Source of the DNA: Taxillus chinensis
Lineage: Eukaryota; Streptophyta; Magnoliopsida; Santalales; Loranthaceae
Assembly: GCA_023512835.1 (NCBI GenBank)
Contig: CM042087.1
Location: forward strand, 6,268,550-6,332,549
Reading direction: 5' to 3'
DNA: 64,000 nucleotides
Under the pieces are notes generated by a model, which saw nothing but the letters and a program-made list of their open reading frames with translations, had not been told where the DNA came from and did not search any database. The position numbers were made by a program, and so were the translations under genes. Below, in pieces: positions 1-64,000 of the stretch. The first letter of the stretch is position 1, and every line of letters begins with the position of its first letter.

Positions 1-661
1 GTTTGTAAGTTTGCTAATTTCTTTAGAATAATCGTATCCCTTGAGTCAACGACTCTACGACTCTACGACCCTTGAGTTACGATCTCATTTGTTTGCCGAT
101 CTTTATAGCATTGACTCTTCGACCTTAACCTACGAGTCTACGAGTCTTGTTTTCTTAACGGTGTTTGAAAGCTTCGACTCTATGACTTTCAACCTACGAG
201 TCTACGAGTCCTGTTTTCTTAATAGTGTTCGAAGGCTTTGACTCTATGACTCTACGAGTCTTCGAGTCTAGTGGCGATTTAAGTTACGTTAATTGATTTA
301 AGTGTTTTTAGGGACTCTGCGGTTCTACGGGCTGCGAGTCTACGAGTCCTTTAGCATTGGTTACTATTCTTTAGAATTCATCGACTCTACGAGTCTCCGA
401 ACTTGTCGATGCTTGCAATAACGCTCTCTTTTCCATACTATGACTCTACGACCTTCGACGCCGGATCTACGAGTCGTAATGTTCTGTCACTATTTCACCT
501 TGAGTCTCCGGACCCTACGAGTCTACGAGTCTCTTGCCAATACGACCTATGACAGTTTCACTTCTACAAACTCGACTCTTCGACCCTACGACCTTCGGTT
601 CTTCGAGTCTCCGGACTTAGACTATATTTTGGCAGCTTCATCAAATCCTATATTCCCAACA
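1..661 (-). repeat. Copia-1 3' LTR (partial, U3 side)
   Basis: Bases 1-661 repeat about 50081-50708 nearly base for base and end in CCCAACA (minus-strand start TGTTGGG). They are dense in CGACTCTACGAGTC-type words. The rest of this LTR lies left of the window. The PPT follows at 662, which fixes this copy as the 3' LTR. Confidence 0.9.
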
Positions 662-671
662 ATCTCCCCCC
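662..671 (-). other. Polypurine tract of Copia-1
   Basis: Reads GGGGGGAGAT on the minus strand, directly abutting the LTR start TGTTGGG. This is the expected primer site for plus-strand DNA synthesis. Confidence 0.85.
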
Positions 672-808
672 TATTTAATGTAAGCCGATAACGGGTGAAA
701 ACATGAAGTCCGAGACTACGAGTTTGATGGACAGTTTTAAGTTAAAAGAAAATATCTTTGCATACGAAAAATATAGAGGAGATCAAAATTACGAAAATGC
801 ATACTCCT

Positions 809-882
809 CTCCCCCGTAGGCATGAAGTCTGTGTTAGGCGGCTCCCCACTTACAACCTTGCTCCCCCGAGATATACTCCCCC
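809..882 (-). other. Cluster of extra PPT-like tracts
   Basis: Three further minus-strand GGGGGAG tracts lie at 809-815, 861-867 and 876-882, within 220 bp of the real PPT. Multiple polypurine tracts near the 3' end are a known mark of Sireviruses. Whether any of them primes DNA synthesis is not shown. Confidence 0.6.
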
Positions 883-938
883 TTTACGGGGCAAGGAACA
901 AACACCGAACACAAATCTCATGGGAGCAAGGTAATAAA

Positions 939-1759
939 TCACGAACGAAAGGCGTAGAGCAAAGACATACGAGAAAAAGTAAGCGACGAGAAAGTAAGTA
1001 TACGGAAAAGTGAAAAACAAGAAAAGAAGTGTACAAGGAAATAGAGTACAAGACAGTTAGGGTTTAAATTTAGAATAGGGTACACTACGTGTAAACGAAA
1101 AAAAAGTGGTTTGCTCATGCGAAGTTGAGCGATGATCGGATGTAACGAGGCAACATGATTGCTCACACGATCAAATTCAGGCATGAGGGCGGGGAAGCTA
1201 GTGGTGGTCGGGATGTGGATATAGTGGCAAACATAGAAACCACAACTATGAGAATCATCCCCGAGTAGGACGCCTTGCTTGACTCGGGTGATCTCCATTG
1301 GTTTTGACGATGATAGCCACCGCACCCATGCGAATAGCCCTGCATGACTCTCGTGAGGGTGCGATTAAATTCTCGAAGTTGTTCCCGCCTATGGATTATT
1401 AAGGTGGTAGGGTTTGAGTCAAAGATGACGATCCGCTGATTTTTGAAATCGATATCGAGGAGAGACCAGTGAGGTGATGTGGAGAGGTAAGGGATGAGCA
1501 CATGGTCCACCTCGTCCCATGGACGGAAGGAGTTCTCATATCTCCGACCCTGGATAAACTCAATCGGGGATGCATCATCAAGGAGCCGATCCCCAAAATA
1601 GGCAAACAGAGCTCGACGCGGGTATCGCGGCGGATATGGAGAGGAAGCATGGCTAGATGAGACTTTCGAGGCAAAGATGAATTGTGTCATATCAATATTA
1701 TCCATTTCTTCACCTTCGTGTAGTAAACGACGAGTTCGGGCCGGTGAAGAATGCCTCAT
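939..1759 (-). pseudogene. Ulp1/C48 SUMO-peptidase-like domain at the C-terminal end of Copia-1 ORF3 (frameshifted)
   Basis: Two minus-strand reading segments (1759-1163 and 1325-939) together show a C48-like arrangement. A His-Trp pair (His at 1469-1471) sits in HWSLLDIDF. An Asp 17 residues later (1418-1420) sits in IVIFDSN. A Cys about 58 residues further (1242-1244) sits in DDSHSCGFYVCHYI, with a Gln eleven residues before it. The spacing and local words fit the Ulp1 His-Asp-Cys triad, which in the family cleaves SUMO or related modifiers. A frameshift near 1325 splits Asp from Cys, so this copy is not functional as it stands. It lies in the same sense as pol, between RNase H and the PPT. 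ULP-like genes are known in Mutator-type elements; one in a copia third ORF is notable. The alternative is that a separate transposon carrying Ulp1 inserted here, but I see no ends for one. Confidence 0.7.
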
Positions 1760-1994
1760 AGCTCAAGTCCTCGTTTGTAGTGTCCCCGAAGCAACATAGG
1801 TATTGAAAGCAACAAGTTTAACTAAGGTGCCTCCGGTTGTTATAGTGCACGGTGGGATTAGGTGTTAGGCGGTGGTAGTAGTGGATGGTTTAGTAGGTGA
1901 AGCGAGGCATGGTGTACTCACCGTACTTGGATGGGTAATTGAGGGACAGGTGAGTGGAAGAAGATGGTTGCCGGGGAGCCGTTTGTTTGCTTCT

Positions 1995-2860
1995 TCATGC
2001 GTGTTCCAATAGGCACATCATCATCATCATCATCGGGAATCGGTGATGACAGTGGTTACGTGTGCACGCTTTCGCCCTCACGTGTAAGTGGCGGTAGATG
2101 GAGGTGGTGAGTGACTCGAGGAAGGCATTGCTGTCCGTGGAGTAGCTACGAGGTTCAGTGCGGCCCAGTCGGATGGGCCGTGGGAGTGTGTTTTTGACGG
2201 TGAGAGATATTTCCCCACTAAAGAAGACGAAGACATTTAGAAAGAATAGCTCCCAGAGTTGTCCTGAGTCCTTTGTATTGTCTCTGGTAAGCACCTTAAT
2301 GTCTTCATAGTGTTCCTCCAGGATGTCTAAACCCATCGGTGTTCACACATGTGAGAGATGTCATTTCTTCTTCGCACCTTGTCTAAGTGCGGTCCGATAA
2401 CTCAATTTGATTTCGTACTTCTTCAATACCTGATTCCATGGCAGCTAGTCGTTCTTCAAAAGCCTTGAGATACGATGTTTTAAGGATGCCGAGAGGAAAT
2501 CGGTTTCTCAATGACCTTGCTTGCCAAAAGATCTACTTCCGGCCCGTCTGGAACGAGAGTGAGACGCAGTGCAGTCTTGGAATAGCCATTGGGATATTGG
2601 CTGCGAACTCCGCACTCGCTTGAGTGGCCACTTGATGAATTACAGGTGCGAGATGGTGTGGCCATCTCGAACTTTCCACGAGCTCGGGGACTGTGGGACA
2701 GCTCTCCTGATCGGAGTCCCCGGCTGCCGACACCAAGGGTTTCTTCTTCTTCTGCTTCTTCTTCCACAACAATTTGTACCATCTCGGCATCATGAGGAGT
2801 AGATGTGGCAGATGAGTCCACCATGATGGGAGATGGGGCAACCACCGAGACAACTTCCAA
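1995..2860 (-). pseudogene. Central part of Copia-1 ORF3 (acidic, low-complexity)
   Basis: Minus-strand segments 2860-2480 and 2336-1995 lie between the N-terminal domain and the Ulp1-like domain. The first is Ser-rich and strongly acidic (an EEEAEEEE run), like a linker. The second has no motif I recognise and contains a run of ATG/CAT codons from a CAT repeat at about 2013-2034. Frames change between segments. I assign it to ORF3 by position and orientation only. Confidence 0.4.
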
Positions 2861-3559
2861 TGGGTCTCGTCTTACATGACCCTACTCGACCAACCAATTA
2901 ATTAGATGGTCTCTGTCTACCATCCGCTTACCAAAGGCGATCCACGCCTTCCGTGGTCGGCGAGGGTCATATGGCCTTGGCATACTCCATATAAAAATCT
3001 TCTAGCTCGTACTCCCGAAGAGAGCTCAACAAAACGGGTGTCGTACCCCTATCCTCTGGGGTTTCCTATCCCGGTGTCTGCCCTCCATCTGTAGGCTCTC
3101 TAATTTTGCGGTATCCTTGGGAAGCTCGGTGGTAGGGGGCCTCCTCGGGTGTAGAACTAGCGGGAGATGAGTTCTAGCAATGTTCTCCACCACTTCAGCT
3201 ATATCTATTGTTGCGGCGGACGTAAAGGAGCCCCTAGAAGTTTGTGGGACACGGACCGGCTGTCATGGTATGTGAGTTAGGGCCCGTACTGAGCTGGCTA
3301 TGTCCCCTGCATGACTTCTCGCACTTGAATCAGGCCTCTTCATCGACTTGATCTCCAGCCGACCATCCTCATAGATGCTTTTCATAATGTATTTGGTCGG
3401 CGGTGGCCTTGTAAGTCTGTTGCAAAATATGTCAGGGGTGCGGGAACCTTAAGACTTTCATGAGAAGTAGTCTAAAATGTCCCTTCTTGCTCTTGATCAT
3501 GGTGTGTATTTGAGTTCCCCGGTCTACTCGCCTTCCCTGTAGAACACTACACATGATTC

Positions 3560-4079
3560 TCATCCGCTCATGGCTCGCGAGTCATGAGCAGTCTTCTTAC
3601 ACAGGTAACTCGTCCGGTGACTATGAGAGTCACCAGTGCTCGAACCGGAAAACCCAATCTTCGGGGCTCCCCGACCTGGCTTTCCAGGATTGGAATACCC
3701 AAGAAAAGACTTACACTCTTCTCTAGGAGAGACTAGGAAGAGGATCAAAGTTACCTTTAGGAAGTTGAGTGCATTTTGGAGCATTTCGGCAGAGACTCGA
3801 ATCTCCCCTCCGTGTACGATTCCACAATGTCGTCTCAACCAAATACCAAGGTCTCGTAAAATTCCAAGACGTCTTCTACTAGCAAGTCTTGCATCCCCCA
3901 ACAGAACGGTCTGCAATGCCGGTATCATCAAGGCGACTTACGAATTCGTCCGACCCAGTGACTTTGGCGTCGGCTATGGCTTCCCAATCGATGATGAATC
4001 TCGGGACAATGTTGCGTAGATCGTCGGCCATCGATGAGCTTGGACCTGCCATGGAGCTTGTAGAGAGAGAAAGAGACAC
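3560..4079 (-). pseudogene. N-terminal region of Copia-1 ORF3 (plant transposon-associated domain)
   Basis: Minus-strand segments 4079-3879 and 3931-3560 overlap in different frames. A likely start lies inside the first segment at MAGPSSSMADDLRN. The order of motifs matches the Copia-2 ORF3 start: a DW followed by a small residue (IIDWEAIA versus LVDWNAVS), then about 75 residues later a GE.(I/R)(V/T) motif followed by a leucine-rich helix (VSAEMLQNALNFL versus ITPAVLRAALHLL). The function is unknown; proteins with this layout are commonly labelled putative plant transposon protein. It is frameshifted at about 3900. Confidence 0.5.
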
Positions 4080-4100
4080 TCGTAGAGAGAGATTGTAAGG

Positions 4101-4173
4101 TTCGAAGGTGGTCGGGGGAGAGAGAAAGAGAGAAAGAGAGAGAATCGAAGAGAGAGAGAGAGAGAGAGAGAGT
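4101..4173. repeat. GA-rich simple repeat
   Basis: An imperfect (GA)n/(GAAA)n tract, densest at 4151-4172, just upstream (in minus sense) of the ORF3 start. It may be part of the ORF3 leader. Confidence 0.8.
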
Positions 4174-4179
4174 TCTAGG

Positions 4180-5930
4180 GTTTGGGTTTGAGTGTGAAAA
4201 CGACGAACATACCTACGTACTCCGTCTCTATCGGTGACTTATATATGAGTTGAGAAGTGTACCGTAAAAGTCACACACTCGTCGGTTCGTCTTCATGGTC
4301 CTCGTTCTTTTCTCGACCCGCCTCTTTATCTTTCGGATCCACTCGTTGGAATACTCAAGTGAAAAGTCCACGTCACTCCTTAAGTCGGTATGTTTTGGAT
4401 TTTAAGTGCACAGTGACGTGCTTGATGTGTCTACGATGATTGAGCGATGAGTAATGAGAATCCATCTCTCTTGATCCTTTGGAGCGACTACGAAGCTGCA
4501 TTTTGGATGCTTCAAGGCTTCGACCTTCGGCCGCTCGAAGCGGCAGTCTTCGATCAGCAGTTCTTCAATACGGTTTGCTTCGAGGCCGACTACGAATTCA
4601 GCGAAAGGTGGATTTCTATGGACTTTTCAACACTTAACAACACACATGTGATCATATGATAATTCACATAATATTATGCATGATGAGCAGTGTTGTGAGT
4701 GGAATTGAAATTGCGTGTCCGGAACTTGATTTCTTTCAACCGTCCTACCTGGTTTACATGTATGGCTCTTGCATCACTACCATTTAACTCTCCATTTACC
4801 TTACAAATGACTAAGTACTTCATCACACTACATCTTGTGCGGAAAATGATCACTATGTTAACATAGCATCCGATAAACCAAGGTTTATCAAGTGCGACAA
4901 CCTAGTCATGAATTTAGAGTCTCCTCACATATTTAGCAAAACTCACTCAGCAAGAGGCCTCACCTCTCACTCTTGGATCAGCATATGAGCATGATTCAGG
5001 AACTAGAATTACACCGTTTTGGTAAACTCATGGTATTGAATCTTACCACAACCACGAGCCAACAATGATTTTGATTCAGCATAGATGACTTGAGAGACAA
5101 GATGGCCCTTATTGAGAATCAGAACACACACTCTATCATTGTCTAATTTACAAAACGAGTATAGGTAGAGTTTGGAGTTTGATCATTCGAGTTGTCTGTG
5201 TGAGTTGTCTCTTTTCTTTTGTAGAGCATCAATTTTGAGTGCTTATTCATGATCCTTTTTACATGGCATGAGCTCATCACGGTATCTTTTTGAATCACAT
5301 GATCATACAATTTGACCTCCGACTATTACTCTAAAGAGACATAATCGAGGAATAATGAGGACTCCCCCTAAGATAGGCGATCAATCTATTGTATTATCAA
5401 TTTGCCTTTTTCACCTTGCCCTTTTCTAGTGAAAGGTGGTGGCTCTTTTTAAGTAATAGGCTTTTTATGATTCTCAAATACTAAAGTCTCGGTCATCCTT
5501 TGAGCATTAAATCATTAAGGATCCTTTCAGTGCAAGCCAACGAGACCATGAGATACAACAGTTCACCTTTAGTTAATGCAATGTCACACGGTGATATTCA
5601 CTCGAATGAAAATGACAAGTAATAGGAATATTTTTTAATTTAATCATAAAGGGAATTGACTCATTTCACTCAAGACTTGAGGATTCATGACGGGTTACAA
5701 AAGACTTGAACCGGGTTCGGAGGTGGCAAGTTTCATCCATGTGATTTCTCAATTTCCCACGAGTAGACATGCATGAATCACACTTAGTCACTATTAATTT
5801 TCATGAAGACATAAACAATCATTAACGTTGTCATACTTATGTTAATGCACATGTAATTAGGTTGGAATGAAACACAAGACATCTTGTAAGACTTATGAAT
5901 TTAAATCCAACATGTCAAGTTTTGTCGAGA
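4180..5930 (-). other. Non-coding spacer between Copia-1 pol and ORF3
   Basis: No coding motif on either strand. It is AT-rich and contains one more minus-strand GGGGGAG tract at about 5345-5351. Copia-2 has a spacer of similar position and length (about 32000-33660), so this is probably element sequence and not an insertion. Confidence 0.5.
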
Positions 5931-6379
5931 AGTTCATTGAACACGGCTTCTAACGATGGTTTTGAGTGAATATGTCGGCAAGTTGGTCATCGGTGGAAAT
6001 ATATTCCAGAGTGTCTTTCTTAAGACATGGTCACATATGAAGTGATGTCCTAACCTCAATGTGCTTGGTTTTGGGATGCATAATAGGATTGGTTGAGATT
6101 GCAGTGGCGTTTGAATTGTCACCAATACAGAGGCACGACCTTCAAGTTAAACCCATAGTACGAAAGTTAGTGTGCCATCCAAAGCAATCCGAGCACAACA
6201 ACTTCTCAGGACTATATTCGGCCGTATGGAGGTTGAAACTGGTACGTTTCTTCCTTAAACCAGGATACAAGTCTGTTGCCAAGAAGTTGGCATGTTCCAC
6301 TTGTGCTCCTTCATCGATCCTACTGTTGGAAAACTGCAATCTGAATATCCTCTCAGTTTGAAATCAGACTCTCTTGGAT
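5931..6379 (-). pseudogene. Copia-1 RNase H, C-terminal part
   Basis: The minus strand continues the pol reading interrupted at 9093. The first codons after the left TSD read YPRESDF and lead into a GYSDC motif, the copia RNase H 'GYSDADWAG' region. Further down are IEVR and HFICDHV (KHIEVRYHFI.D in intact copies) and a DQLAD-type ending. Several frameshifts make it non-functional. Copia-2 33669-33953 is the clean counterpart. Confidence 0.75.
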
Positions 6380-6384
6380 ACCAT

Positions 6385-9087
6385 TGTCATCATGGTCTTT
6401 GTAGGGCCCGTTTGGGGTGAGCTCAAACTAAACCAATGGTGAGAAAATTTAGAGTCGCCACCAACTTGTTTTTGGGGTACGGTTGGATACCCTCTAGTTT
6501 GAGTAGTTTAAAGGTGTGGTCTGCGTTATCGGAGAAGGGTTCGGGAGTTGGTTACGTGTAGGGAAGGATTAGCACCCCCTACGGCGCCCTTTCGGTATCT
6601 ATTTTCGGAGGAGGAGGTTTTCATTTTTATTTCCTATCGCCACAATTGGGGTTAGGTTTCCTAAAAAGTCTAGGGTTTTTATTTAGCCAAGTTATTTATT
6701 AAAGTCATGTTTAAAATGGATTTGCCCTAAATTTCTAAAGAATCTAAAAAGTTTTGGGTTTTTGTTTGAAGTGGAGAATGAGATCATAGGGGTTTGTATT
6801 GGTTTACGGTTTTATCTTGGGAATTAAAATATGCTTTTTGTTTTTGCTTTTTTTTTGTTTTTGCATGGAATTGGAAATCCCTAAAAATGAAAATACGTTT
6901 TGGCTTGAAAACAATTTTTTGTTGTTTTTTTTTTTAACTTGGTTTTTTTTTTTTAAATGCCTTTTGGTTTTGAAAACATTTTCTCTCTTTTTTTGCTTCT
7001 TTTTGTAAGGGTAAAACCACAAAACCAACTCAATAACATATAAAGTGATGTATGTGATTGTGACATCCATAAATCAAAAGCACCCGCTCTTTTCTTAATT
7101 TTCTTTTTTCTTAACTTCCTCCCTTTTCTCTCTCTCTTTCTTTCTTTTCTTTGTTTTTTTCTTTATACTTTACATATTCAATCCTAACATATAAAAAAGA
7201 AAGGCAAATACAAGGAAAACATAACGCATACCAATAAAAGATAAAGAAATACAAGGAAATTAAACCAGTATCAATATAAATAAGGTGAAAAGTAATGAAT
7301 AAATAAAAATCGAACCGACTTTGGGGCTTGCAACACTAGTCTCCTATTTGAGCTCTTGTCTGCGTTGATAATCACTTGCTCGAATTAGAACCACCAAATT
7401 CATGTAAAAGATAGAGAGAATCGGGAGAGTTTTGATTTTTCATTTTTGGGAAAGGGAGCTCAGGAAGGAAAGGGAGGAGAATGGAAAGAGTTTTCCTTCT
7501 TTTTTATTTTGGAAAAGGCTTTGGTGTAGATTTGGGCGGGCGTTAAGGCTACGGCGTAGTTTTTTTTTTTTTTTGGATGAATCGGGCGCTTTTTTTTTTA
7601 AAGAGTTGGGTATGAAGATGGCAAGGATTAGGGAAAAAAGAGTGTATCGAGGTATCGAAGGTGAAAGTGAATGGTGACATACGTTTCAAAATGGCAGTAA
7701 GGTTGGTTTTTTCTTTAATACGAGAGTTGAGACAAATGGCGCCGTAACTGGGCATTTTCCTCGGGACTCCCTTTTTTGTAAGGTCAATCCTCTTTTCTAC
7801 CAACCTCTCTTCTTTTTCTCTTGGTCGATCCTCTCTTCTTTTTTTAAAGGACTCAACTCTATTTTCTTTTTTTTTCCACCGGACTCTTTTCTCTTCGAAC
7901 CCTCTTTTTCTCTCTTCCCCTCAACTCCTTTTGCGTGGACGAATCTAGGCGTGATCCCTTTCTTTCGAGAGGATAACGTTTTAAAGAGATTTGTTTGCAT
8001 CTCATTAATTGTTGCATTTAATGCTTTGTCGAGTGTATTATTAATCGCAGCCTTTGTATTAATTTGCAGATTCCATGCTTTGTCGAAAGTGGACTATCGA
8101 TACACAGCCGCTTTTGGTCTTTTTTTTATACGTATAATGACAGAGCGTTGAAAAGCATCTTTGATAACATGGCTAGCTAATACAACGTGTCCCGTGAGTA
8201 GCGAGAAAGCCAATAAAAAAGGGCTAAAGAGCGAAGGTCGAGGTCAAAGGGTCAGAATGTAGGCCGGGGCGAGGCCGGCGAGTCGAGTTTCGGTGGGTTG
8301 AAGTTTCGGTGGGTTGAAGGTCAATGGTCACGGGTGAAGTGTTGCCGGAGTCGAAATGTTGGCGGGGTCAACGGGTCGAGGCTCCAGGGTTCAAGGTCAA
8401 GGGTCAAAGGTCGGAGTGTGGTAGGTCGGAGGTTTACAAGTTTCGAGGCTTCAATCTTCGATGCTCGAAGCCGAGGCTTCGATGTCGAGGCTCGGGGCCC
8501 GGCGTCAGGGCTTGAGCGAGGCTTCAAGGCCCGAGGCTTCATGAGCCCTGTGCTTCGAGGCTTCGAGGGTCAACGGTCCAAGTGTCGATAGGTCAAAGGT
8601 CAACGGTCAACCCCGGGGTTTTAACTTTTAATTACCTTTTTACCCTCACCCAAATGCAAAATGGACGACCTTTTAGGGATGGTTTTGGAAGACCCGTATT
8701 CGCCTAAATATATATTTTTAGACTATTCCTCATGTGCACATTTTGACCCATTTGACCATAGCAATGAGCGTCTTTTGGCAAAGTTTGACCTTTTCCAACG
8801 AAAGTTGTTTTGGCCATAACTTCTTCGTTTCACAGGAATTGATCACCGGTCGAGTGCGTTATTATCAATTTCCTCCTCTCTATCCCCTGGTATGGTCTTG
8901 GGGTACTTGGGGACTTCTAGCAATGGTTATCCATTTGGGCTTCCACGGTTGAGGTCAATGCATCCATCTTGTACAAATCGCAGGGGAATCTCTAAGGACC
9001 TATTCAACAAGGTATATGGCATGGGCAAAAAGGCACATATATCAAATGGGGTTAGTATGTCCAACCCGGACAAAATGGGATCCAACA
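6385..9087. mobile_element. Solo LTR (Tat/Ogre/Retand-like gypsy) with TSD ACCAT
   Basis: A 2703-bp insertion begins TGTCATCATGG and ends GATCCAACA. It is flanked by ACCAT at 6380-6384 and 9088-9092. It splits the copia codons LGLW and YPRESDF, which fixes both ends to the base. I see no internal direct LTR pair and no pol, so it is best read as a solo LTR left after LTR-LTR recombination. The words AGAGTCGCCACC at about 6451 and AAGGATTAGCACCCCCTACGGC at about 6563 resemble the start of Tat/Ogre-type LTRs; that lineage call is from memory and is an inference. It has long T tracts (6900-7010, 7550-7600). Confidence 0.75.
8225..8620. repeat. Degenerate GGTCAA/GTCGAGG array inside the solo LTR
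   Basis: Short words GGTCAAAGGTC, GGTCAACGG and GAGGCTTCGA recur without a strict period for about 400 bp. GC content is far higher than in the AT-rich sequence before it. Confidence 0.6.
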
Positions 9088-9092
9088 ACCAT

Positions 9093-10609
9093 AGTCCCAA
9101 ATTTTTAGTTCCCTTCAGATACCGCATAATCGTCTTGACATGAGACAAGTGGGATTCCATGGGATTAGTTTGGTATCTGGCACAGATGCATGTTGCAAAC
9201 ATTATATCAGGTCTGCTTGCTGTCAGGTATAGCAAGGATCCAATCATGCTTCTGTATTCTGAGATATCCACTTCCTTGCCTGCTTCATTCATATCCAGTT
9301 TGGTGTTTGTAGGAATGAGAGTTTTCATGTGAGTCATATCAGTCATCTTAAATTTCTTTAGTATCTCCTTGGTGTATTTGGTTTGACTGATAAAAATCCC
9401 ATCCTCCAACTGCTTGACCTCCAATCCAAGGAAGAATGAGAGTTCTCCCATCATACTCATATCATATTCACTTTTCATTAGATGGGAGAAGTCTTCACAT
9501 TGCTTTTTGTCCCTTGATCCGAAGATGATGTCATCCAAATAAATTTGGACTATCAAGGGTGATCCTTTTCCTTCCTTGAGAAACATCGTGGGGTTAATTT
9601 TGCCTTTTCTGAACTTGTTTTTGATCAGAAACTCTGACAATGTTTTATACCATGCTATGGGAGCTTCTTTTAGTCCATATAGAGCCTTCTTTAGTTTGTA
9701 TACCTTGTGCTCTTGGTTTGGCTCTTGAAATCTGGGTGGTTGTTCAACATAGACTTCTTCTTGGAGGTCTCCATTCAAGAAAGCACTCTTGACATCCATC
9801 TGATAAACTTTGAAGTCGTTGAATGCTGCATATGCTAAGAACATGCGAATGGCCTCCAGTCCTAGCAACGGTGCAAAGGTTTCATCATAGTCGATTCCTT
9901 CTTCTTGTCCGTATCCTTTTGCAACCAGCCTGGCCTTATTTCTGATTACAAAACCATCAGTATCAAGTTTGTTTTTGAAGATCCATTTTATGCCAATGAC
10001 TTGCTGTGATCTGGGCCTGTTGACCAATTCCCATACTTTTTGTCTTTTGAACTGATTTAATTCTTCTTGCATTGCATCAATCCAATGGTGATCTTGAACT
10101 GCATCATCAACTGATTTTGGCTCCACTTGCGATAGGAAACACATATACAGATTTTCATGGAGTGTGGCAGCGCTTGTTTTAACTCGTGCAGTAGGATCTC
10201 CAATTATCAGTTCAGAAGGGTGGTCCTTTAACCTTCTCCTTGCCTTTGAAAGGTCTTCTCTTTCTTCATGATGAATGCCCAATTGCTCAATGTCAGGTTC
10301 TTGGGCTGGTAGAAGTGGCAGAGTCTGAACATGTTGAATGTTAGAGTCATGATTTTCTGCTGATTTTTGACTTGGTTCTGTAGCAACTGGTTCAGCTCTT
10401 TGTTCATAAGGTTCAGGTGCATCTTCCATTGTTTCTGTTGTAGTGGGATTATCTGTGTCTTGGTCTTCTATAATGACAATGTCCTGCACTTCATTTACAT
10501 TTGGATCTCCTTTCTGCATTTCATGGTTAGTTTCATCAAAAGAAACATGAATAGACTCTTCAACAACTTTGGTTCTTCTATTAAATACATGATAAGCCTT
10601 CCTAGTCAT
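9093..10609 (-). pseudogene. Copia-1 pol: reverse transcriptase and start of RNase H
   Basis: The open reading runs from 10609 to the insertion at 9092; codons beyond that (to 8927) come from the solo LTR and are not native. Early codons hold the integrase C-terminal [15 protein letters not shown] segment, followed by a charged linker. RT follows: [38 protein letters not shown] and the catalytic YLDD at 9530-9541, then [13 protein letters not shown] and MRYLKGT at the RNase H border. It copies element RNA into DNA inside the particle. About 500 native codons are free of stops, but the enzyme is cut at LGLW by the insertion. Confidence 0.9.
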
Positions 10610-10940
10610 GGATTATCCAACAAGATATCCATCATCTGATTTGGCATCAAACTTGTTCAAGTAATCTTTGCCATTGTTCAGAATGTAGCAAGTACACCCG
10701 AAGATCCTTAGGTGACCAATGTTTGGTCTCCTTCCCTTCCATAACTCATAGGGTGTTTTCATGGCTCATTTGTTAATTAGAGTTCTGTTTTGTACATAAC
10801 AAGCAGTGTCAACGACTTGCCCATAGGGATTTTGGGAATTGAGCTCCTGTCAACATGGTTCTAACTGCTTCAACTAATGTTCGATTCTTTCTTTCAGCCA
10901 CTCCATTTTGTTGTGGAGTTCTTGGTGCTAAGAAATTATG
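10610..10940 (-). pseudogene. Copia-1 integrase, catalytic Glu and C-terminal region (frameshifted)
   Basis: The minus strand shows QQNGVAERKNRT, the catalytic Glu region of copia integrases, then a YVQNR-like stretch and FGCTCYILNNGK-like coding. The frame breaks several times, one break near 10840. It bridges the neighbouring integrase and RT segments. Confidence 0.75.
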
Positions 10941-11558
10941 CTAGATGCCATGTTCAGTACAAAACTCTAACATATCAGAAAATTCAAATTCCTTGCCATG
11001 ATCGCTGCGAATGCACTTAATAGAAAGACTCTTAACATTAGTGACCCAATTAAAGAGTTCAACAAGATTCTCAAAAGTTTCAGTTTTGTTTTTGAGAAAC
11101 ATGACCCATGTGTATCTGGTATAGTCATATACTACTGCAAGAAAGTATCGTGCACCAGATAAAGAAGACACATTTATTGGTCCACATAGGTCCATGTGCA
11201 GAAGTTCAAGTGGTTGTGTGATTGAGGTTTTATCAACACTCTTAGAGGAATGTTTAACCTGCTTACACAGCTGACAATCCCTACAGGGGTGTTCTTTCTC
11301 ATACACATGCTTTGGTAAGCCCTCAACCAAATCAAGAGATGCTAGTTTAGACATAATCTTAAAGTTTAGATGGCCAAATCTCTTGTGCCACAACCAACTA
11401 ATGTCAGGTGAAGCTTTGGACAAAAAACAAATTGGTTCAGTAGATTGAGCATTACTAAAGACCAACTTGTAGACATTGCCTTGTCTATGCCCATTTAGTT
11501 TCACCTCTTTGGAGACAGGGTCCATAACCGTCAGTGTGTTTAGTGAACAAAACTTCAT
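10941..11558 (-). CDS. Copia-1 pol segment: GAG-pre-integrase zinc domain and integrase core start
   Basis: An uninterrupted 205-codon segment. The HHCC zinc-binding site is complete: His-His in WHKRFGHL and Cys-Cys in CRDCQLCKQ. Two of the three catalytic acidic residues are seen, in VVYDYTRYTWV and RSDHGKEF; the third lies in the next, frameshifted segment. Integrase joins element cDNA to chromosomal DNA. The right edge of the coding sequence is the insertion point of the Athila composite, and the first codons continue the protease-side reading at 46698. Confidence 0.9.
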   Translation of the reverse strand: MKFCSLNTLTVMDPVSKEVKLNGHRQGNVYKLVFSNAQSTEPICFLSKASPDISWLWHKRFGHLNFKIMSKLASLDLVEGLPKHVYEKEHPCRDCQLCKQVKHSSKSVDKTSITQPLELLHMDLCGPINVSSLSGARYFLAVVYDYTRYTWVMFLKNKTETFENLVELFNWVTNVKSLSIKCIRSDHGKEFEFSDMLEFCTEHGI

Positions 11559-11560
11559 AA

Positions 11561-11565
11561 CCCTT
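11561..11565. repeat. Target-site duplication CCCTT of the Athila-1 composite (partner at 46693-46697)
   Basis: CCCTT precedes the LTR start TGATAACC at 11566 and follows the other end ...ATATCA at 46692. Joining the flanks restores the copia reading GAC AAG GGT TAT, so this is a true 5-bp duplication. Confidence 0.9.
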
Positions 11566-11839
11566 TGATAACCGCATAATTTCTCATTAAATTTGTATGT
11601 AATTTATGGGCTTTAATTGAATATTTTGTTGAATTATCGCATTTTTATAATTGTTTTCCCCAATTTTAATTATTTCTTGTTTTATTTATTTTTATAGATT
11701 TAATATTAATTTTGGTGGTTTTTAATATTAAATTAATTATTCTAATTTTGATATTAATTATCTGGGCTTAACCGACTATTTTAATTTTAATCTTACTATT
11801 ATTTCTCTCTCTATATATATATTTTGGTTTGTGTTTCAC

Positions 11840-11876
<37 letters not shown>

Positions 11877-12305
11877 GTATTATTATTAGTATTAGTATTA
11901 GTATTTTGCATGCATGTATGAATTATTATTATTATTATTATGGGCTTAATTGTTTTTATTGTTTTGTGTTTTTGTCACTTTTATAGGTTGCATGTTACGT
12001 ATTAGAGATTGGAACGAAGCATTTATTATTGTGGGCCATATTGACAAAATGAAGACAAGATATTATGACTCTAGATCGGATTTGGCTATTGCAAGTAATA
12101 TTGGTTTTCATGTTGACGTGGCCGCATGGGATAATATTTGGTTTCCATATTTTTGGGCGGCTGAGTCTACATGCGTGAGAAGATATTAGGTGGAGAGAGA
12201 GAAAATCAATTAAAGATGTGGGTCATGCATAATTTTGAAGTGGCGTGGAGAGGACATGGTACATGTATATAAATTGGAAAGAGAAATTCAATGACAAGGC
12301 TGGCT
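11566..12305 (+). repeat. Athila-1a LTR, left part
   Basis: The first 740 bp of the + strand LTR, start TGATAACCGC, with (TTA)n tracts at 11846-11876 and 11925-11941. It is interrupted within TGGCT by the chromovirus. It matches 26950-27690 in inverse. Confidence 0.9.
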
Positions 12306-13424
12306 TGTTACGCCCCGGATTTCCAACCCGAGGAAACCGGTACGTGACTCCCCTTGTACCCACACGGAGGGCAAAGGGTTAGGGTGCAAACCCCGAACAT
12401 AACATTTTAAACATCCACGACACATTCAAGACAGTAAAGATCATAAAAGCAATCCACAATCCAAACCAGTCTTTATTACAACAAAATCCTCTTTTCAATC
12501 CATCCCCACTAGGGTTACATCAATTCTCATAAAAATAACATAAATGGTAGACAGTAAAGTAAATAAGGTCTTCCACCTTGGGGTCCCTCCTAATGCCTGT
12601 ATGTTCCTGAAAGAAAACACAACATAGAGGGAGGGGTGAGCAACCACAGCTCAGTAGGGATCATGTCTCCCGAACCCATTCCATGCTCCTAGCGTCTACA
12701 TGAGTGTGTACAGGTGCAGTGTAGTGACAATAAAATGTAAACAAGTTGTATTCCACATTCAAATGGCACCCACCTACCCACAGCCATACAGGCTTAGCCA
12801 TATAGGCTAACACATCCACGACCACTCAGGCTTAGCCACACGGGCTAACATATCCATGACCTCTCAGGCTTAGCCACACGGGCTAACATATCCACGGCCA
12901 TATAGGCTTAGCCACACGGACTAACATATCCACAGCCATATAGGCTTAGCCATACAAAGAACAGTTCCAGTCCCAGGCTTCCCACACCACCGGGTTCCAC
13001 AAGCACAGCATATAAGGTCACACGGGCATTAAACCAAACACGTAGCATACACACTTTCACAGGCATAATACCAAACACTTAGTTCGCACAGCCCATCAGG
13101 CATAAAATCAAACACATACTAGGCATATTCACACAGACATATCCACACAGGCATTCTATCGAACACTTAATATGCACACCATCCAACACCAGAATACACC
13201 AAAAACCGCCATTGAAGGCCAACATCCATATAGGAGATCACACCTATATGGATTACATATGTATATATAAACAGATAAACTCTACAATCTGCCCTAGAAC
13301 CTTAGGACAGAGGAGGATTTAGGAAGAACAGAACCCCTACCTTGTATGTTCTCCTGCTCCCACTTCCATGCAAGACTCCGACCACCACGCAAGATGCTCC
13401 GGCAGCCACCAGAAGCTCTCCTTC

Positions 13425-13461
<37 letters not shown>

Positions 13462-14023
13462 ACGGCTGGTGGAGCAACAAACCCTAACCCTAAAACAGAG
13501 GGGCTTCTCCTCCTTATATAGACAACACAACATCAAAACGACGTAGTTTTGATTAAGTGAATCCCAGCATCAAAACGACGTAGTTTTGATGGAACAAGCT
13601 ATGACCTTCCCACACCCATACACACCGAAATAGTCAGAATTCTAACATGGTCCTTTGGGAAAAGATGATTAGAATGACAAAACCAAGGTAACCATGCAAA
13701 AACATGCATGCACGCCAATTTGCACGTGAATTCCCTAATTCACGTGCAACTCCAAATGCACTCCAAATGCGCTCAAACTTCACCCCTAGCCTCCTTGCAT
13801 CATGTAGAAGACAACCACACTTGCACGTGAAATGGACCCATTTCACGTGCACCTTACATACACGTCCGTTTGGCCTGAAACTTCTGTGGTAGATAAAGGA
13901 CATCATTCTAAGCATCTTTCCTTTTGCACGTGAAGTCATTGGAGTCCATTCACTAGGTCAAAATCTAGAAAAACTCTACTCAGAAGGCAAAACTGTGACT
14001 AACTCAAGGTACGGGTCCTTACA
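12306..14023 (-). repeat. Chromovirus 3' LTR
   Basis: 1718 bp; the minus strand begins TGTAAGGACCCG and ends GGGGCGTAACA. It contains about five tandem units of roughly 37 bp (CTTAGCCACACGGGCTAACAT core, 12785-12960), a CT tract (13431-13457), a TATA box (13512-13521 in inverse) and two copies of a 22-bp palindrome (13532-13553, 13569-13590). Confidence 0.93.
13509..13910 (-). promoter_or_regulatory. LTR promoter module: TATA box, two ACGT palindromes, CACGTG sites
   Basis: On the minus strand, in order: a block AATGATGTCC..TACCACAGAA (about 13875-13905), paired CACGTG sites (for example 13831-13855 and 13721-13747), two palindromes ATCAAAACTACGTCGTTTTG, and TCTATATAAGG. Initiation would fall near 13480. 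The same ordered set occurs in the Athila-2 LTR (55611-55990). ACGT cores are typical targets of plant bZIP factors; binding here is inferred. An equivalent copy lies in the other LTR at about 20735-21130. Confidence 0.65.
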
Positions 14024-14036
14024 TCCTCTCCCCCTT
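14024..14036 (-). other. Chromovirus polypurine tract
   Basis: The minus strand reads AAGGGGGAGAGGA next to the LTR start TGTAAGGACC. Confidence 0.85.
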
Positions 14037-14338
14037 AAGACTTTTCGTCCTCGAAAGGAAATGACATACGAGGAAAACAAACACAAGCTACCCATTTGCC
14101 ACACGGCGAGCCACAACACCCAAATGGGTCATACACCGCGCACAACACATAACAGCACATAACAAGGTACCACCATAATCCATAACCACAATAATGCATA
14201 TAACACATGTCCGCATGTCACGAATACACATCACAAATAAGAACACGTCTTTAAAAGACAATACAAATACCCCAAATCGTACACAACTAATACAAGAAAA
14301 CACATCACTATCCCTTGGCCAACAACCACCTCCCACGC

Positions 14339-14758
14339 TTAAGATTGTTCGTCCTCGAACAATTTTGGGTGCTGCTCACGCATCATGGACTCACGTTCCC
14401 ATGTCTCCTCCTCAATGCCACGGTGCTGCCACAGCACACGAACCAAAGGAAGAGCACGACCACGCAAAAGCTTCTCTCGCCGATCTAGGATACGGATAGG
14501 GGCCTCAACAACGGACAGGTCATCCTCAATGTCTAAGGTCCCCCAATCGATCACATGGGTGGGGTCAGGGTGATACTTCCGCAACTGGGACACGTGGAAG
14601 ACATTGTGCACTCGACTCAGCCGCGGTGGTAACGCTAAGCGGTAGGCTACAGGCCCCACACGATCCAGAATCTCAAAAGGACCAATAAACCGCGGAGATA
14701 GCTTGGAACCTCGCCCAAACCGTCGATGTCCATGACGTGGGGAAACACGAAGAAACAC
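14339..14758 (-). CDS. Integrase C-terminal region with chromodomain
   Basis: A 139-codon open segment. It begins in the integrase C-terminal region with the GPF.ILDRVGPVAYRLALP motif typical of chromovirus integrases (residues about 25-45) and SRVHNVFHVSQLRKY. Residues about 84-135 form a chromodomain-like fold: an ILDRREK start, a VRVLWQHR strand and the EETWERE helix. In the family this module guides integration to marked heterochromatin. The three aromatic cage positions are only partly met, as in other Tekay-type chromodomains. It is frameshifted relative to the integrase core upstream. Confidence 0.85.
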   Translation of the reverse strand: MFLRVSPRHGHRRFGRGSKLSPRFIGPFEILDRVGPVAYRLALPPRLSRVHNVFHVSQLRKYHPDPTHVIDWGTLDIEDDLSVVEAPIRILDRREKLLRGRALPLVRVLWQHRGIEEETWERESMMREQHPKLFEDEQS

Positions 14759-15658
14759 ATGATCACCAACGAGAAAACTCCAAAGGTCGCGCCGCTGATC
14801 CGCATAAGATTTCGCCGACTTTGAGCCGATAACAAACGCCGACGAATCAACTTAACCTTCTCGGTGGCCTCTTGAACCAACTGCGGTCCCAAGAGAGCTG
14901 TCTCCCCCACCTTGGTCCAACACAAAGGTGATCGACACGGCCGCCCATACAACGCCTCAAAAGGAGCCATCCCAATGGATGCCTGATAACTGTTATTGTA
15001 GGCAAACTCCACCAAAGGAAGGTGAGTTGCCCACGAACCCCCAAAATCTAACACACAGGCCCGTAACATGTCCTCCAAAGTCCGATTCGTCCTCTCTGTC
15101 GACCGTCGGTCTCAGGGTGAAAGGCTGTACTCAAGTGAAGCTTGGTCCCCATAGCCTCCTGCAAACTTGCCCAAAAATGGGAAGTGAACCTCGAATCCCG
15201 GTCGAGACAACCGATGATGGTACTCCATGCGGTCTCACAATCTCGTTCATGTACAGTGACTCAAGGTCCCAATGGAGTCCCGCTCGCGAACAGCCAGGAA
15301 ATGGGCCGACTTTGTGAGTCGATCCACAATCACCCAAATCATATCTTTCCTCCCTGTGGTGGGTGGAAGACCGATCACAAAATCCATCGCTATGTGGTCC
15401 CACTTCCACTCCGCTATGGGCAATGGTCGTAACATACCCGCCGGCCGCCGATTCTCGGCCTTCACCCTGCCGACACGTGAGGCACCGCGAAACAAAGGCA
15501 GCCACATTGCGTTTCATCCCAGGCCACCAAAAATGTCCCCGAAGCGCATGGTACATCTTCATACCCCCTGGATGCACAAGAACTCTAGACCGGTGAAACT
15601 CCCTCATCACCTCATCCCTGAGGGAAGAAGCCACTACCAACTGCCCCTGAAATGACAA
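14759..15658 (-). pseudogene. Chromovirus integrase core (several frameshifts)
   Basis: The zinc-binding HHCC is seen at the start (His-His in LVHPGGMKMYHALRGH, Cys-Cys in CLTCRQG), then DFVIGLPPTTG with the first catalytic Asp and VIVDRLTKSAHF. The second acidic region and the Glu region are degenerate or frameshifted (near 15190 and 15100). The reading recovers at [12 protein letters not shown] and FAYNNSYQASIGMAPFEALYG (15078-14900). Confidence 0.85.
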
Positions 15659-16234
15659 CTCATGCTCAGGACCCTCGTCCGATCCTCGGATAGCTCACCG
15701 GCCTCAATACGGGCACGGAGAACCTCACACTCAACGTCACCCACTGTTCCTCCCGGACGCGCTGGTACAACTCAAGCACAACCACCAAAGGACTCAGGAC
15801 TGTCCCACCATCACGAACAACAAGCCGCAACCGCAACATCGCCAACTGCTCCATCGCCTTCCACTCTCTCACGGCCACCTCGGCTTTCCCTTTTTGCGCT
15901 CAACGCGTCAGCCACAATATTACCCTTGCCCGGGGTATAGGCAAGAGTAAAGTCAAAGGTCCGCAAATACTCCACCCATCTCCTCTCGCCTCAAATTCAA
16001 GTCCATCTGGGTAAAGATGTACCGAAGGCTCTTGTGATCCGAGAACACCACAAACTTCTCCCCCAAGAGGTAATGCTGCCAACTCTTCAAGGCGAAGATG
16101 ACGCCCGCTAACTCAAGGTCATCGGTAGGATAATTCTGCTCATGAGGCTTCACTGCCTTGACCCATAAGCCACCACACCGTGCTCCCGCATAAGCACACA
16201 CCCCAAACCAACCTTGGACGCATCACAAGATACC
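15659..16234 (-). pseudogene. Chromovirus RNase H region
   Basis: Minus-strand coding continues from RT: NYPTDDLELAGVIFALK, YLLGEKFVVFSDHKSL and IFTQMDLNLR (16150-15960) are the standard gypsy RNase H blocks. Frame changes occur near 15960 and 16200. Confidence 0.8.
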
Positions 16235-17386
16235 TCATATGGAATATCCTCCCGAGGTAACCTCAACACCAGGTGCAGTGGTCAAACGGGTTTTGAGAGT
16301 CTCAAACGCTTGCCGGCACTTGTCCGTCCACTCAAATTTTACTCCTTTCCTAGTCAACGCCGTCATAGGAGCCGCCAAACGGGAGAACCCCTCTATAAAA
16401 CGGCGATAATACCCCGCCAAGCCAAGAAAGCTACGGATCTCAAAAACGTTGGTTGGCCTCGCCCACGATGCCACGGCCTCAATCTTGGCTGGGTCCACCC
16501 TAACTCCCTCAGTGACACCACGTGGCCAAGAAAGTGAACCTCCTGCGGCCCAAAACTCACACTTGCTAAACTTAGCAAACAGCTGCTGGTCCCTCAAGGT
16601 TTGCAACACTGTTGCCAGGTGTTCCACATGCTCCCTCTCGGTCTTGGAATATACCAAGATATCGTCTATAAACACCACCACGAATGAGTCTAAGTATGGG
16701 GCAAAGACTTGGTTCATCAAATGCATGAACACCGCTGGCACATTAGTGAGCCCGAAAGGCATCACTACCCACTCATAATGCCCATACCTGCACCGAAAAG
16801 CTGTCTTAGGGATGTCCTCCTCCCTAACCCTGAGCTGGTGATACCCCGACCGTAAATCTATCTTGGAAAACCACTGGGCCCCACTCAATTGGTCAAACAG
16901 GTCATCTATCCGAGGCAACAGGTACTTGTTCTTCACAGTCACTGAATTCAGCTTTCTGTAGTCGATGCAGAGACGAAGTGTGCCATCAGCCTTCTTAGCA
17001 AAGAGCACCGAAGCACCCCAAGGTGAGGTACTCGGTCTGATATACCCTTGGCCCACCAACTCCTCGATTTGCCTCTGCAGCTCCCTCAGCTCGGCTGGCC
17101 CCATATGATACGCTACTTGGGAAATCGGACCCGTTCCCGGCACCAACTCAATGGTGAACTCCACACTCCTCTGCGGAGGTAAACTCCTCAACTGGTCAGG
17201 GAAGACATCCTGAAATTGGTCCACAACAGCGGGCCACACCCTCTTTTCCACCTTACCCACCTCAACAAAGGTCAGGGCTGCCAACCTGTGGGTAATGGCA
17301 CCCCACTGGTCCAACACCAGCCCGGCCCGACTCGCCTCACAGTCCCACTCCCCCTGTAGGGTGCAAGAGGTCCCTGCAGGTGTCAC
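16235..17386 (-). CDS. Chromovirus reverse transcriptase
   Basis: An open segment of 383 codons. Blocks in order: the [11 protein letters not shown] pre-RT region, [39 protein letters not shown], the catalytic [11 protein letters not shown], and [15 protein letters not shown]. It copies the element RNA. The last codons run out of frame into RNase H. A second frame (16578-16393) carries the '[10 protein letters not shown]' piece, so there is a local frameshift near 16560. Confidence 0.9.
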
Positions 17387-17422
17387 GAAGGATACATGCC
17401 GCCGGTAATAGTCTATCTTGGC

Positions 17423-17830
17423 TTAGAAGGCCATAAGCCAATCCATACCCAAGATCAGGTCAAACGTCCTCAAAGGCATTACATGCAAGTCAAAACTCAG
17501 CTCCACCTCTCCTAGGGTTAACACACAGTCACGACACACACGCCGTACCTCAATCATGCCTCCCACCGGAGACTCCACAACTAGGGGCCTCGCGGCCTCC
17601 ACACAAGCTAACCGCAAGCCGTCTATTACAAGCTCAAGAACAAATGAACATGATGCACCCGTATCGAAAAGAACATAAGCTAATGTACGGGAGATCAAAA
17701 GGGTACCTCTAACCACCGATGATCCTGCTCCACCCTCAGCTGGTGGGGGTGGTAGCTCAGCCTCCTCCTGGTATGTCACCTCCAGCGCAAACACCCTTCC
17801 TTGGCCCGTGCCACTGGTCGGCTCACTCAC
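17423..17830 (-). CDS. Chromovirus aspartic protease
   Basis: 135 codons. The active site is VLFDTGASCSF and the flap/second block is LILGMDWL; both are classic gypsy protease motifs. It cleaves the Gag-Pol polyprotein. It overlaps the gag end (17830/17827) and is separated from RT by a frame change at about 17400. Confidence 0.9.
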   Translation of the reverse strand: MSEPTSGTGQGRVFALEVTYQEEAELPPPPAEGGAGSSVVRGTLLISRTLAYVLFDTGASCSFVLELVIDGLRLACVEAARPLVVESPVGGMIEVRRVCRDCVLTLGEVELSFDLHVMPLRTFDLILGMDWLMAF

Positions 17831-19240
17831 TGGACGCTTCCCGCTAAGGTTGCCTCCGGCCTCGGTCTCCGTCGCTGCTCCGGCCTCCCCCGGGGTCGGG
17901 TCCGACTCGATCCTGCCCGACTAGCCTGCCACCGACGAGCTGGTCTCTCCGCTGGTGTATGGAAACCGGCGTCACTCCTCATGCCGGATGCCATGCCTCC
18001 AACTCCCTTGTTGCTACTCCGGCAAACCCGGCTCAAATGGCCTTCTCGTCCACGCCTATTGCATCGCCAGTTCTTCTTGGGACACTCCCTCTTGAAGTGG
18101 CCTTGCTCCCCACAAGAATGACAACCGCCGGGGAGTCCTCCTCGTTGGACCTTCCTGTCTACTACCGCCAAAGCTAGACCTCCCGGGGGGCACCGATGGT
18201 TGTCCTCGGCCGCGAAAGGAACCGCTATCCCTTTCCTCGGTCTTGGGCCGCTTAGACCCGGAATCACGCTCCAACCCACCCTGCAACGGGCGACCCTGAT
18301 GGGTCCGCGCTCCCATCATCCAGCTCCCTCTCGCCTATACGGGCCATCTCCACAACCTCAGGATAGGTCCTCAAGCGTAGAATTGCCACCCTCTCGCCTA
18401 AGGGCTGGCCTGAGACCCAAGGTGAACTTGTGAGCCTTCAGGTCCTCCCTTGCCACGTCTCAGGAGCAAACCTACTCAAGCTCCGAACTCCCGCTCATAC
18501 TCAGGTACCGTCCTGGATCCCCCGCTTCAGCCGCCGAATTCTTCCCTCTTCCGCCATCTCACCGATTCCGGGAAGAACTCCTCATGGAAGAGTTGCAAGA
18601 ACTCCTCCCAAAGCATGAGTTGCACCGCACGGCTCCCCACGACACTCGTCCACCACTCCAAAGCATCCCCCTCCAGTGGCGAGTGGCGGTCGCACCTTAT
18701 CCTCTTCCCGGGGCAGGAGAAAGGAGAACACATGCTCGATCCGCCTCAACCACTGTTCGCCTACCACGGGTTCACCTTCCCCCCTTGAATCGCGGAGGTT
18801 GTTCCTTTTGGAACCGTGTCACCACGTCATCCTCTGCACGAGTCGGTACACCACCCGGCGAACTCTCACGCTCACGTGGCGGCTCTCCTCGGTGGTGGTG
18901 GTGGTACCACCTGTCTGTGCTGCCATCTCACGGCGCACCTCCTCCCGAACCTCCCGCCGAGTCCCTCCCGTAGCTCTCGTACCTCCAAGCCGGATGCCTT
19001 CTCGTAGCTGTGCCAGCAACAATGCATGCCCTCCAACGGACGGTCCCGCACCCGGACCCTCATGGGCAGATGACTCATCGACCATCGCCCGGACGCATGT
19101 GTCACTCTCCTCGGCGGCATTCTTACTACACGAAGTAAGAAGCACAATGTCAAAACAATTTTATAATCTATCGCGTCACTACCTCTACCCCACCGATCAA
19201 TTCCACTATCACATAACATTGCACACATACATCGTATCAA
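17827..19240 (-). pseudogene. Chromovirus gag with CCHC zinc knuckle (frameshifted)
   Basis: A complete knuckle CHSCGEQGHFKREC is seen near 18110-18070, followed by a second decayed one (CNRRGREGHLSRVC, one Cys replaced). Upstream segments in different frames (18733-18527, 19145-18819) carry capsid-like coding (WWTSV.G, EFLQLFHEEFFPESVR). The likely start is near 19120-19150. Gag packages element RNA. Confidence 0.75.
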
Positions 19241-19510
19241 TCACATTGCACGATTAAGTACACATTGCCAAACAAATCAGAGTTGCACATTTCACTTAAT
19301 CATGTGATCTTATCCACAGTTCAAAGACACATTCACAACAAATGCAACTAGTGCCCTAATGCCAATGCATGCAAATCCTACCACAAGACTGGACTACCCT
19401 AAGTACACCTTGGAGGCTCAAAGAGGACCATGTTGATCAGGCATGTCCCTCCAGGCTCCTCCAAAGGACTTAGGATAACTAGGTCCACCCACTACCCTAG
19501 GCCAACTAGA

Positions 19511-19525
19511 CCATGCTCGATACCA
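19511..19525 (-). other. Chromovirus primer-binding site
   Basis: The minus strand TGGTATCGAGCATGG lies 3 bp from the LTR. The first seven bases match the 3' end complement of initiator tRNA-Met; the rest is degenerate. Confidence 0.8.
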
Positions 19526-19528
19526 TAT

Positions 19529-21239
19529 TGTCATGCCCCGGATTTCCAACCCGAGGAAACCGGTACGTGACTCCCTTGTACCCACACGGAGGGCAAAGGG
19601 TTAGGGTGCAAACCCCGAACATAACATTTTAAACATCCACGACACATTCAAGACAAGTAAAGATCATAAAAGCAATCCACAATCCAAACTAGTCTTTATT
19701 ACAACAAAATCCTATTTTCAATCCATCCCCACCTGGGGTTACATCAATTCTCATAAAAATAACATAAATGGTAGACAAGTAAAGTAAATAAGGTCTTCCA
19801 CCTTGGGGTCCCTCCTAACGCCTTGTATGTTCCTGAAAGAAAACACAACATAGAGGGAGGGGTGAGCAACCACGACTCAGTAGGGATCATGTCTCCCCAA
19901 CCCATCCCATGCTCCTAGCGTCTACATGAGTGTGTAGAGGTGCAGTGTAGTGATAATAAAATGTAAACAAGTTGTATTCCACATTCAAATGGCACCCACC
20001 TATCCACAGCCATACAGGCTTAGCCATATAGGCTAACACATCCACAGCCACTCAGGCTTAGCCACACGGGCTAACATATCCACAAACCTCTCAGGCTTAG
20101 CCACACGGGCTAACATATCCACGGCCATATAGGCTTAGCCACACGGACTAACATATCCACGGCCATATAGGCTTAGCCATACAGCGAACAGTCCAATCCC
20201 AGGCTTCCACACCCACCGGGTTCCACAAGCACAAGATACAAGGTCACACGGGCATTAAACCAAACACGTAGCATACAGACTTTCACAGGCATAATACCAA
20301 ACACTTAGTTCGCACAGCCCATCAGGCATAAAATCAAACACATACTAGGCATATTCACACAGACATATCCACACAGGCATTCTATCGAACACTTAATATG
20401 CACACCATCCAACACCAGAATACACCAAAAACCGCCATTGAAGCCAACATCCATATAGGAGATCACACCTATATGGATTACATATGTATATATAAACGAG
20501 ATAAACTCTACAATCTACCCTAGAACCTTAGGACAGAGGAGGATTTAGGAAGAACAGAACCCCTACCTTGTATGTTCTCCTGCTCCCACTTCCATGCAAG
20601 ACTCCGACCACCACGCAAGATACTCCGTGACCACCGAAGCTCTCCTTCCCTTCTCTCTCTCTCTCCCTCTCTCTCTCTCTCTCTGTGACGGCTGGTGGAG
20701 CAACAAACCCTAACCCTAAAACAGAGGGGCTTCTCCTCCTTATATAGACAACACAACATCAAAACGACGTAGTTTTGATTAAGTGAATCCCAAGCATCAA
20801 AACGACGTAGTTTTGATGGAACAAGCTATGACCTTCCCACACCCATACACACCGAAATAGTCACAATTCCAACATGGTCCTTTGGGAAAAGATGATTAGA
20901 ATGACAAAACCATGGTAACCATGCAAAAACATGCATGCACGCCAATTTGCATGTGAATTCCCCAATTCACGTGCAACTCCAAATGCGCTCAAACTTCACC
21001 CCTAGCCTCCTTGCATCATGTAGAAGACAACCACACTTGCACGTGAAATGGACCCATTTCACGTGCACCTCACATACACGTCCGTTTGGCCTGAAACTTC
21101 TGTGGTAGATAGAGGACATCATTCTAAGCATCTTTCCTTTTGCACATGAAGTCATTGGAGTCCATTCACTAGGTCAAAATCTAGAAAAACTCTACTCAGA
21201 AGGCAAAACTGTGACTAACTCAAGGTACGGGTCCTTACA
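19529..21239 (-). repeat. Chromovirus 5' LTR
   Basis: 1711 bp, the partner of 12306-14023, with the same tandem units, palindromes (20758-20779, 20796-20817) and TATA box. Differences are scattered substitutions plus many 1-base indels. Right TSD TGGCT at 21240-21244. Confidence 0.93.
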
Positions 21240-21244
21240 TGGCT

Positions 21245-21275
21245 TGGGGACCACGTTAAAGAAATTGCATGCAGA

Positions 21276-21310
<35 letters not shown>

Positions 21311-22347
21311 AACGGGAATTATCTCCCTCGCGCACCAAAATCCCACGCCGCAGCACTCCTTCGTCCATCACGTCGCCAGCGCAGCCACACCTCCATCGTC
21401 CCATCCTCTCACTATTCCTCCATCACGTCCAATGCAGCATATACGCTGCAACACCCACATCTTGCGGAAGAGACCCAGTCGACGCTGCCCCCAGCATTCA
21501 ATCGCCCAGCGACGCCACAGTCCATTCACGCCCAACCTTTGCGCAACCGTTTTGCGGAGCAGCAGAAATTGGAGAGAGATAACGCAAGAGGCATTGAAGA
21601 TTCAGATCGAGTTCAAGATCGAGTGTTTAATTGTTTGCAGCCTATTTTTCCTAATTCTGTTCTAATTTTGTTGTTTTAATTTTTCCGAACAGATTTGTGA
21701 TTTTTCAACCCATGGAGGAGTAAGTATTTTGTAATCGGTTTAGCACAACACTTTGGATGCTTATTTTGAATCCATATTTTAATATTTAATTTGATATTTT
21801 ATGTGCTATGAATTAATTCTCCAAACTCTTTGATTTGTTGAATTAATATCTCGGTTGAGTGTTGATTTAGCAATTCATTGTGTGTTATTATTCTATCTGA
21901 GTGGGAAGATTTGTTTCGTAGGGAACGGGCTGTCTTTCGAGAATTGATTCATAATTATTCTGGTTAGAATAAATTCATAATTTGATTGTATTCATGGTGT
22001 TTTGATGCATTTGAATTATGGGGCCATAATTTATCTAATTAATCTTTTGGGATAGTGGTAAATAGCATTCAGGTGTGAAGTTAAACCGGTTACATATTTA
22101 ATTAATTGATTTTCTCAGTTATTGATTTTCTTAGTTAAAATTCTTTGCTTTAATTAGTTTTCATTAAATCAAAAAACCCCCCCCAATTTGATATTTATTC
22201 TTTTTCAGTAGTTTTTATTAAACAGGTAATTAAATAGATTGAATTGAATTTTATAAGTCCTCCGGTAGAGAACGATCTAGGTTAAGCCACTAGCTATACT
22301 TAGTTTAAATTTTATTTAGATTGCGTGTGCGATAAACGCCCTTTTCA
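21245..22347 (+). repeat. Athila-1a LTR, right part
   Basis: Continues the LTR after the chromovirus. A (TA)n run at 21277-21308 marks the likely promoter. It ends CCCTTTTCA. The two parts add up to 1843 bp, against 1848 bp for the inverse copy at 25843-27690. Confidence 0.9.
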
Positions 22348-22350
22348 AAT

Positions 22351-22367
22351 TGGTATCGTTGTCGGGG
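22351..22367 (+). other. Athila-1a primer-binding site
   Basis: TGGTATCGTTGTCGGGG follows the LTR end by AAT. It is a mutated form of TGGCGCCGTTGCCGGGG, as seen in Athila-2. The changes fit C-to-T. Confidence 0.8.
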
Positions 22368-22379
22368 AGGCATTAAATT

Positions 22380-22705
22380 TGATTCAATTTATTTTCTTGT
22401 TTGTTGTATTATTTATCTTGTTTTAAATTTATTTAGTATTTTGTTCGGACTTACCTGGTAATTTCTTGTTTTTGTTTTTGCAGTTTCCTTTTTATTTTAT
22501 TTATTTATTTTATTAAAAAAAATAATAAAAAAAAGTTTCCATTTTTCTAAAGTTTCTTTTTTTGCAGGTTTTCTTTTCTAACGAGTTTCCTATTTTGTTT
22601 TATTTCCATTTTTTCTCATAGTTTTATTTTTTGTAGGTTTTTCTTTTTCTTTTATTTTATTTTCTCTTCTCTTCCTCTTAATTTCTTTTTTTTTTTTGCA
22701 GTTTT
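22380..22705 (+). other. Athila-1a leader with repeated T-tract/GCAG blocks
   Basis: Non-coding and T-rich. A T-tract followed by TTTGCAG or TTTGTAG recurs at about 22475, 22562, 22630 and 22690, the last directly before the gag ATG. The blocks look like 3' splice acceptors, but I see no firm donor, so splicing is not claimed. Confidence 0.4.
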
Positions 22706-23008
22706 ATGACACGATCCACTTCAGGGGAACTACTAGATTTGGATCCAGAGGTTGAGCGGAACTTGAGGACTCGTCTTTGACACACTCAAGTAAAGGAAGA
22801 AAGCCCCTCACTAACAATGGCTGGGCACAACGGAGAGTACAACCGCACCATCCGAGAGTTGGCAGCACCAGACATCAACTATCAACCGACATGTATTGCC
22901 TACCCAGCCTTGGAGACTGACTTCGAGCTCAGATCTGGTCTTATACATCTTCTTCCCAAGTTTCATGGGCTATCTGGAGAAAACCCACACAAGCATCTTA
23001 AGGAGTTC
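22706..23008 (+). pseudogene. Athila-1a gag, N-terminal part
   Basis: Starts MTRSTSGELLDLDPEV as in the inverse copy (46167). A TGA interrupts it at about 22779, where the inverse copy has a CGA Arg codon. It continues MAGHNGEYNRTIREL to EDPHKHLKEF-like coding and is cut by the solo LTR at 23009. Confidence 0.85.
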
Positions 23009-25572
23009 TGTAAAGACTCGTATTTGGGTAGTTTTGAGAGATAGTCATTCTATGGGAATGTAACTATCTGGACGGTAGTGTAGCTGTCGATGTGAGCATT
23101 TTGACCGTACTTGGGCCCGATTTGAGTCGGGGCACCGTTTGACCCGATTGTTGACTTTTCAGGGGTTTATTGGTTGACTTTGCGTTTGAGTAGTCATTTG
23201 AGTGTTATAATATCCGAGCAGTGTTGTGCTCGTCATTTCGAGCGTTTTGTGATAATTGGGCTCAATTTGGAGTTCGTGACCTCGGGAGGTCAATAATTGC
23301 GTTCGGGTCAATTATTGCTAGGAGGCCAATTATTGGCAACAGTATATATATAATTAAGAAGCGCCTTATCTCTTTAATTGCCAATTATTGGTGCGTGCGT
23401 GTTTGAGCAAGAGAGAGAGAGAAGGTGAAGAGCGTGAAGAGCTTTCTTGGCGATTTTGGGGCGATTGGAGCTCGTGGATCGCAAATAATCTTCCAGGTAG
23501 GTGTCCTTAATGAGTCTTATCTTGATCCTATCTTTGAATATGTGATCTGTGGTTGTATAAGTGTGTATTCTATGAGGGTTGAGAAGTCAACCATGGAGGT
23601 CTAGATTTAGATCTAGATGAATATATGATTTGTGTGTATTTCTGTTGTTATCGTGCGAATTAGAGGCGTTTAGGACGCGTTTTGAGATAAATATTACAGT
23701 TTATTGCGTAAAACATGTGTTTATGAGCGTCTGGGGGTCACTGGGTTGCTTCCAGACGAAGAACAGGCCAAAAATGACGATGAACAGTACACCAGGGCGA
23801 GTGTTAGGGTCGCTGGACTGGACCAAGAAGCTTAGTGATCAGCAACTATGGAGTCAGCACTGTGGAGTCAGCAACTTCATAGTCGCGACTATGGAGTCAG
23901 CTTCGGAGTCGCAGACAGTAGTCAGGTAGCTATGGAGTCGCAACTTAGTTAGTCCGGATCAGTAATCCAGGAGGGAGTTGGTCCGGATCAGTAGTCCGGG
24001 AGGACTTGGTCCGGATCAGGAGTCCGGAGGAGTTAGTCCGGATCAATAGTCCAGGAGGGAGTTAGTCCGGAGCAATAGTCCGGAGGAGTTAGTCCGGAGC
24101 AGTAGTCCGGAGGAGTTAGTCCGGATCAATAGTCCGGAGGAGTTAGTCCGGAGCAATAGTCCGGAGGAGTTAGTCCGGAGCAGTAGTCCGGAGGAGTTAG
24201 TCCGGGAGCGAGTCCGGGAGGAGTTAGTCCGGATCAGTAGTCCGGAGGAGTTAGTCCGGGAGGAGTTAGTTCGGAAGGAGTTAGTCCGGATCAGTAGTCC
24301 GGAGGAGTTAGTCCGGAGCAGTAGTCCGGAGGAGTTAGTCCGGATCAGTAGTCCGGAGGAGTTGGTCCGGATCAGCAGCAGTGCAACTGCACTGCACTGG
24401 ACATTTACATTGTAAACCATTATGCCTCTCCACATTTAAGTATACTTAAATTACAATGTAAATAACGAAATACCCCCCATTTGGATTCAAAGAAAAATAC
24501 TAGAAAAATTAATTCCTACTCTTTCAAAATGTGAAAATTGGGATTTAGTGTAAAATCTCGGAAAAACCCAAAAGTTCGTAGTGGTGAATTTTTAGAAAGT
24601 GGGGTTAGACATCTCAGAAAAATCCCCAAAAATCAGATTATCTTATTTATGATATGGGAACCCAATGCCGGGACTTTTAATTTCAAGAAAATAGCTGCTA
24701 TGGGTACTTCCTTCATAAATCAAGGATTGAGGATTTACTTGTGAAGACTGGCTACAGTTCCAAAGGAAATGTTGAGAATGACATGCCATACTAATGTTAG
24801 TATGTTGGTGTGAGGTATTGGGGCATGGACTCCGTGACTTAATTGGGTTCTCAGCATGATGCACCAATGGTGCTATGTGGTTGACGTGGCAGGCATATGC
24901 ACCCATGGCAGGCCTGTGTGGCAACTGTGGCCGGGCATATTGCGTTGTGGACAGGCTAAGGCCAGAGTTGAGCCGTTGAGCTCGTGGAGCTAGCTCCCAT
25001 GGAGGATCGTGGACAAGTTGTCCTGTGTGAGCAGGTTGAGTCCTGATGTTTGTTTGCCAGGTTGAGTCCCGATGATTGTGCACACTACTACGGTGCACGA
25101 GTACACAGAGCATTTAGTATAGACTTGTATGTGCATGATGTGGAGTATTGGGGTCACCCTACCGAGCTTGTCGCTCAGCCCTACTTGTTGTTTACCTTTT
25201 TCAGGTGTGACCCGAGACTAGTGGAGGACTTTCTTCTAGGAGGACGTGCCCACTACTCGATGTATGCTACAATATCGTATCTTGTATTGTGTATTATATT
25301 ATGTTTGTATCCCGGACATGGGTCCGTGGACAGTTATATTTGCATCTTGTTTGTGATGTGATGTCTATATGATTGTTTGACTCATTGTATGCATGATGAT
25401 ATATGAAAAAGTACAGGATTACCCTTGATGTATGAGCTGTACGGGTTGCATATTTGAGACAGCACCCGCGGTGTAGTCTCCTTTGGTGCTAGTCACCAAC
25501 CCCTTGACTATCGGTGCGGGCAGGGGAAGTCATGTACTCGGTTCCGTGTTCCCTGGAATTCGGGGCGTGGCA
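23009..25572 (+). mobile_element. Solo LTR with Tekay-like ends, TSD AGTTC
   Basis: 2564 bp from TGTAAAGACTCG to GGGGCGTGGCA, flanked by AGTTC at 23004-23008 and 25573-25577. It interrupts gag codons that rejoin at AATGTGG. The ends resemble the chromovirus LTR ends (TGTAAGGACCCG...GGGGCGTAACA). It holds a TATA-like stretch (23342-23352), a GA tract (23411-23423) and a 435-bp minisatellite. No internal coding. Confidence 0.8.
23940..24375 (+). repeat. Minisatellite of TCCGGA-rich units
   Basis: About fifteen units of roughly 18-30 bp built from GAGTTAGTCCGGA and TCAGTAGTCCGGAG words. Every unit contains a TCCGGA palindrome or a derivative. The long minus-strand reading frame over it is only a by-product of the repeat. 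Confidence 0.9.
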
Positions 25573-25577
25573 AGTTC

Positions 25578-25840
25578 AATGTGGCTGCCTCAACCATGAA
25601 GCCCCGCAATGTCCCGGAAGATCAAATCAAGTTGAGAGCTTTCCCATTCTCACTTGATGGAGCTCCAAAAGATTGGTTGTATTACTTGCACCAGGAAGAT
25701 GTCACATGTTGGAACGAGTTGAAGAAATTGTTCTTGAATCGATTCTTCCCAGCATCGAGGACCACAGCGATTCGGAAGGAGATCTCAGGCATCAAACATG
25801 GACATAGCAAGACGATGTACGAGTATTGGGAGCGCTTCAA
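25578..25840 (+). pseudogene. Athila-1a gag, continuation to the inversion junction
   Basis: Coding resumes after the solo LTR: PRNVPEDQIKLRAFPFSL, DWLYYLHQEDVTCWNELK, RFFPASRTTAIRKEI and YEYWERF. These are capsid blocks shared with 45627-46167 on the other strand. The match stops at 25840, after which the sequence is the U5 end of an inverted LTR. Confidence 0.9.
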
Positions 25841-25842
25841 TT

Positions 25843-27328
25843 TGAAAAGGGCATTTGTCGCACACGCACTCCAAATAAAATTTAAACTAAGTATAGCTAG
25901 TGGCTTAACCTAGATCGTTCTCTACCGGAGGACTTATAAAATTCAATTCAATCTATTTAATTACCTATTTAATAAAAACTAATGAAAAAGAATAAATATC
26001 AAATTGGGGGGATTTTTGATTGAATGAAAACTAATGAAAACTAATTAAAGCAAAGAATTTTAACTAAGAAAATCAATAACTGAGAAAATCAATTAATTAA
26101 ATATGTAACCGGTTTAACTTCACACCTGAATGCTATTTATCACTATCCCAAAAGATTAATTAGATAAATTATGGCCCCATAATTCAAATGCATCAAAACA
26201 CCATGACTACAATGAAATTATGAATTTATTCTAACCGAATAATTATGAATCAATTCTCGAAAGACTGCCCGTTCCTACGAAACAAATCTTCCCACTCGGA
26301 TAGAATAATAACACACAATGAATTGCTAAATCAACACTCAACCGAGATATTAAATCAACAAATCAAAGAGTTTGGAGAATTAATTCATAGCACATAAAAT
26401 ATCAAATTAAATATTAAAATATGGATTCAAAACAAGCATCCAAAGTGTTGCGCTAAACCGATTACAAAATACTTACTCCTCCATGGGTTGAAAAATCACA
26501 AATCTGTTCGGAAAAATTAAAACAACGGGAATTAGAAACGGAATTAGGAAAAATAGGCTGCAAACAATTAAACACTCGATCTTGAACTCGATCTCGAATC
26601 TTCAATGCACGTTGCGTTATCTCTCTCCAATTTCGCTGCTCGCAAAAGCTTTGCGCAAAGGTTGGGTGTGAATGGACTGTGGCGTCGCTGGGCGATTTAA
26701 TGCTAGGGGTAGCGTCTGCTGGGTCTCTTCCGCGGGATGTGGGTGTTGCAGCGTATTTGCTGCGTTGGACGTGATAGAGGAATAGTGAGAGGATGGGACG
26801 ATGGAGGTGTGGCTGCGCTGGCAACGTGATGGACGAAGGAGTCTTCGCGGCGTGGGATTTTGGTGCGCGATGGAGATAATTCCCGTTAACATATATATAT
26901 ATCTTCTGCATGCAATTTCTTTAACGTGGTCCCCAACCTTGTCATTGAATTTCTCTTTCCAATTTATATACATGTACCATGTCCTCTCCACGCCACTTCA
27001 AAATTATGCATGACCCACATCTTTAATTGATTTTCTCTCTCTCCACCTAATATCTTCTCACGCATGTAGACTCAGCCCGGCCAAAAATATGGAAACCAAA
27101 TATTATCCCATGCAGCCACGTCAACATGAAAGCCAATATTAATTGCAATAGCCAAATCCGATCTAGAGTCGTAATATCTTGTCTTCATTTTGTCAATATG
27201 GCCCACAACAATAAATGCTTCTTTCCAATCTCTAATACGTAACATGCAACCTATAAAAGTGACAAAAACACAAAACAATAAAAACAATTAAGCCCATAAT
27301 AATAATAATAATTCATACATGCATGCAA

Positions 27329-27417
<89 letters not shown>

Positions 27418-27690
27418 GTGAAACACAAACCAAAATATATATATAGAGAGAAAAATAATACTAAGATTAAAATTAAAATAGTCAGTTAAGCCCAGAGAAT
27501 TAATATCAAAATTAGAATAATTAATTTAATATTAAAAACCACCAAAATTAATATTAAATCTATAAAAGTAAATAAAATAGTAAATAATTAAAATTGGGAA
27601 AACTATTATAAAAATGCGGTAATTCAACAAAATATTCAATTAAAGCCTATAAATTACATACAAATTTAATGACAAATTATGCAGTTATCA
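25843..27690 (-). repeat. Athila-1b 3' LTR
   Basis: 1848 bp, inverse of 11566-22347 without the chromovirus. The left end is TGAAAAGGGC (U5 in inverse) and the right end is TTATCA. It carries an (AAT)n microsatellite (27296-27415) longer than in the partner LTR. The left flank is gag of the + copy plus ATT. Confidence 0.92.
27296..27415. repeat. (AAT)n microsatellite
   Basis: About 28 uninterrupted AAT units (27330-27414) plus a shorter flanking tract. The partner tract at 11846-11876 has only about ten units. Confidence 0.95.
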
Positions 27691-27703
27691 AATTCCCCCA
27701 CAC
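27691..27703 (-). other. Athila-1b polypurine tract
   Basis: The minus strand GTGTGGGGGAATT abuts the LTR start TGATAACTGC. A second tract of the same type (GTGTGGGGGAGGG) lies near 40713-40725. Confidence 0.85.
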
Positions 27704-28485
27704 TTGAACTTTGGTCGTCCTTGAACAAATACAAAGATTAAGCACCAAACAAAGATTATCAAATCATGCAAATTCAAATATACAAAGAGAACAACTTGAA
27801 TATCACGAATTGAGTTCTAGTATAGACGTGAGTGTGTGAGATCAAAATTCATCAACTTCTTTATTCTTTCAACCCATCTTTCATTCATGACACTCAATCA
27901 AGTCACACAAATATGCAATTATCAATCGGTTGGCTAATATTAAGCATACCCAAAAATTAACCAAAGTTATTCCATACTCCAAATATCATGCCATCATTCA
28001 TACACATACTTGAGTGAAACAAATGGGTGAAGATTACTGGAGCTAAACAAGATATATGCAATGGATTGGCCAATCACTTTTTAAAATTTTTTTTTCTTTC
28101 ACTTCTTTTAAATAGGCAACAAAACTTACTTAACAATAACCATCTATACTACCCATGTAACGGAACCATCCCAAGCGACTCCCGGATTATGGCGGATCTT
28201 AGGGTACCGTGTTTAAAAGCCCTTCAGGATAAGTGCCGAGTGATATAGCATACTTCACAAGTCAACTAACCTTTTTCAATAACGCTTTTTTAACTAATAA
28301 CCTTACAAGGTTGCATTTTATGCTTTTCCTTGATGGATTATTCACTCTTTTGTTATATCTCACTTTACATCCACAAGCTTAGCTCATATAAAACCCAAAT
28401 GCAAGAAAAAACTCAAGTATTGGCATGAATAAGATGTAATGATATAAACGAGTATTTCACAACTCGTTGAATTAAAGTAGTATCT
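27704..28485 (-). other. Athila-1b 3' non-coding region, distal part
   Basis: No reading frame with recognisable motifs. AT-rich. It is the 3' untranslated part of the element, separated from its proximal part (40603-40838) by Copia-2. The last 55 bp before 28486 could be either Athila or rearranged Copia-2 LTR. Confidence 0.6.
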
Positions 28486-29110
28486 TCTTACATCGGGACA
28501 CCACGAGCTGATAACTTTAAAGGCGGTTGAGTTGAAGCAGTATCTTCTTTGTCCGGTGTAATTTTCCTTACTCCGTAGCTAATGAGGCTCGGAACCTTAT
28601 TCCGTGTTAGTGATTGCTTACTCCGTATCTATTTGGTACTGGAATCCTTAGTCCATGTCAGCGCTTCCTTACTCCGTATGTAAGTTCCTTACTCCGTATA
28701 AGTGAGTGGCCCGGATTCCTTACTCCGCATCTAATTTCCTTACTCCGTATAAGTGAGTGGCCCGGATTCCTTACTGCGCATCTATGGAAGACTCGGATGC
28801 CTTACTCCGTGTCTTCTTTTACTTCGTGCGACCTTGTAAACCAAGACTCTTACTTAGCGTCAATTTGACTTAGTCCACACGAATGTTCCTTGTTCCGTAT
28901 GTATTGGTGACTTGGTTATTTACCAAGTGTTTGACGACACTCACTCTTGTCCGGATCAGGATTATGTATCCTGTCCTTAGCTTTGCTCTCACGAGTGTAT
29001 CTCCGGATTAATAACACATCTTCTGCAACAATCAAATAAACACAAAAGATCTCAGATCAAATTATATAAGGCTTTATCAGCATTATCCAAATTCTGGGTT
29101 TGATCCAACA
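28486..29110 (-). repeat. Copia-2 3' LTR (U5 end missing or diverged)
   Basis: Matches 39958-40602. The 20-bp length difference equals one extra CTTACTCCGTATGTAAGTTC unit in the 5' LTR. Nothing matching 39406-39957 is found to its left. Dense in TTCCTTACTCCG(T/C)AT words (28560-28830). Confidence 0.85.
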
Positions 29111-29120
29111 ATCTCCCCCA
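29111..29120 (-). other. Copia-2 polypurine tract
   Basis: The minus strand TGGGGGAGAT abuts the LTR start TGTTGGATC. Confidence 0.88.
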
Positions 29121-29249
29121 ATTATGGATATGCCCAAACCCTTTGTAATCTGATCCGGTAAGCGATAGCAAAAAAAAATAACATACAGAACACACATCAC
29201 AACCAATTTCATTTAACAGCAACTAAGTACAATTCAGCCTTAATACAAG

Positions 29250-29905
29250 ATTTTCACTAAGGTACATAAGGCTTACTATACTTGAAGATCATAGTTGCTG
29301 CCTTTTCTCTAAGCTCCATTGTCTGCTTCATCGTATAAGTAGTGTGTTGGCTCCACGATTTGTCCACAGCCAAAAATGACTGATGAAGTAACGGACAAAG
29401 GCTCCGCAGCCTATCTCCATCCGGTTGTTGTGGCACTTGCTTCTTGCCCCCAGAATGTCGCCTTCGACTTCTCGGTTGGACCCAAGGGTGTGATACCCAA
29501 CTCTTCATATAAACCGGCTTTCTTCACGGCTTGATCGGCACTGAGACACAAGTGGTTCCCATTGATTCTTTCTTACAAAGTGCTCCACTATCTCGATGAG
29601 AGTCAATGAGAATCATTTGCTTGGACCGAATCATGAAGACAGCCATCATGAAGTGTGGCGTCATGATTCGGTACGGAATGAGGATAGTTGAGAGAGTTTT
29701 CCATGGCTTGCTATCCCCAGCGGTTCGTCAATGAAGGACTGAATTAGATCCACACCGAGAAGATAGCCTTCATTCCAAAGACGGCGAAACTTCAAACAAG
29801 TGCCCGTCCTTGTATAGAGATGGAAACAGCCTCATCTCCATTTTAGCAGCCCTCGAGAAGTTGTCAATGTCTTCTGTAGTAAAGAGTCCTTTCTCCAAAC
29901 AAAGA
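29250..29905 (-). pseudogene. C-terminal continuation of Copia-2 ORF3 (frameshifted)
   Basis: Downstream of the 693-codon ORF the minus strand still codes in broken frames: an EMRLFPSLYKDG-like block near 29850-29810, EGYLLGVDLIQSFI, KTLSTILIPYRIM near 29690-29650, and IDSHRDSGALCKK near 29610. The first and third blocks recur at 55210-55387 on the + strand in another copy, showing they are real coding. No known domain is recognised. Either this is a second exon or the ORF stop is a mutation. Confidence 0.6.
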
Positions 29906-29907
29906 GT

Positions 29908-31989
29908 TTAAATGTCGTCCGAGGAGAAAGGGTACATTTCAGAAAGACATCTTCTCTCAGCAGAAGACGCTGCATAGGACTTCATTGCTTTGCGAACACT
30001 TCCATCCGCATCAGAAGGGTCAAACGCCGCATATGATGGGAGGAAGGTGTCAGCACTGGGTGAGGAGGATGGAGGAGGAGCCGGAGCTGCAGTAGAGGAG
30101 CTTGGTTGAGAGAAGCGGCTTCGTTTGGGAATTTGAACTCCCTGAAGCACTGAGGTGGCAGGCCGCTTCTCAGTCCGAGTAGATGGTTGTGGTGCAGAAG
30201 GAGCAGACGGATCAGATGACACTTTCTCTCCTGGTTTGGCAGATTGCCGGGAAGCAGCGGGAGGACGAGCCATCGTGTGCGCCAAGTCCGCGAAGGAGGT
30301 AGATAATGAATGGACGGACGAGGTGACGAGATCCATTTTCTGCTCCATTGAAGTGGAGGAGTCAGTGAGAGTGGAGAGGAGTTGGGCGCCGAGGGCATCA
30401 ACCTTGGCAGCGATGGCGGAAATTTGGGCGCTTTGAGCCTGGGCGTGTCGGTCCAGCTGGGCAGAAAGCACAGCGTCGGAGTGGACCGTGCCAAAAGAGG
30501 CACGCCCAAGGACCAACTCCGGAGCTTTGGAGGACTCCCCCGCATGAACAGGAGCAGGAGTGCGTTGGGCAGAGGAGTCCGCAGGAGTATCAGCAGCAGC
30601 AGCAGGAGCATCCGGAGCATTGGAGGCATCCAGAGCAATGGACCCGCTTTGACCAGATAAGTCAACCACGGGAATCGCGGCGGCAGGAGAAGAGGGCCCA
30701 GCCTTAGCAGGGGAAGGACTTCGTGCGGCAGGGACTGGGCCGGAGGGTGTAGGGAACGGCACATCGGGAATGGTGGCCGGCGTAAGAAAGCCTTGGTCCA
30801 AGTTCCAGATGATCATGGTCTCCAGGGATTGGGTATTGCGTGTGTAAAACACCCGGAGATCGGTGTCAGGGATGGAGGAGGTGTGGGCTAGGCTGAAACG
30901 GAGCCAAAGGTCCGTTAAGGTGTCGGTGGTGAGATGGGCAAGATAATCTCGGGGTTGAGGTAGGGGAGGCAAAGGAGCTTCCGGAGGAGATGCCGGGACA
31001 TCAACAGTGGCGACAGCAACAGCGGTATCAACTGCGGCAGCAATAGTGGAGGTGGAGGGAGTGGTGACATCAGCAACAGAGGGGGCTGAGGAAACAGCTT
31101 TAGGAGCACTGCACTGAGATGGTCCCGCAACCTCGGACGGTTCGGCACGGACGCTTTGTTGGGAGGCCCGAGAATAAGAAGGTGCTACAACGAACCGAAT
31201 CCGGGAGGATCGTGGTGCAGAACTGACGTCAGGGGCTTGGCTGTCGGAGGGGTCACCAACAGAACTGCCTTGTTGTTCCGAGGCAGGGAGAATGCGGAGA
31301 GCTGCAGAGGGATGGCGGGCCGTCATGTTCCCATCCGGCGTAAGATGACGGAGGTAGTAAGCCGAGGGAAATGGAACAGCATCATATCGGGCGAAATGGT
31401 CCGGATTGAGATGCCGGAAGACGATGCTTAGTATGCGCCCGAAAGAATGGTTCTTAGGACCAGTCTGCAGCAGTCGGAACAAAAACGTCCCCCAATCCAA
31501 TGGAAGACCTTCAAAAACGCCGTACATGGCCAGGAGAAGATCATAAGGAACCGAGTCCAGAGCTGAAGTGCGAGCCAGTAAACAGCGACTCAGTATGGTC
31601 GCCATACAGCGATAGCGACCTTGGAAGGATTTCACCTTGTATTCCTTGCCTTTGTGGGTGCAACCCATAGAAACTGCCATTAGAGCAAAGATCGGGCGCT
31701 GTGGTTCACCGGGGAGTAGATGGAGAGCAGCGCGGAGAACGGCCGGAGTGATGGTGATAGATTCACCGCGGACATAGGAGAGTATAGAATCGGTGGTGCA
31801 GCGAATCCGTTGGTAATACTCAATGATGTCTTCGATAAGAAGATCGACGGGATTGGAGATTAGGTTGAGTATATGCGAGGCTTCAAGGAGAGGGCGAAGC
31901 TGGAAAAACCAATCCGGAGGATTAGAGACAGCATTCCAATCAACCAGATGGCCAGGATTAACGCTGGAAAGAGAGATTCTAGGTGCCAT
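29908..31989 (-). CDS. Copia-2 ORF3, 693 codons, plant transposon-associated protein
   Basis: The longest open frame in the window, lying between RNase H and the PPT in the sense of pol, where Sireviruses may carry an env-like gene. Residues 1-225 form a compact domain (LVDWNAVS, IEYYQRIRCTTDSILSYV, ESITITPAVLRAALHLLP, LLLAMYGVFEGLPLDWGTFLFRLLQ) of the type often named putative plant transposon protein; the function is unknown. Residues about 230-520 are Ala/Pro/Ser-rich and probably disordered. Residues about 520-590 are helical (QLDRHAQAQSAQISAIAAKVDALGAQLL). The tail is Ser/Pro-rich. I see no signal peptide or membrane span, so an envelope role is not supported. It is open while pol is broken, which may reflect selection or chance. 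Confidence 0.8.
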   Translation of the reverse strand: MAPRISLSSVNPGHLVDWNAVSNPPDWFFQLRPLLEASHILNLISNPVDLLIEDIIEYYQRIRCTTDSILSYVRGESITITPAVLRAALHLLPGEPQRPIFALMAVSMGCTHKGKEYKVKSFQGRYRCMATILSRCLLARTSALDSVPYDLLLAMYGVFEGLPLDWGTFLFRLLQTGPKNHSFGRILSIVFRHLNPDHFARYDAVPFPSAYYLRHLTPDGNMTARHPSAALRILPASEQQGSSVGDPSDSQAPDVSSAPRSSRIRFVVAPSYSRASQQSVRAEPSEVAGPSQCSAPKAVSSAPSVADVTTPSTSTIAAAVDTAVAVATVDVPASPPEAPLPPLPQPRDYLAHLTTDTLTDLWLRFSLAHTSSIPDTDLRVFYTRNTQSLETMIIWNLDQGFLTPATIPDVPFPTPSGPVPAARSPSPAKAGPSSPAAAIPVVDLSGQSGSIALDASNAPDAPAAAADTPADSSAQRTPAPVHAGESSKAPELVLGRASFGTVHSDAVLSAQLDRHAQAQSAQISAIAAKVDALGAQLLSTLTDSSTSMEQKMDLVTSSVHSLSTSFADLAHTMARPPAASRQSAKPGEKVSSDPSAPSAPQPSTRTEKRPATSVLQGVQIPKRSRFSQPSSSTAAPAPPPSSSPSADTFLPSYAAFDPSDADGSVRKAMKSYAASSAERRCLSEMYPFSSDDI

Positions 31990-33668
31990 TGCAAATGAAA
32001 TTTGAAGGACAAGAGGAAAGGTGAGGTCTTGGCGATGGAAGAAGCAACGAGAGGTTTAGGGATTTGAAATGAGCAATACTCGTGCTATGCAAGAATGATC
32101 AGAACATATAATACCGAATCCGCAAATGTCAGCGGGCCTAGGAATGTGCGAGTGAAATAGGGACCCGCTTGACAGGCTGATGTCATTATTCTGGATATCG
32201 ATGCACCTCCGAATGAAACGATGTCATGGAGACCGCATGACTAAGTAAGTGTAACAGCTGGTTGCCATCCAGAGAAGTGTGTGTGCATCCCGAGATTTGC
32301 ATTTAATGAATCATCATGATTCCTCCTCAAAAGCACACGACATATAGGAAGACTTGGATCGTCGCAATTAGGTCGTGTCCTGGAGTCCGGAGGAATGAAC
32401 CGATAATCATCCGGAGTAAATAATAGTCGAGGAAGAGTATCCGGATGAAAAGTAGATCGTGCCCGTAGTAGACAGAGTTCGGTGAGAGAGTAAAGTAGAT
32501 TTCTTTGCAGTCAATAAGTCGAAGAGAAGAGAAGTACCACAACACTTCAAATCCAAGACTATGGACTAGATTTATTGATACGGTTGCAAAGAGAATCTGA
32601 ATCTGTAGCTAATAAAAGAAATGAACTGAAAATACAAAAGCTTAACAGGCAAGGATTAGTATGGATTAGGGAAAATAATCAGTGAAAAATGACATAATCC
32701 GAACTAATGAGAAACAGAACTTATGCATTGCAAAGCATGTAAGAGACAGATACATACGTGAGAATGAGCAATATTACTGACTCAGGGCATATGTCAGATA
32801 ACCATACACAAGTTCATATAGGTCAACATAGCGAAACCATCGTGCTGAACAACGTAGCTAAGATTAATTAAAGATCATATGATTTGGCCAATTTAGGATT
32901 CATGAGTGAAAAATGGGAAAGCGAACACATGTCAAAAGTAAGCAGGTGATTAGCCGATTAAAATGCATGGTTGAAGAAAGAAAATACATCCAAGCATGCC
33001 ACTTTTCTGACCTTAAACAGCATGTCCAGTCAGATCCGGAAGTAAAAGTTTAGAGGAGGGAGTATCCGAGACATATTAGGGGTTCATTATTGCTCCCCCG
33101 TAGATCATTTAATCCTCTCAATGAAGAGCTCCCCCTCAAATAGACAGCCAGGAAAGAGGTCATGAGACATATACGGGGGGTATTACTGAATAATATATAA
33201 AGCATTTTCTCCCCCGTAGATTTTGCAATCCTCTCGGTTGACATTTCCGGTTTGTAGAATTCAGCACTGTCTATCTTTTTAGGAAACTATACTTCAGAAG
33301 CTGACCAGACTGCGATTGAGTGTTCATCCACCAGGCATTCCGAGCTAACCCATTTCATTTCTTCAACTATACATGTTAATAAAGTAATCTAAATGAACAT
33401 GCTATTGTCATGTGGTGTTTAGTGGAAATTAAGATCATGAAACCAAAAGGAGGTAAATCATATAAACTTTAATCATGTTAGCTTAAACGACTTCAGTCGG
33501 GAAACGCAAGCATCCTCCCACAATGAAGTTGATATTAATATCAGAAGCATGAAGCCGTTAATCAGTAAGTATGATCAGCATTAAAATCAGTATGTATCTT
33601 CCATTTTCAATAAAAGCACAATCCATGTTCTGATAGTAAGTATACTGTTGGGTAAATTAAATGTGAAA
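31990..33668 (-). other. Copia-2 spacer with multiple PPT-like tracts
   Basis: No coding motifs. Minus-strand GGGGGAG tracts lie at about 33093-33099, 33129-33135 and 33212-33218, and a GGGGGG at 33175-33180, within 130 bp. This supports Sirevirus affinity. Confidence 0.6.
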
Positions 33669-33953
33669 CTATGCAGAAAAGTCGAGCATACCTAAACGGA
33701 AGAGTAGTTCAGAGAATCTTGCATCAGGTAGGGGCTTTGTAAAAATTTCGGCCAGTTGATCTTTAGTAGCAACGTGTTCCAGTGAGATGTGACTTTTAAG
33801 AACATGATCACATATGAAGTGATACCGGACTTCAATATGCTTCGTCTTAGGATGCATGACAGGATTGTTGCTGATAGCAATAGCGCTAGTGTTGTCGCAG
33901 TAGAGTGGAATAGATGACATGTTGAAACCGTAGTCAGTAAGTTGACTTTGCAT
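33669..33953 (-). CDS. Copia-2 RNase H C-terminal segment
   Basis: 95 codons: IPLYCDNTSAIAISNNPVMH, KTKHIEVRYHFICDHVL, LEHVATKDQLAEIFTKPL. These are the last RNase H blocks of copia pol; CDN carries an active-site Asp. The upstream RNase H (34000-34150) is frameshifted. Confidence 0.88.
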   Translation of the reverse strand: MQSQLTDYGFNMSSIPLYCDNTSAIAISNNPVMHPKTKHIEVRYHFICDHVLKSHISLEHVATKDQLAEIFTKPLPDARFSELLFRLGMLDFSA

Positions 33954-35279
33954 CTAGAGTAGTGTCTGCGATAACTCCCAAGCAGCTATATATTCCGCTT
34001 CAAAGAGAGAGGTTGATACGGAATTCGCTTCTTACCGAACCATAAAATTAATCTATTTGCAAGAAACCGACATGTACCACTTGTGCTCTTCCTGTCGATG
34101 CGACATCCAGTGAGTCGGCATCGAGTATCCTGGATAAGGTGAAGTTGGACTCCTTTGGGTACCAGAGTCCCAAATTCATCATTCCCTTGAGATACCTTAA
34201 TATCTGTTTAACATGAAGCATATGTGACTCCTTGGGATTCGCCTAGCATCGTGCACAGATGCAAGTTGCAAACATAATGTCTGGGCGACTTGCTGTAAGA
34301 TACAGCAAGGATCTGATCATCCCTCTGTAGTCAGTCACATTTCCTGATATGCCATCAACATCCGAATCTAACTTGGCACTGATAGGCATGGGAGTTTTGA
34401 CGGGAGATGAACCTTCCACACCAAACTTCTTAATAAGATCGCGAGTGTACTTAGCTTGATTAATGAAGATTCCTTCCTTTAATTATTTAACTTCTATTCC
34501 AAGGAAGTAGGACAGTTCTCCCATCATGCTCATCGCAAACTTGCCTGTTATCAACTTAGCAAACTCTTCACAAAGCTTCGGATTCGTTGATCCGAAAATG
34601 ATATCATCCACGTATATTTGTACGATCAGAGTGTGTTCTTTCTCTTTTCGTAGAAATAGGGTGGTGTCTATCTTCCCTTTTTGGAAGTTGTGAGCAAGTA
34701 GGAATTCGACAAGGTGTCGTACCAGGCTCTTGGAGCTTGCTTCAAACCATATAAAGCTTTCCGAAGCTTGTAGACAAGATGTCCTGCCTTAGGTTCAATG
34801 AAGCCGGGAGGTTGTTCAACGTACACCTCCTCTTGAAGATCTCCATTCAGGAATGCGCTCTTGACGTCCATTTGATAAACTATGAAGTTTTCATATGAAG
34901 CATATGTCGAAACATTCGGATTGCCTCAAGTCTTGCTACCTGGAGCAAAGGTCTCATCATAATCTATTCCTTCTTCTTGACGATATCCTTTGGCTACCAG
35001 TCTGGCTTTGTTCCGGATTACTATTCCATCCGTATCAAGCTTGTTTCGGAACACCCATTTAACGCCAATGACTTGCTGAGACTTAGGCCTTGGTACTAAG
35101 GTCCACACATTATTTCTCTTAAATTGATTCAGCTCTTCTTGCATGGCTTCTATCCAATTCGAATCCTGAAGAGCTTCATCTACCACCTTTGGTTCTATTT
35201 GAGATAGAAAACACGAGTAAAGACTCATGTTGGAGGTGGCTGCTCTTGTTCTTACACCAACAGTAGGATCACCAATCAC
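33954..35279 (-). pseudogene. Copia-2 reverse transcriptase and RNase H N-terminal part (frameshifted)
   Basis: Open pieces 35279-34926 ([40 protein letters not shown]) and 34871-34668 ([37 protein letters not shown]), then a new frame with YVDD at 34603-34614. Breaks near 34920 and 34690 prevent a full product. RNase H start motifs are visible at 34250-34000. Confidence 0.85.
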
Positions 35280-35315
35280 TTGATCTGAGGGATGGTTTCG
35301 AGTCCATCTGTAATT

Positions 35316-36332
35316 CTATGCATGTGATGGATGATCTTGAACAATTTGAAGCTCTTCCAGATTAGGTGGTTCAGTTGTATCCGCTGGTCGAGCTTCGTCC
35401 GGACTAGATGTTTCCATATTGAGAGGTACGGTTGAACTAGATGGTTCTTCAACACTGTTTCTTTCAGTGTGTACTAGTCCGGACGGACTTGAAGGTGCTC
35501 CGGAATTTTGGGTATCCGTAGGAGTATATCCGGAGCTAAATGGTAGTCCGGAGTCCGAGTCATCCGTAGTATCATCCATATAATTTCTTTGTGCTTCGCT
35601 GATGCCACGTGGTTGGTCAAGATGTGTAACAGGAACATTCATAAACTTTGAATAATCGACATTGCTGTCCATGACCTGCACATTAGAACTTGAAGAACCG
35701 ACTTTTGACCAATCAAGGTTAGCTTCATCAAAAGTCACATGGATAGATTCTTCAACTTTAAAAAGTTTTCTATTGAAGACCCGATAAGCTTTGCTATGAA
35801 ATGAGTACCCGACAAAGATCCCATCATCAGATTTTGGTTCAAATTTATTCTGGGGTTCTTTGCCGTTGTTCAGTATATAGCAAGTACACCCAAAGGCTCT
35901 GAAATGTGAAATTGAAGGCTTTTGTCCTCTCCATATCTCATAGGGTGTTTTCATGGTAGATTTATTTATTAGAGTTCTGTTCTGAACATAGCAGGCAGTG
36001 GACACAGCTTCAACCCATAGACTGAGAGGAAGCGTTGCCCCTGCTAACATAGATCTACCAGCCTCGACTAAAGTACGATTCTTGCGCTCAGCTACTCCAT
36101 TTTGTTGATGAGTTCTGGGCGCAAAGAAGTCATGCTGTATGCCCTGTTCAGAACAATATGATCTCATTTCTAAAAAGTCAAATTCTGTACCATGATCACT
36201 CCTGATGCACTTTATGCTCAGTCCTTGTGAGTTGCTTATCCAGTTGAAGAGATCTACTAGATGCTCAAAAGTTTGATCCTTTGATTTCAGGAACATCACC
36301 CATGTGTATCTGGTGAAATCATCGATAACCAC
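35316..36332 (-). CDS. Copia-2 integrase core and C-terminal region
   Basis: 338 open codons. The three catalytic residues are present: Asp in VIDDFTRYTWV, Asp in RSDHGTEF and Glu in QQNGVAERKNRT. The integrase C-terminal motif follows (FGCTCYILNNGK, GIFVGYS..SKAYRVFN), then a Ser/Thr/Pro-rich linker to RT. The segment overlaps the zinc-domain segment (36319) in another frame. Confidence 0.9.
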   Translation of the reverse strand: MVIDDFTRYTWVMFLKSKDQTFEHLVDLFNWISNSQGLSIKCIRSDHGTEFDFLEMRSYCSEQGIQHDFFAPRTHQQNGVAERKNRTLVEAGRSMLAGATLPLSLWVEAVSTACYVQNRTLINKSTMKTPYEIWRGQKPSISHFRAFGCTCYILNNGKEPQNKFEPKSDDGIFVGYSFHSKAYRVFNRKLFKVEESIHVTFDEANLDWSKVGSSSSNVQVMDSNVDYSKFMNVPVTHLDQPRGISEAQRNYMDDTTDDSDSGLPFSSGYTPTDTQNSGAPSSPSGLVHTERNSVEEPSSSTVPLNMETSSPDEARPADTTEPPNLEELQIVQDHPSHA

Positions 36333-36657
36333 TAGGGTATATCTCGCACCGGCCTAGTGACCGAACAGATATAGGACCACATAGGTCCATATGAAGAAGT
36401 TGTAGAGGAGCAGTTATTGAATTAACTGATTTGCTCTTAAAGCTATGTTTGGTCTGTTTGCCCAATTGGCATTCTCGATAGAGAGAGTCTCCGGAGAACT
36501 TGAGTTTAGGTAGACCAGTGACAAGATCAAGTGACGCTAATTTAGACAAAGTCTTAAATTTTAAATGTGCGCATCGCTTGTGCCATAGCCAACTGTCTTC
36601 ATCTGATGCTTTAGTGAGGAAGCATACAGGGTCAGAAGAATTATTTCTTAAGACCAC
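36319..36657 (-). CDS. Copia-2 GAG-pre-integrase zinc domain
   Basis: WLWHKRCAHLKFKTLSKLAS gives the two His. The Cys pair is altered: YRECQLGKQ has Tyr where Copia-1 has Cys (CRDCQLCKQ). Zinc binding would be lost in this copy. It ends in a frameshift near 36330. Confidence 0.88.
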   Translation of the reverse strand: MVLRNNSSDPVCFLTKASDEDSWLWHKRCAHLKFKTLSKLASLDLVTGLPKLKFSGDSLYRECQLGKQTKHSFKSKSVNSITAPLQLLHMDLCGPISVRSLGRCEIYPSGYR

Positions 36658-36716
36658 TGAGTAAATGTCCCCATCTCTTGATCCGGATAACTTAACTTCT
36701 CCGGATAAGTTTTCTC

Positions 36717-37007
36717 TTACTGTACACAGGTGTTGGACAAAAAGGAAACAGTAAATCCTCTGTCACATAAATTACTGACACTTAGCAAATTATGCTTTAT
36801 ACCTTCGACTAGTGCAACTTTAGTGATTGATACACATCCGTTAGTTAAGGTGCCATACCCGACAGTCTTACCTTTGCTGTTGTCGCCATATGAAACGGAT
36901 GGACCTTGTTTATCATTAACTTCTACAAGCAGCGTCTGATCACCCGTCATATGTCCGAAGCATCCACTATCAAGGATCCACTTGCTTTTATTGATCTTTA
37001 ACTTCAA
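36717..37007 (-). CDS. Copia-2 protease
   Basis: WILDSGCFGHMTGD is the copia protease active site (Asp-Ser-Gly). KTVGYGTL and HNLLSVSNLCDRGFTVSF follow. The open segment is 96 codons; the stop and a frame change separate it from the integrase zinc domain. Confidence 0.88.
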   Translation of the reverse strand: MKLKINKSKWILDSGCFGHMTGDQTLLVEVNDKQGPSVSYGDNSKGKTVGYGTLTNGCVSITKVALVEGIKHNLLSVSNLCDRGFTVSFLSNTCVQ

Positions 37008-37009
37008 GT

Positions 37010-38565
37010 GATCCGGAAATGCATTCCAGAGATGCTCCTGAAAGACAACAGTTTACACTTTTGGTGCCCAAACTTGTTTCAGGCGGTTAGAGAGAGCAGC
37101 AGTATTGTCAACATTTACGGATTTGATTTTGCTAGGACTTTTAGCTCTCCAAGTTGACTTTAGCTTGTTAGTTTCAGCTACCTCTTTTATTTGGGTTTTC
37201 TTAGGAGAGATACTCCTTTGAGGTTTAGATTTTGTTTTGCTCGAAGAACCCTTTTTGTTTAACTGATCTTTATTGATATGAAATTGATTACAAAGCCAGT
37301 TATCAGATAAACTCCAACATTCATAGTGATAATGACCTATTTCCCTACAGATGGAACAGACACTATAATGTGAAGTACAAACAGGGGATACGGGTCTCTT
37401 AGATTTTACGACTTTCTACTGTTCCCTGTGGCCTAATCCATTGTGTTTGGGTGACGCGCTCTTGGCCCTAGATGCATCAGCCTTTGCCTTGTCTTTCTTT
37501 TTGGGTTCTACGCTTTTGGCTTTAATCGTAGCGGCCTTCCCCTTCATCTTTAGTTACGGGTGCTACCGCTTCGGGAAGTGCAGAATGACCTCGACTCCAC
37601 AATCATAAACTATGGTGCCACCTGAAATGAAACCATCCAACGGTTTAGATGTACTAACAGGATATAAGTTGGTTAGTTTAGGAGTAAAATCCGGAGGACA
37701 CTCGGTAGCTTGAGCTATGGATGTTGATGACTCGGAGCCTAGGCCAGGTTTGACTCGGATGTCGTCAGGATCAGTCCTAAAGGTAAAGGCTATTTCCCCG
37801 GATTTTAGCCACTTACGATTTATTTCCTTTTCCTGTTCCAGTTCATTTTCGAGTCTTTTTACTATAACCTTTAGGCCTGAGAGATTGGTATTTAACAAAT
37901 GATTTTCAGCTCTTAGATCGTGATACCAAGCTTCTTTTCCTCTGAAGTCAGTGATGTCCTTTTCGAGTCTATTAATAGTAAATTCAAGACGTTTATTCGA
38001 CTTTCCATATCTTTGTACATTTGAGTAATTATTAGTCTCTCATTCTTTTCATGATCATATGCGGTAGTAAGAGATTCTAATTTACTCGGGAGCTCGAAGA
38101 TAGAAGGTACCTCAGGTATTTGCCATGAGGCGGACGTTCGGCTTAGTGGTTGGCTCATCATCCGAGGATTCCTCCTCTTCTTCCGAGCCACTCATGTATT
38201 TTGTCACGAGCGCCTTCCTCTTGTTTTTGCTGTTGTCTGAGGTGGAGCGGCGAGGAGTTACCTTGTCACTTTTCTCGGCCACTTTTGATTTGGACCTGCA
38301 TTCCTTGGCCTAGTGACCGGTTTTCCCACAGTTGAAGCATTCCTGGGAACTGGACGCGGTCGCTCCTTCCTTTGGAAAGATGATGATGAGCGTCTCCTGA
38401 ACCCTTTTCTGCTTTCCATAGGAATCGCTCAAAGGATTTGATAAGAAGTGCTATCTCCTCCTCCTCGTCGAATCGAATTCTCAAACACGTCCGTATCATC
38501 ATTCCTCGGTATGTTTAGACATTCGTAGCTTTGAGAGCTACCCCCTTTTCTTTCCGAGCTATTTT
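37010..38565 (-). pseudogene. Copia-2 gag, C-terminal half (zinc knuckle, coiled coil)
   Basis: The zinc knuckle CFNCGKTGH..AKEC is at about 38299-38340, broken by a TAG at 38310-38312. After it come a Lys/Ser-rich stretch (38250-38130) and coiled-coil segments (38191-37913 and 37898-37563, for example VKRLENELEQEKEINRKWL). A coiled coil after the knuckle is typical of Sirevirus Gag. Frames change at about 37905, 38200 and 38500. Confidence 0.75.
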
Positions 38566-38566
38566 C

Positions 38567-39344
38567 TCATCCCGGTCGAGTACTTAAACCTGACTTCGTG
38601 AGTCCGCAGCTCTCCATATAGTTCTTCAAGGGGAACATACCGCGCTTCTTGTCGATTGTATCCGGGAGTTGTTTGGAGTAGTAGTGATCCGACGAGGAGC
38701 GAAAGAACTTGTCATTGATCCGGGATTGAGAATAGTGCTCATTGACGGTCTTCAGCTCAAGAATGAGCTTGCCGAATCTCCGATAGATGCTTTCGAGTGA
38801 TTCGCCCGGTTTATGATTGAAACTCTCAAAGTTCCGTCCGAGAGTACGGATCACGTTTGTATCCGGGACCGACTCCCCTCATAGAGGATTGTCGGTTTGT
38901 CCCAAACGACTTTTGCGGTCGTGCGGCCCTGGACGTCCGTGAAAGCCTCGGAATCCAAAGACGATGTAACATAAGCCGAGCCTTTTCACTAGCGCACTGC
39001 CAGGCTCTTTCATCATTGGTAAGTTCAAGATCCGTCTTTGGCCTCCTAACTCCATGTTCTCCGATAGTCATCGGAATTGGAATCTCCTGATGAAGACATG
39101 GCCACATAAGATGATCATGGCATACCATAAACATCTTCATGCGAGCTTTCCACTGGGAGAAAAGCTTAGGTGTGAATTTGGGCGGTTTCGTCAGGGTAAA
39201 GCCAGAACTCCGTGGTTGAGCAGTGGAGGCAGCAGCAGGTTGAGGTGGGTCGACGTTTTCACTGCTGCTTCGATTCGGGATGGGCTCTTGTGCACCTCCA
39301 GAGTTAAGGTGAGTGTTGAATAGCATACTGCTTTCTTCGGCCAT
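38567..39344 (-). pseudogene. Copia-2 gag, N-terminal half (UBN2-type)
   Basis: The likely start is the ATG at 39342-39344 (MAEESSMLFNTHLNSGG). PPKFTPKLFSQWKARMKMFM is the copia gag entry motif. KPGESLESIYRRFGKLILELK (38810-38750) belongs to the UBN2 gag domain. Frameshifts lie near 38850 and 38960. Confidence 0.8.
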
Positions 39345-39390
39345 TTCTAAGATTGAAAGAGTTGGATCTCTACTTAGAACAAATAGAACT

Positions 39391-39403
39391 TGCTCTGATA
39401 CCA
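39391..39403 (-). other. Copia-2 primer-binding site
   Basis: The minus strand TGGTATCAGAGCA, matching initiator tRNA-Met, lies 2 bp from the LTR. Confidence 0.92.
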
Positions 39404-39405
39404 CT

Positions 39406-40602
39406 TGATGGTCCCTTGGAGCCTAGAGGGGGGTGAATAGGCTCTTATCGAAACTCTTTTCTTTCTCTTAAGACACAAACACTTATCTAGTTAAGTGATA
39501 GAATCACTGCGGAAGATAACCAGATAGTGGAAGTATTTTGTTTTATTATCACAAGATAAATATAACAAAATAGAAGCAAGACTCTCTTACACTCTGTTTA
39601 CAAATGAACTCACACACTAGCCAAATTCTATCTCCCAAAATTAAAGCCGCTAGTGCATACACAGGGTTAATCTTTGCTTGCAAATGCACATGCGCGCTCC
39701 TCTACACAAATGTACAAGTATGAATATTTATACAAAACATTCCTACGAGACAGCCTTGGAACTTGTAGTTCCGGAATGCGTTCAGCAGCTAACTATCCCT
39801 CGGTAATCTCTCTGCCTTGACTGCTGCGGATTGTGGAGCTCAAGATCTTGGGTTTGAAGAGTATAAGTGTCTTTGTGAGTTCTCAAATATAATTAAGGTT
39901 GTGTCCACATATCCAGATGATCCACGTGTAAGATTTTTCAGGTTCTCAATAAATTTGTCTTACATCGGGACGCCACGAGCTGATAACTTTAAATGCGGTT
40001 GAGTTGAAGCAGTATCTTCTTGGTCCGGTGTAATTTTCCTTACTCCGTAGCTAATGAGGCTCGGAACCTTACTCCATGTCAGTGATTGCTTACTCCGTAT
40101 CTATTTGGTACTGGAATCCTTAGTCCGTGTCAGCGCTTCCTTACTCCGTATGTAAGTTCCTTACTCCGTATGTAAGTTCCTTACTCCGTATAAGTGAGTG
40201 GCCCAGATTCCTTACTCCACATCTAATTTCCTTACTCCATATAAGTGAGTGGCCCGGATTCCTTACTCCGCATCTATGGAAGACTCGGATGCCTTACTCC
40301 GTGTCTTCTTTTACTTCGTGCGACCTTGTAAACCAAGACTCTTACTTAGCGTCAATTTGACTTAGTCCGCACGAATGTTCCTTGTTCCGTATGTATTGGT
40401 GACTTAGTTATTTACCAAGTGTATGACGACACTCACTCTTGTCCAGATCAGGATTATGTATCCTGTCCTTAGCTTTGCTCTCACGAGTGTATCTCCGGAT
40501 TAATAACACATCTTCTGCAACAATCAAATAAACACAAAAGATCTCAGATCAAATTACATAAGGCTTTATCAGCATTATCCAAATTTTGGGTTTGATCCAA
40601 CA
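39406..40602 (-). repeat. Copia-2 5' LTR
   Basis: 1197 bp; the minus strand runs TGTTGGATC...GGGACCATCA. It contains the TTACTCCGTAT minisatellite (40035-40280). Confidence 0.9.
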
Positions 40603-40838
40603 ATAAGTAAACAAATAAACTAAGGAAAACACAATAATAATAATAATAATAACAAACTAAGGAAAAACACACACAAAAAAAAAATATTTTTAATTAAACT
40701 AAATTAAGTGTTCCCTCCCCCACACTTAAATGTTGCATTGTCCTCAATGTAACCCAAAAATAGAAGCTATGGACGGAATGCAATTCTAAAAGTGAACAAT
40801 GAACAATAAATGAGAAGGAAAGAAACAACCTGATGGGC
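40603..40838 (-). other. Athila-1b 3' non-coding region, proximal part
   Basis: Follows the integrase stop. It contains (AAT)n at 40633-40651 and a second PPT-like tract, minus strand GTGTGGGGGAGGG at about 40713-40725. Confidence 0.7.
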
Positions 40839-42302
40839 TCAAAGAATGACAGGGTCGTACAGTTGGATAGAATCCAATGCAGGTAGACGATAACCCCCAT
40901 AGAAGTGCTTGAGCCGATGTCCGCTGACCGTGAAGTTATGTCCTGATTCTTCCTGAATGATCTCCACTGCACCATATGGATAGACACGAACTACAGTATA
41001 GGGGCCAGTCCATCTCGTCCTCAGCTTACCAGGCATAAGCTTCAATCTCGAAGTATAAAGAAGAACACGCTCACCTTCTTCGAACTCCCTCTTGTGAATT
41101 ATCTTGTCATGGGCAGCCTTGGACTTCTCCTTGTAGAGCCTTGCATTATCATAAGAATCCAAACTAAGCTCCTCAAGCTCCTGAAGTTGAAGTTTCCTGT
41201 GCTCCCCTGCTTGGGCTAGGTCCAGATTACAAGCTTTAACCGCCCAGTATGCTCTATGCTCCACCTCCACAGGAAGATGACAAGACTTCCCATAAACTAA
41301 TCGAAATGGGGACATGCCAATGGGAGTCTTGTATGCTGTTCGATAGGCCCAAAGTGCATCATCAAGGCGTTAGCTCCAATCCTTCCTATTGGGCTGAACA
41401 GTCTTCTCCAAGATTTGCTTCAACTCCCGATTGGACACCTCTGCTTGGCCATTGGTTTGGGGATGGTATGGTGTCGATGTCTTGTGTGTCACCCCATACT
41501 TCTGAAGTAGTGCTCGAAAGTGCCTATTGCAAAAGTGAGTCCCTTGATCGCTAATGATAGCTTTAGGAATGCCAAACCTACAAAAGATGTTAGTTTTCAC
41601 AAAATCCACAACAACTTTTGAATCGTTAGTCCTCGTGGCTTTCGCCTCCACCCACTTACTCACATAATCCACAGCAACCAAAATATACAAATAACCAAAA
41701 GAACTAGGAAAAGGACCCATGAAATCAATACCCCAAACATCTAAAAGTTCACAAAATATCATAGGCTGTTGAGGCATCTCATGCTTCCTGGATATATTAC
41801 CAGTATGTTGGCAACGATCACATGCTTTACAAAACTCATAAGCATCATGAAACAAAGTAGGCCAATACATACCAGAGTCCAATACCTTCCTAGCTGTGCG
41901 CTGTGAGCCAAAGTGTCCTCCACAAGCAAGTGTGTGGCAGAATTTCAAAATAGATGGGATCTCATGGCTGGGGACACATCGTCGTATAATCTGATCACTG
42001 CCAATCCGCCAAAGATAGGGATCGTCCCAAAAATAGTGCCTCGCTTCACTCTTCAACTTCGCTACTTGGTGCTTCCTATAATGATCAGGAATTTTAGAAG
42101 CCACCAAGTAGTTCACCAAATCAGCATACCATGGGAGGGTAGAAGAGATTGCATATAGGTGCTCATCTGGAAAGGTGTCTCTCAACTCCAAGGAAGTGTT
42201 GTCCTTTGATAGGTGGGGAAGTCGGCTCATGTGATCGGCAACTAGATTTTCAGACCCCTTCTTGTCTTTGATCTCTATGTCGAACTCTTGAAGAAGCAAC
42301 AT
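40839..42302 (-). pseudogene. Athila-1b integrase
   Basis: Two long open pieces (42302-41370, 310 codons; 41315-40839) separated by a TAA at 41370-41372 that probably replaced CAA. RNase H tail: [27 protein letters not shown]. Zinc site: His in [11 protein letters not shown], Cys-Cys in CKACDRC. Catalytic residues: [29 protein letters not shown]. The C-terminal part has [24 protein letters not shown], typical of Athila. Only one stop breaks about 480 codons. Confidence 0.92.
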
Positions 42303-42314
42303 CCATCGAATAAG

Positions 42315-43100
42315 TCATGGCTTGGCATCTGGCTTCTTCAATAGGTACCTCAGGGCCGCATGATCAGAAAAGACAACAACTTTCGATCCTAAGAGATAGG
42401 AATGAAATTTGTCTAAGGCAAAGATAACTGCAAGGAACTCCTTCTCGGTAGTGGTGTAGTGGCACTGAGCTGCATCTAAGGTCCTCGAGGCATAGGCAAT
42501 GACATGTGGAACTCCATCCACTCTCTGTGAAAGAATAGCTCCCATAACAAAATTGGAAGCATCACACATAAGCTCAAATGGTTGGTCCCACTTTGGTGGT
42601 TGAATGATCGGCGGGGAGGTCATCTGCTTCTTCAACTCATCAAAAGCTAACCTGCAAGAATCATCAAAAACAAAAGATTTCTCTTTCTGCAACAATTGCG
42701 ACAATGGGTGTGCAATCTTGCTGAAGTCCCTGATGAAGCGCCTGTAAAAACCTGCATGTCCTAGGAAAGAACGAACATCTCGAACACAAGTAGGATAGGG
42801 TAAAGATGTAATAAGATCAATTTTAGATTTATCTACCTCTATACCATGCTTGGAAATTACATGTCCTAGAACTATGCCTTTTTTAATCATAAAATGACAT
42901 TTTTCAAAATTAAGCACTAGGTTTTTATCAATGCAACGACGCAAAACATTACCTAGGCTAGAGAGACATTCATCAAATGAGGAGCCATAAACAGTAAAAT
43001 CATCCATAAATACTTCCATGCAATTCTCAAGAAAATCAGAAAATATACTCATCATGCATCTTTGGAAAGTACCAGGAGCATTACAAAGACCGAATGGCAT
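42315..43100 (-). CDS. Athila-1b reverse transcriptase (C-terminal) and RNase H
   Basis: 261 open codons: [20 protein letters not shown], the catalytic FMDDFTVYG, GFYRRFIRDFSKIAHPL, then RNase H blocks MCDASNFVMGAILSQ, TTTEKEFLAVIFALDKF and VVFSDHAALRYLL. It ends in TGA (42315-42317) where CGA (Arg) is expected. It joins the upstream segment through one TAG. Confidence 0.92.
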   Translation of the reverse strand: MPFGLCNAPGTFQRCMMSIFSDFLENCMEVFMDDFTVYGSSFDECLSSLGNVLRRCIDKNLVLNFEKCHFMIKKGIVLGHVISKHGIEVDKSKIDLITSLPYPTCVRDVRSFLGHAGFYRRFIRDFSKIAHPLSQLLQKEKSFVFDDSCRLAFDELKKQMTSPPIIQPPKWDQPFELMCDASNFVMGAILSQRVDGVPHVIAYASRTLDAAQCHYTTTEKEFLAVIFALDKFHSYLLGSKVVVFSDHAALRYLLKKPDAKP

Positions 43101-43172
43101 CCTTCTATATGCAAAAGTACCAAATGGGCAAGTGAATGTAGTCTTCTCTTGGTCCTCTGGAGCAATGGGAAC

Positions 43173-44321
43173 CTAAAAATAGCCAGAAAAACCATCCAAG
43201 AAGCAATAATGTGTCCTACCTGCCAGTCTCTCTAACATTTGGTCAATGAAGGGGAGTGGGAAGTGGTCCTTGCGAGTGACACCATTAAGTCTCCTATAAT
43301 CAATGCATACTCGCCAGCTATTCTGGACTCGCATAGGAACCAATTCCTCCCTCTCATTTTTCACCACAGTGAACCCAGTCTTTTTGGGTACCACTTGGAC
43401 AGGACTAACCCACTGAGAATCAGAGATAGGATAAATAATGCCAGTTGCAAATAATTTTTTTACCTCTTTCTTTACAACTTCTAACAAAGTGGGGTTTAGC
43501 CTCCTTTGGGGCTGCCTCACTGGTTTAGTACTATCTTCTAAGAAAATCCTATGCATGCAAGTGGATGGGCTAAGTCCAGGAATATCAGCTAATGTCCAAC
43601 CTATTGCCTTAATATTGTCCCTCAAGAGAGCCAACAGTTTGGTCTCTTGGTCTGGTAGGAGATTACTAGCAATGATGACAGGCAATCTATCTCCATTCAT
43701 CAAATATGCATATTTAAAATTATTAGGCAAAGCTTTCAACTCAAGTGTAGGTGGGTGTTGTATTGAAGGCATCATGCTAGGTGTAGACATTTGTGCACAA
43801 GAAGAAATAGAGTGAACATGTGCAACATCATCAAAAAACAAAGCATTCAATCCATTAACATTATCCACCTCATAATCAAAATCATTCACATCACTGAAAT
43901 CAAGGTCAGAATCAATCTCATATGGTGGTTCAGTGTGTGAGAGGAATAAGACACTATGTTCACTAGAGGGATGCTTCATGGAGTCTAAAATATTAAATTT
44001 AATAATTTCATCACCAAACTCCATAGAAAGCGTACCTTGGTAAACATCAATAATGGTTTTGGCAGTTTTGAGGAATGGCCTGCCAAGAATGATAGGGGCA
44101 TGTAAGTTCGCCAAGTCCTCTTCCATGTTGAGAACATAGAAGTCAGTGGGAAAGATGGCATCTCTCACTCTAACGAGAACATCCTCAAGAACGCCTACTG
44201 GTCCAACTGTGGATCTATTAGCCAATTGGACTACCACCTGTGTTGGCTTAAGCTCCCCAATGTGAAGAGAGGAGTAAACAGAATAGGGCATGACATTGAT
44301 AGAGGCGCCCAAGTCACACAA
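43173..44321 (-). CDS. Athila-1b protease and reverse transcriptase N-terminal part
   Basis: 382 open codons. The protease site is [11 protein letters not shown], the Athila form of D-T/S-G, followed by ILGRPFLKTA. RT begins at RQPQRRLNPTLLEVVKKEVKK, with SDSQWVSPVQVVPKK, WRVCIDYRRLNGVTRKDHFP and FLDGFSGYF. It stops at TAG (43173-43175), probably from CAG (Gln). The first Met is internal; the native frame enters from gag upstream, where a TGA lies near 44352. Confidence 0.92.
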   Translation of the reverse strand: MCDLGASINVMPYSVYSSLHIGELKPTQVVVQLANRSTVGPVGVLEDVLVRVRDAIFPTDFYVLNMEEDLANLHAPIILGRPFLKTAKTIIDVYQGTLSMEFGDEIIKFNILDSMKHPSSEHSVLFLSHTEPPYEIDSDLDFSDVNDFDYEVDNVNGLNALFFDDVAHVHSISSCAQMSTPSMMPSIQHPPTLELKALPNNFKYAYLMNGDRLPVIIASNLLPDQETKLLALLRDNIKAIGWTLADIPGLSPSTCMHRIFLEDSTKPVRQPQRRLNPTLLEVVKKEVKKLFATGIIYPISDSQWVSPVQVVPKKTGFTVVKNEREELVPMRVQNSWRVCIDYRRLNGVTRKDHFPLPFIDQMLERLAGRTHYCFLDGFSGYF

Positions 44322-46167
44322 AGCATCAAAAAAGTGAAGTGTCCCAATGGTTCATGGAATAGTGAAGGTGCTAGGGTCTTCACACTTCGGGGGCATGGAA
44401 GGAGAATGAGTGCTGAGACTATTCTCCCAAGGTTGACCCTTTCAACTCCCTTTAGGCTTCTTCTTCTGTTAATACATAGTTCCTTCAAGAATTTAGCAAA
44501 TCGAGGAATTTGCTTGATGGCCTCCAAGAGTGGAATGTTGATCTCCACCCTTTTAAATATATCCAGAACCTCCTGCTGAATTGCCTCATCTGTCATCTTC
44601 TTGTTTTGAATAGCCTTATATGGGAATGGAAGAGGTCTAGAGGTGGTTTCCTTCTCCTTCTTCAGCTCTTTTTCCTTGATCTCTGGTTCCTCAGTGGTTG
44701 AGGTAGGGGGTGGCCCCTTGGCTAGTGGTGCAAATGCTGGTGGAGTAGATGGAACCAGTGGATCTCTAGTTTGCTTGCCACTCCTCAAAGTGATAGAACT
44801 GATATTCCCCTTAGGATTGGGAGTAGTCTGAGAGGGAAGTGTGTTCTGCTGATGACTAGTGATCTCATGTATAGGAGTGGCCATCTGACTTATTTGCATC
44901 TTGAGTTCCTTCAACTCATTCTGTTGGTTGAGCACAACCTGCTGAAGGAGATTAAAGTTATCTAGTTCTGCCTTTTGTTAAGGATGAGCTTGCTGTTGAC
45001 CATTCGATGTTGGCCCCTCAGGCCTCTTTTGAAAATTCTGAGGATATGGAGGTCTCTGGGGTTGCCTTGTCCCATAGCGAAGATTGGGATGATCTCTCCA
45101 CCCTCGAGTATATGTCTGTGAGAATGGATCATATTTCTACTGAGGGAGACGTTGTTGCTGATGCTGCTCATATGGGCGACCTAGAAAGATGCCATTGCAC
45201 TCTTCTGTCTCCTGGAGTTGTGGACATGCATCAGTAGGGTGATCAGTGGCAGTGCAAATTCCACAAACTTTGCAGGACTAGCGAGGGCTGGTAAGGCTAA
45301 GGCCATCTGCCTTATCATAGTAGAGATCTCATCAAGTTTGTGCGCCTCAAGGCTAGGCTGTGTGTTGGGGCTCACATGGTGGACTCCTCGCTGTGTAGGC
45401 AATGCTCGATCTCCAAATTGCTGCATATTCTGTGCCATCTTGTCAATGAGAGCTCTTGCATCCACTGGTGTTTTATCAACTAGGGCTCCTCCTGCAGCTG
45501 CATCCACCATGCTCCTCTCCATAGATGTAAGACCCTCATAGAAGTACTGGATGAGGAGTTGGTCGCTAATTTGGTGATGTGGACAACTAGCAACCAACTT
45601 CTTGAAGTGCTCCCAATACTCGTACATCGTCTCGCTATGTCCCTATTTAATGCCTGAGATCTCCTTCCGAATCGTTGTGGTCCTCGATGTTGGGAAGAAT
45701 CGATTCAAGAACAATTTCTTCAACTCGTTCCAACATGTGACATCTTTTGGTTGCAAGTAATACAACCAATCTTTTGCAGCTCCATCAAGTGAGAATGGGA
45801 AAGTTCTCAACTTGATTTAATCTTCTGGGACATTGCGGGGCTTCATGGTTGAGCAAACCACATTGAACTCCTTAAGATGCTTGTGTGGGTCTTCTCCAGA
45901 TAGCCCATGAAACTTGGGAAGAAGATGTATAAGACCAGATCTAAGCTCGAAGTCAGTCTCCAAGGCTGGGTAGGCAATACATGTCGGTTGATAGTTGATG
46001 TCTGGTGCTGCCAACTCTCGGATGGTGCGGTTGTACTCTCCGTTGTGCCCAGCCATTGTTGGTGAGGGGCTTTCTTCCTTTACTTGAGTGTGTCGACGAC
46101 GAGTCCTCAAGTTCCACTTAACCTCTGGATCCAAATCTAGTAGTTCCCCTGAAGTGGATCGTGTCAT
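44231..46167 (-). pseudogene. Athila-1b gag and gag-protease linker
   Basis: Start ATG 46165-46167 (MTRSTSGELLDLDPEV), the same as the + copy. Segment 46167-45820 has MAGHNGEYNRTIREL, DINYQPTC and LLPKFHGLSGEDPHKHLKEF. A TAA at 45817-45819 replaces a CAA that is still present in the + copy (25621). Segment 45627-45181 has YEYWEHFKKL and MVDAAAGGALVDKT. The region 45171-44962 is Gln-rich and frameshifted. Segment 44935-44231 holds ITLRSGKQ, a Pro-rich stretch and VEINIPLLEAIKQIPRFAKF, a standard Athila linker. Confidence 0.88.
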
Positions 46168-46511
46168 AAAACTGCAAAAAAAAAAAAAATTAAGAGGAAG
46201 AGAAGAGAAAATAAAATAAAAGAAAAAGAAAAACCTACAAAAAATAAAACTATGAGAAAAAATGGAAATAAAACAAAACAGGAAACTCATTAGAAAAGAA
46301 AACCTGCAAAAAAGGAAACTTTAGAAAAATGGAAACTTTTTTTTTGATTTTTTTTAATAAAATAAATAAATAAAATAAAATAAAATAAAAAGGAAACCTG
46401 CAAAAACAAAAACAAGAAACTACCAGGTAAGTCCGAACAAAATACTAAATAAATTTAAAACAAGATAAATAATAAAACAAACAAGAAAATAAATTGAATC
46501 AAATTTAATGC

Positions 46512-46530
46512 CTCCCTGGCAATGGCGCCA
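46512..46530 (-). other. Athila-1b primer-binding site
   Basis: The minus strand TGGCGCCATTGCCAGGGAG, separated from the LTR by ATT (plus sense, 46531-46533). This 3-base gap is the one seen at the inversion junction. Confidence 0.88.
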
Positions 46531-46533
46531 ATT

Positions 46534-46692
46534 TGAAAAGGGCGTTTGTCGCACAAGCACTCCAAATAAAATTTAAACTAAGTATAGCTAGTGGCTTAAC
46601 CTAGATCGTTCTCTACCGGAGGACTTATAAAATTCAATTCAATCTATTTAATTACCTGTTTAATAAAAACTAATGAAAAAGAATAAATATCA
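46534..46692 (-). repeat. Athila-1b 5' LTR fragment (159 bp of U5/R side)
   Basis: Matches 25843-26001 base for base in length (159 bp). It ends at an internal TATCA instead of the true terminal TATCA and is followed directly by TSD CCCTT. Confidence 0.9.
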
Positions 46693-46697
46693 CCCTT

Positions 46698-47210
46698 GTC
46701 ACACAATTGACTTATGCTCAACAAGTTATGTTTAAGACCTTGAACAACAGATACATTCTTAATTGAAACAGAACCATTAGAGAGAGTACCCTTACCAACA
46801 ATCTTACCTTTTTTATTGTCCCCGAAAGTGACAGATGAAGCTGCAACCTCCCTTACTTTACTCAATAGGGAGGCATCATCTGTCATGTGCACAGAACAGG
46901 CACTGTCAAGATACCACTGGCTGGAATTGATCTTTTGTTTTCGGTGGTCGCTTTCAGCTTCAGGTACATGTTCGTGCATAATGAGCAACTAAGCCTTGGG
47001 GGCCCAATTAAGATTAGGCTTTGGGTAAGTGATAGCTACAGTTGACAATTTAGGTTTCCAATAAGAAGAGGCAGATTTAACTTTCCATGCTAATTTAGGT
47101 GATCCATTATTAGATTTGTTAGCAGGATTGACCTTCAGACTTTCTCCAGAATAACTACACCCTTGCCCTTGCATTGGGATGTAGAGGACGAAGTTCAACT
47201 GAAGGTTCAC
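46698..47210 (-). pseudogene. Copia-1 protease
   Basis: WYLDSACSVHMTDD carries the active-site Asp in a D-S-A form (Copia-2 and Copia-3 have D-S-G). VQGLKHNLLSISQLCDKG runs into the Athila insertion at 46697. The preceding 47210-46989 segment is a Lys/Ser/Trp-rich link from gag. An Ala at the third position of the motif may lower activity. Confidence 0.85.
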
Positions 47211-47228
47211 TGGCTTCTTGGATCTATC

Positions 47229-48194
47229 TTAGCAATCTCGCATCATGTCTTGAGATGCAACAGTATCTAGGTCGTTGTGTTCGGGTGTTACTGGTTTGGG
47301 TGGACTAGTAACAGCCATTGGTACCTCCTTTCCACAATCAAGGAGCACACTGCCAGCAGGAACAAAGCCAGAAAGACACTTGGTCAGCACAAGGTAGGTC
47401 TGGGCCTTGACTATTTGGTTTTCAGAGAAACTTAGACCTAAGTCTAGACCTTTAACATCTGGAGTGGTCCTAAAGTGAGCTGCAATTTCAGCAGAATCTT
47501 GCCACTTTTGACTGATTTGTCTTTCCTTTTCCAGTTCAGTTTTAGTTTCAGCTAGTTCCTTTTTAAGCCTATCGATGTCTTTATTTGCCAATTTTAGTTG
47601 TCCAGCTTTGTCCAAAAGATCGTCGTGTATACTTCTTATCTCACTCACTTCAGCTCTTAATCTTCTCTCTGTTCTTTAATAATCATCTATAGAGTCTCTA
47701 TATTCACATGAAAGCTGTTCCAGTTTAGAATAGTATCTTTCTTTGTCAGCTTTCATAGGGAGAAATTATTCCTCTATTTCTTTAAGTGCTCTATAGGTGT
47801 CTTCATATTCAATATAGAGCTATTCATAAGTTCTTACCTTGAGGGGAGGAGTGTGGTCAGCCATGAAGCAGATTAGACCTTTCTCTTTCTTCTCATTGTC
47901 AGAAGATTCTTCTTCCTCCTCAGTTTCACTGTTAAACTTGTTAGTGACAAGAGCCTTCTTCCTCTTGTCATCCTTCCTGCTTGAGGAGCCTTTGGTCTTC
48001 TTCTTCTGCTCAGCTGCCTCCTTTTTCTCCCTCTTTAGCTTATAACAGTCGGCAGCGAAGTGGCCGGGCTTGTTGCAGTGGTAGCATTGCAACTTCTCCT
48101 TATCCTTTCCCTTAGAGAAAGAAGAGGATGGCTGCCTTGCTTTCCTTCTGTAGTTCCCCCTTCTCTTCAGCAGTTTCTTGATAAAAAACGCCAC
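47229..48194 (-). pseudogene. Copia-1 gag, C-terminal half (zinc knuckle and coiled coil)
   Basis: A complete knuckle CYHCNKPGHFAADC lies at about 48050-48090, followed by a Lys/Glu-rich nuclear-signal-like stretch (KREKKEAAEQKKKTKG). A long coiled coil follows in 47648-47450 (LANKDIDRLKKELAETKTEL). A frame change lies between 47820 and 47650. The layout equals Copia-2. Confidence 0.85.
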
Positions 48195-48203
48195 CTCTTG
48201 ATC

Positions 48204-49134
48204 TTAGGCGCTATCTGAGTCAAGCTCTTCAGCTTTATCTTCTTCTTCTTTAGAAGATAGTTCCCTTGATTCAGCAGCTGCCTTAAAGGCAACGGACTTC
48301 TCCTTTTTCTTGGAAGGGTTCTGAAATGCCTCAAGTTCTTCTTTTTGCATCTCAAATGTCTTGAGGTCCCCATAAAGTGCTTCCAAGGCACAAGTCTTCC
48401 ATTCCTTCAGTTGACGGATGACTGATGTCTTTATCAGCAGTCTCAAGGGTAGAGATTTCAGAAACTTGTCATTCTTGTCCTTCTGAGAGATCTTAACATT
48501 ATAAGTCTTCATCCATTGAATCAGACGTGTGAACCTTTTATAGATACTGTCCAATGACTCCTTTGGTTCACATCTGAAGGCTTCATACTCCTGCTTGACC
48601 ATGGAGATCTTGTTGTCCTGTATTTGCTCGTCTCCCTCGTAGATGAGACAGAGCTTGTCCCATACCTCTTTAGTAGTTTCAAGATCCTGCACATCCATGA
48701 ACATGTCATCATCGAGTGCAGAGAAAAGTATGGTTTTTGCCTTGAAGCCGAGCTTTACTTTCCTCTGCTTCACCTTAGACCAACTGTCTGGGTCTTTTGT
48801 CATTAACCGACCTCTCTACATAATCTTTGGAGTGAAAGGTCCGTTCTTTATTGTTTCCCAGAGATACGTGTCAAACATGTCTAGCTGTGCTCTCATTCTT
48901 GCTTTCCATTTGGAAAAACATGCGGGTGTGCACATAGGTACTTGGGATAACAAGCCAGGCAGAACGTCGTAGAAGTCTTCTTGCTCTTTCTTGTTGTTGC
49001 TGGTACTCGGTTCTTCCTGCTCCTAGTCTCCAGTCGCTCCTTCTTCTGGAGCACGACTGGCTTCAAGTTCCTCAATAGGAACTGGAGCTTGCTCGGGAGC
49101 TGGAGTTGCACTGCTGGAATCCATGTAGGCCATT
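48204..49134 (-). pseudogene. Copia-1 gag, N-terminal half (UBN2-type)
   Basis: The probable start is the ATG at 49132-49134 (MAYMDSSSATPAPEQ). The first 110 codons carry stops at about 49025 and 48820. The 199-codon segment 48803-48204 is open: AKTILFSALDDDMFMDVQDL, TTKEVWDKLCLIYEG, EPKESLDSIYKRFTRLI and LLRLLIKTSVIRQL, the UBN2/copia gag core, ending in an acidic Ser/Glu tail. Confidence 0.88.
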
Positions 49135-49160
49135 TAAGGATCTCTACAGAGTTGTAGAAC

Positions 49161-49173
49161 TGCTTTGATACCA
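49161..49173 (-). other. Copia-1 primer-binding site
   Basis: The minus strand TGGTATCAAAGCA, initiator tRNA-Met type with one mismatch, lies 2 bp from the LTR. Confidence 0.9.
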
Positions 49174-49175
49174 AT

Positions 49176-50708
49176 TGTAGGTCCCAAAGTGAGTCTAGAG
49201 GACGGAGGGTGAATAGACTTTCTTCATTTGCGGAAACTAGACTGTTTGCTGGTTTTGGATTCCTCTACAGATGACTATGATGGAAGTATTTATGGAGAAG
49301 ACGACAGTAGTATTGTGATCGATAACGTGAGTGATGATGAACTATCAGACAAAACTGAGATAAGAGTAAATACTCTTTTCTCAACAGATCTCAGTTGTGA
49401 AAGTGATGGTTTATGATAGATCGACGTGTGGAAAACAACACAGAGATTAGACTTAATGGAAGTGCTAGATCTTTGATGAACAAGAGGTTCTTGAATAATC
49501 AGATGGATTACTCTTGTTCTTGGTTCAATGCGGCGCACAACACTTCGAAGGATTCTCTCAGAGTCTATCGCTAAGTGAATATGCTTAGGGTTGTAAGTCT
49601 GCCTCGAAGGTAGATGCCTCGTAGGTTTGGTGACTCAAAGATTTTAGTTAGAGCCTATTGGAAGTGCCGAAAGTTTGCTTCAGGCTTTACAGTGTTTCTG
49701 CGAGTCTACGACTCATATCTTCAAGTCTTCGAGGCTGGAGTTCAGGTTGGATTAGTCTTTTTGTTTCACTCTATTAACTGAAGTCTACGACTCTACGAGT
49801 CTACGACTCTTTGAATGGTGCTTAGAGTGACTTCCTCGTAGTCCGCCCAATCTACCTGTTGTTATTGCTACGAGTCTACGACCCTAGCTCTGCGGGTCTA
49901 CGACCTTCGGGTCTCTCAGTTTACTTTATTTGACTAAGTGGCTCTGAAAATCTTCGACTCTACGAGTCTTAAACTTCGCTTTTCTTCCTTAGTTTTTCGC
50001 AGATGCTCATAAACTGAGTCTCCGTATAGCTACGACCCTTCAACTATAACTCTCAGCCTTCGATCTCCGAGTCTGTAAGTTTGCTAATTTTTTTAGAATA
50101 ATTGTATCCCTTGAGTCAACGACTCTACGACTCTACGACCCTTGAGTTACAGTTTCATTTGTTTGCCAGTCTTTATAGCATTGACTCTTCGACCTTCAAC
50201 CTACAAGTCTACGAGTCTTGTTTTCTTAACAGTGTTCGAAAGCTTCGACTCTACGACTTTCAACCTACGAGTCTACGAGTCCTGTTTTCTTAATAGTGTT
50301 CGAAGGCTTCGAGTCTTCAAGTCTAGTGGCAGTTTAAGTTTTGTTAATTGATTTAACTGTTTTTAGGGACTCTATAGTTCTACGGGCTGTGAGTCTACGA
50401 GTCATTTAGCATTGGTTACTGTTCTTTAGAATTCTTTGACTCTACGAGTCTCCGAACTTGTCGATGCTTGCAGTAACACTCTCTTTTCCGTACTATGACT
50501 CTACGACCTTCGACCCTGGATCTACGAGTCATAATGTTCTGTCACTATTTCGCATTGAGTCTCCAGACCCTACGAGTCTCTTGCCAATACGACCTATGAC
50601 AGTTTCACTTCTACGAACTCGACTCTTCGACCCTACGACCTTCAGTTCTTTGAGTCTCCAGACTTAGACTATATTTTGGTAGCTTCATCAAATCCTATAT
50701 TCCCAACA
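49176..50708 (-). repeat. Copia-1 5' LTR
   Basis: 1533 bp; on the + strand it starts TGTAGGTCCC and ends TCCCAACA. From about 49695 it is a degenerate field of CGACTCTACGAGTCT words. The right part equals window positions 1-661. GACAT follows as the candidate TSD. Confidence 0.9.
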
Positions 50709-51140
50709 GACATCTAGAAGGAACTTGTACCAGACTGAGAAGAAGAAACCAGTGGGAAGTGTCTGCACTTACTATCAGAAACAAGGACATGATGAAGCTT
50801 CATGCTAGTGGAAGCCAAAGCCTATTTTCACGAACAAGAAGTTTGTTGTACTTGTGAACTTGGAAGTTTGTGAGAAGTGTGGTAGTGAATGTCACAGTTC
50901 TAGAAAAGTGCTTATTCCTACGCAGAATAAGAAGAAGAATACTATGAATGTTCAAGAGAAAAAGAAAGTGAGAGCATCTCAGAAGATTATGAAGCCTAAA
51001 CCTCAGGGGGAGTGCTTCAAGTGTAAAGTAAAACAGAAAGAGCGCTTCAAGTCTAAAGTAAAACAAGTGCATATGGACAAGGAAAAAGAAGTGGCTCATA
51101 TTGCTAAGATTGCATTGAAAGCAGACATCAAAGACAGACA
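50709..51140 (+). pseudogene. Copia-3 gag C-terminal remnant
   Basis: A decayed knuckle CTYYQKQGHDEASC (the second Cys became Tyr) at about 50765-50806, a TAG after it, then a second Cys-rich stretch CEKCGSECHSS (50875-50907) and a Lys-rich region. Bases before 50709 belong to Copia-1. Confidence 0.7.
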
Positions 51141-51542
51141 GTGAATCCTTGATAGTGGATACTCAAGTCACATGACTGGTGACCTAAAGAAATTGTCAGA
51201 TGTGAATATACACAAGTCTGGAAAAGTGAGATTTGGCAATGATAGCTCTCTGAAAATCAAAGGGTTAGGCTTTGCCAAATGGGGTAGGAACAAACTGAAG
51301 GATGTGCTACATGTTGATGGGTTGAAATACAATCTAGCATCCGTCAGTTAGCTATGTGACTCAGGTCATGAAGTGACCTTTACAAAAACTGGTTGTCAGG
51401 TGAAAAGATAAAATGGCAACACAGTAGCAGCTGGAAGAAGGACAGTAGCAGGGTACTGAGTTTACAAATGAAACCTTTGAGAGATATCTGAATAAACATA
51501 GGATTTAGCATCAACTGTCAGTAGCAAGAACTTCACAATAAA
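51141..51542 (+). pseudogene. Copia-3 protease and fused integrase remnant (internal deletion)
   Basis: The protease site ILDSGYSSHMTGDL (from 51144) is preceded by TGA, where Trp is usual. NLASVS..LCDSGHEVTF follows. At about 51450-51460 the reading jumps from the end of the protease region directly to an integrase sequence of the GTEFTNETF type (after a stop). The zinc domain and first catalytic Asp of integrase are missing. Confidence 0.75.
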
Positions 51543-53378
51543 ATGGGGTTTGTTGAAAGGAAGAATAGGACTATCATTGAAATGGGTAGAACTCTACTGC
51601 TGGAAGCTAATCTACATGCAAGGTTTTGGACAGAGGCAACCAGAACAACAATGCACTTACTGAAGAAAGTAACATTGAGACCAAGGACAGACTGCACACC
51701 CTATGAATTATGGTGTGGGAAGAAGTCAATAGCCAAATACTTCAGAATATTTGGAAGCCCTTGCTTCGTGAAGATAAAGGAGCAAGGAAGAGGAAAATTT
51801 CATGCCAGATCTGAGGAAGCAACATTTGTTGGATACTCATATCAGACAAAGGGATATAGAGTTTTTCTTCCAAGACTTGGAAAAGTAATAACTTCAAGTG
51901 AAGTTAAAGTGGATGAAAACTGGAAGAAAGATGTAACTGAGGATGAGAATTTGGATTTTGAAGTAGCAGAACCTCAGGAGGAAGGCAAGTCTGAGCATGA
52001 GAAAGAAGAGAAAGAGGAGGACACAGACTCAGAGAAGTCTGATGAAGAAGAGAAGAAAGAGTCCAATCCTGGAGTAGATTCTACTAAAAAGACTTGGAGG
52101 ACATGGTCTAGTGTGCATGACAAGGATCAGATCCTTGGTGATCCCCAAGCAGGTGTAACAACCAAGAGGAAATTTACAAGAGCTACTGCATTGCTCTCTC
52201 AAATAGAGCCTAAAACAATTAAAGAAGCAGTAGAAGATGAAGCTTGGATCACAGCAATGAATGATGAGCTAGATCAAATTGAAAAGAATACGACATGGGA
52301 GCTCGTTCGTAGACCAAAGAACAAGAATGTCATCGAAACTAAATGGGTATTCAGGAATAAGCTGAATGAAGATGGCAAGATTGTCAGGAACAAGGCACAA
52401 CTGGTATGCAAGGGATATTCTCAAATTGAGGGGATAGACATTAATGAGACTTTTACACTAGTAGGAAGGCTAGAAACTATCAGAATGTTTCTTGCATTAG
52501 TAGCACATAAGAAATTGAAGGTTTATCAAATGGATGTGAAGTCTGTCTTTCTAAATGGGTTGCTGAAAGAAGAAGTGTATAGTGAGCAACTAGATGAAGT
52601 GCTGATTGCTAATGATGAGACACATGTCTGTAAACTGAAGAAAGCCTTGTATGGCCTGAAGCAAGCTCCTAAGGCATGGTATAGCCAACTAGATGGGTAT
52701 TTACAAAAAATGAACCTCAATAGAGGAATAGTGGATCATAACTTATATATACTGAATTCAGATAAAGGTCGGCTGGCTACCATAGTTTATGTAGATGACA
52801 TTATATTCAGAGGAAGTCACTCAGGATTATGTAACGAATTTTCCAAGAGAATGAGTGATGAATTTGAAATGTCTCTCATAGGAGAACTGACATACTTCTT
52901 AGGACTGCAGATTAGGCAAACTGCTGAAGGCATATTCATATCACAGCACAAGTATGCAAAGGAACTACTGAAGAAGTATGGTATGGAAGATAGCAAGCCT
53001 GTTGGAACCTCCATGGCTACAGGCTGCAAACTTCATAAGGATCAGGAAGGCACAAGTGTAAATCAAAGAGAGTATAGAGGTATGATTGGAAGCCTCTTAT
53101 ACATCACAGCCTCTAAACCTGATCTGATGCAAGCTGTGTGTCAGGCAAGTAGATATCAAGTAGATCCAAAGGAGTCTCACTTGCTGGCGGTCAAGAGGAT
53201 CCTTAGATACCTAAATGGTACACTAGAGATGGGGTTGTGGTATCCCTCTAAGGATTCCATTGAGTTACAGGCTTACACTAATGTAGACTGGGCTGGAAAC
53301 GTCGATGACAGACGGTTTACCAGTGGCTGCAGTTTTTATTTGTGCTCTAAATGTGTTGCATGGTTGAGCCGCAAATAG
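51543..53378 (+). CDS. Copia-3 pol: integrase end, reverse transcriptase, RNase H start
   Basis: 611 open codons, the longest pol frame here. The first Met is not native; the frame enters from integrase ([19 protein letters not shown] keeps the catalytic Glu). [10 protein letters not shown] and [12 protein letters not shown] close integrase. An acidic linker follows ([19 protein letters not shown]). [56 protein letters not shown], catalytic YVDD at 52788-52799, LGLQI. RNase [17 protein letters not shown] and [12 protein letters not shown]. It stops at TAG where CAG is expected. Confidence 0.9.
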
Positions 53379-53720
53379 AATAGTGTTGTTTGTAGCACAG
53401 TAGAAGCAGAGTATATGGCTGCACATGCGGCATGTACACAAGTGGTATGGATGCATACGCAATTGTCAGACTTGGGAGTCAGTGTTGAGTTACCTGTGAA
53501 CATCTGGTGTGACAACCAAAGTGCTGTCAATATCAGCAGGAATCCTATCTAACATTCGAAGACCAAGCATATCGACTATCGCTACCACTACATCAAGGAA
53601 CAAGTGGAAGAGGGATATGTGCAATTGGTGTATGTTCCTATGCAGGAACAAATGGCAGATATCATCACCAAACCTCTATCCATCGAGCTGTTCGATAGAC
53701 ACTGAAGCGGGTTGTCTATA
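53379..53720 (+). pseudogene. Copia-3 RNase H C-terminal part
   Basis: NSVVCSTVEAEYMAAHAACT, IWCDNQSAVNISRNP, KTKHIDYRYHYIKEQVEEG and EQMADIITKPL. An in-frame TAA at about 53551 stands where CAA is expected. Confidence 0.88.
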
Positions 53721-53882
53721 CAGCTACCTCCTCATGCCTAAGGTGTCAGTGGGTTCCCCCCTTTTTCTTTGTAATTGATTGGCAAAGGGGGAGAGAAGAA
53801 GAGAGTACTGTGTCTAGGCGGAGCACACAGTGGAGGCGTTCTGGGGGTGACTGGAATGAAGCCTCGATGTTGCCAACAATTC

Positions 53883-53898
53883 AAAAGGGGGAGATTGG
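53883..53898 (+). other. Copia-3 polypurine tract
   Basis: AAAAGGGGGAGATTGG directly before the LTR start TGTCCCCGC. Confidence 0.85.
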
Positions 53899-55203
53899 TG
53901 TCCCCGCAAACCTTTTGGTTGTCATTGTTGTCAACATATCACTGCGAGTTGGCGTTGGGTCGAAGCTCAATACAGGGTTGGATAACTTCGTAAAGTGATC
54001 TCTTAGAGTGAGCTCGTAGAGGGAATCTACTATGTACTACAGACTCGAAGCTCAGGGTTAAAGACTCAGAGAGGGTCGAACAGTCGAAGACTCAAAGATG
54101 GAGAGTCGAAGATCATCAGACCAGTTGGCTCCAAGCACCACTGTAGGAACTCAAAGTCATAGACCAGGCAACTCGAAGGTCGAAGCTCGTAGACTAGGCG
54201 ACTCAAAGATTGTAGGGTCATAGTTTCTCAAACCCAAGGAGCAGACAGGTAAAGAGCTGCGTCTTGCAGACTCGAAGTAAAGACTCGTAGAGTCACAGCA
54301 TGCAGGGTCGTAGAGTCGAAGCTCGTAGGATCACAGATTGAAGCTCGTAGGGTCGTAGATTGAAGGACCTGTTGCAGAGACTCGTGAAGGCAGCCAAGGC
54401 AGAATGCAGCTGTTACTGACTCACTCGAAGGCTCGTAGAATGGTACGAGACAATATCTTTGAGGCCGTAACTAGACAAAGGAATGGAGAGCGCTACGAAG
54501 GAGCAAAACACGCTGAAGTTCACCGTTTCAGTAAGTCGTTACTCAGACAGCGGTTTTAAGTACGCTAAGTACTGGAAAACACATGGACATCATCTGAAAG
54601 TGGTTTAACATGTATCAACGGTGAAGATCAAAGGGTGAAACATGCTAAACCTTAGATGAAGGGTTTCTGACTGGTTTTGACCTATAAAAGCAAGGAATAT
54701 GCTTGACTTGAAGAGGGCCGATATATTTTGTGCAGACAAGAAATGTATCACCAGAGATACAAAAGGCGATGCAGAGTAGTTCATACTATACATAGAGAGA
54801 GAGGAAGATTGGAAGAGAGATAACAGCGAGTTAGTCTGTCGTTCTTCCTCATACATTCAAAGAACAGATCGTGAGTTCGGCAAGAGCAGTGGTTGAAGGT
54901 CGAGCATAGCAAACGGCTAAATACGTAGGAGCAAATTACAATAGACAATTCGTTACGATGAGTGAGTTTTGGAGTAATACTGTTCTTGTATCTGCATTTA
55001 AGAGAAAAGAGAGTTAATCCTATTGTAACAAGGGCTAGTCCCTACTATATTGCAAGAAGATAGTGGATTGGACTCGGTGTAGGTACACCCTCACCACCGT
55101 GAAGTAGATCACATTGATCGAACCACGTATATTGTGTGTCTCTGCCTTTACTTCTCATACATACCTGCTATTAACTGATATTGCATGAGATACCTCTCAC
55201 GCA
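53899..55203 (+). repeat. Copia-3 3' LTR
   Basis: 1305 bp, TGTCCCCGC...CTCTCACGCA. 54015-54440 is rich in GACTCGAAG/CTCGTAGAGTCG words, the same vocabulary as the Copia-1 LTR read in its own sense. A possible TATA is CTATAAAAGC at about 54682. Confidence 0.8.
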
Positions 55204-55387
55204 GTTAAGATGGAGATGAGGCTGTTTCCCTCTCTCTACAAGGATGGACATATATTTGATATTGTGCCTTGTTGGTCTGAAGGATATCTTCCAGAACTAG
55301 CCTTCATTCGGACCTTCATCAACGGAACTGCTGAGGACAGCAAACGATGGAAGAATCTTTCAACTGTCCTCATTCCGTACCGGATTC
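55204..55387 (+). pseudogene. Remnant of a Copia-2-type ORF3, C-terminal part
   Basis: The + strand codes MEMRLFPSLYKDGHIF, EGYLPELAFIRTFI and KRWKNLSTVLIPYRIL. The same blocks lie in broken frames at about 29850-29650 in Copia-2. This is the oldest visible layer: Copia-3 is inserted at its left and Athila-2 at its right (after GGATTC). Confidence 0.75.
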
Positions 55388-56883
55388 TGATAACGTGCAT
55401 TTTATGCCGTTATTCTAGTGTTTATTTAGGATGTTTAAGAGCATGATTAGAGACTTATTGCTTCATATATCATATATATTTGCTCTAACACCTAGGAAGA
55501 TGCTATTTGCAAATACATGTGTTTTTAAGCTGTTTTGGCAGAATTTGGAGCTCACTTTTGACATAGTAGATGGCCTCAAACAATTGGCGTGCAAGAACAA
55601 AAGTTTCTTATAATGATGTCCTCTACCTACCACAGAAATTTCAGAGCATTTGGAGCTGATTTGGAGCTGCACGTGAATTCACCCATTTCACATGCAAGCC
55701 TATTTTTGCCTCTCAGGCCTCTACAGGATGCAAGGAAGCTTGGGGAGAAGTTTGAGCTGATTTGGAGGTGCACATGAATTCAACATATCACGTGCAAATT
55801 GACGTGCAGAGATATTTTTGGACCAATCCTATCGTTTTTTCATGATGATCAATTGTTTCTGAAGGCCCATGTCCAAATTGTGGATGGAAGATAGAGATTC
55901 TAATGTTTCGAGTGTTACTTATCAAAACTACGTCGTTTTGATAGATGGGCTAGGTTACACACCTCAAGGCCCATCTAACCTCTATAAATACAGCATCCAC
56001 GCCCCCTGCTATGTATGCTTGACTCCCCTACACGTTTTTAGAGAGAGAGAGGCTCCACGACTTGGAGGTTGCTCCTTGACCTAGGAGAGCAGCCGTCGCG
56101 AATTTTGGAGCCTGGATTTGAAGCGTTGTTGTGTGCGTGGTTAAGAAGAAGATGTTGAGCTTTTCTGCTTTGTGTTTGCTTGTAATCATGCGTGAGTAGT
56201 TCTTATAATCTAGGGGAGCAATGTAGCCCCCTTGTTGCTTTGCTGTATTTATGAATATTGGGTTTGGATGATTGAAGTTTTGCATGTTTTATGAATCTGT
56301 TCTTAATTTCTATCTTTGGATGTACACCTTGGTATTCTTAGCCCTAGTCTGGGGCGGATTGAGATTCATAACTTATTTGTGATTGGTGTGATCATTATCC
56401 TTTTGCAAGTTTGATTTATTGGCTTTGCATGTTTGTGTGTTTAGATGACCATTCTGGCATATAACTCTTAAAAGGACCTCAATGACCATTTGTTGTCCTT
56501 GGCTTATGTTTAGCATGTTTTCAATCAGACAATCCTAATACCATGAACAGTAGAGATAACATAGGGAGGTGAAATTGTGACCTTAGATGCTTTTAATCCT
56601 TGAATCTTAGTCCTAAAATTAGTTTACTTTCTTTGTTTATTCAGAAAACCAAATAAAAATTAGATCTTTAGTTTAAAAAAGAAAACTTTTTGCCAAGACA
56701 TTTTATAGAACAAGAGTATTTGAGTGTTTTGATTTGAGAACTAGAGAACTAGGCTAATCCCTGTGGGTTCGACTCCTTGCTTGCTGCTATTCTTTTAGTG
56801 CAAACTTAGGGAATTTATTATCTTGAAGAGAGATTTAACGACATTAGCTAGCTCTTTTAGAGAGATTAAAAATCTGTCTGTCA
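55388..56883 (+). repeat. Athila-2 5' LTR
   Basis: 1496 bp, TGATAACGTGC...TCTGTCTGTCA. It has a TATA box (CTATAAATA, 55982-55990), a GA tract (56040-56050), the 22-bp palindrome (55921-55942) and several CACGTG sites. Confidence 0.92.
55611..55990 (+). promoter_or_regulatory. Athila-2 U3 promoter module shared with the chromovirus LTR
   Basis: In order: ATGATGTCC..CTACCACAGAAATTTCAG (55613-55644), GCACGTGAATTCACCCATTTC (55669-55690), ATGCAAGGAAGCTTGGGGAGAAGTTTGAGC-type block (55728-55757), CACGTGCAAATTG (55789-55801), palindrome 55921-55942, TATA 55982. The same blocks occur in the same order on the minus strand at 13509-13910. Transcription would start near 56015. Confidence 0.7.
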
Positions 56884-56886
56884 AAT

Positions 56887-56904
56887 TGGCGCCGTTGCCG
56901 GGGA
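56887..56904 (+). other. Athila-2 primer-binding site
   Basis: TGGCGCCGTTGCCGGGGA, 3 bp after the LTR; the standard Athila/Tat type. Confidence 0.92.
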
Positions 56905-57101
56905 TTCAACGGTTAACTAGTTTTTAAAATCAACATTGAGTGAAATTGTTTGAATTCTGATCTTGGTATTTTATTGTCTTTTATTTTCTGTTATTTTTCT
57001 TTGAGTTTTCATTTATTTATTTCTTTTGTTCGGAGCTGCTGGGTGTGTTCTTGTTGTTTTACAGGAACATACACCAAGTGTTGGAGGAATTCCTAGTTGT
57101 G

Positions 57102-58300
57102 AATGCCAAGACAGGAGTTTATACCATTTAATCAGGAACCTGAAAGATTGTTCAGAGCTCGACGTAGAAGCGACTAGGGGAAGCGACACGTGAGGTGAAG
57201 AAGCACTGCAAGGCTTAGAGCTTTCAGTTGGTGAATTGATGGCAGATTTAAGGCCTGATGGTGGTGCACCACAAGGAGGGGCCAATTACAATGGCCAGTA
57301 TCCAGAAGAAGAGGGTAATCGGTTTATGCCCAGAACCTTCTTAGATTATGCGAGGCCGATGATGTCAGACCATTATTCTGGGATTCGGCAGACAAGAGTC
57401 CAAGAAAATAGCTTCGAGTTGAAGCCGGCATTGATCAACATGGTGAGCAACAACGCGTTTGGAGGAACAGCCGTGGATGATCCACACCAGCATTTGATGA
57501 GGTTCTACCAGATGTGCGACACCATAAAGATCAACAATGTATCGAAGGAGGCAATAAAGCTAAGGCTTTTCCCTTTCTCTTTAAGAGATAGAGCTCTTTG
57601 CTGGTTCAACAGTCTGCTAGCAGGTTCAATCAACACTTGGGAGGAGATGCAGACCAAGTTCATGTCAAAGTACTTCCCTCCTTCCAAGGTGATCCAGCTC
57701 AGAGGGGAGATTAGCAGATTCAGGCAAGATAAGATGGAGACTCTTCATGAAGCTTGGGAGCGTTTCAAAGACTTAGTGAGAAGATGCCCTGATCATGGAA
57801 GACCCTAGTGGATTCAAATTGAATCTTTCTACACAGGTCTTTAGTCCCACTCACAAGACAAGGTGAATGCAGCTGCTGGAGGATGCTTGATGAATCTAGA
57901 GCCTGACGCAGCAGCAGAGCTCTTAGAGAGGCTGTCATTAGCTGATTGGCAGTGGTCTAATGTGCGTACTTCAAAGCCAAGGGAGAAGATATCTTCAGTT
58001 GATAATTCTTCCAATGATATGCAAGCACAAATTCAAGCTTTAGTGAAAGGCATGGAAGTATTGGCTCTTAAAGTTGAAGGATCACAACAAGCTTTACTAG
58101 TAGCTGAGCAGGGCTGGAATGGAGCTGAAGAAGCAAATTATGTTGGAAGAAAGGGCTTGTACCAGAAGCAGCAATTTTATCCTCAACATCAACAAGGGTA
58201 CAATTAGAACCAGCAGCAATCTCAGCCAGTTCAGAAAAACCAGAACCGAGGGGGAGATACCTCATTTTAGTACAAATATGTGCCCCCAAGGATGAAGCAG
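57102..58300 (+). pseudogene. Athila-2 gag
   Basis: The likely start is the ATG at 57102 (MPRQEFIPFNQEPERLF), followed by a frame problem near 57170-57235. The long open piece 57236-57808 carries the capsid blocks: NRFMPRTFLDYARPM, FGGTAVDDPHQHLMRFYQMC, FPFSLRDRALCWFNSL, KYFPPSKVIQLRGEI and EAWERFKDLVRRCPDHG. Stops at 57807 and 57841 interrupt, then VNAAAGGCLMNLEPDAA continues to 58207, with a Gln/Tyr-rich tail. Confidence 0.85.
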
Positions 58301-58399
58301 AATCCGTATGCTACGGATAATTATTTACACCCACCTCCAGGATTCGAGCGAAGAACTTGACCTCGGCCTCAACGAGAAAGAGGAAGGGTATATCAGAAT

Positions 58400-59086
58400 G
58401 TGGATGAGCCAACCAAAAGAGAGGATAATTTGGAGGAAAGGGTAGTCACCATAGAATCTTCAATGAAGAATATAGAAAAGCTGCTTGTGAGTTTGGCCCA
58501 AAATGTAAATCAAGGAGTCTCAGCTAAATCTTTTCCAAGTGATACTGAGGTGAACCCCAAGGAGAGCTGCAAGGTTATTACTCTAAGAAGCGGGAAGGCA
58601 CTGAAAGAAGCTGAAGAGCCTAAGAAGAAGGCAAATGCAAAAGAACAGAGCAGACCCTTGGAAGCTGATGACCAAGGAAAATCAGATAAAGCTGAAGAAA
58701 GAGTGCAAGAAAAGAAGGACCAGCAGCTGAGTCAAGACAGAATAGCTGAAGAACAGAGGCAAGAGCTCAGGCCTACTATGCCATTTCCTCAGCGGATGAG
58801 AAATGAGAGGGTTGAGGAAGAGTATGAGCGCTTCTTGAGTTTATTCAAGAAGCTTGAAATTAATATCCCATTTGTGGAAATCTTGGAGCAGATGCCTAGG
58901 TACAGAAAGTACATCAAAGATTTTGTGAAGAAGAAGAGAAGGTATGGGGATCATGAGACTGTGGCAGTCACTAACGAGGTGAGCAGTGTTGTTCAAAAGA
59001 GCTTGCCCATCAAGCATAAAGATCCGGGCAGTTTTAATCTCCCTTGTGTGATTGGCAATGCACCGCAACGCCCGAGCCTTATGTGA
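58400..59086 (+). CDS. Athila-2 gag-protease linker
   Basis: 228 open codons. A coiled-coil-like start (LEERVVTIESSMKNIEKLLV), then VITLRSGKALKEAEEPKKKA, a Glu/Lys/Gln-rich region and FLSLFKKLEINIPFVEILEQMPRYRKYIKDF, the usual Athila motif before protease. A frameshift near 59055-59060 separates it from the protease site. Confidence 0.85.
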   Translation: MDEPTKREDNLEERVVTIESSMKNIEKLLVSLAQNVNQGVSAKSFPSDTEVNPKESCKVITLRSGKALKEAEEPKKKANAKEQSRPLEADDQGKSDKAEERVQEKKDQQLSQDRIAEEQRQELRPTMPFPQRMRNERVEEEYERFLSLFKKLEINIPFVEILEQMPRYRKYIKDFVKKKRRYGDHETVAVTNEVSSVVQKSLPIKHKDPGSFNLPCVIGNAPQRPSLM

Positions 59087-60946
59087 TTTAGGGGCCAGCA
59101 TCAATTTGATCTCCTTTGCTTTGTACAAGCGACTTGGGCTTAAGGGCATGAAGACCACTTCCATATCATTGCGGTTCTTGACCGGTTCTTTGGAAAGCCT
59201 GAAGGGATAATTGAAGACATGTTAGTCAAAGTGGGCTCCTTCATATTTCCAGCGGACTTTGTAGTTTTGGAGATGGAAGAAGATAGAGGAGTTCAGCTAC
59301 TCCTTGGAAGACCGTTTCTCAGAACGGGTTGTGCATTGATTGATGTTGCTCAAGGGCAGCTAACTCTGAGAATTAATGAGGAGACCTTAGTCTTCCACAT
59401 GGGGAAGGCTTTGCAAGGTCAAGAGGAGGAGGATTGCCTTTGGGTTGGAGACCTTGAGGAATTGGTGGAAGACTACTTGGCAGAAGAAATTACCACCACC
59501 AATAATGGAGCCCTTCAACTTATAGAAGCTCAACAAGATGAAGAGATGTACTTGACAGCTGAGGAAGTTGAGCAAACTACAAACTCTCTGGAGCAAGCTG
59601 AGGAGGAGAAACAAGATGACGTGCCTCCAGCTCCAGAACTGAAGGAGCTGCCTGGACACCTAAGGTATGAATTTCTAGACTCTACAAATCAATTCCCTGT
59701 CATTGTTGCTTCTAATTTGAATGATGTGGAGTGTACTCAATTGCTAGAAGTCCTTAGGAAACACAAAAAGGCCCTAGGATGGAACATTGAAGACATTAGG
59801 GGTATTAGTCCAGGGATTTGCATGCATAAAATTTTGATGAATGATGATTTTAAACCCACTGCTGAAAGACAAAGAAGATTAAACCCTGCCATGAAAGAAG
59901 TTGTTAGAAAAGAAATTTTAAAATGGAAAAATGCGGGCATAATTTATGCTATCTCCGATAGTGAGTGGGTGAGTCCATTGCATGTTGTGCCCAAAAAAGG
60001 GGGCATGACCGTGATTAAAAATGAAAAAAATGAATTGATCCCATCTCGCACTATGACGGGGTGGAGAGTGTGTGTTGACTATAGAAAGCTGAACAAGGCT
60101 ACTAGGAAGGATCATTTTCCTCTTCCTTTCATTGACCAAATGTTGGATAGGTTAGCTGGCTATAGTCACTACTGCTTTTTAGATGGCTATTCCGGGTATA
60201 ATCAGATCATGGTTAAGCCTGAGGACCAAGAAAAGACCACCTTCACGTGCCCTTTTGGCACTTTTACATTTAGGGGAATGCCATTTGGGCTTTGTAATGC
60301 CCCTGCCACCTTTCAAAGGTGTATGATGGCCATTTTTCAGGGTTTGGTTGAGGAGATCATGGAGGTCTTCATGGATGACTTCTCGGTGTTTGGTTCCTCA
60401 TACCAACAGTGCTTGAAAAATCTAGATGTGGTCTTAGAGAGATGTGAGGAGAAGGAACTAGTCCTAAATTGGGAGAAATGCCATTTCATGGTAACTGAGG
60501 GGATAGTTCTAGGGCACAAGGTGTCTGCACATGGTTTGGAGGTAGACAAGGTAAAAATCTCCACTATTGAGACTCTGCCACCTCCAACCAATGAAAAAGG
60601 AGTGAGAAGTTTCCTTGGCCATGCTGGCTTTTATAGGAGATTTATTAAGGACTTCTCAAAAATTGCAAAACCCATGAGTAGGTTGTTAGAAAAAGACACA
60701 AGCTTTGAGTTTAATGCAGATTGCTTAGAAGCTTTCAACATCCTCAAGGGTAAGTTAGTCACTGAACCTGTTATAGTCACACCTGACTGGGCTCAGCCTT
60801 TTGAGCTAATGTGTGATGCGAGTGATTATGTTGTGGGGGTAGTGTTAGGGCAAAGGCGAGAAAAGGTGTTTAGGGTCATTTACTATGCTAGTAAGACCTT
60901 AGATGATGCTCAACGAACTATACCACCACCGAGAAAGAGTTGCTAG
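59087..60946 (+). CDS. Athila-2 protease and reverse transcriptase/RNase H
   Basis: The protease site [12 protein letters not shown] lies at about 59078-59115 in another frame. The open 575-codon piece starts at 59219: [26 protein letters not shown], an acidic insert, [82 protein letters not shown], catalytic [26 protein letters not shown] and [15 protein letters not shown]. It ends in a frameshift at about 60925, inside the RNase H TTTEKE block. Confidence 0.9.
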
Positions 60947-61317
60947 CCGTGGTTTATGGTCGCAACAAGTTTAGACCCTACCTTTTGGGGTCTAAAGTCA
61001 TTGTTTATATTGATCATGCTGCATTGAAATATTTGTTTGCTAAAAAAGAAGCTAAGCCACGCTTGATTAGATGGGTTCTCCTCTTACAGGAATTTGACCT
61101 TGAAATTAGAGACACAAAGGGAGCCCTAAATTCTGTGGCTGATCACCTCTCCCGTGTGGAGAATGCACCTAAGTCTCTACCCATTGTAGATGACTTTCCT
61201 GATGAGAAGTTGTTTGAGGTGCATCATCTTCCTTGGTTTGCTGACATAGCAAATTATTTAGCCACCTGGGTTCATACCCAAGCGGTTAGACTACCACCAG
61301 GAGAAAGAAATTGGTAG
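60940..61317 (+). CDS. Athila-2 RNase H C-terminal part
   Basis: [41 protein letters not shown] and [22 protein letters not shown]. It continues the RT frame after one frameshift. A second frame change at about 61275-61320 leads into integrase. Confidence 0.88.
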
Positions 61318-62468
61318 TGGATGCTAAGAAATTCATTTGGGAAGACCCAATTCTTTATAGGAGGTGTCCAGACCAAATCATTAGAAAGTGTGTCCTTGAG
61401 GAGGAGGTAGATGACATAATACATCATTGTCATGCATCACATTATGGGGGCCACTTTGGGGTGCAAAGAACTGTGGCTAAAATCATGCAGTGTGGCTTTT
61501 ATTGGCCTCATATGGTGAAAGACACCTATGTCTACATTAAAAAGTGTGATAGATGTCAAAGGGTAGGTGGTCTGTCTAGGAAAAATGAGATGCCCTTAAT
61601 TGGAATCCTTCCAATTGAAATTTTTGACATTTGGGGCATTGACTTCATGGGGCCATTCCCCAATTCTGATGGGTATTCATACATTTTGCTTGCTGTGGAT
61701 TATGTGTCTAAGTGGGTAGAAGCTATTCCTACTAGAGTGAATGATGCTAGGGTTGTGACTCACTTCCTTACTAGGAACATCTTTAGCCGTTTTGGGATAC
61801 CAAGGGCTATAATTAGTGATGAGGGTAGTCATTTCTGCAACAAATTGTTTGACAAATTATTGAACAAGTATGGTGCAACTCATAGGAAGTCTTTAGCTTA
61901 CCATCCACAAGCTAATGGACAAGCAGAAGTGTCCAACAGAGAGATTAAGGCCATTTTAGAGAAAACTGTAGGAGCCAATAGGAAAGATTGGTCTCAAAGG
62001 CTTGATGAAGCCTTATGGGCATATAGGACAGCTTACAAAACTCCCATTGGGATGTCCCCTTACCGTATTCTATATGGTAAGGCATGTCACTTGCCTGTGG
62101 AACTAGAACACAAGGCTCATTGGGCCTTGAAGAAGTTAAATTTTAACCCACAAGAGATCAAGGAGCTTAGGATGACTCAATTAATTGAGTTAGATGAGCT
62201 TAGGATGGATGCCTATGATAGTGCTAAATTTTACAAAGAAAGAACTAAGAAATGGCATGATAGGCAATTCAACAATGAACCTTTAACCTTAGGGCAGAAA
62301 GTTCTTCTATTTAACACAAGGTTGAGGTTATTTCCTGGAAAATTAAGGTCCAAGTGGATGGGACCTTTTGTGATAGTTGATAAGAAGCCATATGGGAGCT
62401 TTGAGCTCCAAGTCGGTAGATGGCAAGAAATTTTGGGTGAATGGCAACAGATCGAAACCATACTTTGA
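61311..62468 (+). CDS. Athila-2 integrase
   Basis: 385 open codons. Zinc site: His-His in [11 protein letters not shown] and Cys-Cys in CDRCQRVG. All three catalytic residues are seen: [23 protein letters not shown] and [36 protein letters not shown] and [21 protein letters not shown] close it. No stop interrupts it; by sequence it is the best preserved integrase here. Confidence 0.93.
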
Positions 62469-63366
62469 TTCAACTCAGAGGGAGATAGTTGATTCCCTCT
62501 CTTTCACCATTGCATGATCATAACTGAAAGTCTAGCTACAGACTTTAAATAAAGCGCTGGTTGGGAGGCAACCCAATGTTTATTGCTATATTTCATTTTA
62601 TGTTATTTTCTTTTATTTATTTTATTCACTAAATTGTTTGCAAGCTAACCATTGTGCAGGAGACTTTGCTTCTTTCTTAACTAACTATTTGTTGAGCAAA
62701 TTATTGGGTCCTGAACTTGTGGAATTGTTTTTAAAGTCAAAGTCAAGGAGCAAGGAGCAACTGAAGCCCAAAAGTGCTTGAAGATGGGCTCAAACAATTC
62801 ACGTGCAAGACTTAAAGATGGTCCATAATGCACAAGCAACTAAGTGGAGAAATTTGGGCCAGTTTGGGCCTGAACGTGATTTGCACGTGAATTGCCCAAT
62901 TCACGTGCACCTCCTTTTGAGCTGTAACTTTCTGGAATGGTAGATGAAGACCATGTGAATGACGTTTACTCTTTCACGCGAATTGCTAGCTGTCATATGG
63001 TGGTTCAAAAATGCAAAATACCGATTTTAGCCCTCCTAGAAGCTTCAAACAATTCACGTGCAGAAGGGACTATTGCTTGCCAGCTCAAGGAGGACCCACC
63101 ACCAATGTTTGGGACGATTCTGACCTGCACGCCAATTCAACCAATTCACGTGCAAGGGCTATTTTGGTCAGAACACTCTAAAAATTTAGGGGCACATGTA
63201 TCACGCCAATTGGAGCATCTTTCCTTCTGCACGCTATATAAAGAGAGGTCATCTTCAAAGGCTTCCACACCAAAATCACTCCAGATCTGAGTATTAGAGA
63301 AACTCTGCTCTTTTGCTCTCTTGCTCTTTAGTTTTCTGCTCTTTGCTCTTTATTCTCATTTCAAAG
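62469..63366 (+). promoter_or_regulatory. Interval between pol and ORF3 with CACGTG sites and a TATA box
   Basis: Non-coding. Paired CACGTG sites recur (TTCACGTGCA or its inverse at about 62798, 62881, 62900, 63054 and 63147). A weaker copy of the LTR block (GCTGTAACTTTCTGGAATGGTAGATGAAGACCAT) lies at 62920-62954. CTATATAAAG at 63234-63243 is a good TATA box 124 bp before the ORF3 ATG, followed by a CT-rich leader. A separate ORF3 promoter is an inference. Confidence 0.55.
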
Positions 63367-63780
63367 ATGGTGCGCACAAGGAGGACTGGCCAGGAGGAGG
63401 TGCACTCACCTAGTGCTGATAGCCAACCTGAAGAGGAGATACTCTTGGGGCATGCTCTTGATATGCAGGCTTTGGAGGCTTCAGAGCTGGGCTGGGCTAG
63501 AGAGGTGGCTCTTAAAATTCAAAATCTGGGCTTACAAAGGTTAGTATCTTCCCAGCCAGCTATTTCCTATTCTGCCCTACAAGAATTTCATGCATCTGTC
63601 TCTATGAGTGAGGATGAACTAATAGGGGTTGTGCAAGAGGTTTATGTCAGAATAACCCCTGAAATTATTAGACATTGCCTTAACCTCCCTGCACCCAGTG
63701 ATAGCCTTCCTCAGCTAAGCCTAGGAGAATTTGGTACTGCATGCAACTATGCTAGAAAATTTCAAAGTAGAAGGCAGTAG
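63367..63780 (+). CDS. Athila-2 ORF3, N-terminal part
   Basis: The start ATG at 63367 (MVRTRRTGQEEVHSPSAD) is chosen because it follows the TATA box and leader and opens a basic/acidic N-terminus usual for Athila ORF3. The core has YSALQEFHASVSMSEDELIG, then VRITPEIIRHCLNLPAPSD, comparable to ITITPAVLRAALHLLPGEP in Copia-2 ORF3. The position after pol is that of the Athila env-like gene, but no membrane span or signal peptide is visible in this part. A TAG at 63778-63780 ends the frame; coding-like sequence (HMLNVDWATTIFKWW) continues in other frames to the window end. Confidence 0.7.
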   Translation: MVRTRRTGQEEVHSPSADSQPEEEILLGHALDMQALEASELGWAREVALKIQNLGLQRLVSSQPAISYSALQEFHASVSMSEDELIGVVQEVYVRITPEIIRHCLNLPAPSDSLPQLSLGEFGTACNYARKFQSRRQ

Positions 63781-64000
63781 ACCAAGAATGGTTTTGTTGG
63801 AAGATTTAGATGCCTAGCTTACCTGGTAGGAAGATGCTTATTGATTTAAACCAGTGGGATAGATAATGTGCCTAAGCCACACCTGGAGTTGATGTATAGC
63901 ATTGATCATATGCTAAATGTGGATTGGGCCACTACCATTTTTAAATGGTGGAAGAAAAACTCATCAAAGCAGATAAATGACAGATTTTTGTGTTTGATAT
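63781..64000 (+). pseudogene. Continuation of Athila-2 ORF3, broken
   Basis: PHLELMYSIDHMLNVDW and TTIFKWWKKNSSKQI resemble transposon ORF3 coding (a Leu/Trp-rich helical region). Stops at about 63780 and 63849 interrupt. The end is outside the window. Confidence 0.45.

Follow-up and report, generated by a model that had tools for sequence, protein, structure and literature searches.

How can two copies of one LTR-retrotransposon family lie in opposite orientations within a single target-site duplication (TSD)? This question is raised by a 35-kb insert (11566–46692) in a 64,000-nt stretch of the Taxillus chinensis genome (assembly GCA_023512835.1, contig CM042087.1; hereafter the window). Reading of the ends places CCCTT on the left at 11561–11565 and again on the right at 46693–46697. 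When a single CCCTT is retained, the flanks form one minus-strand frame over the join, LLSISQLCDKGYEVLFTKH, and the old copia frame is restored as LLSISQLCDKG/YEVLFTKH; the translation of the minus-strand flanks is NVSVVQGLKHNLLSISQLCDKGYEVLFTKH, with the join at KG/Y. The host is a decayed minus-strand copia element that surrounds the insert and whose left part carries a GAG-pre-integrase domain. Its frame shifts soon past the rejoined stretch, which we take as decay of the host. Because CCCTT is found on both sides and the host frame rejoins, the 35 kb between the two copies of CCCTT behaves as one insertion, and it was afterwards enlarged by nested elements. The end reading and the in-frame translation thus bear out an earlier note on this DNA, which had reported CCCTT at both ends and the rejoining of the host copia codons.

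The left outer end is a plus-strand LTR, as had also been claimed, and its true U3 start, TGATAACC, lies at 11566. This 5′ LTR of the plus-strand copy (copy A) spans 11566–22347 and is split by a gypsy element. Its first part (11566–12305) ends in the 5 bases that form the TSD of that element, and its second part (21240–22347), delimited by self-comparison and reading of the end, has the terminus CTTTTCA. A decayed primer-binding site (PBS) follows at 22351–22368; it was placed by end reading and drawn at 18 nt, the typical length of a PBS. Of its internal part, copy A retains some 0.9 kb, which comprises leader and gag and is split by a solo-LTR-like insert: self-comparison assigns the leader and the start of gag to 22369–23008 and the continuation of gag, with a Retrotrans_gag domain, to 25573–25840, where gag is truncated. 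Copy A gag past 25840, nearly all of its core and its 3′ LTR are absent from the insert.

Other elements are nested in the two copies. The gypsy element in the copy A LTR (12306–21239, minus strand from the strand of its reverse transcriptase (RT), TSD TGGCT) was recognized by self-comparison and is later than copy A. In the same way we recognized the solo-LTR-like insert in copy A gag (23009–25572), which runs from TG to CA, has the TSD AGTTC and contains an array of 27-bp tandem repeats. A copia-type element on the minus strand (28486–40604, limits approximate), identified by self-comparison and domain matches, lies within the second copy of the family and has a direct LTR pair.

This second copy (copy B) occupies 25843–46692 in minus orientation, apart from the element nested in it. 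Read from left to right, it starts with a complete 3′ LTR of 1848 bp inside the insert (25843–27690; self-comparison and end reading), followed by the polypurine tract (PPT) GTGTGGGGGAATT at 27691–27703 and by a stretch that self-comparison and end reading point to as the 3′ internal region (27704–28485, right limit approximate). The integrase, RNase H/RT, a protease-like region, gag and the leader lie at 40605–46512, the PBS (TGGCGCCATTGCC..., an exact match, again drawn at the typical 18 nt) at 46513–46530 and the last 159 bp of the 5′ LTR at 46534–46692. Pfam matches on the minus strand give the domain order gag, protease, RT, RNase H, integrase, with the protease below the curated cut-off. 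Copy B is a Ty3/gypsy LTR retrotransposon and has the hallmarks of one: an LTR running from TGATAACT to CTTTTCA, the PBS TGGCGCCATTGCC and the PPT GTGTGGGGGAATT. From the type of PBS and the style of the element, it may belong to the Athila-like lineage. When up to 3 mismatches were allowed, the PBS pattern matched 26 times within the window against 27.3 expected, which is chance level, and only its 2 exact matches in the window are used as PBS evidence. No relative of the copy B integrase was found among viral contigs (2 pattern matches, 0 confirmed) or among prokaryote genome contigs (6 pattern matches, 0 confirmed). A 15-base pattern matched 86 stretches of viral contigs, which carries no weight in the interpretation.

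The two copies meet at CAATT (25838–25842), in which CAA is common to both and TT is specific to the spacer between U5 and the PBS of copy B. At this junction the plus strand matches copy B gag through CTTCAA, and from CAATTTGAAAAGGG onward it matches copy B's own LTR/PBS boundary. The TT itself, at 25841–25842 between copy A gag and the TG of the copy B LTR, had been missed in the earlier note. In copies A and B alike the LTR terminus CTTTTCA is followed by AAT and then by the PBS. What appears to be the same arrangement, TCTGTCA/AAT/TGGCGCCGTTGCC, recurs in another gypsy element of the window, and its apparent CA/AAT/TGGCGCC supports placing the LTR end at CA. On this placement the joined U5 end of copy B retains two to five bases past CA, with an overlap of 1–3 bases at the join. 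In the accessible part of PMC5618025, HIV-1 integrase is described as trimming two nucleotides past CA prior to joining; by extrapolation, a plant gypsy integrase may trim past CA as well. Because the TT past CA is copy B spacer and integrase normally trims such bases, the inner junction has the look of a cDNA U5 end that became attached to an internal site before it was processed. If B had inserted into A in the ordinary way, a processed CA end would be expected. Judged from the apparent LTR end, the junction does not have one, and the retained bases therefore argue against such an insertion. They also led us to reject one-ended auto-integration as the sole account of the inner join. It was one of two routes to an inverted dimer proposed earlier. 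The other route, in which two cDNAs are linked by end joining, is consistent with the junction, and so is a template switch where U5 meets the PBS.

At the right outer end, the earlier note had seen a minus-strand LTR of the same family and had read the insert as a U3-to-U3 inverted dimer. The family and the orientation stand, and so does the 3-base TCA overlap at this end. However, this LTR is reduced to its final 159 bp, and the outer end TGATATTT was found by end reading and alignment to be LTR position 1690. Since the right-hand LTR starts at position 1690 of 1848, this end is not U3, and the U3-to-U3 description has to be dropped.

The site at which this LTR is cut resembles a genuine element end. 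In the two LTRs that continue through it, it reads CCCCCCAATT/TGATATTT, and the true PPT/U3 boundary of copy B reads GTGTGGGGGAATT/TGATAACT. The right-end site AATT/TGATA is identical to that boundary at 9 of 9 bases (shared 9-mer AATTTGATA). The LTR contains this 9-mer internally 2 times, against an average of 0.09 per simulated LTR in 2000 first-order Markov simulations. There are 32 TGA sites in the LTR; TGATA accounts for 5, one at the LTR start and 4 internal, and AATT/TGATA is found at 2 of the 31 internal TGA sites. Because the 9-mer occurs twice inside an AT-rich LTR with 4 internal TGATA sites, the match is suggestive only. Position 1690 was also considered as an RNA 5′ end, which its setting makes unlikely because TATA-like matches to a simple pattern occur in the LTR only at 246, 721 and 790. 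None is near 1690, which lies 969 bp downstream of the match at 721 and 900 bp downstream of that at 790. Only a weak hairpin is predicted at the cryptic site: its energy is −2.5 kcal/mol (z −1.52), and 15 of 200 shuffles were equally good.

Comparing the divergence of the LTR copies had been proposed earlier as a check on a single insertion event. In MAFFT alignments, the A and B LTRs differed by 73 substitutions in 1807 sites, or 74 in 1782 with trimmed ends, and the tails of the 5′ and 3′ LTRs of copy B (B5 and B3) by 3 in 159. The LTR pair of the nested gypsy element gave 57/1697 or 58/1704 and that of the copia-type element 17/627. BLAST mismatch counts were 71/1830 for A–B, 3/164 for B5–B3, 37/1730 for the nested gypsy pair and 17/647 for the copia-type pair. 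The A–B and B5–B3 divergences were not significantly different (p = 0.20–0.28), so the counts allow one age for A and B but do not prove it. At 1.9%, the divergence of the B tails is nominally lower than that between A and B (about 4%), a weak hint of different histories. Across the LTR tails, 157 of 164 columns were identical and the unique differences (4 in A, 2 in B3 and 1 in B5) did not discriminate. For A–B against the nested gypsy pair, p was 0.25–0.33 with MAFFT counts and 0.002 with BLAST counts. Because the two sets of counts differ, dating of the nested gypsy element relative to A–B depends on the alignment, although neither alignment makes it older than A and B.

We think it fairly likely that the insert arose when two sibling Ty3/gypsy cDNAs became linked in opposite orientations and the fusion product was integrated as one unit. 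The anatomy of the insert, the TSD, the rejoining of the host, the junction bases and the identity of the motif at the right end are direct observations, and we favor integration as one unit because it accounts for the TSD, the TT and the AATT/TGATA match. In the fusion, the internal region of the copy A cDNA would break off after about 0.9 kb, and the untrimmed U5 end of copy B would have been attached to this cDNA by end joining; alternatively, RT may have switched template from one cDNA to the other. The other end of copy B would lie inside its 5′ LTR at AATT/TGATATTT, the duplicate of the PPT/U3 boundary, and could have arisen from plus-strand priming at this cryptic site or from LTR copying that halted nearby. 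Integrase would then have paired the true U3 end of A with the cryptic att-like end of B, giving the 5-bp CCCTT duplication. The same product would result if the ends of two separate cDNAs were integrated at one target and the inner ends sealed by end joining. We infer the order of these steps, the priming and that integrase used the cryptic end, for which it would have to accept TGATATTT as an end. The earlier proposal that a rearranged product of two cDNAs was inserted as one unit is thus the best-supported reading (one TSD, TT and AATT/TGATA), once its U3-to-U3 part is removed. The insert is probably a rare copying accident and not a new kind of element.

The TCA at the right end counts against this origin, as it also fits a microhomology deletion. 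Copy A could have inserted with CCCTT and copy B could have nested in it in inverted orientation, after which a deletion at TCA, common to both sides of the right breakpoint, would have taken out the part of the B LTR upstream of position 1690 together with the remainder of A, sparing only the final 3 bases of the A 3′ LTR. Nested insertions are frequent, with four of other elements visible or implied in this region, and the A–B divergence is compatible with separate events. A TSD of B within A would show only one copy at most, because the far side of B abuts host DNA. However, the deletion must have stopped at the exact 3′ terminus of A, for which simple arithmetic with uniform breakpoints over 10 kb gives about 4 in 10,000. 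Nor does this history suit the inner junction, where the TT is foreign to the nearest relative of A and matches an unprocessed cDNA end, and it leaves unexplained why AATT/TGATA, present at so few internal TGA sites, stands at the right end. We therefore regard it as unlikely.

The inner junction is better served if a double-strand break in the gag of an integrated copy A was repaired by capture of a loose B cDNA; the far end of this cDNA would have been ligated to the A 3′ terminus, and the remainder of A lost. Such a repair would account for the unprocessed U5 end and for the short overlaps at both joins, but a join at the exact 3′ end of A is still required, and we consider it improbable. 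The remaining explanation, an assembly chimera of two family members, draws on the difficulty of assembling inverted repeats of one family. A fold-back read is ruled out by the divergence of about 4% between the A and B LTRs; moreover, the junction coincides with a cDNA end and one TSD is common to both outer ends. We give a chimera very little credence. The weights of these four explanations are judgements.

With integration of fused cDNAs as the preferred reading, the closest known systems are the template-switching complexes, in which two same-family units within one 5-bp TSD were read as single integrations of abnormal cDNA (Sabot and Schulman, 2007; PMC1950507). That study lists 2 such same-orientation complexes beside 400 LTR-retrotransposon insertions for about 7 Mb of Triticeae sequence, and in rice and maize 2 were found among 4704 candidates (4072 in the Methods) (PMC1950507). 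The insert likewise has one 5-bp TSD around two same-family units. In those complexes, however, the units are head-to-tail with two complete cores, a shared third LTR and similar outer LTRs, whereas here they lie in opposite orientations, A is cut short, the inner LTR belongs to B, the left outer LTR is complete and the right one is the inverted last 159 bp with an internal end. Because orientation, completeness and outer ends disagree, the insert is not a member of the template-switching complexes.

Other systems share fewer features with it. Plant tandem arrays of LTR retrotransposons, as excerpted in PMC11899658 and, for Cassandra, in PMC7215508, have multiple units with shared internal LTRs, some within one TSD, but their units are in tandem and not an inverted pair. 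In 2-LTR circles, the ends of linear retroviral cDNA are joined and may retain bases that integrase trims (PMC5618025, accessible part); these products are circular, whereas here the partner of the joined end was apparently an internal position in another cDNA, and the fusion was integrated. Nested LTR retrotransposons with partial deletions resemble the insert in their inverted inner element and short-overlap deletions, but here the inner U5 end appears unprocessed and the deletion would need to stop at the exact end of the outer element. Among the matches listed from the open-licence literature, as far as their accessible parts go, we recognized no inverted single-TSD complex of LTR retrotransposons, and one may be reported elsewhere. 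The insert is a variant of single-TSD complex insertions, and the inverted form appears to be new.

Single-TSD complex insertions record acts of reverse transcription and integrase before insertion and not subsequent recombination. If the proposed origin is true, the att-like end within the LTR would suggest that a plant integrase can cope with internal ends and that the products of joining between loose cDNA ends feed back into integration. Inverted repeats of one family would then also arise directly from inverted single-TSD insertion. We put forward tentatively, and with some doubt, the broader idea that the integrase of a plant gypsy element can insert fused inverted cDNAs with a normal TSD by using an authentic U3 end and a PPT/U3-like internal LTR site; the LTR would thus have a usable cryptic end, and inverted single-TSD insertions would be a recurrent, searchable by-product. 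Their signature, inverted LTRs with one TSD and an unprocessed inner end, can be searched for genome-wide.

A second gypsy element lies at 56887-62468 on the plus strand. Its PBS is of the same type as that of copy B, the minus-strand copy of the inverted pair, and has the exact TGGCGCCGTTGCC motif, and parts of its pol share ~71-73% DNA identity with copy B. The PBSs of copy B (46511-46530) and of the truncated plus-strand copy A (22351-22370) both diverge from this exact motif, copy A further than copy B. Most of the PBS differences in the two copies look like C-to-T or G-to-A decay.

The LTR of copies A and B also contains a second internal AATTTGATA site at LTR position 1283, located at 21788 on the plus strand and at 26400 on the minus strand. 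This site is a candidate for another cryptic end, i.e., an internal site resembling the PPT/U3 boundary. Copy A carries a solo-LTR-like insert of 2564 bp (23009-25572) with TG...CA ends and the TSD AGTTC, within which lies a 27-bp tandem repeat array (23947-24375, ~15.6 copies). The copia-type element that sits inside copy B has a 715-aa open frame (29908-32055, minus strand) between pol and LTR; a Pfam search with this frame gave no match at E 0.001.

Self-comparison of the window revealed a direct repeat (1-661 and 50071-50708) with 90% identity over 662 aligned bases. It may represent an LTR pair or a duplicated flank around the whole region, and shorter internal repeats are present within it.
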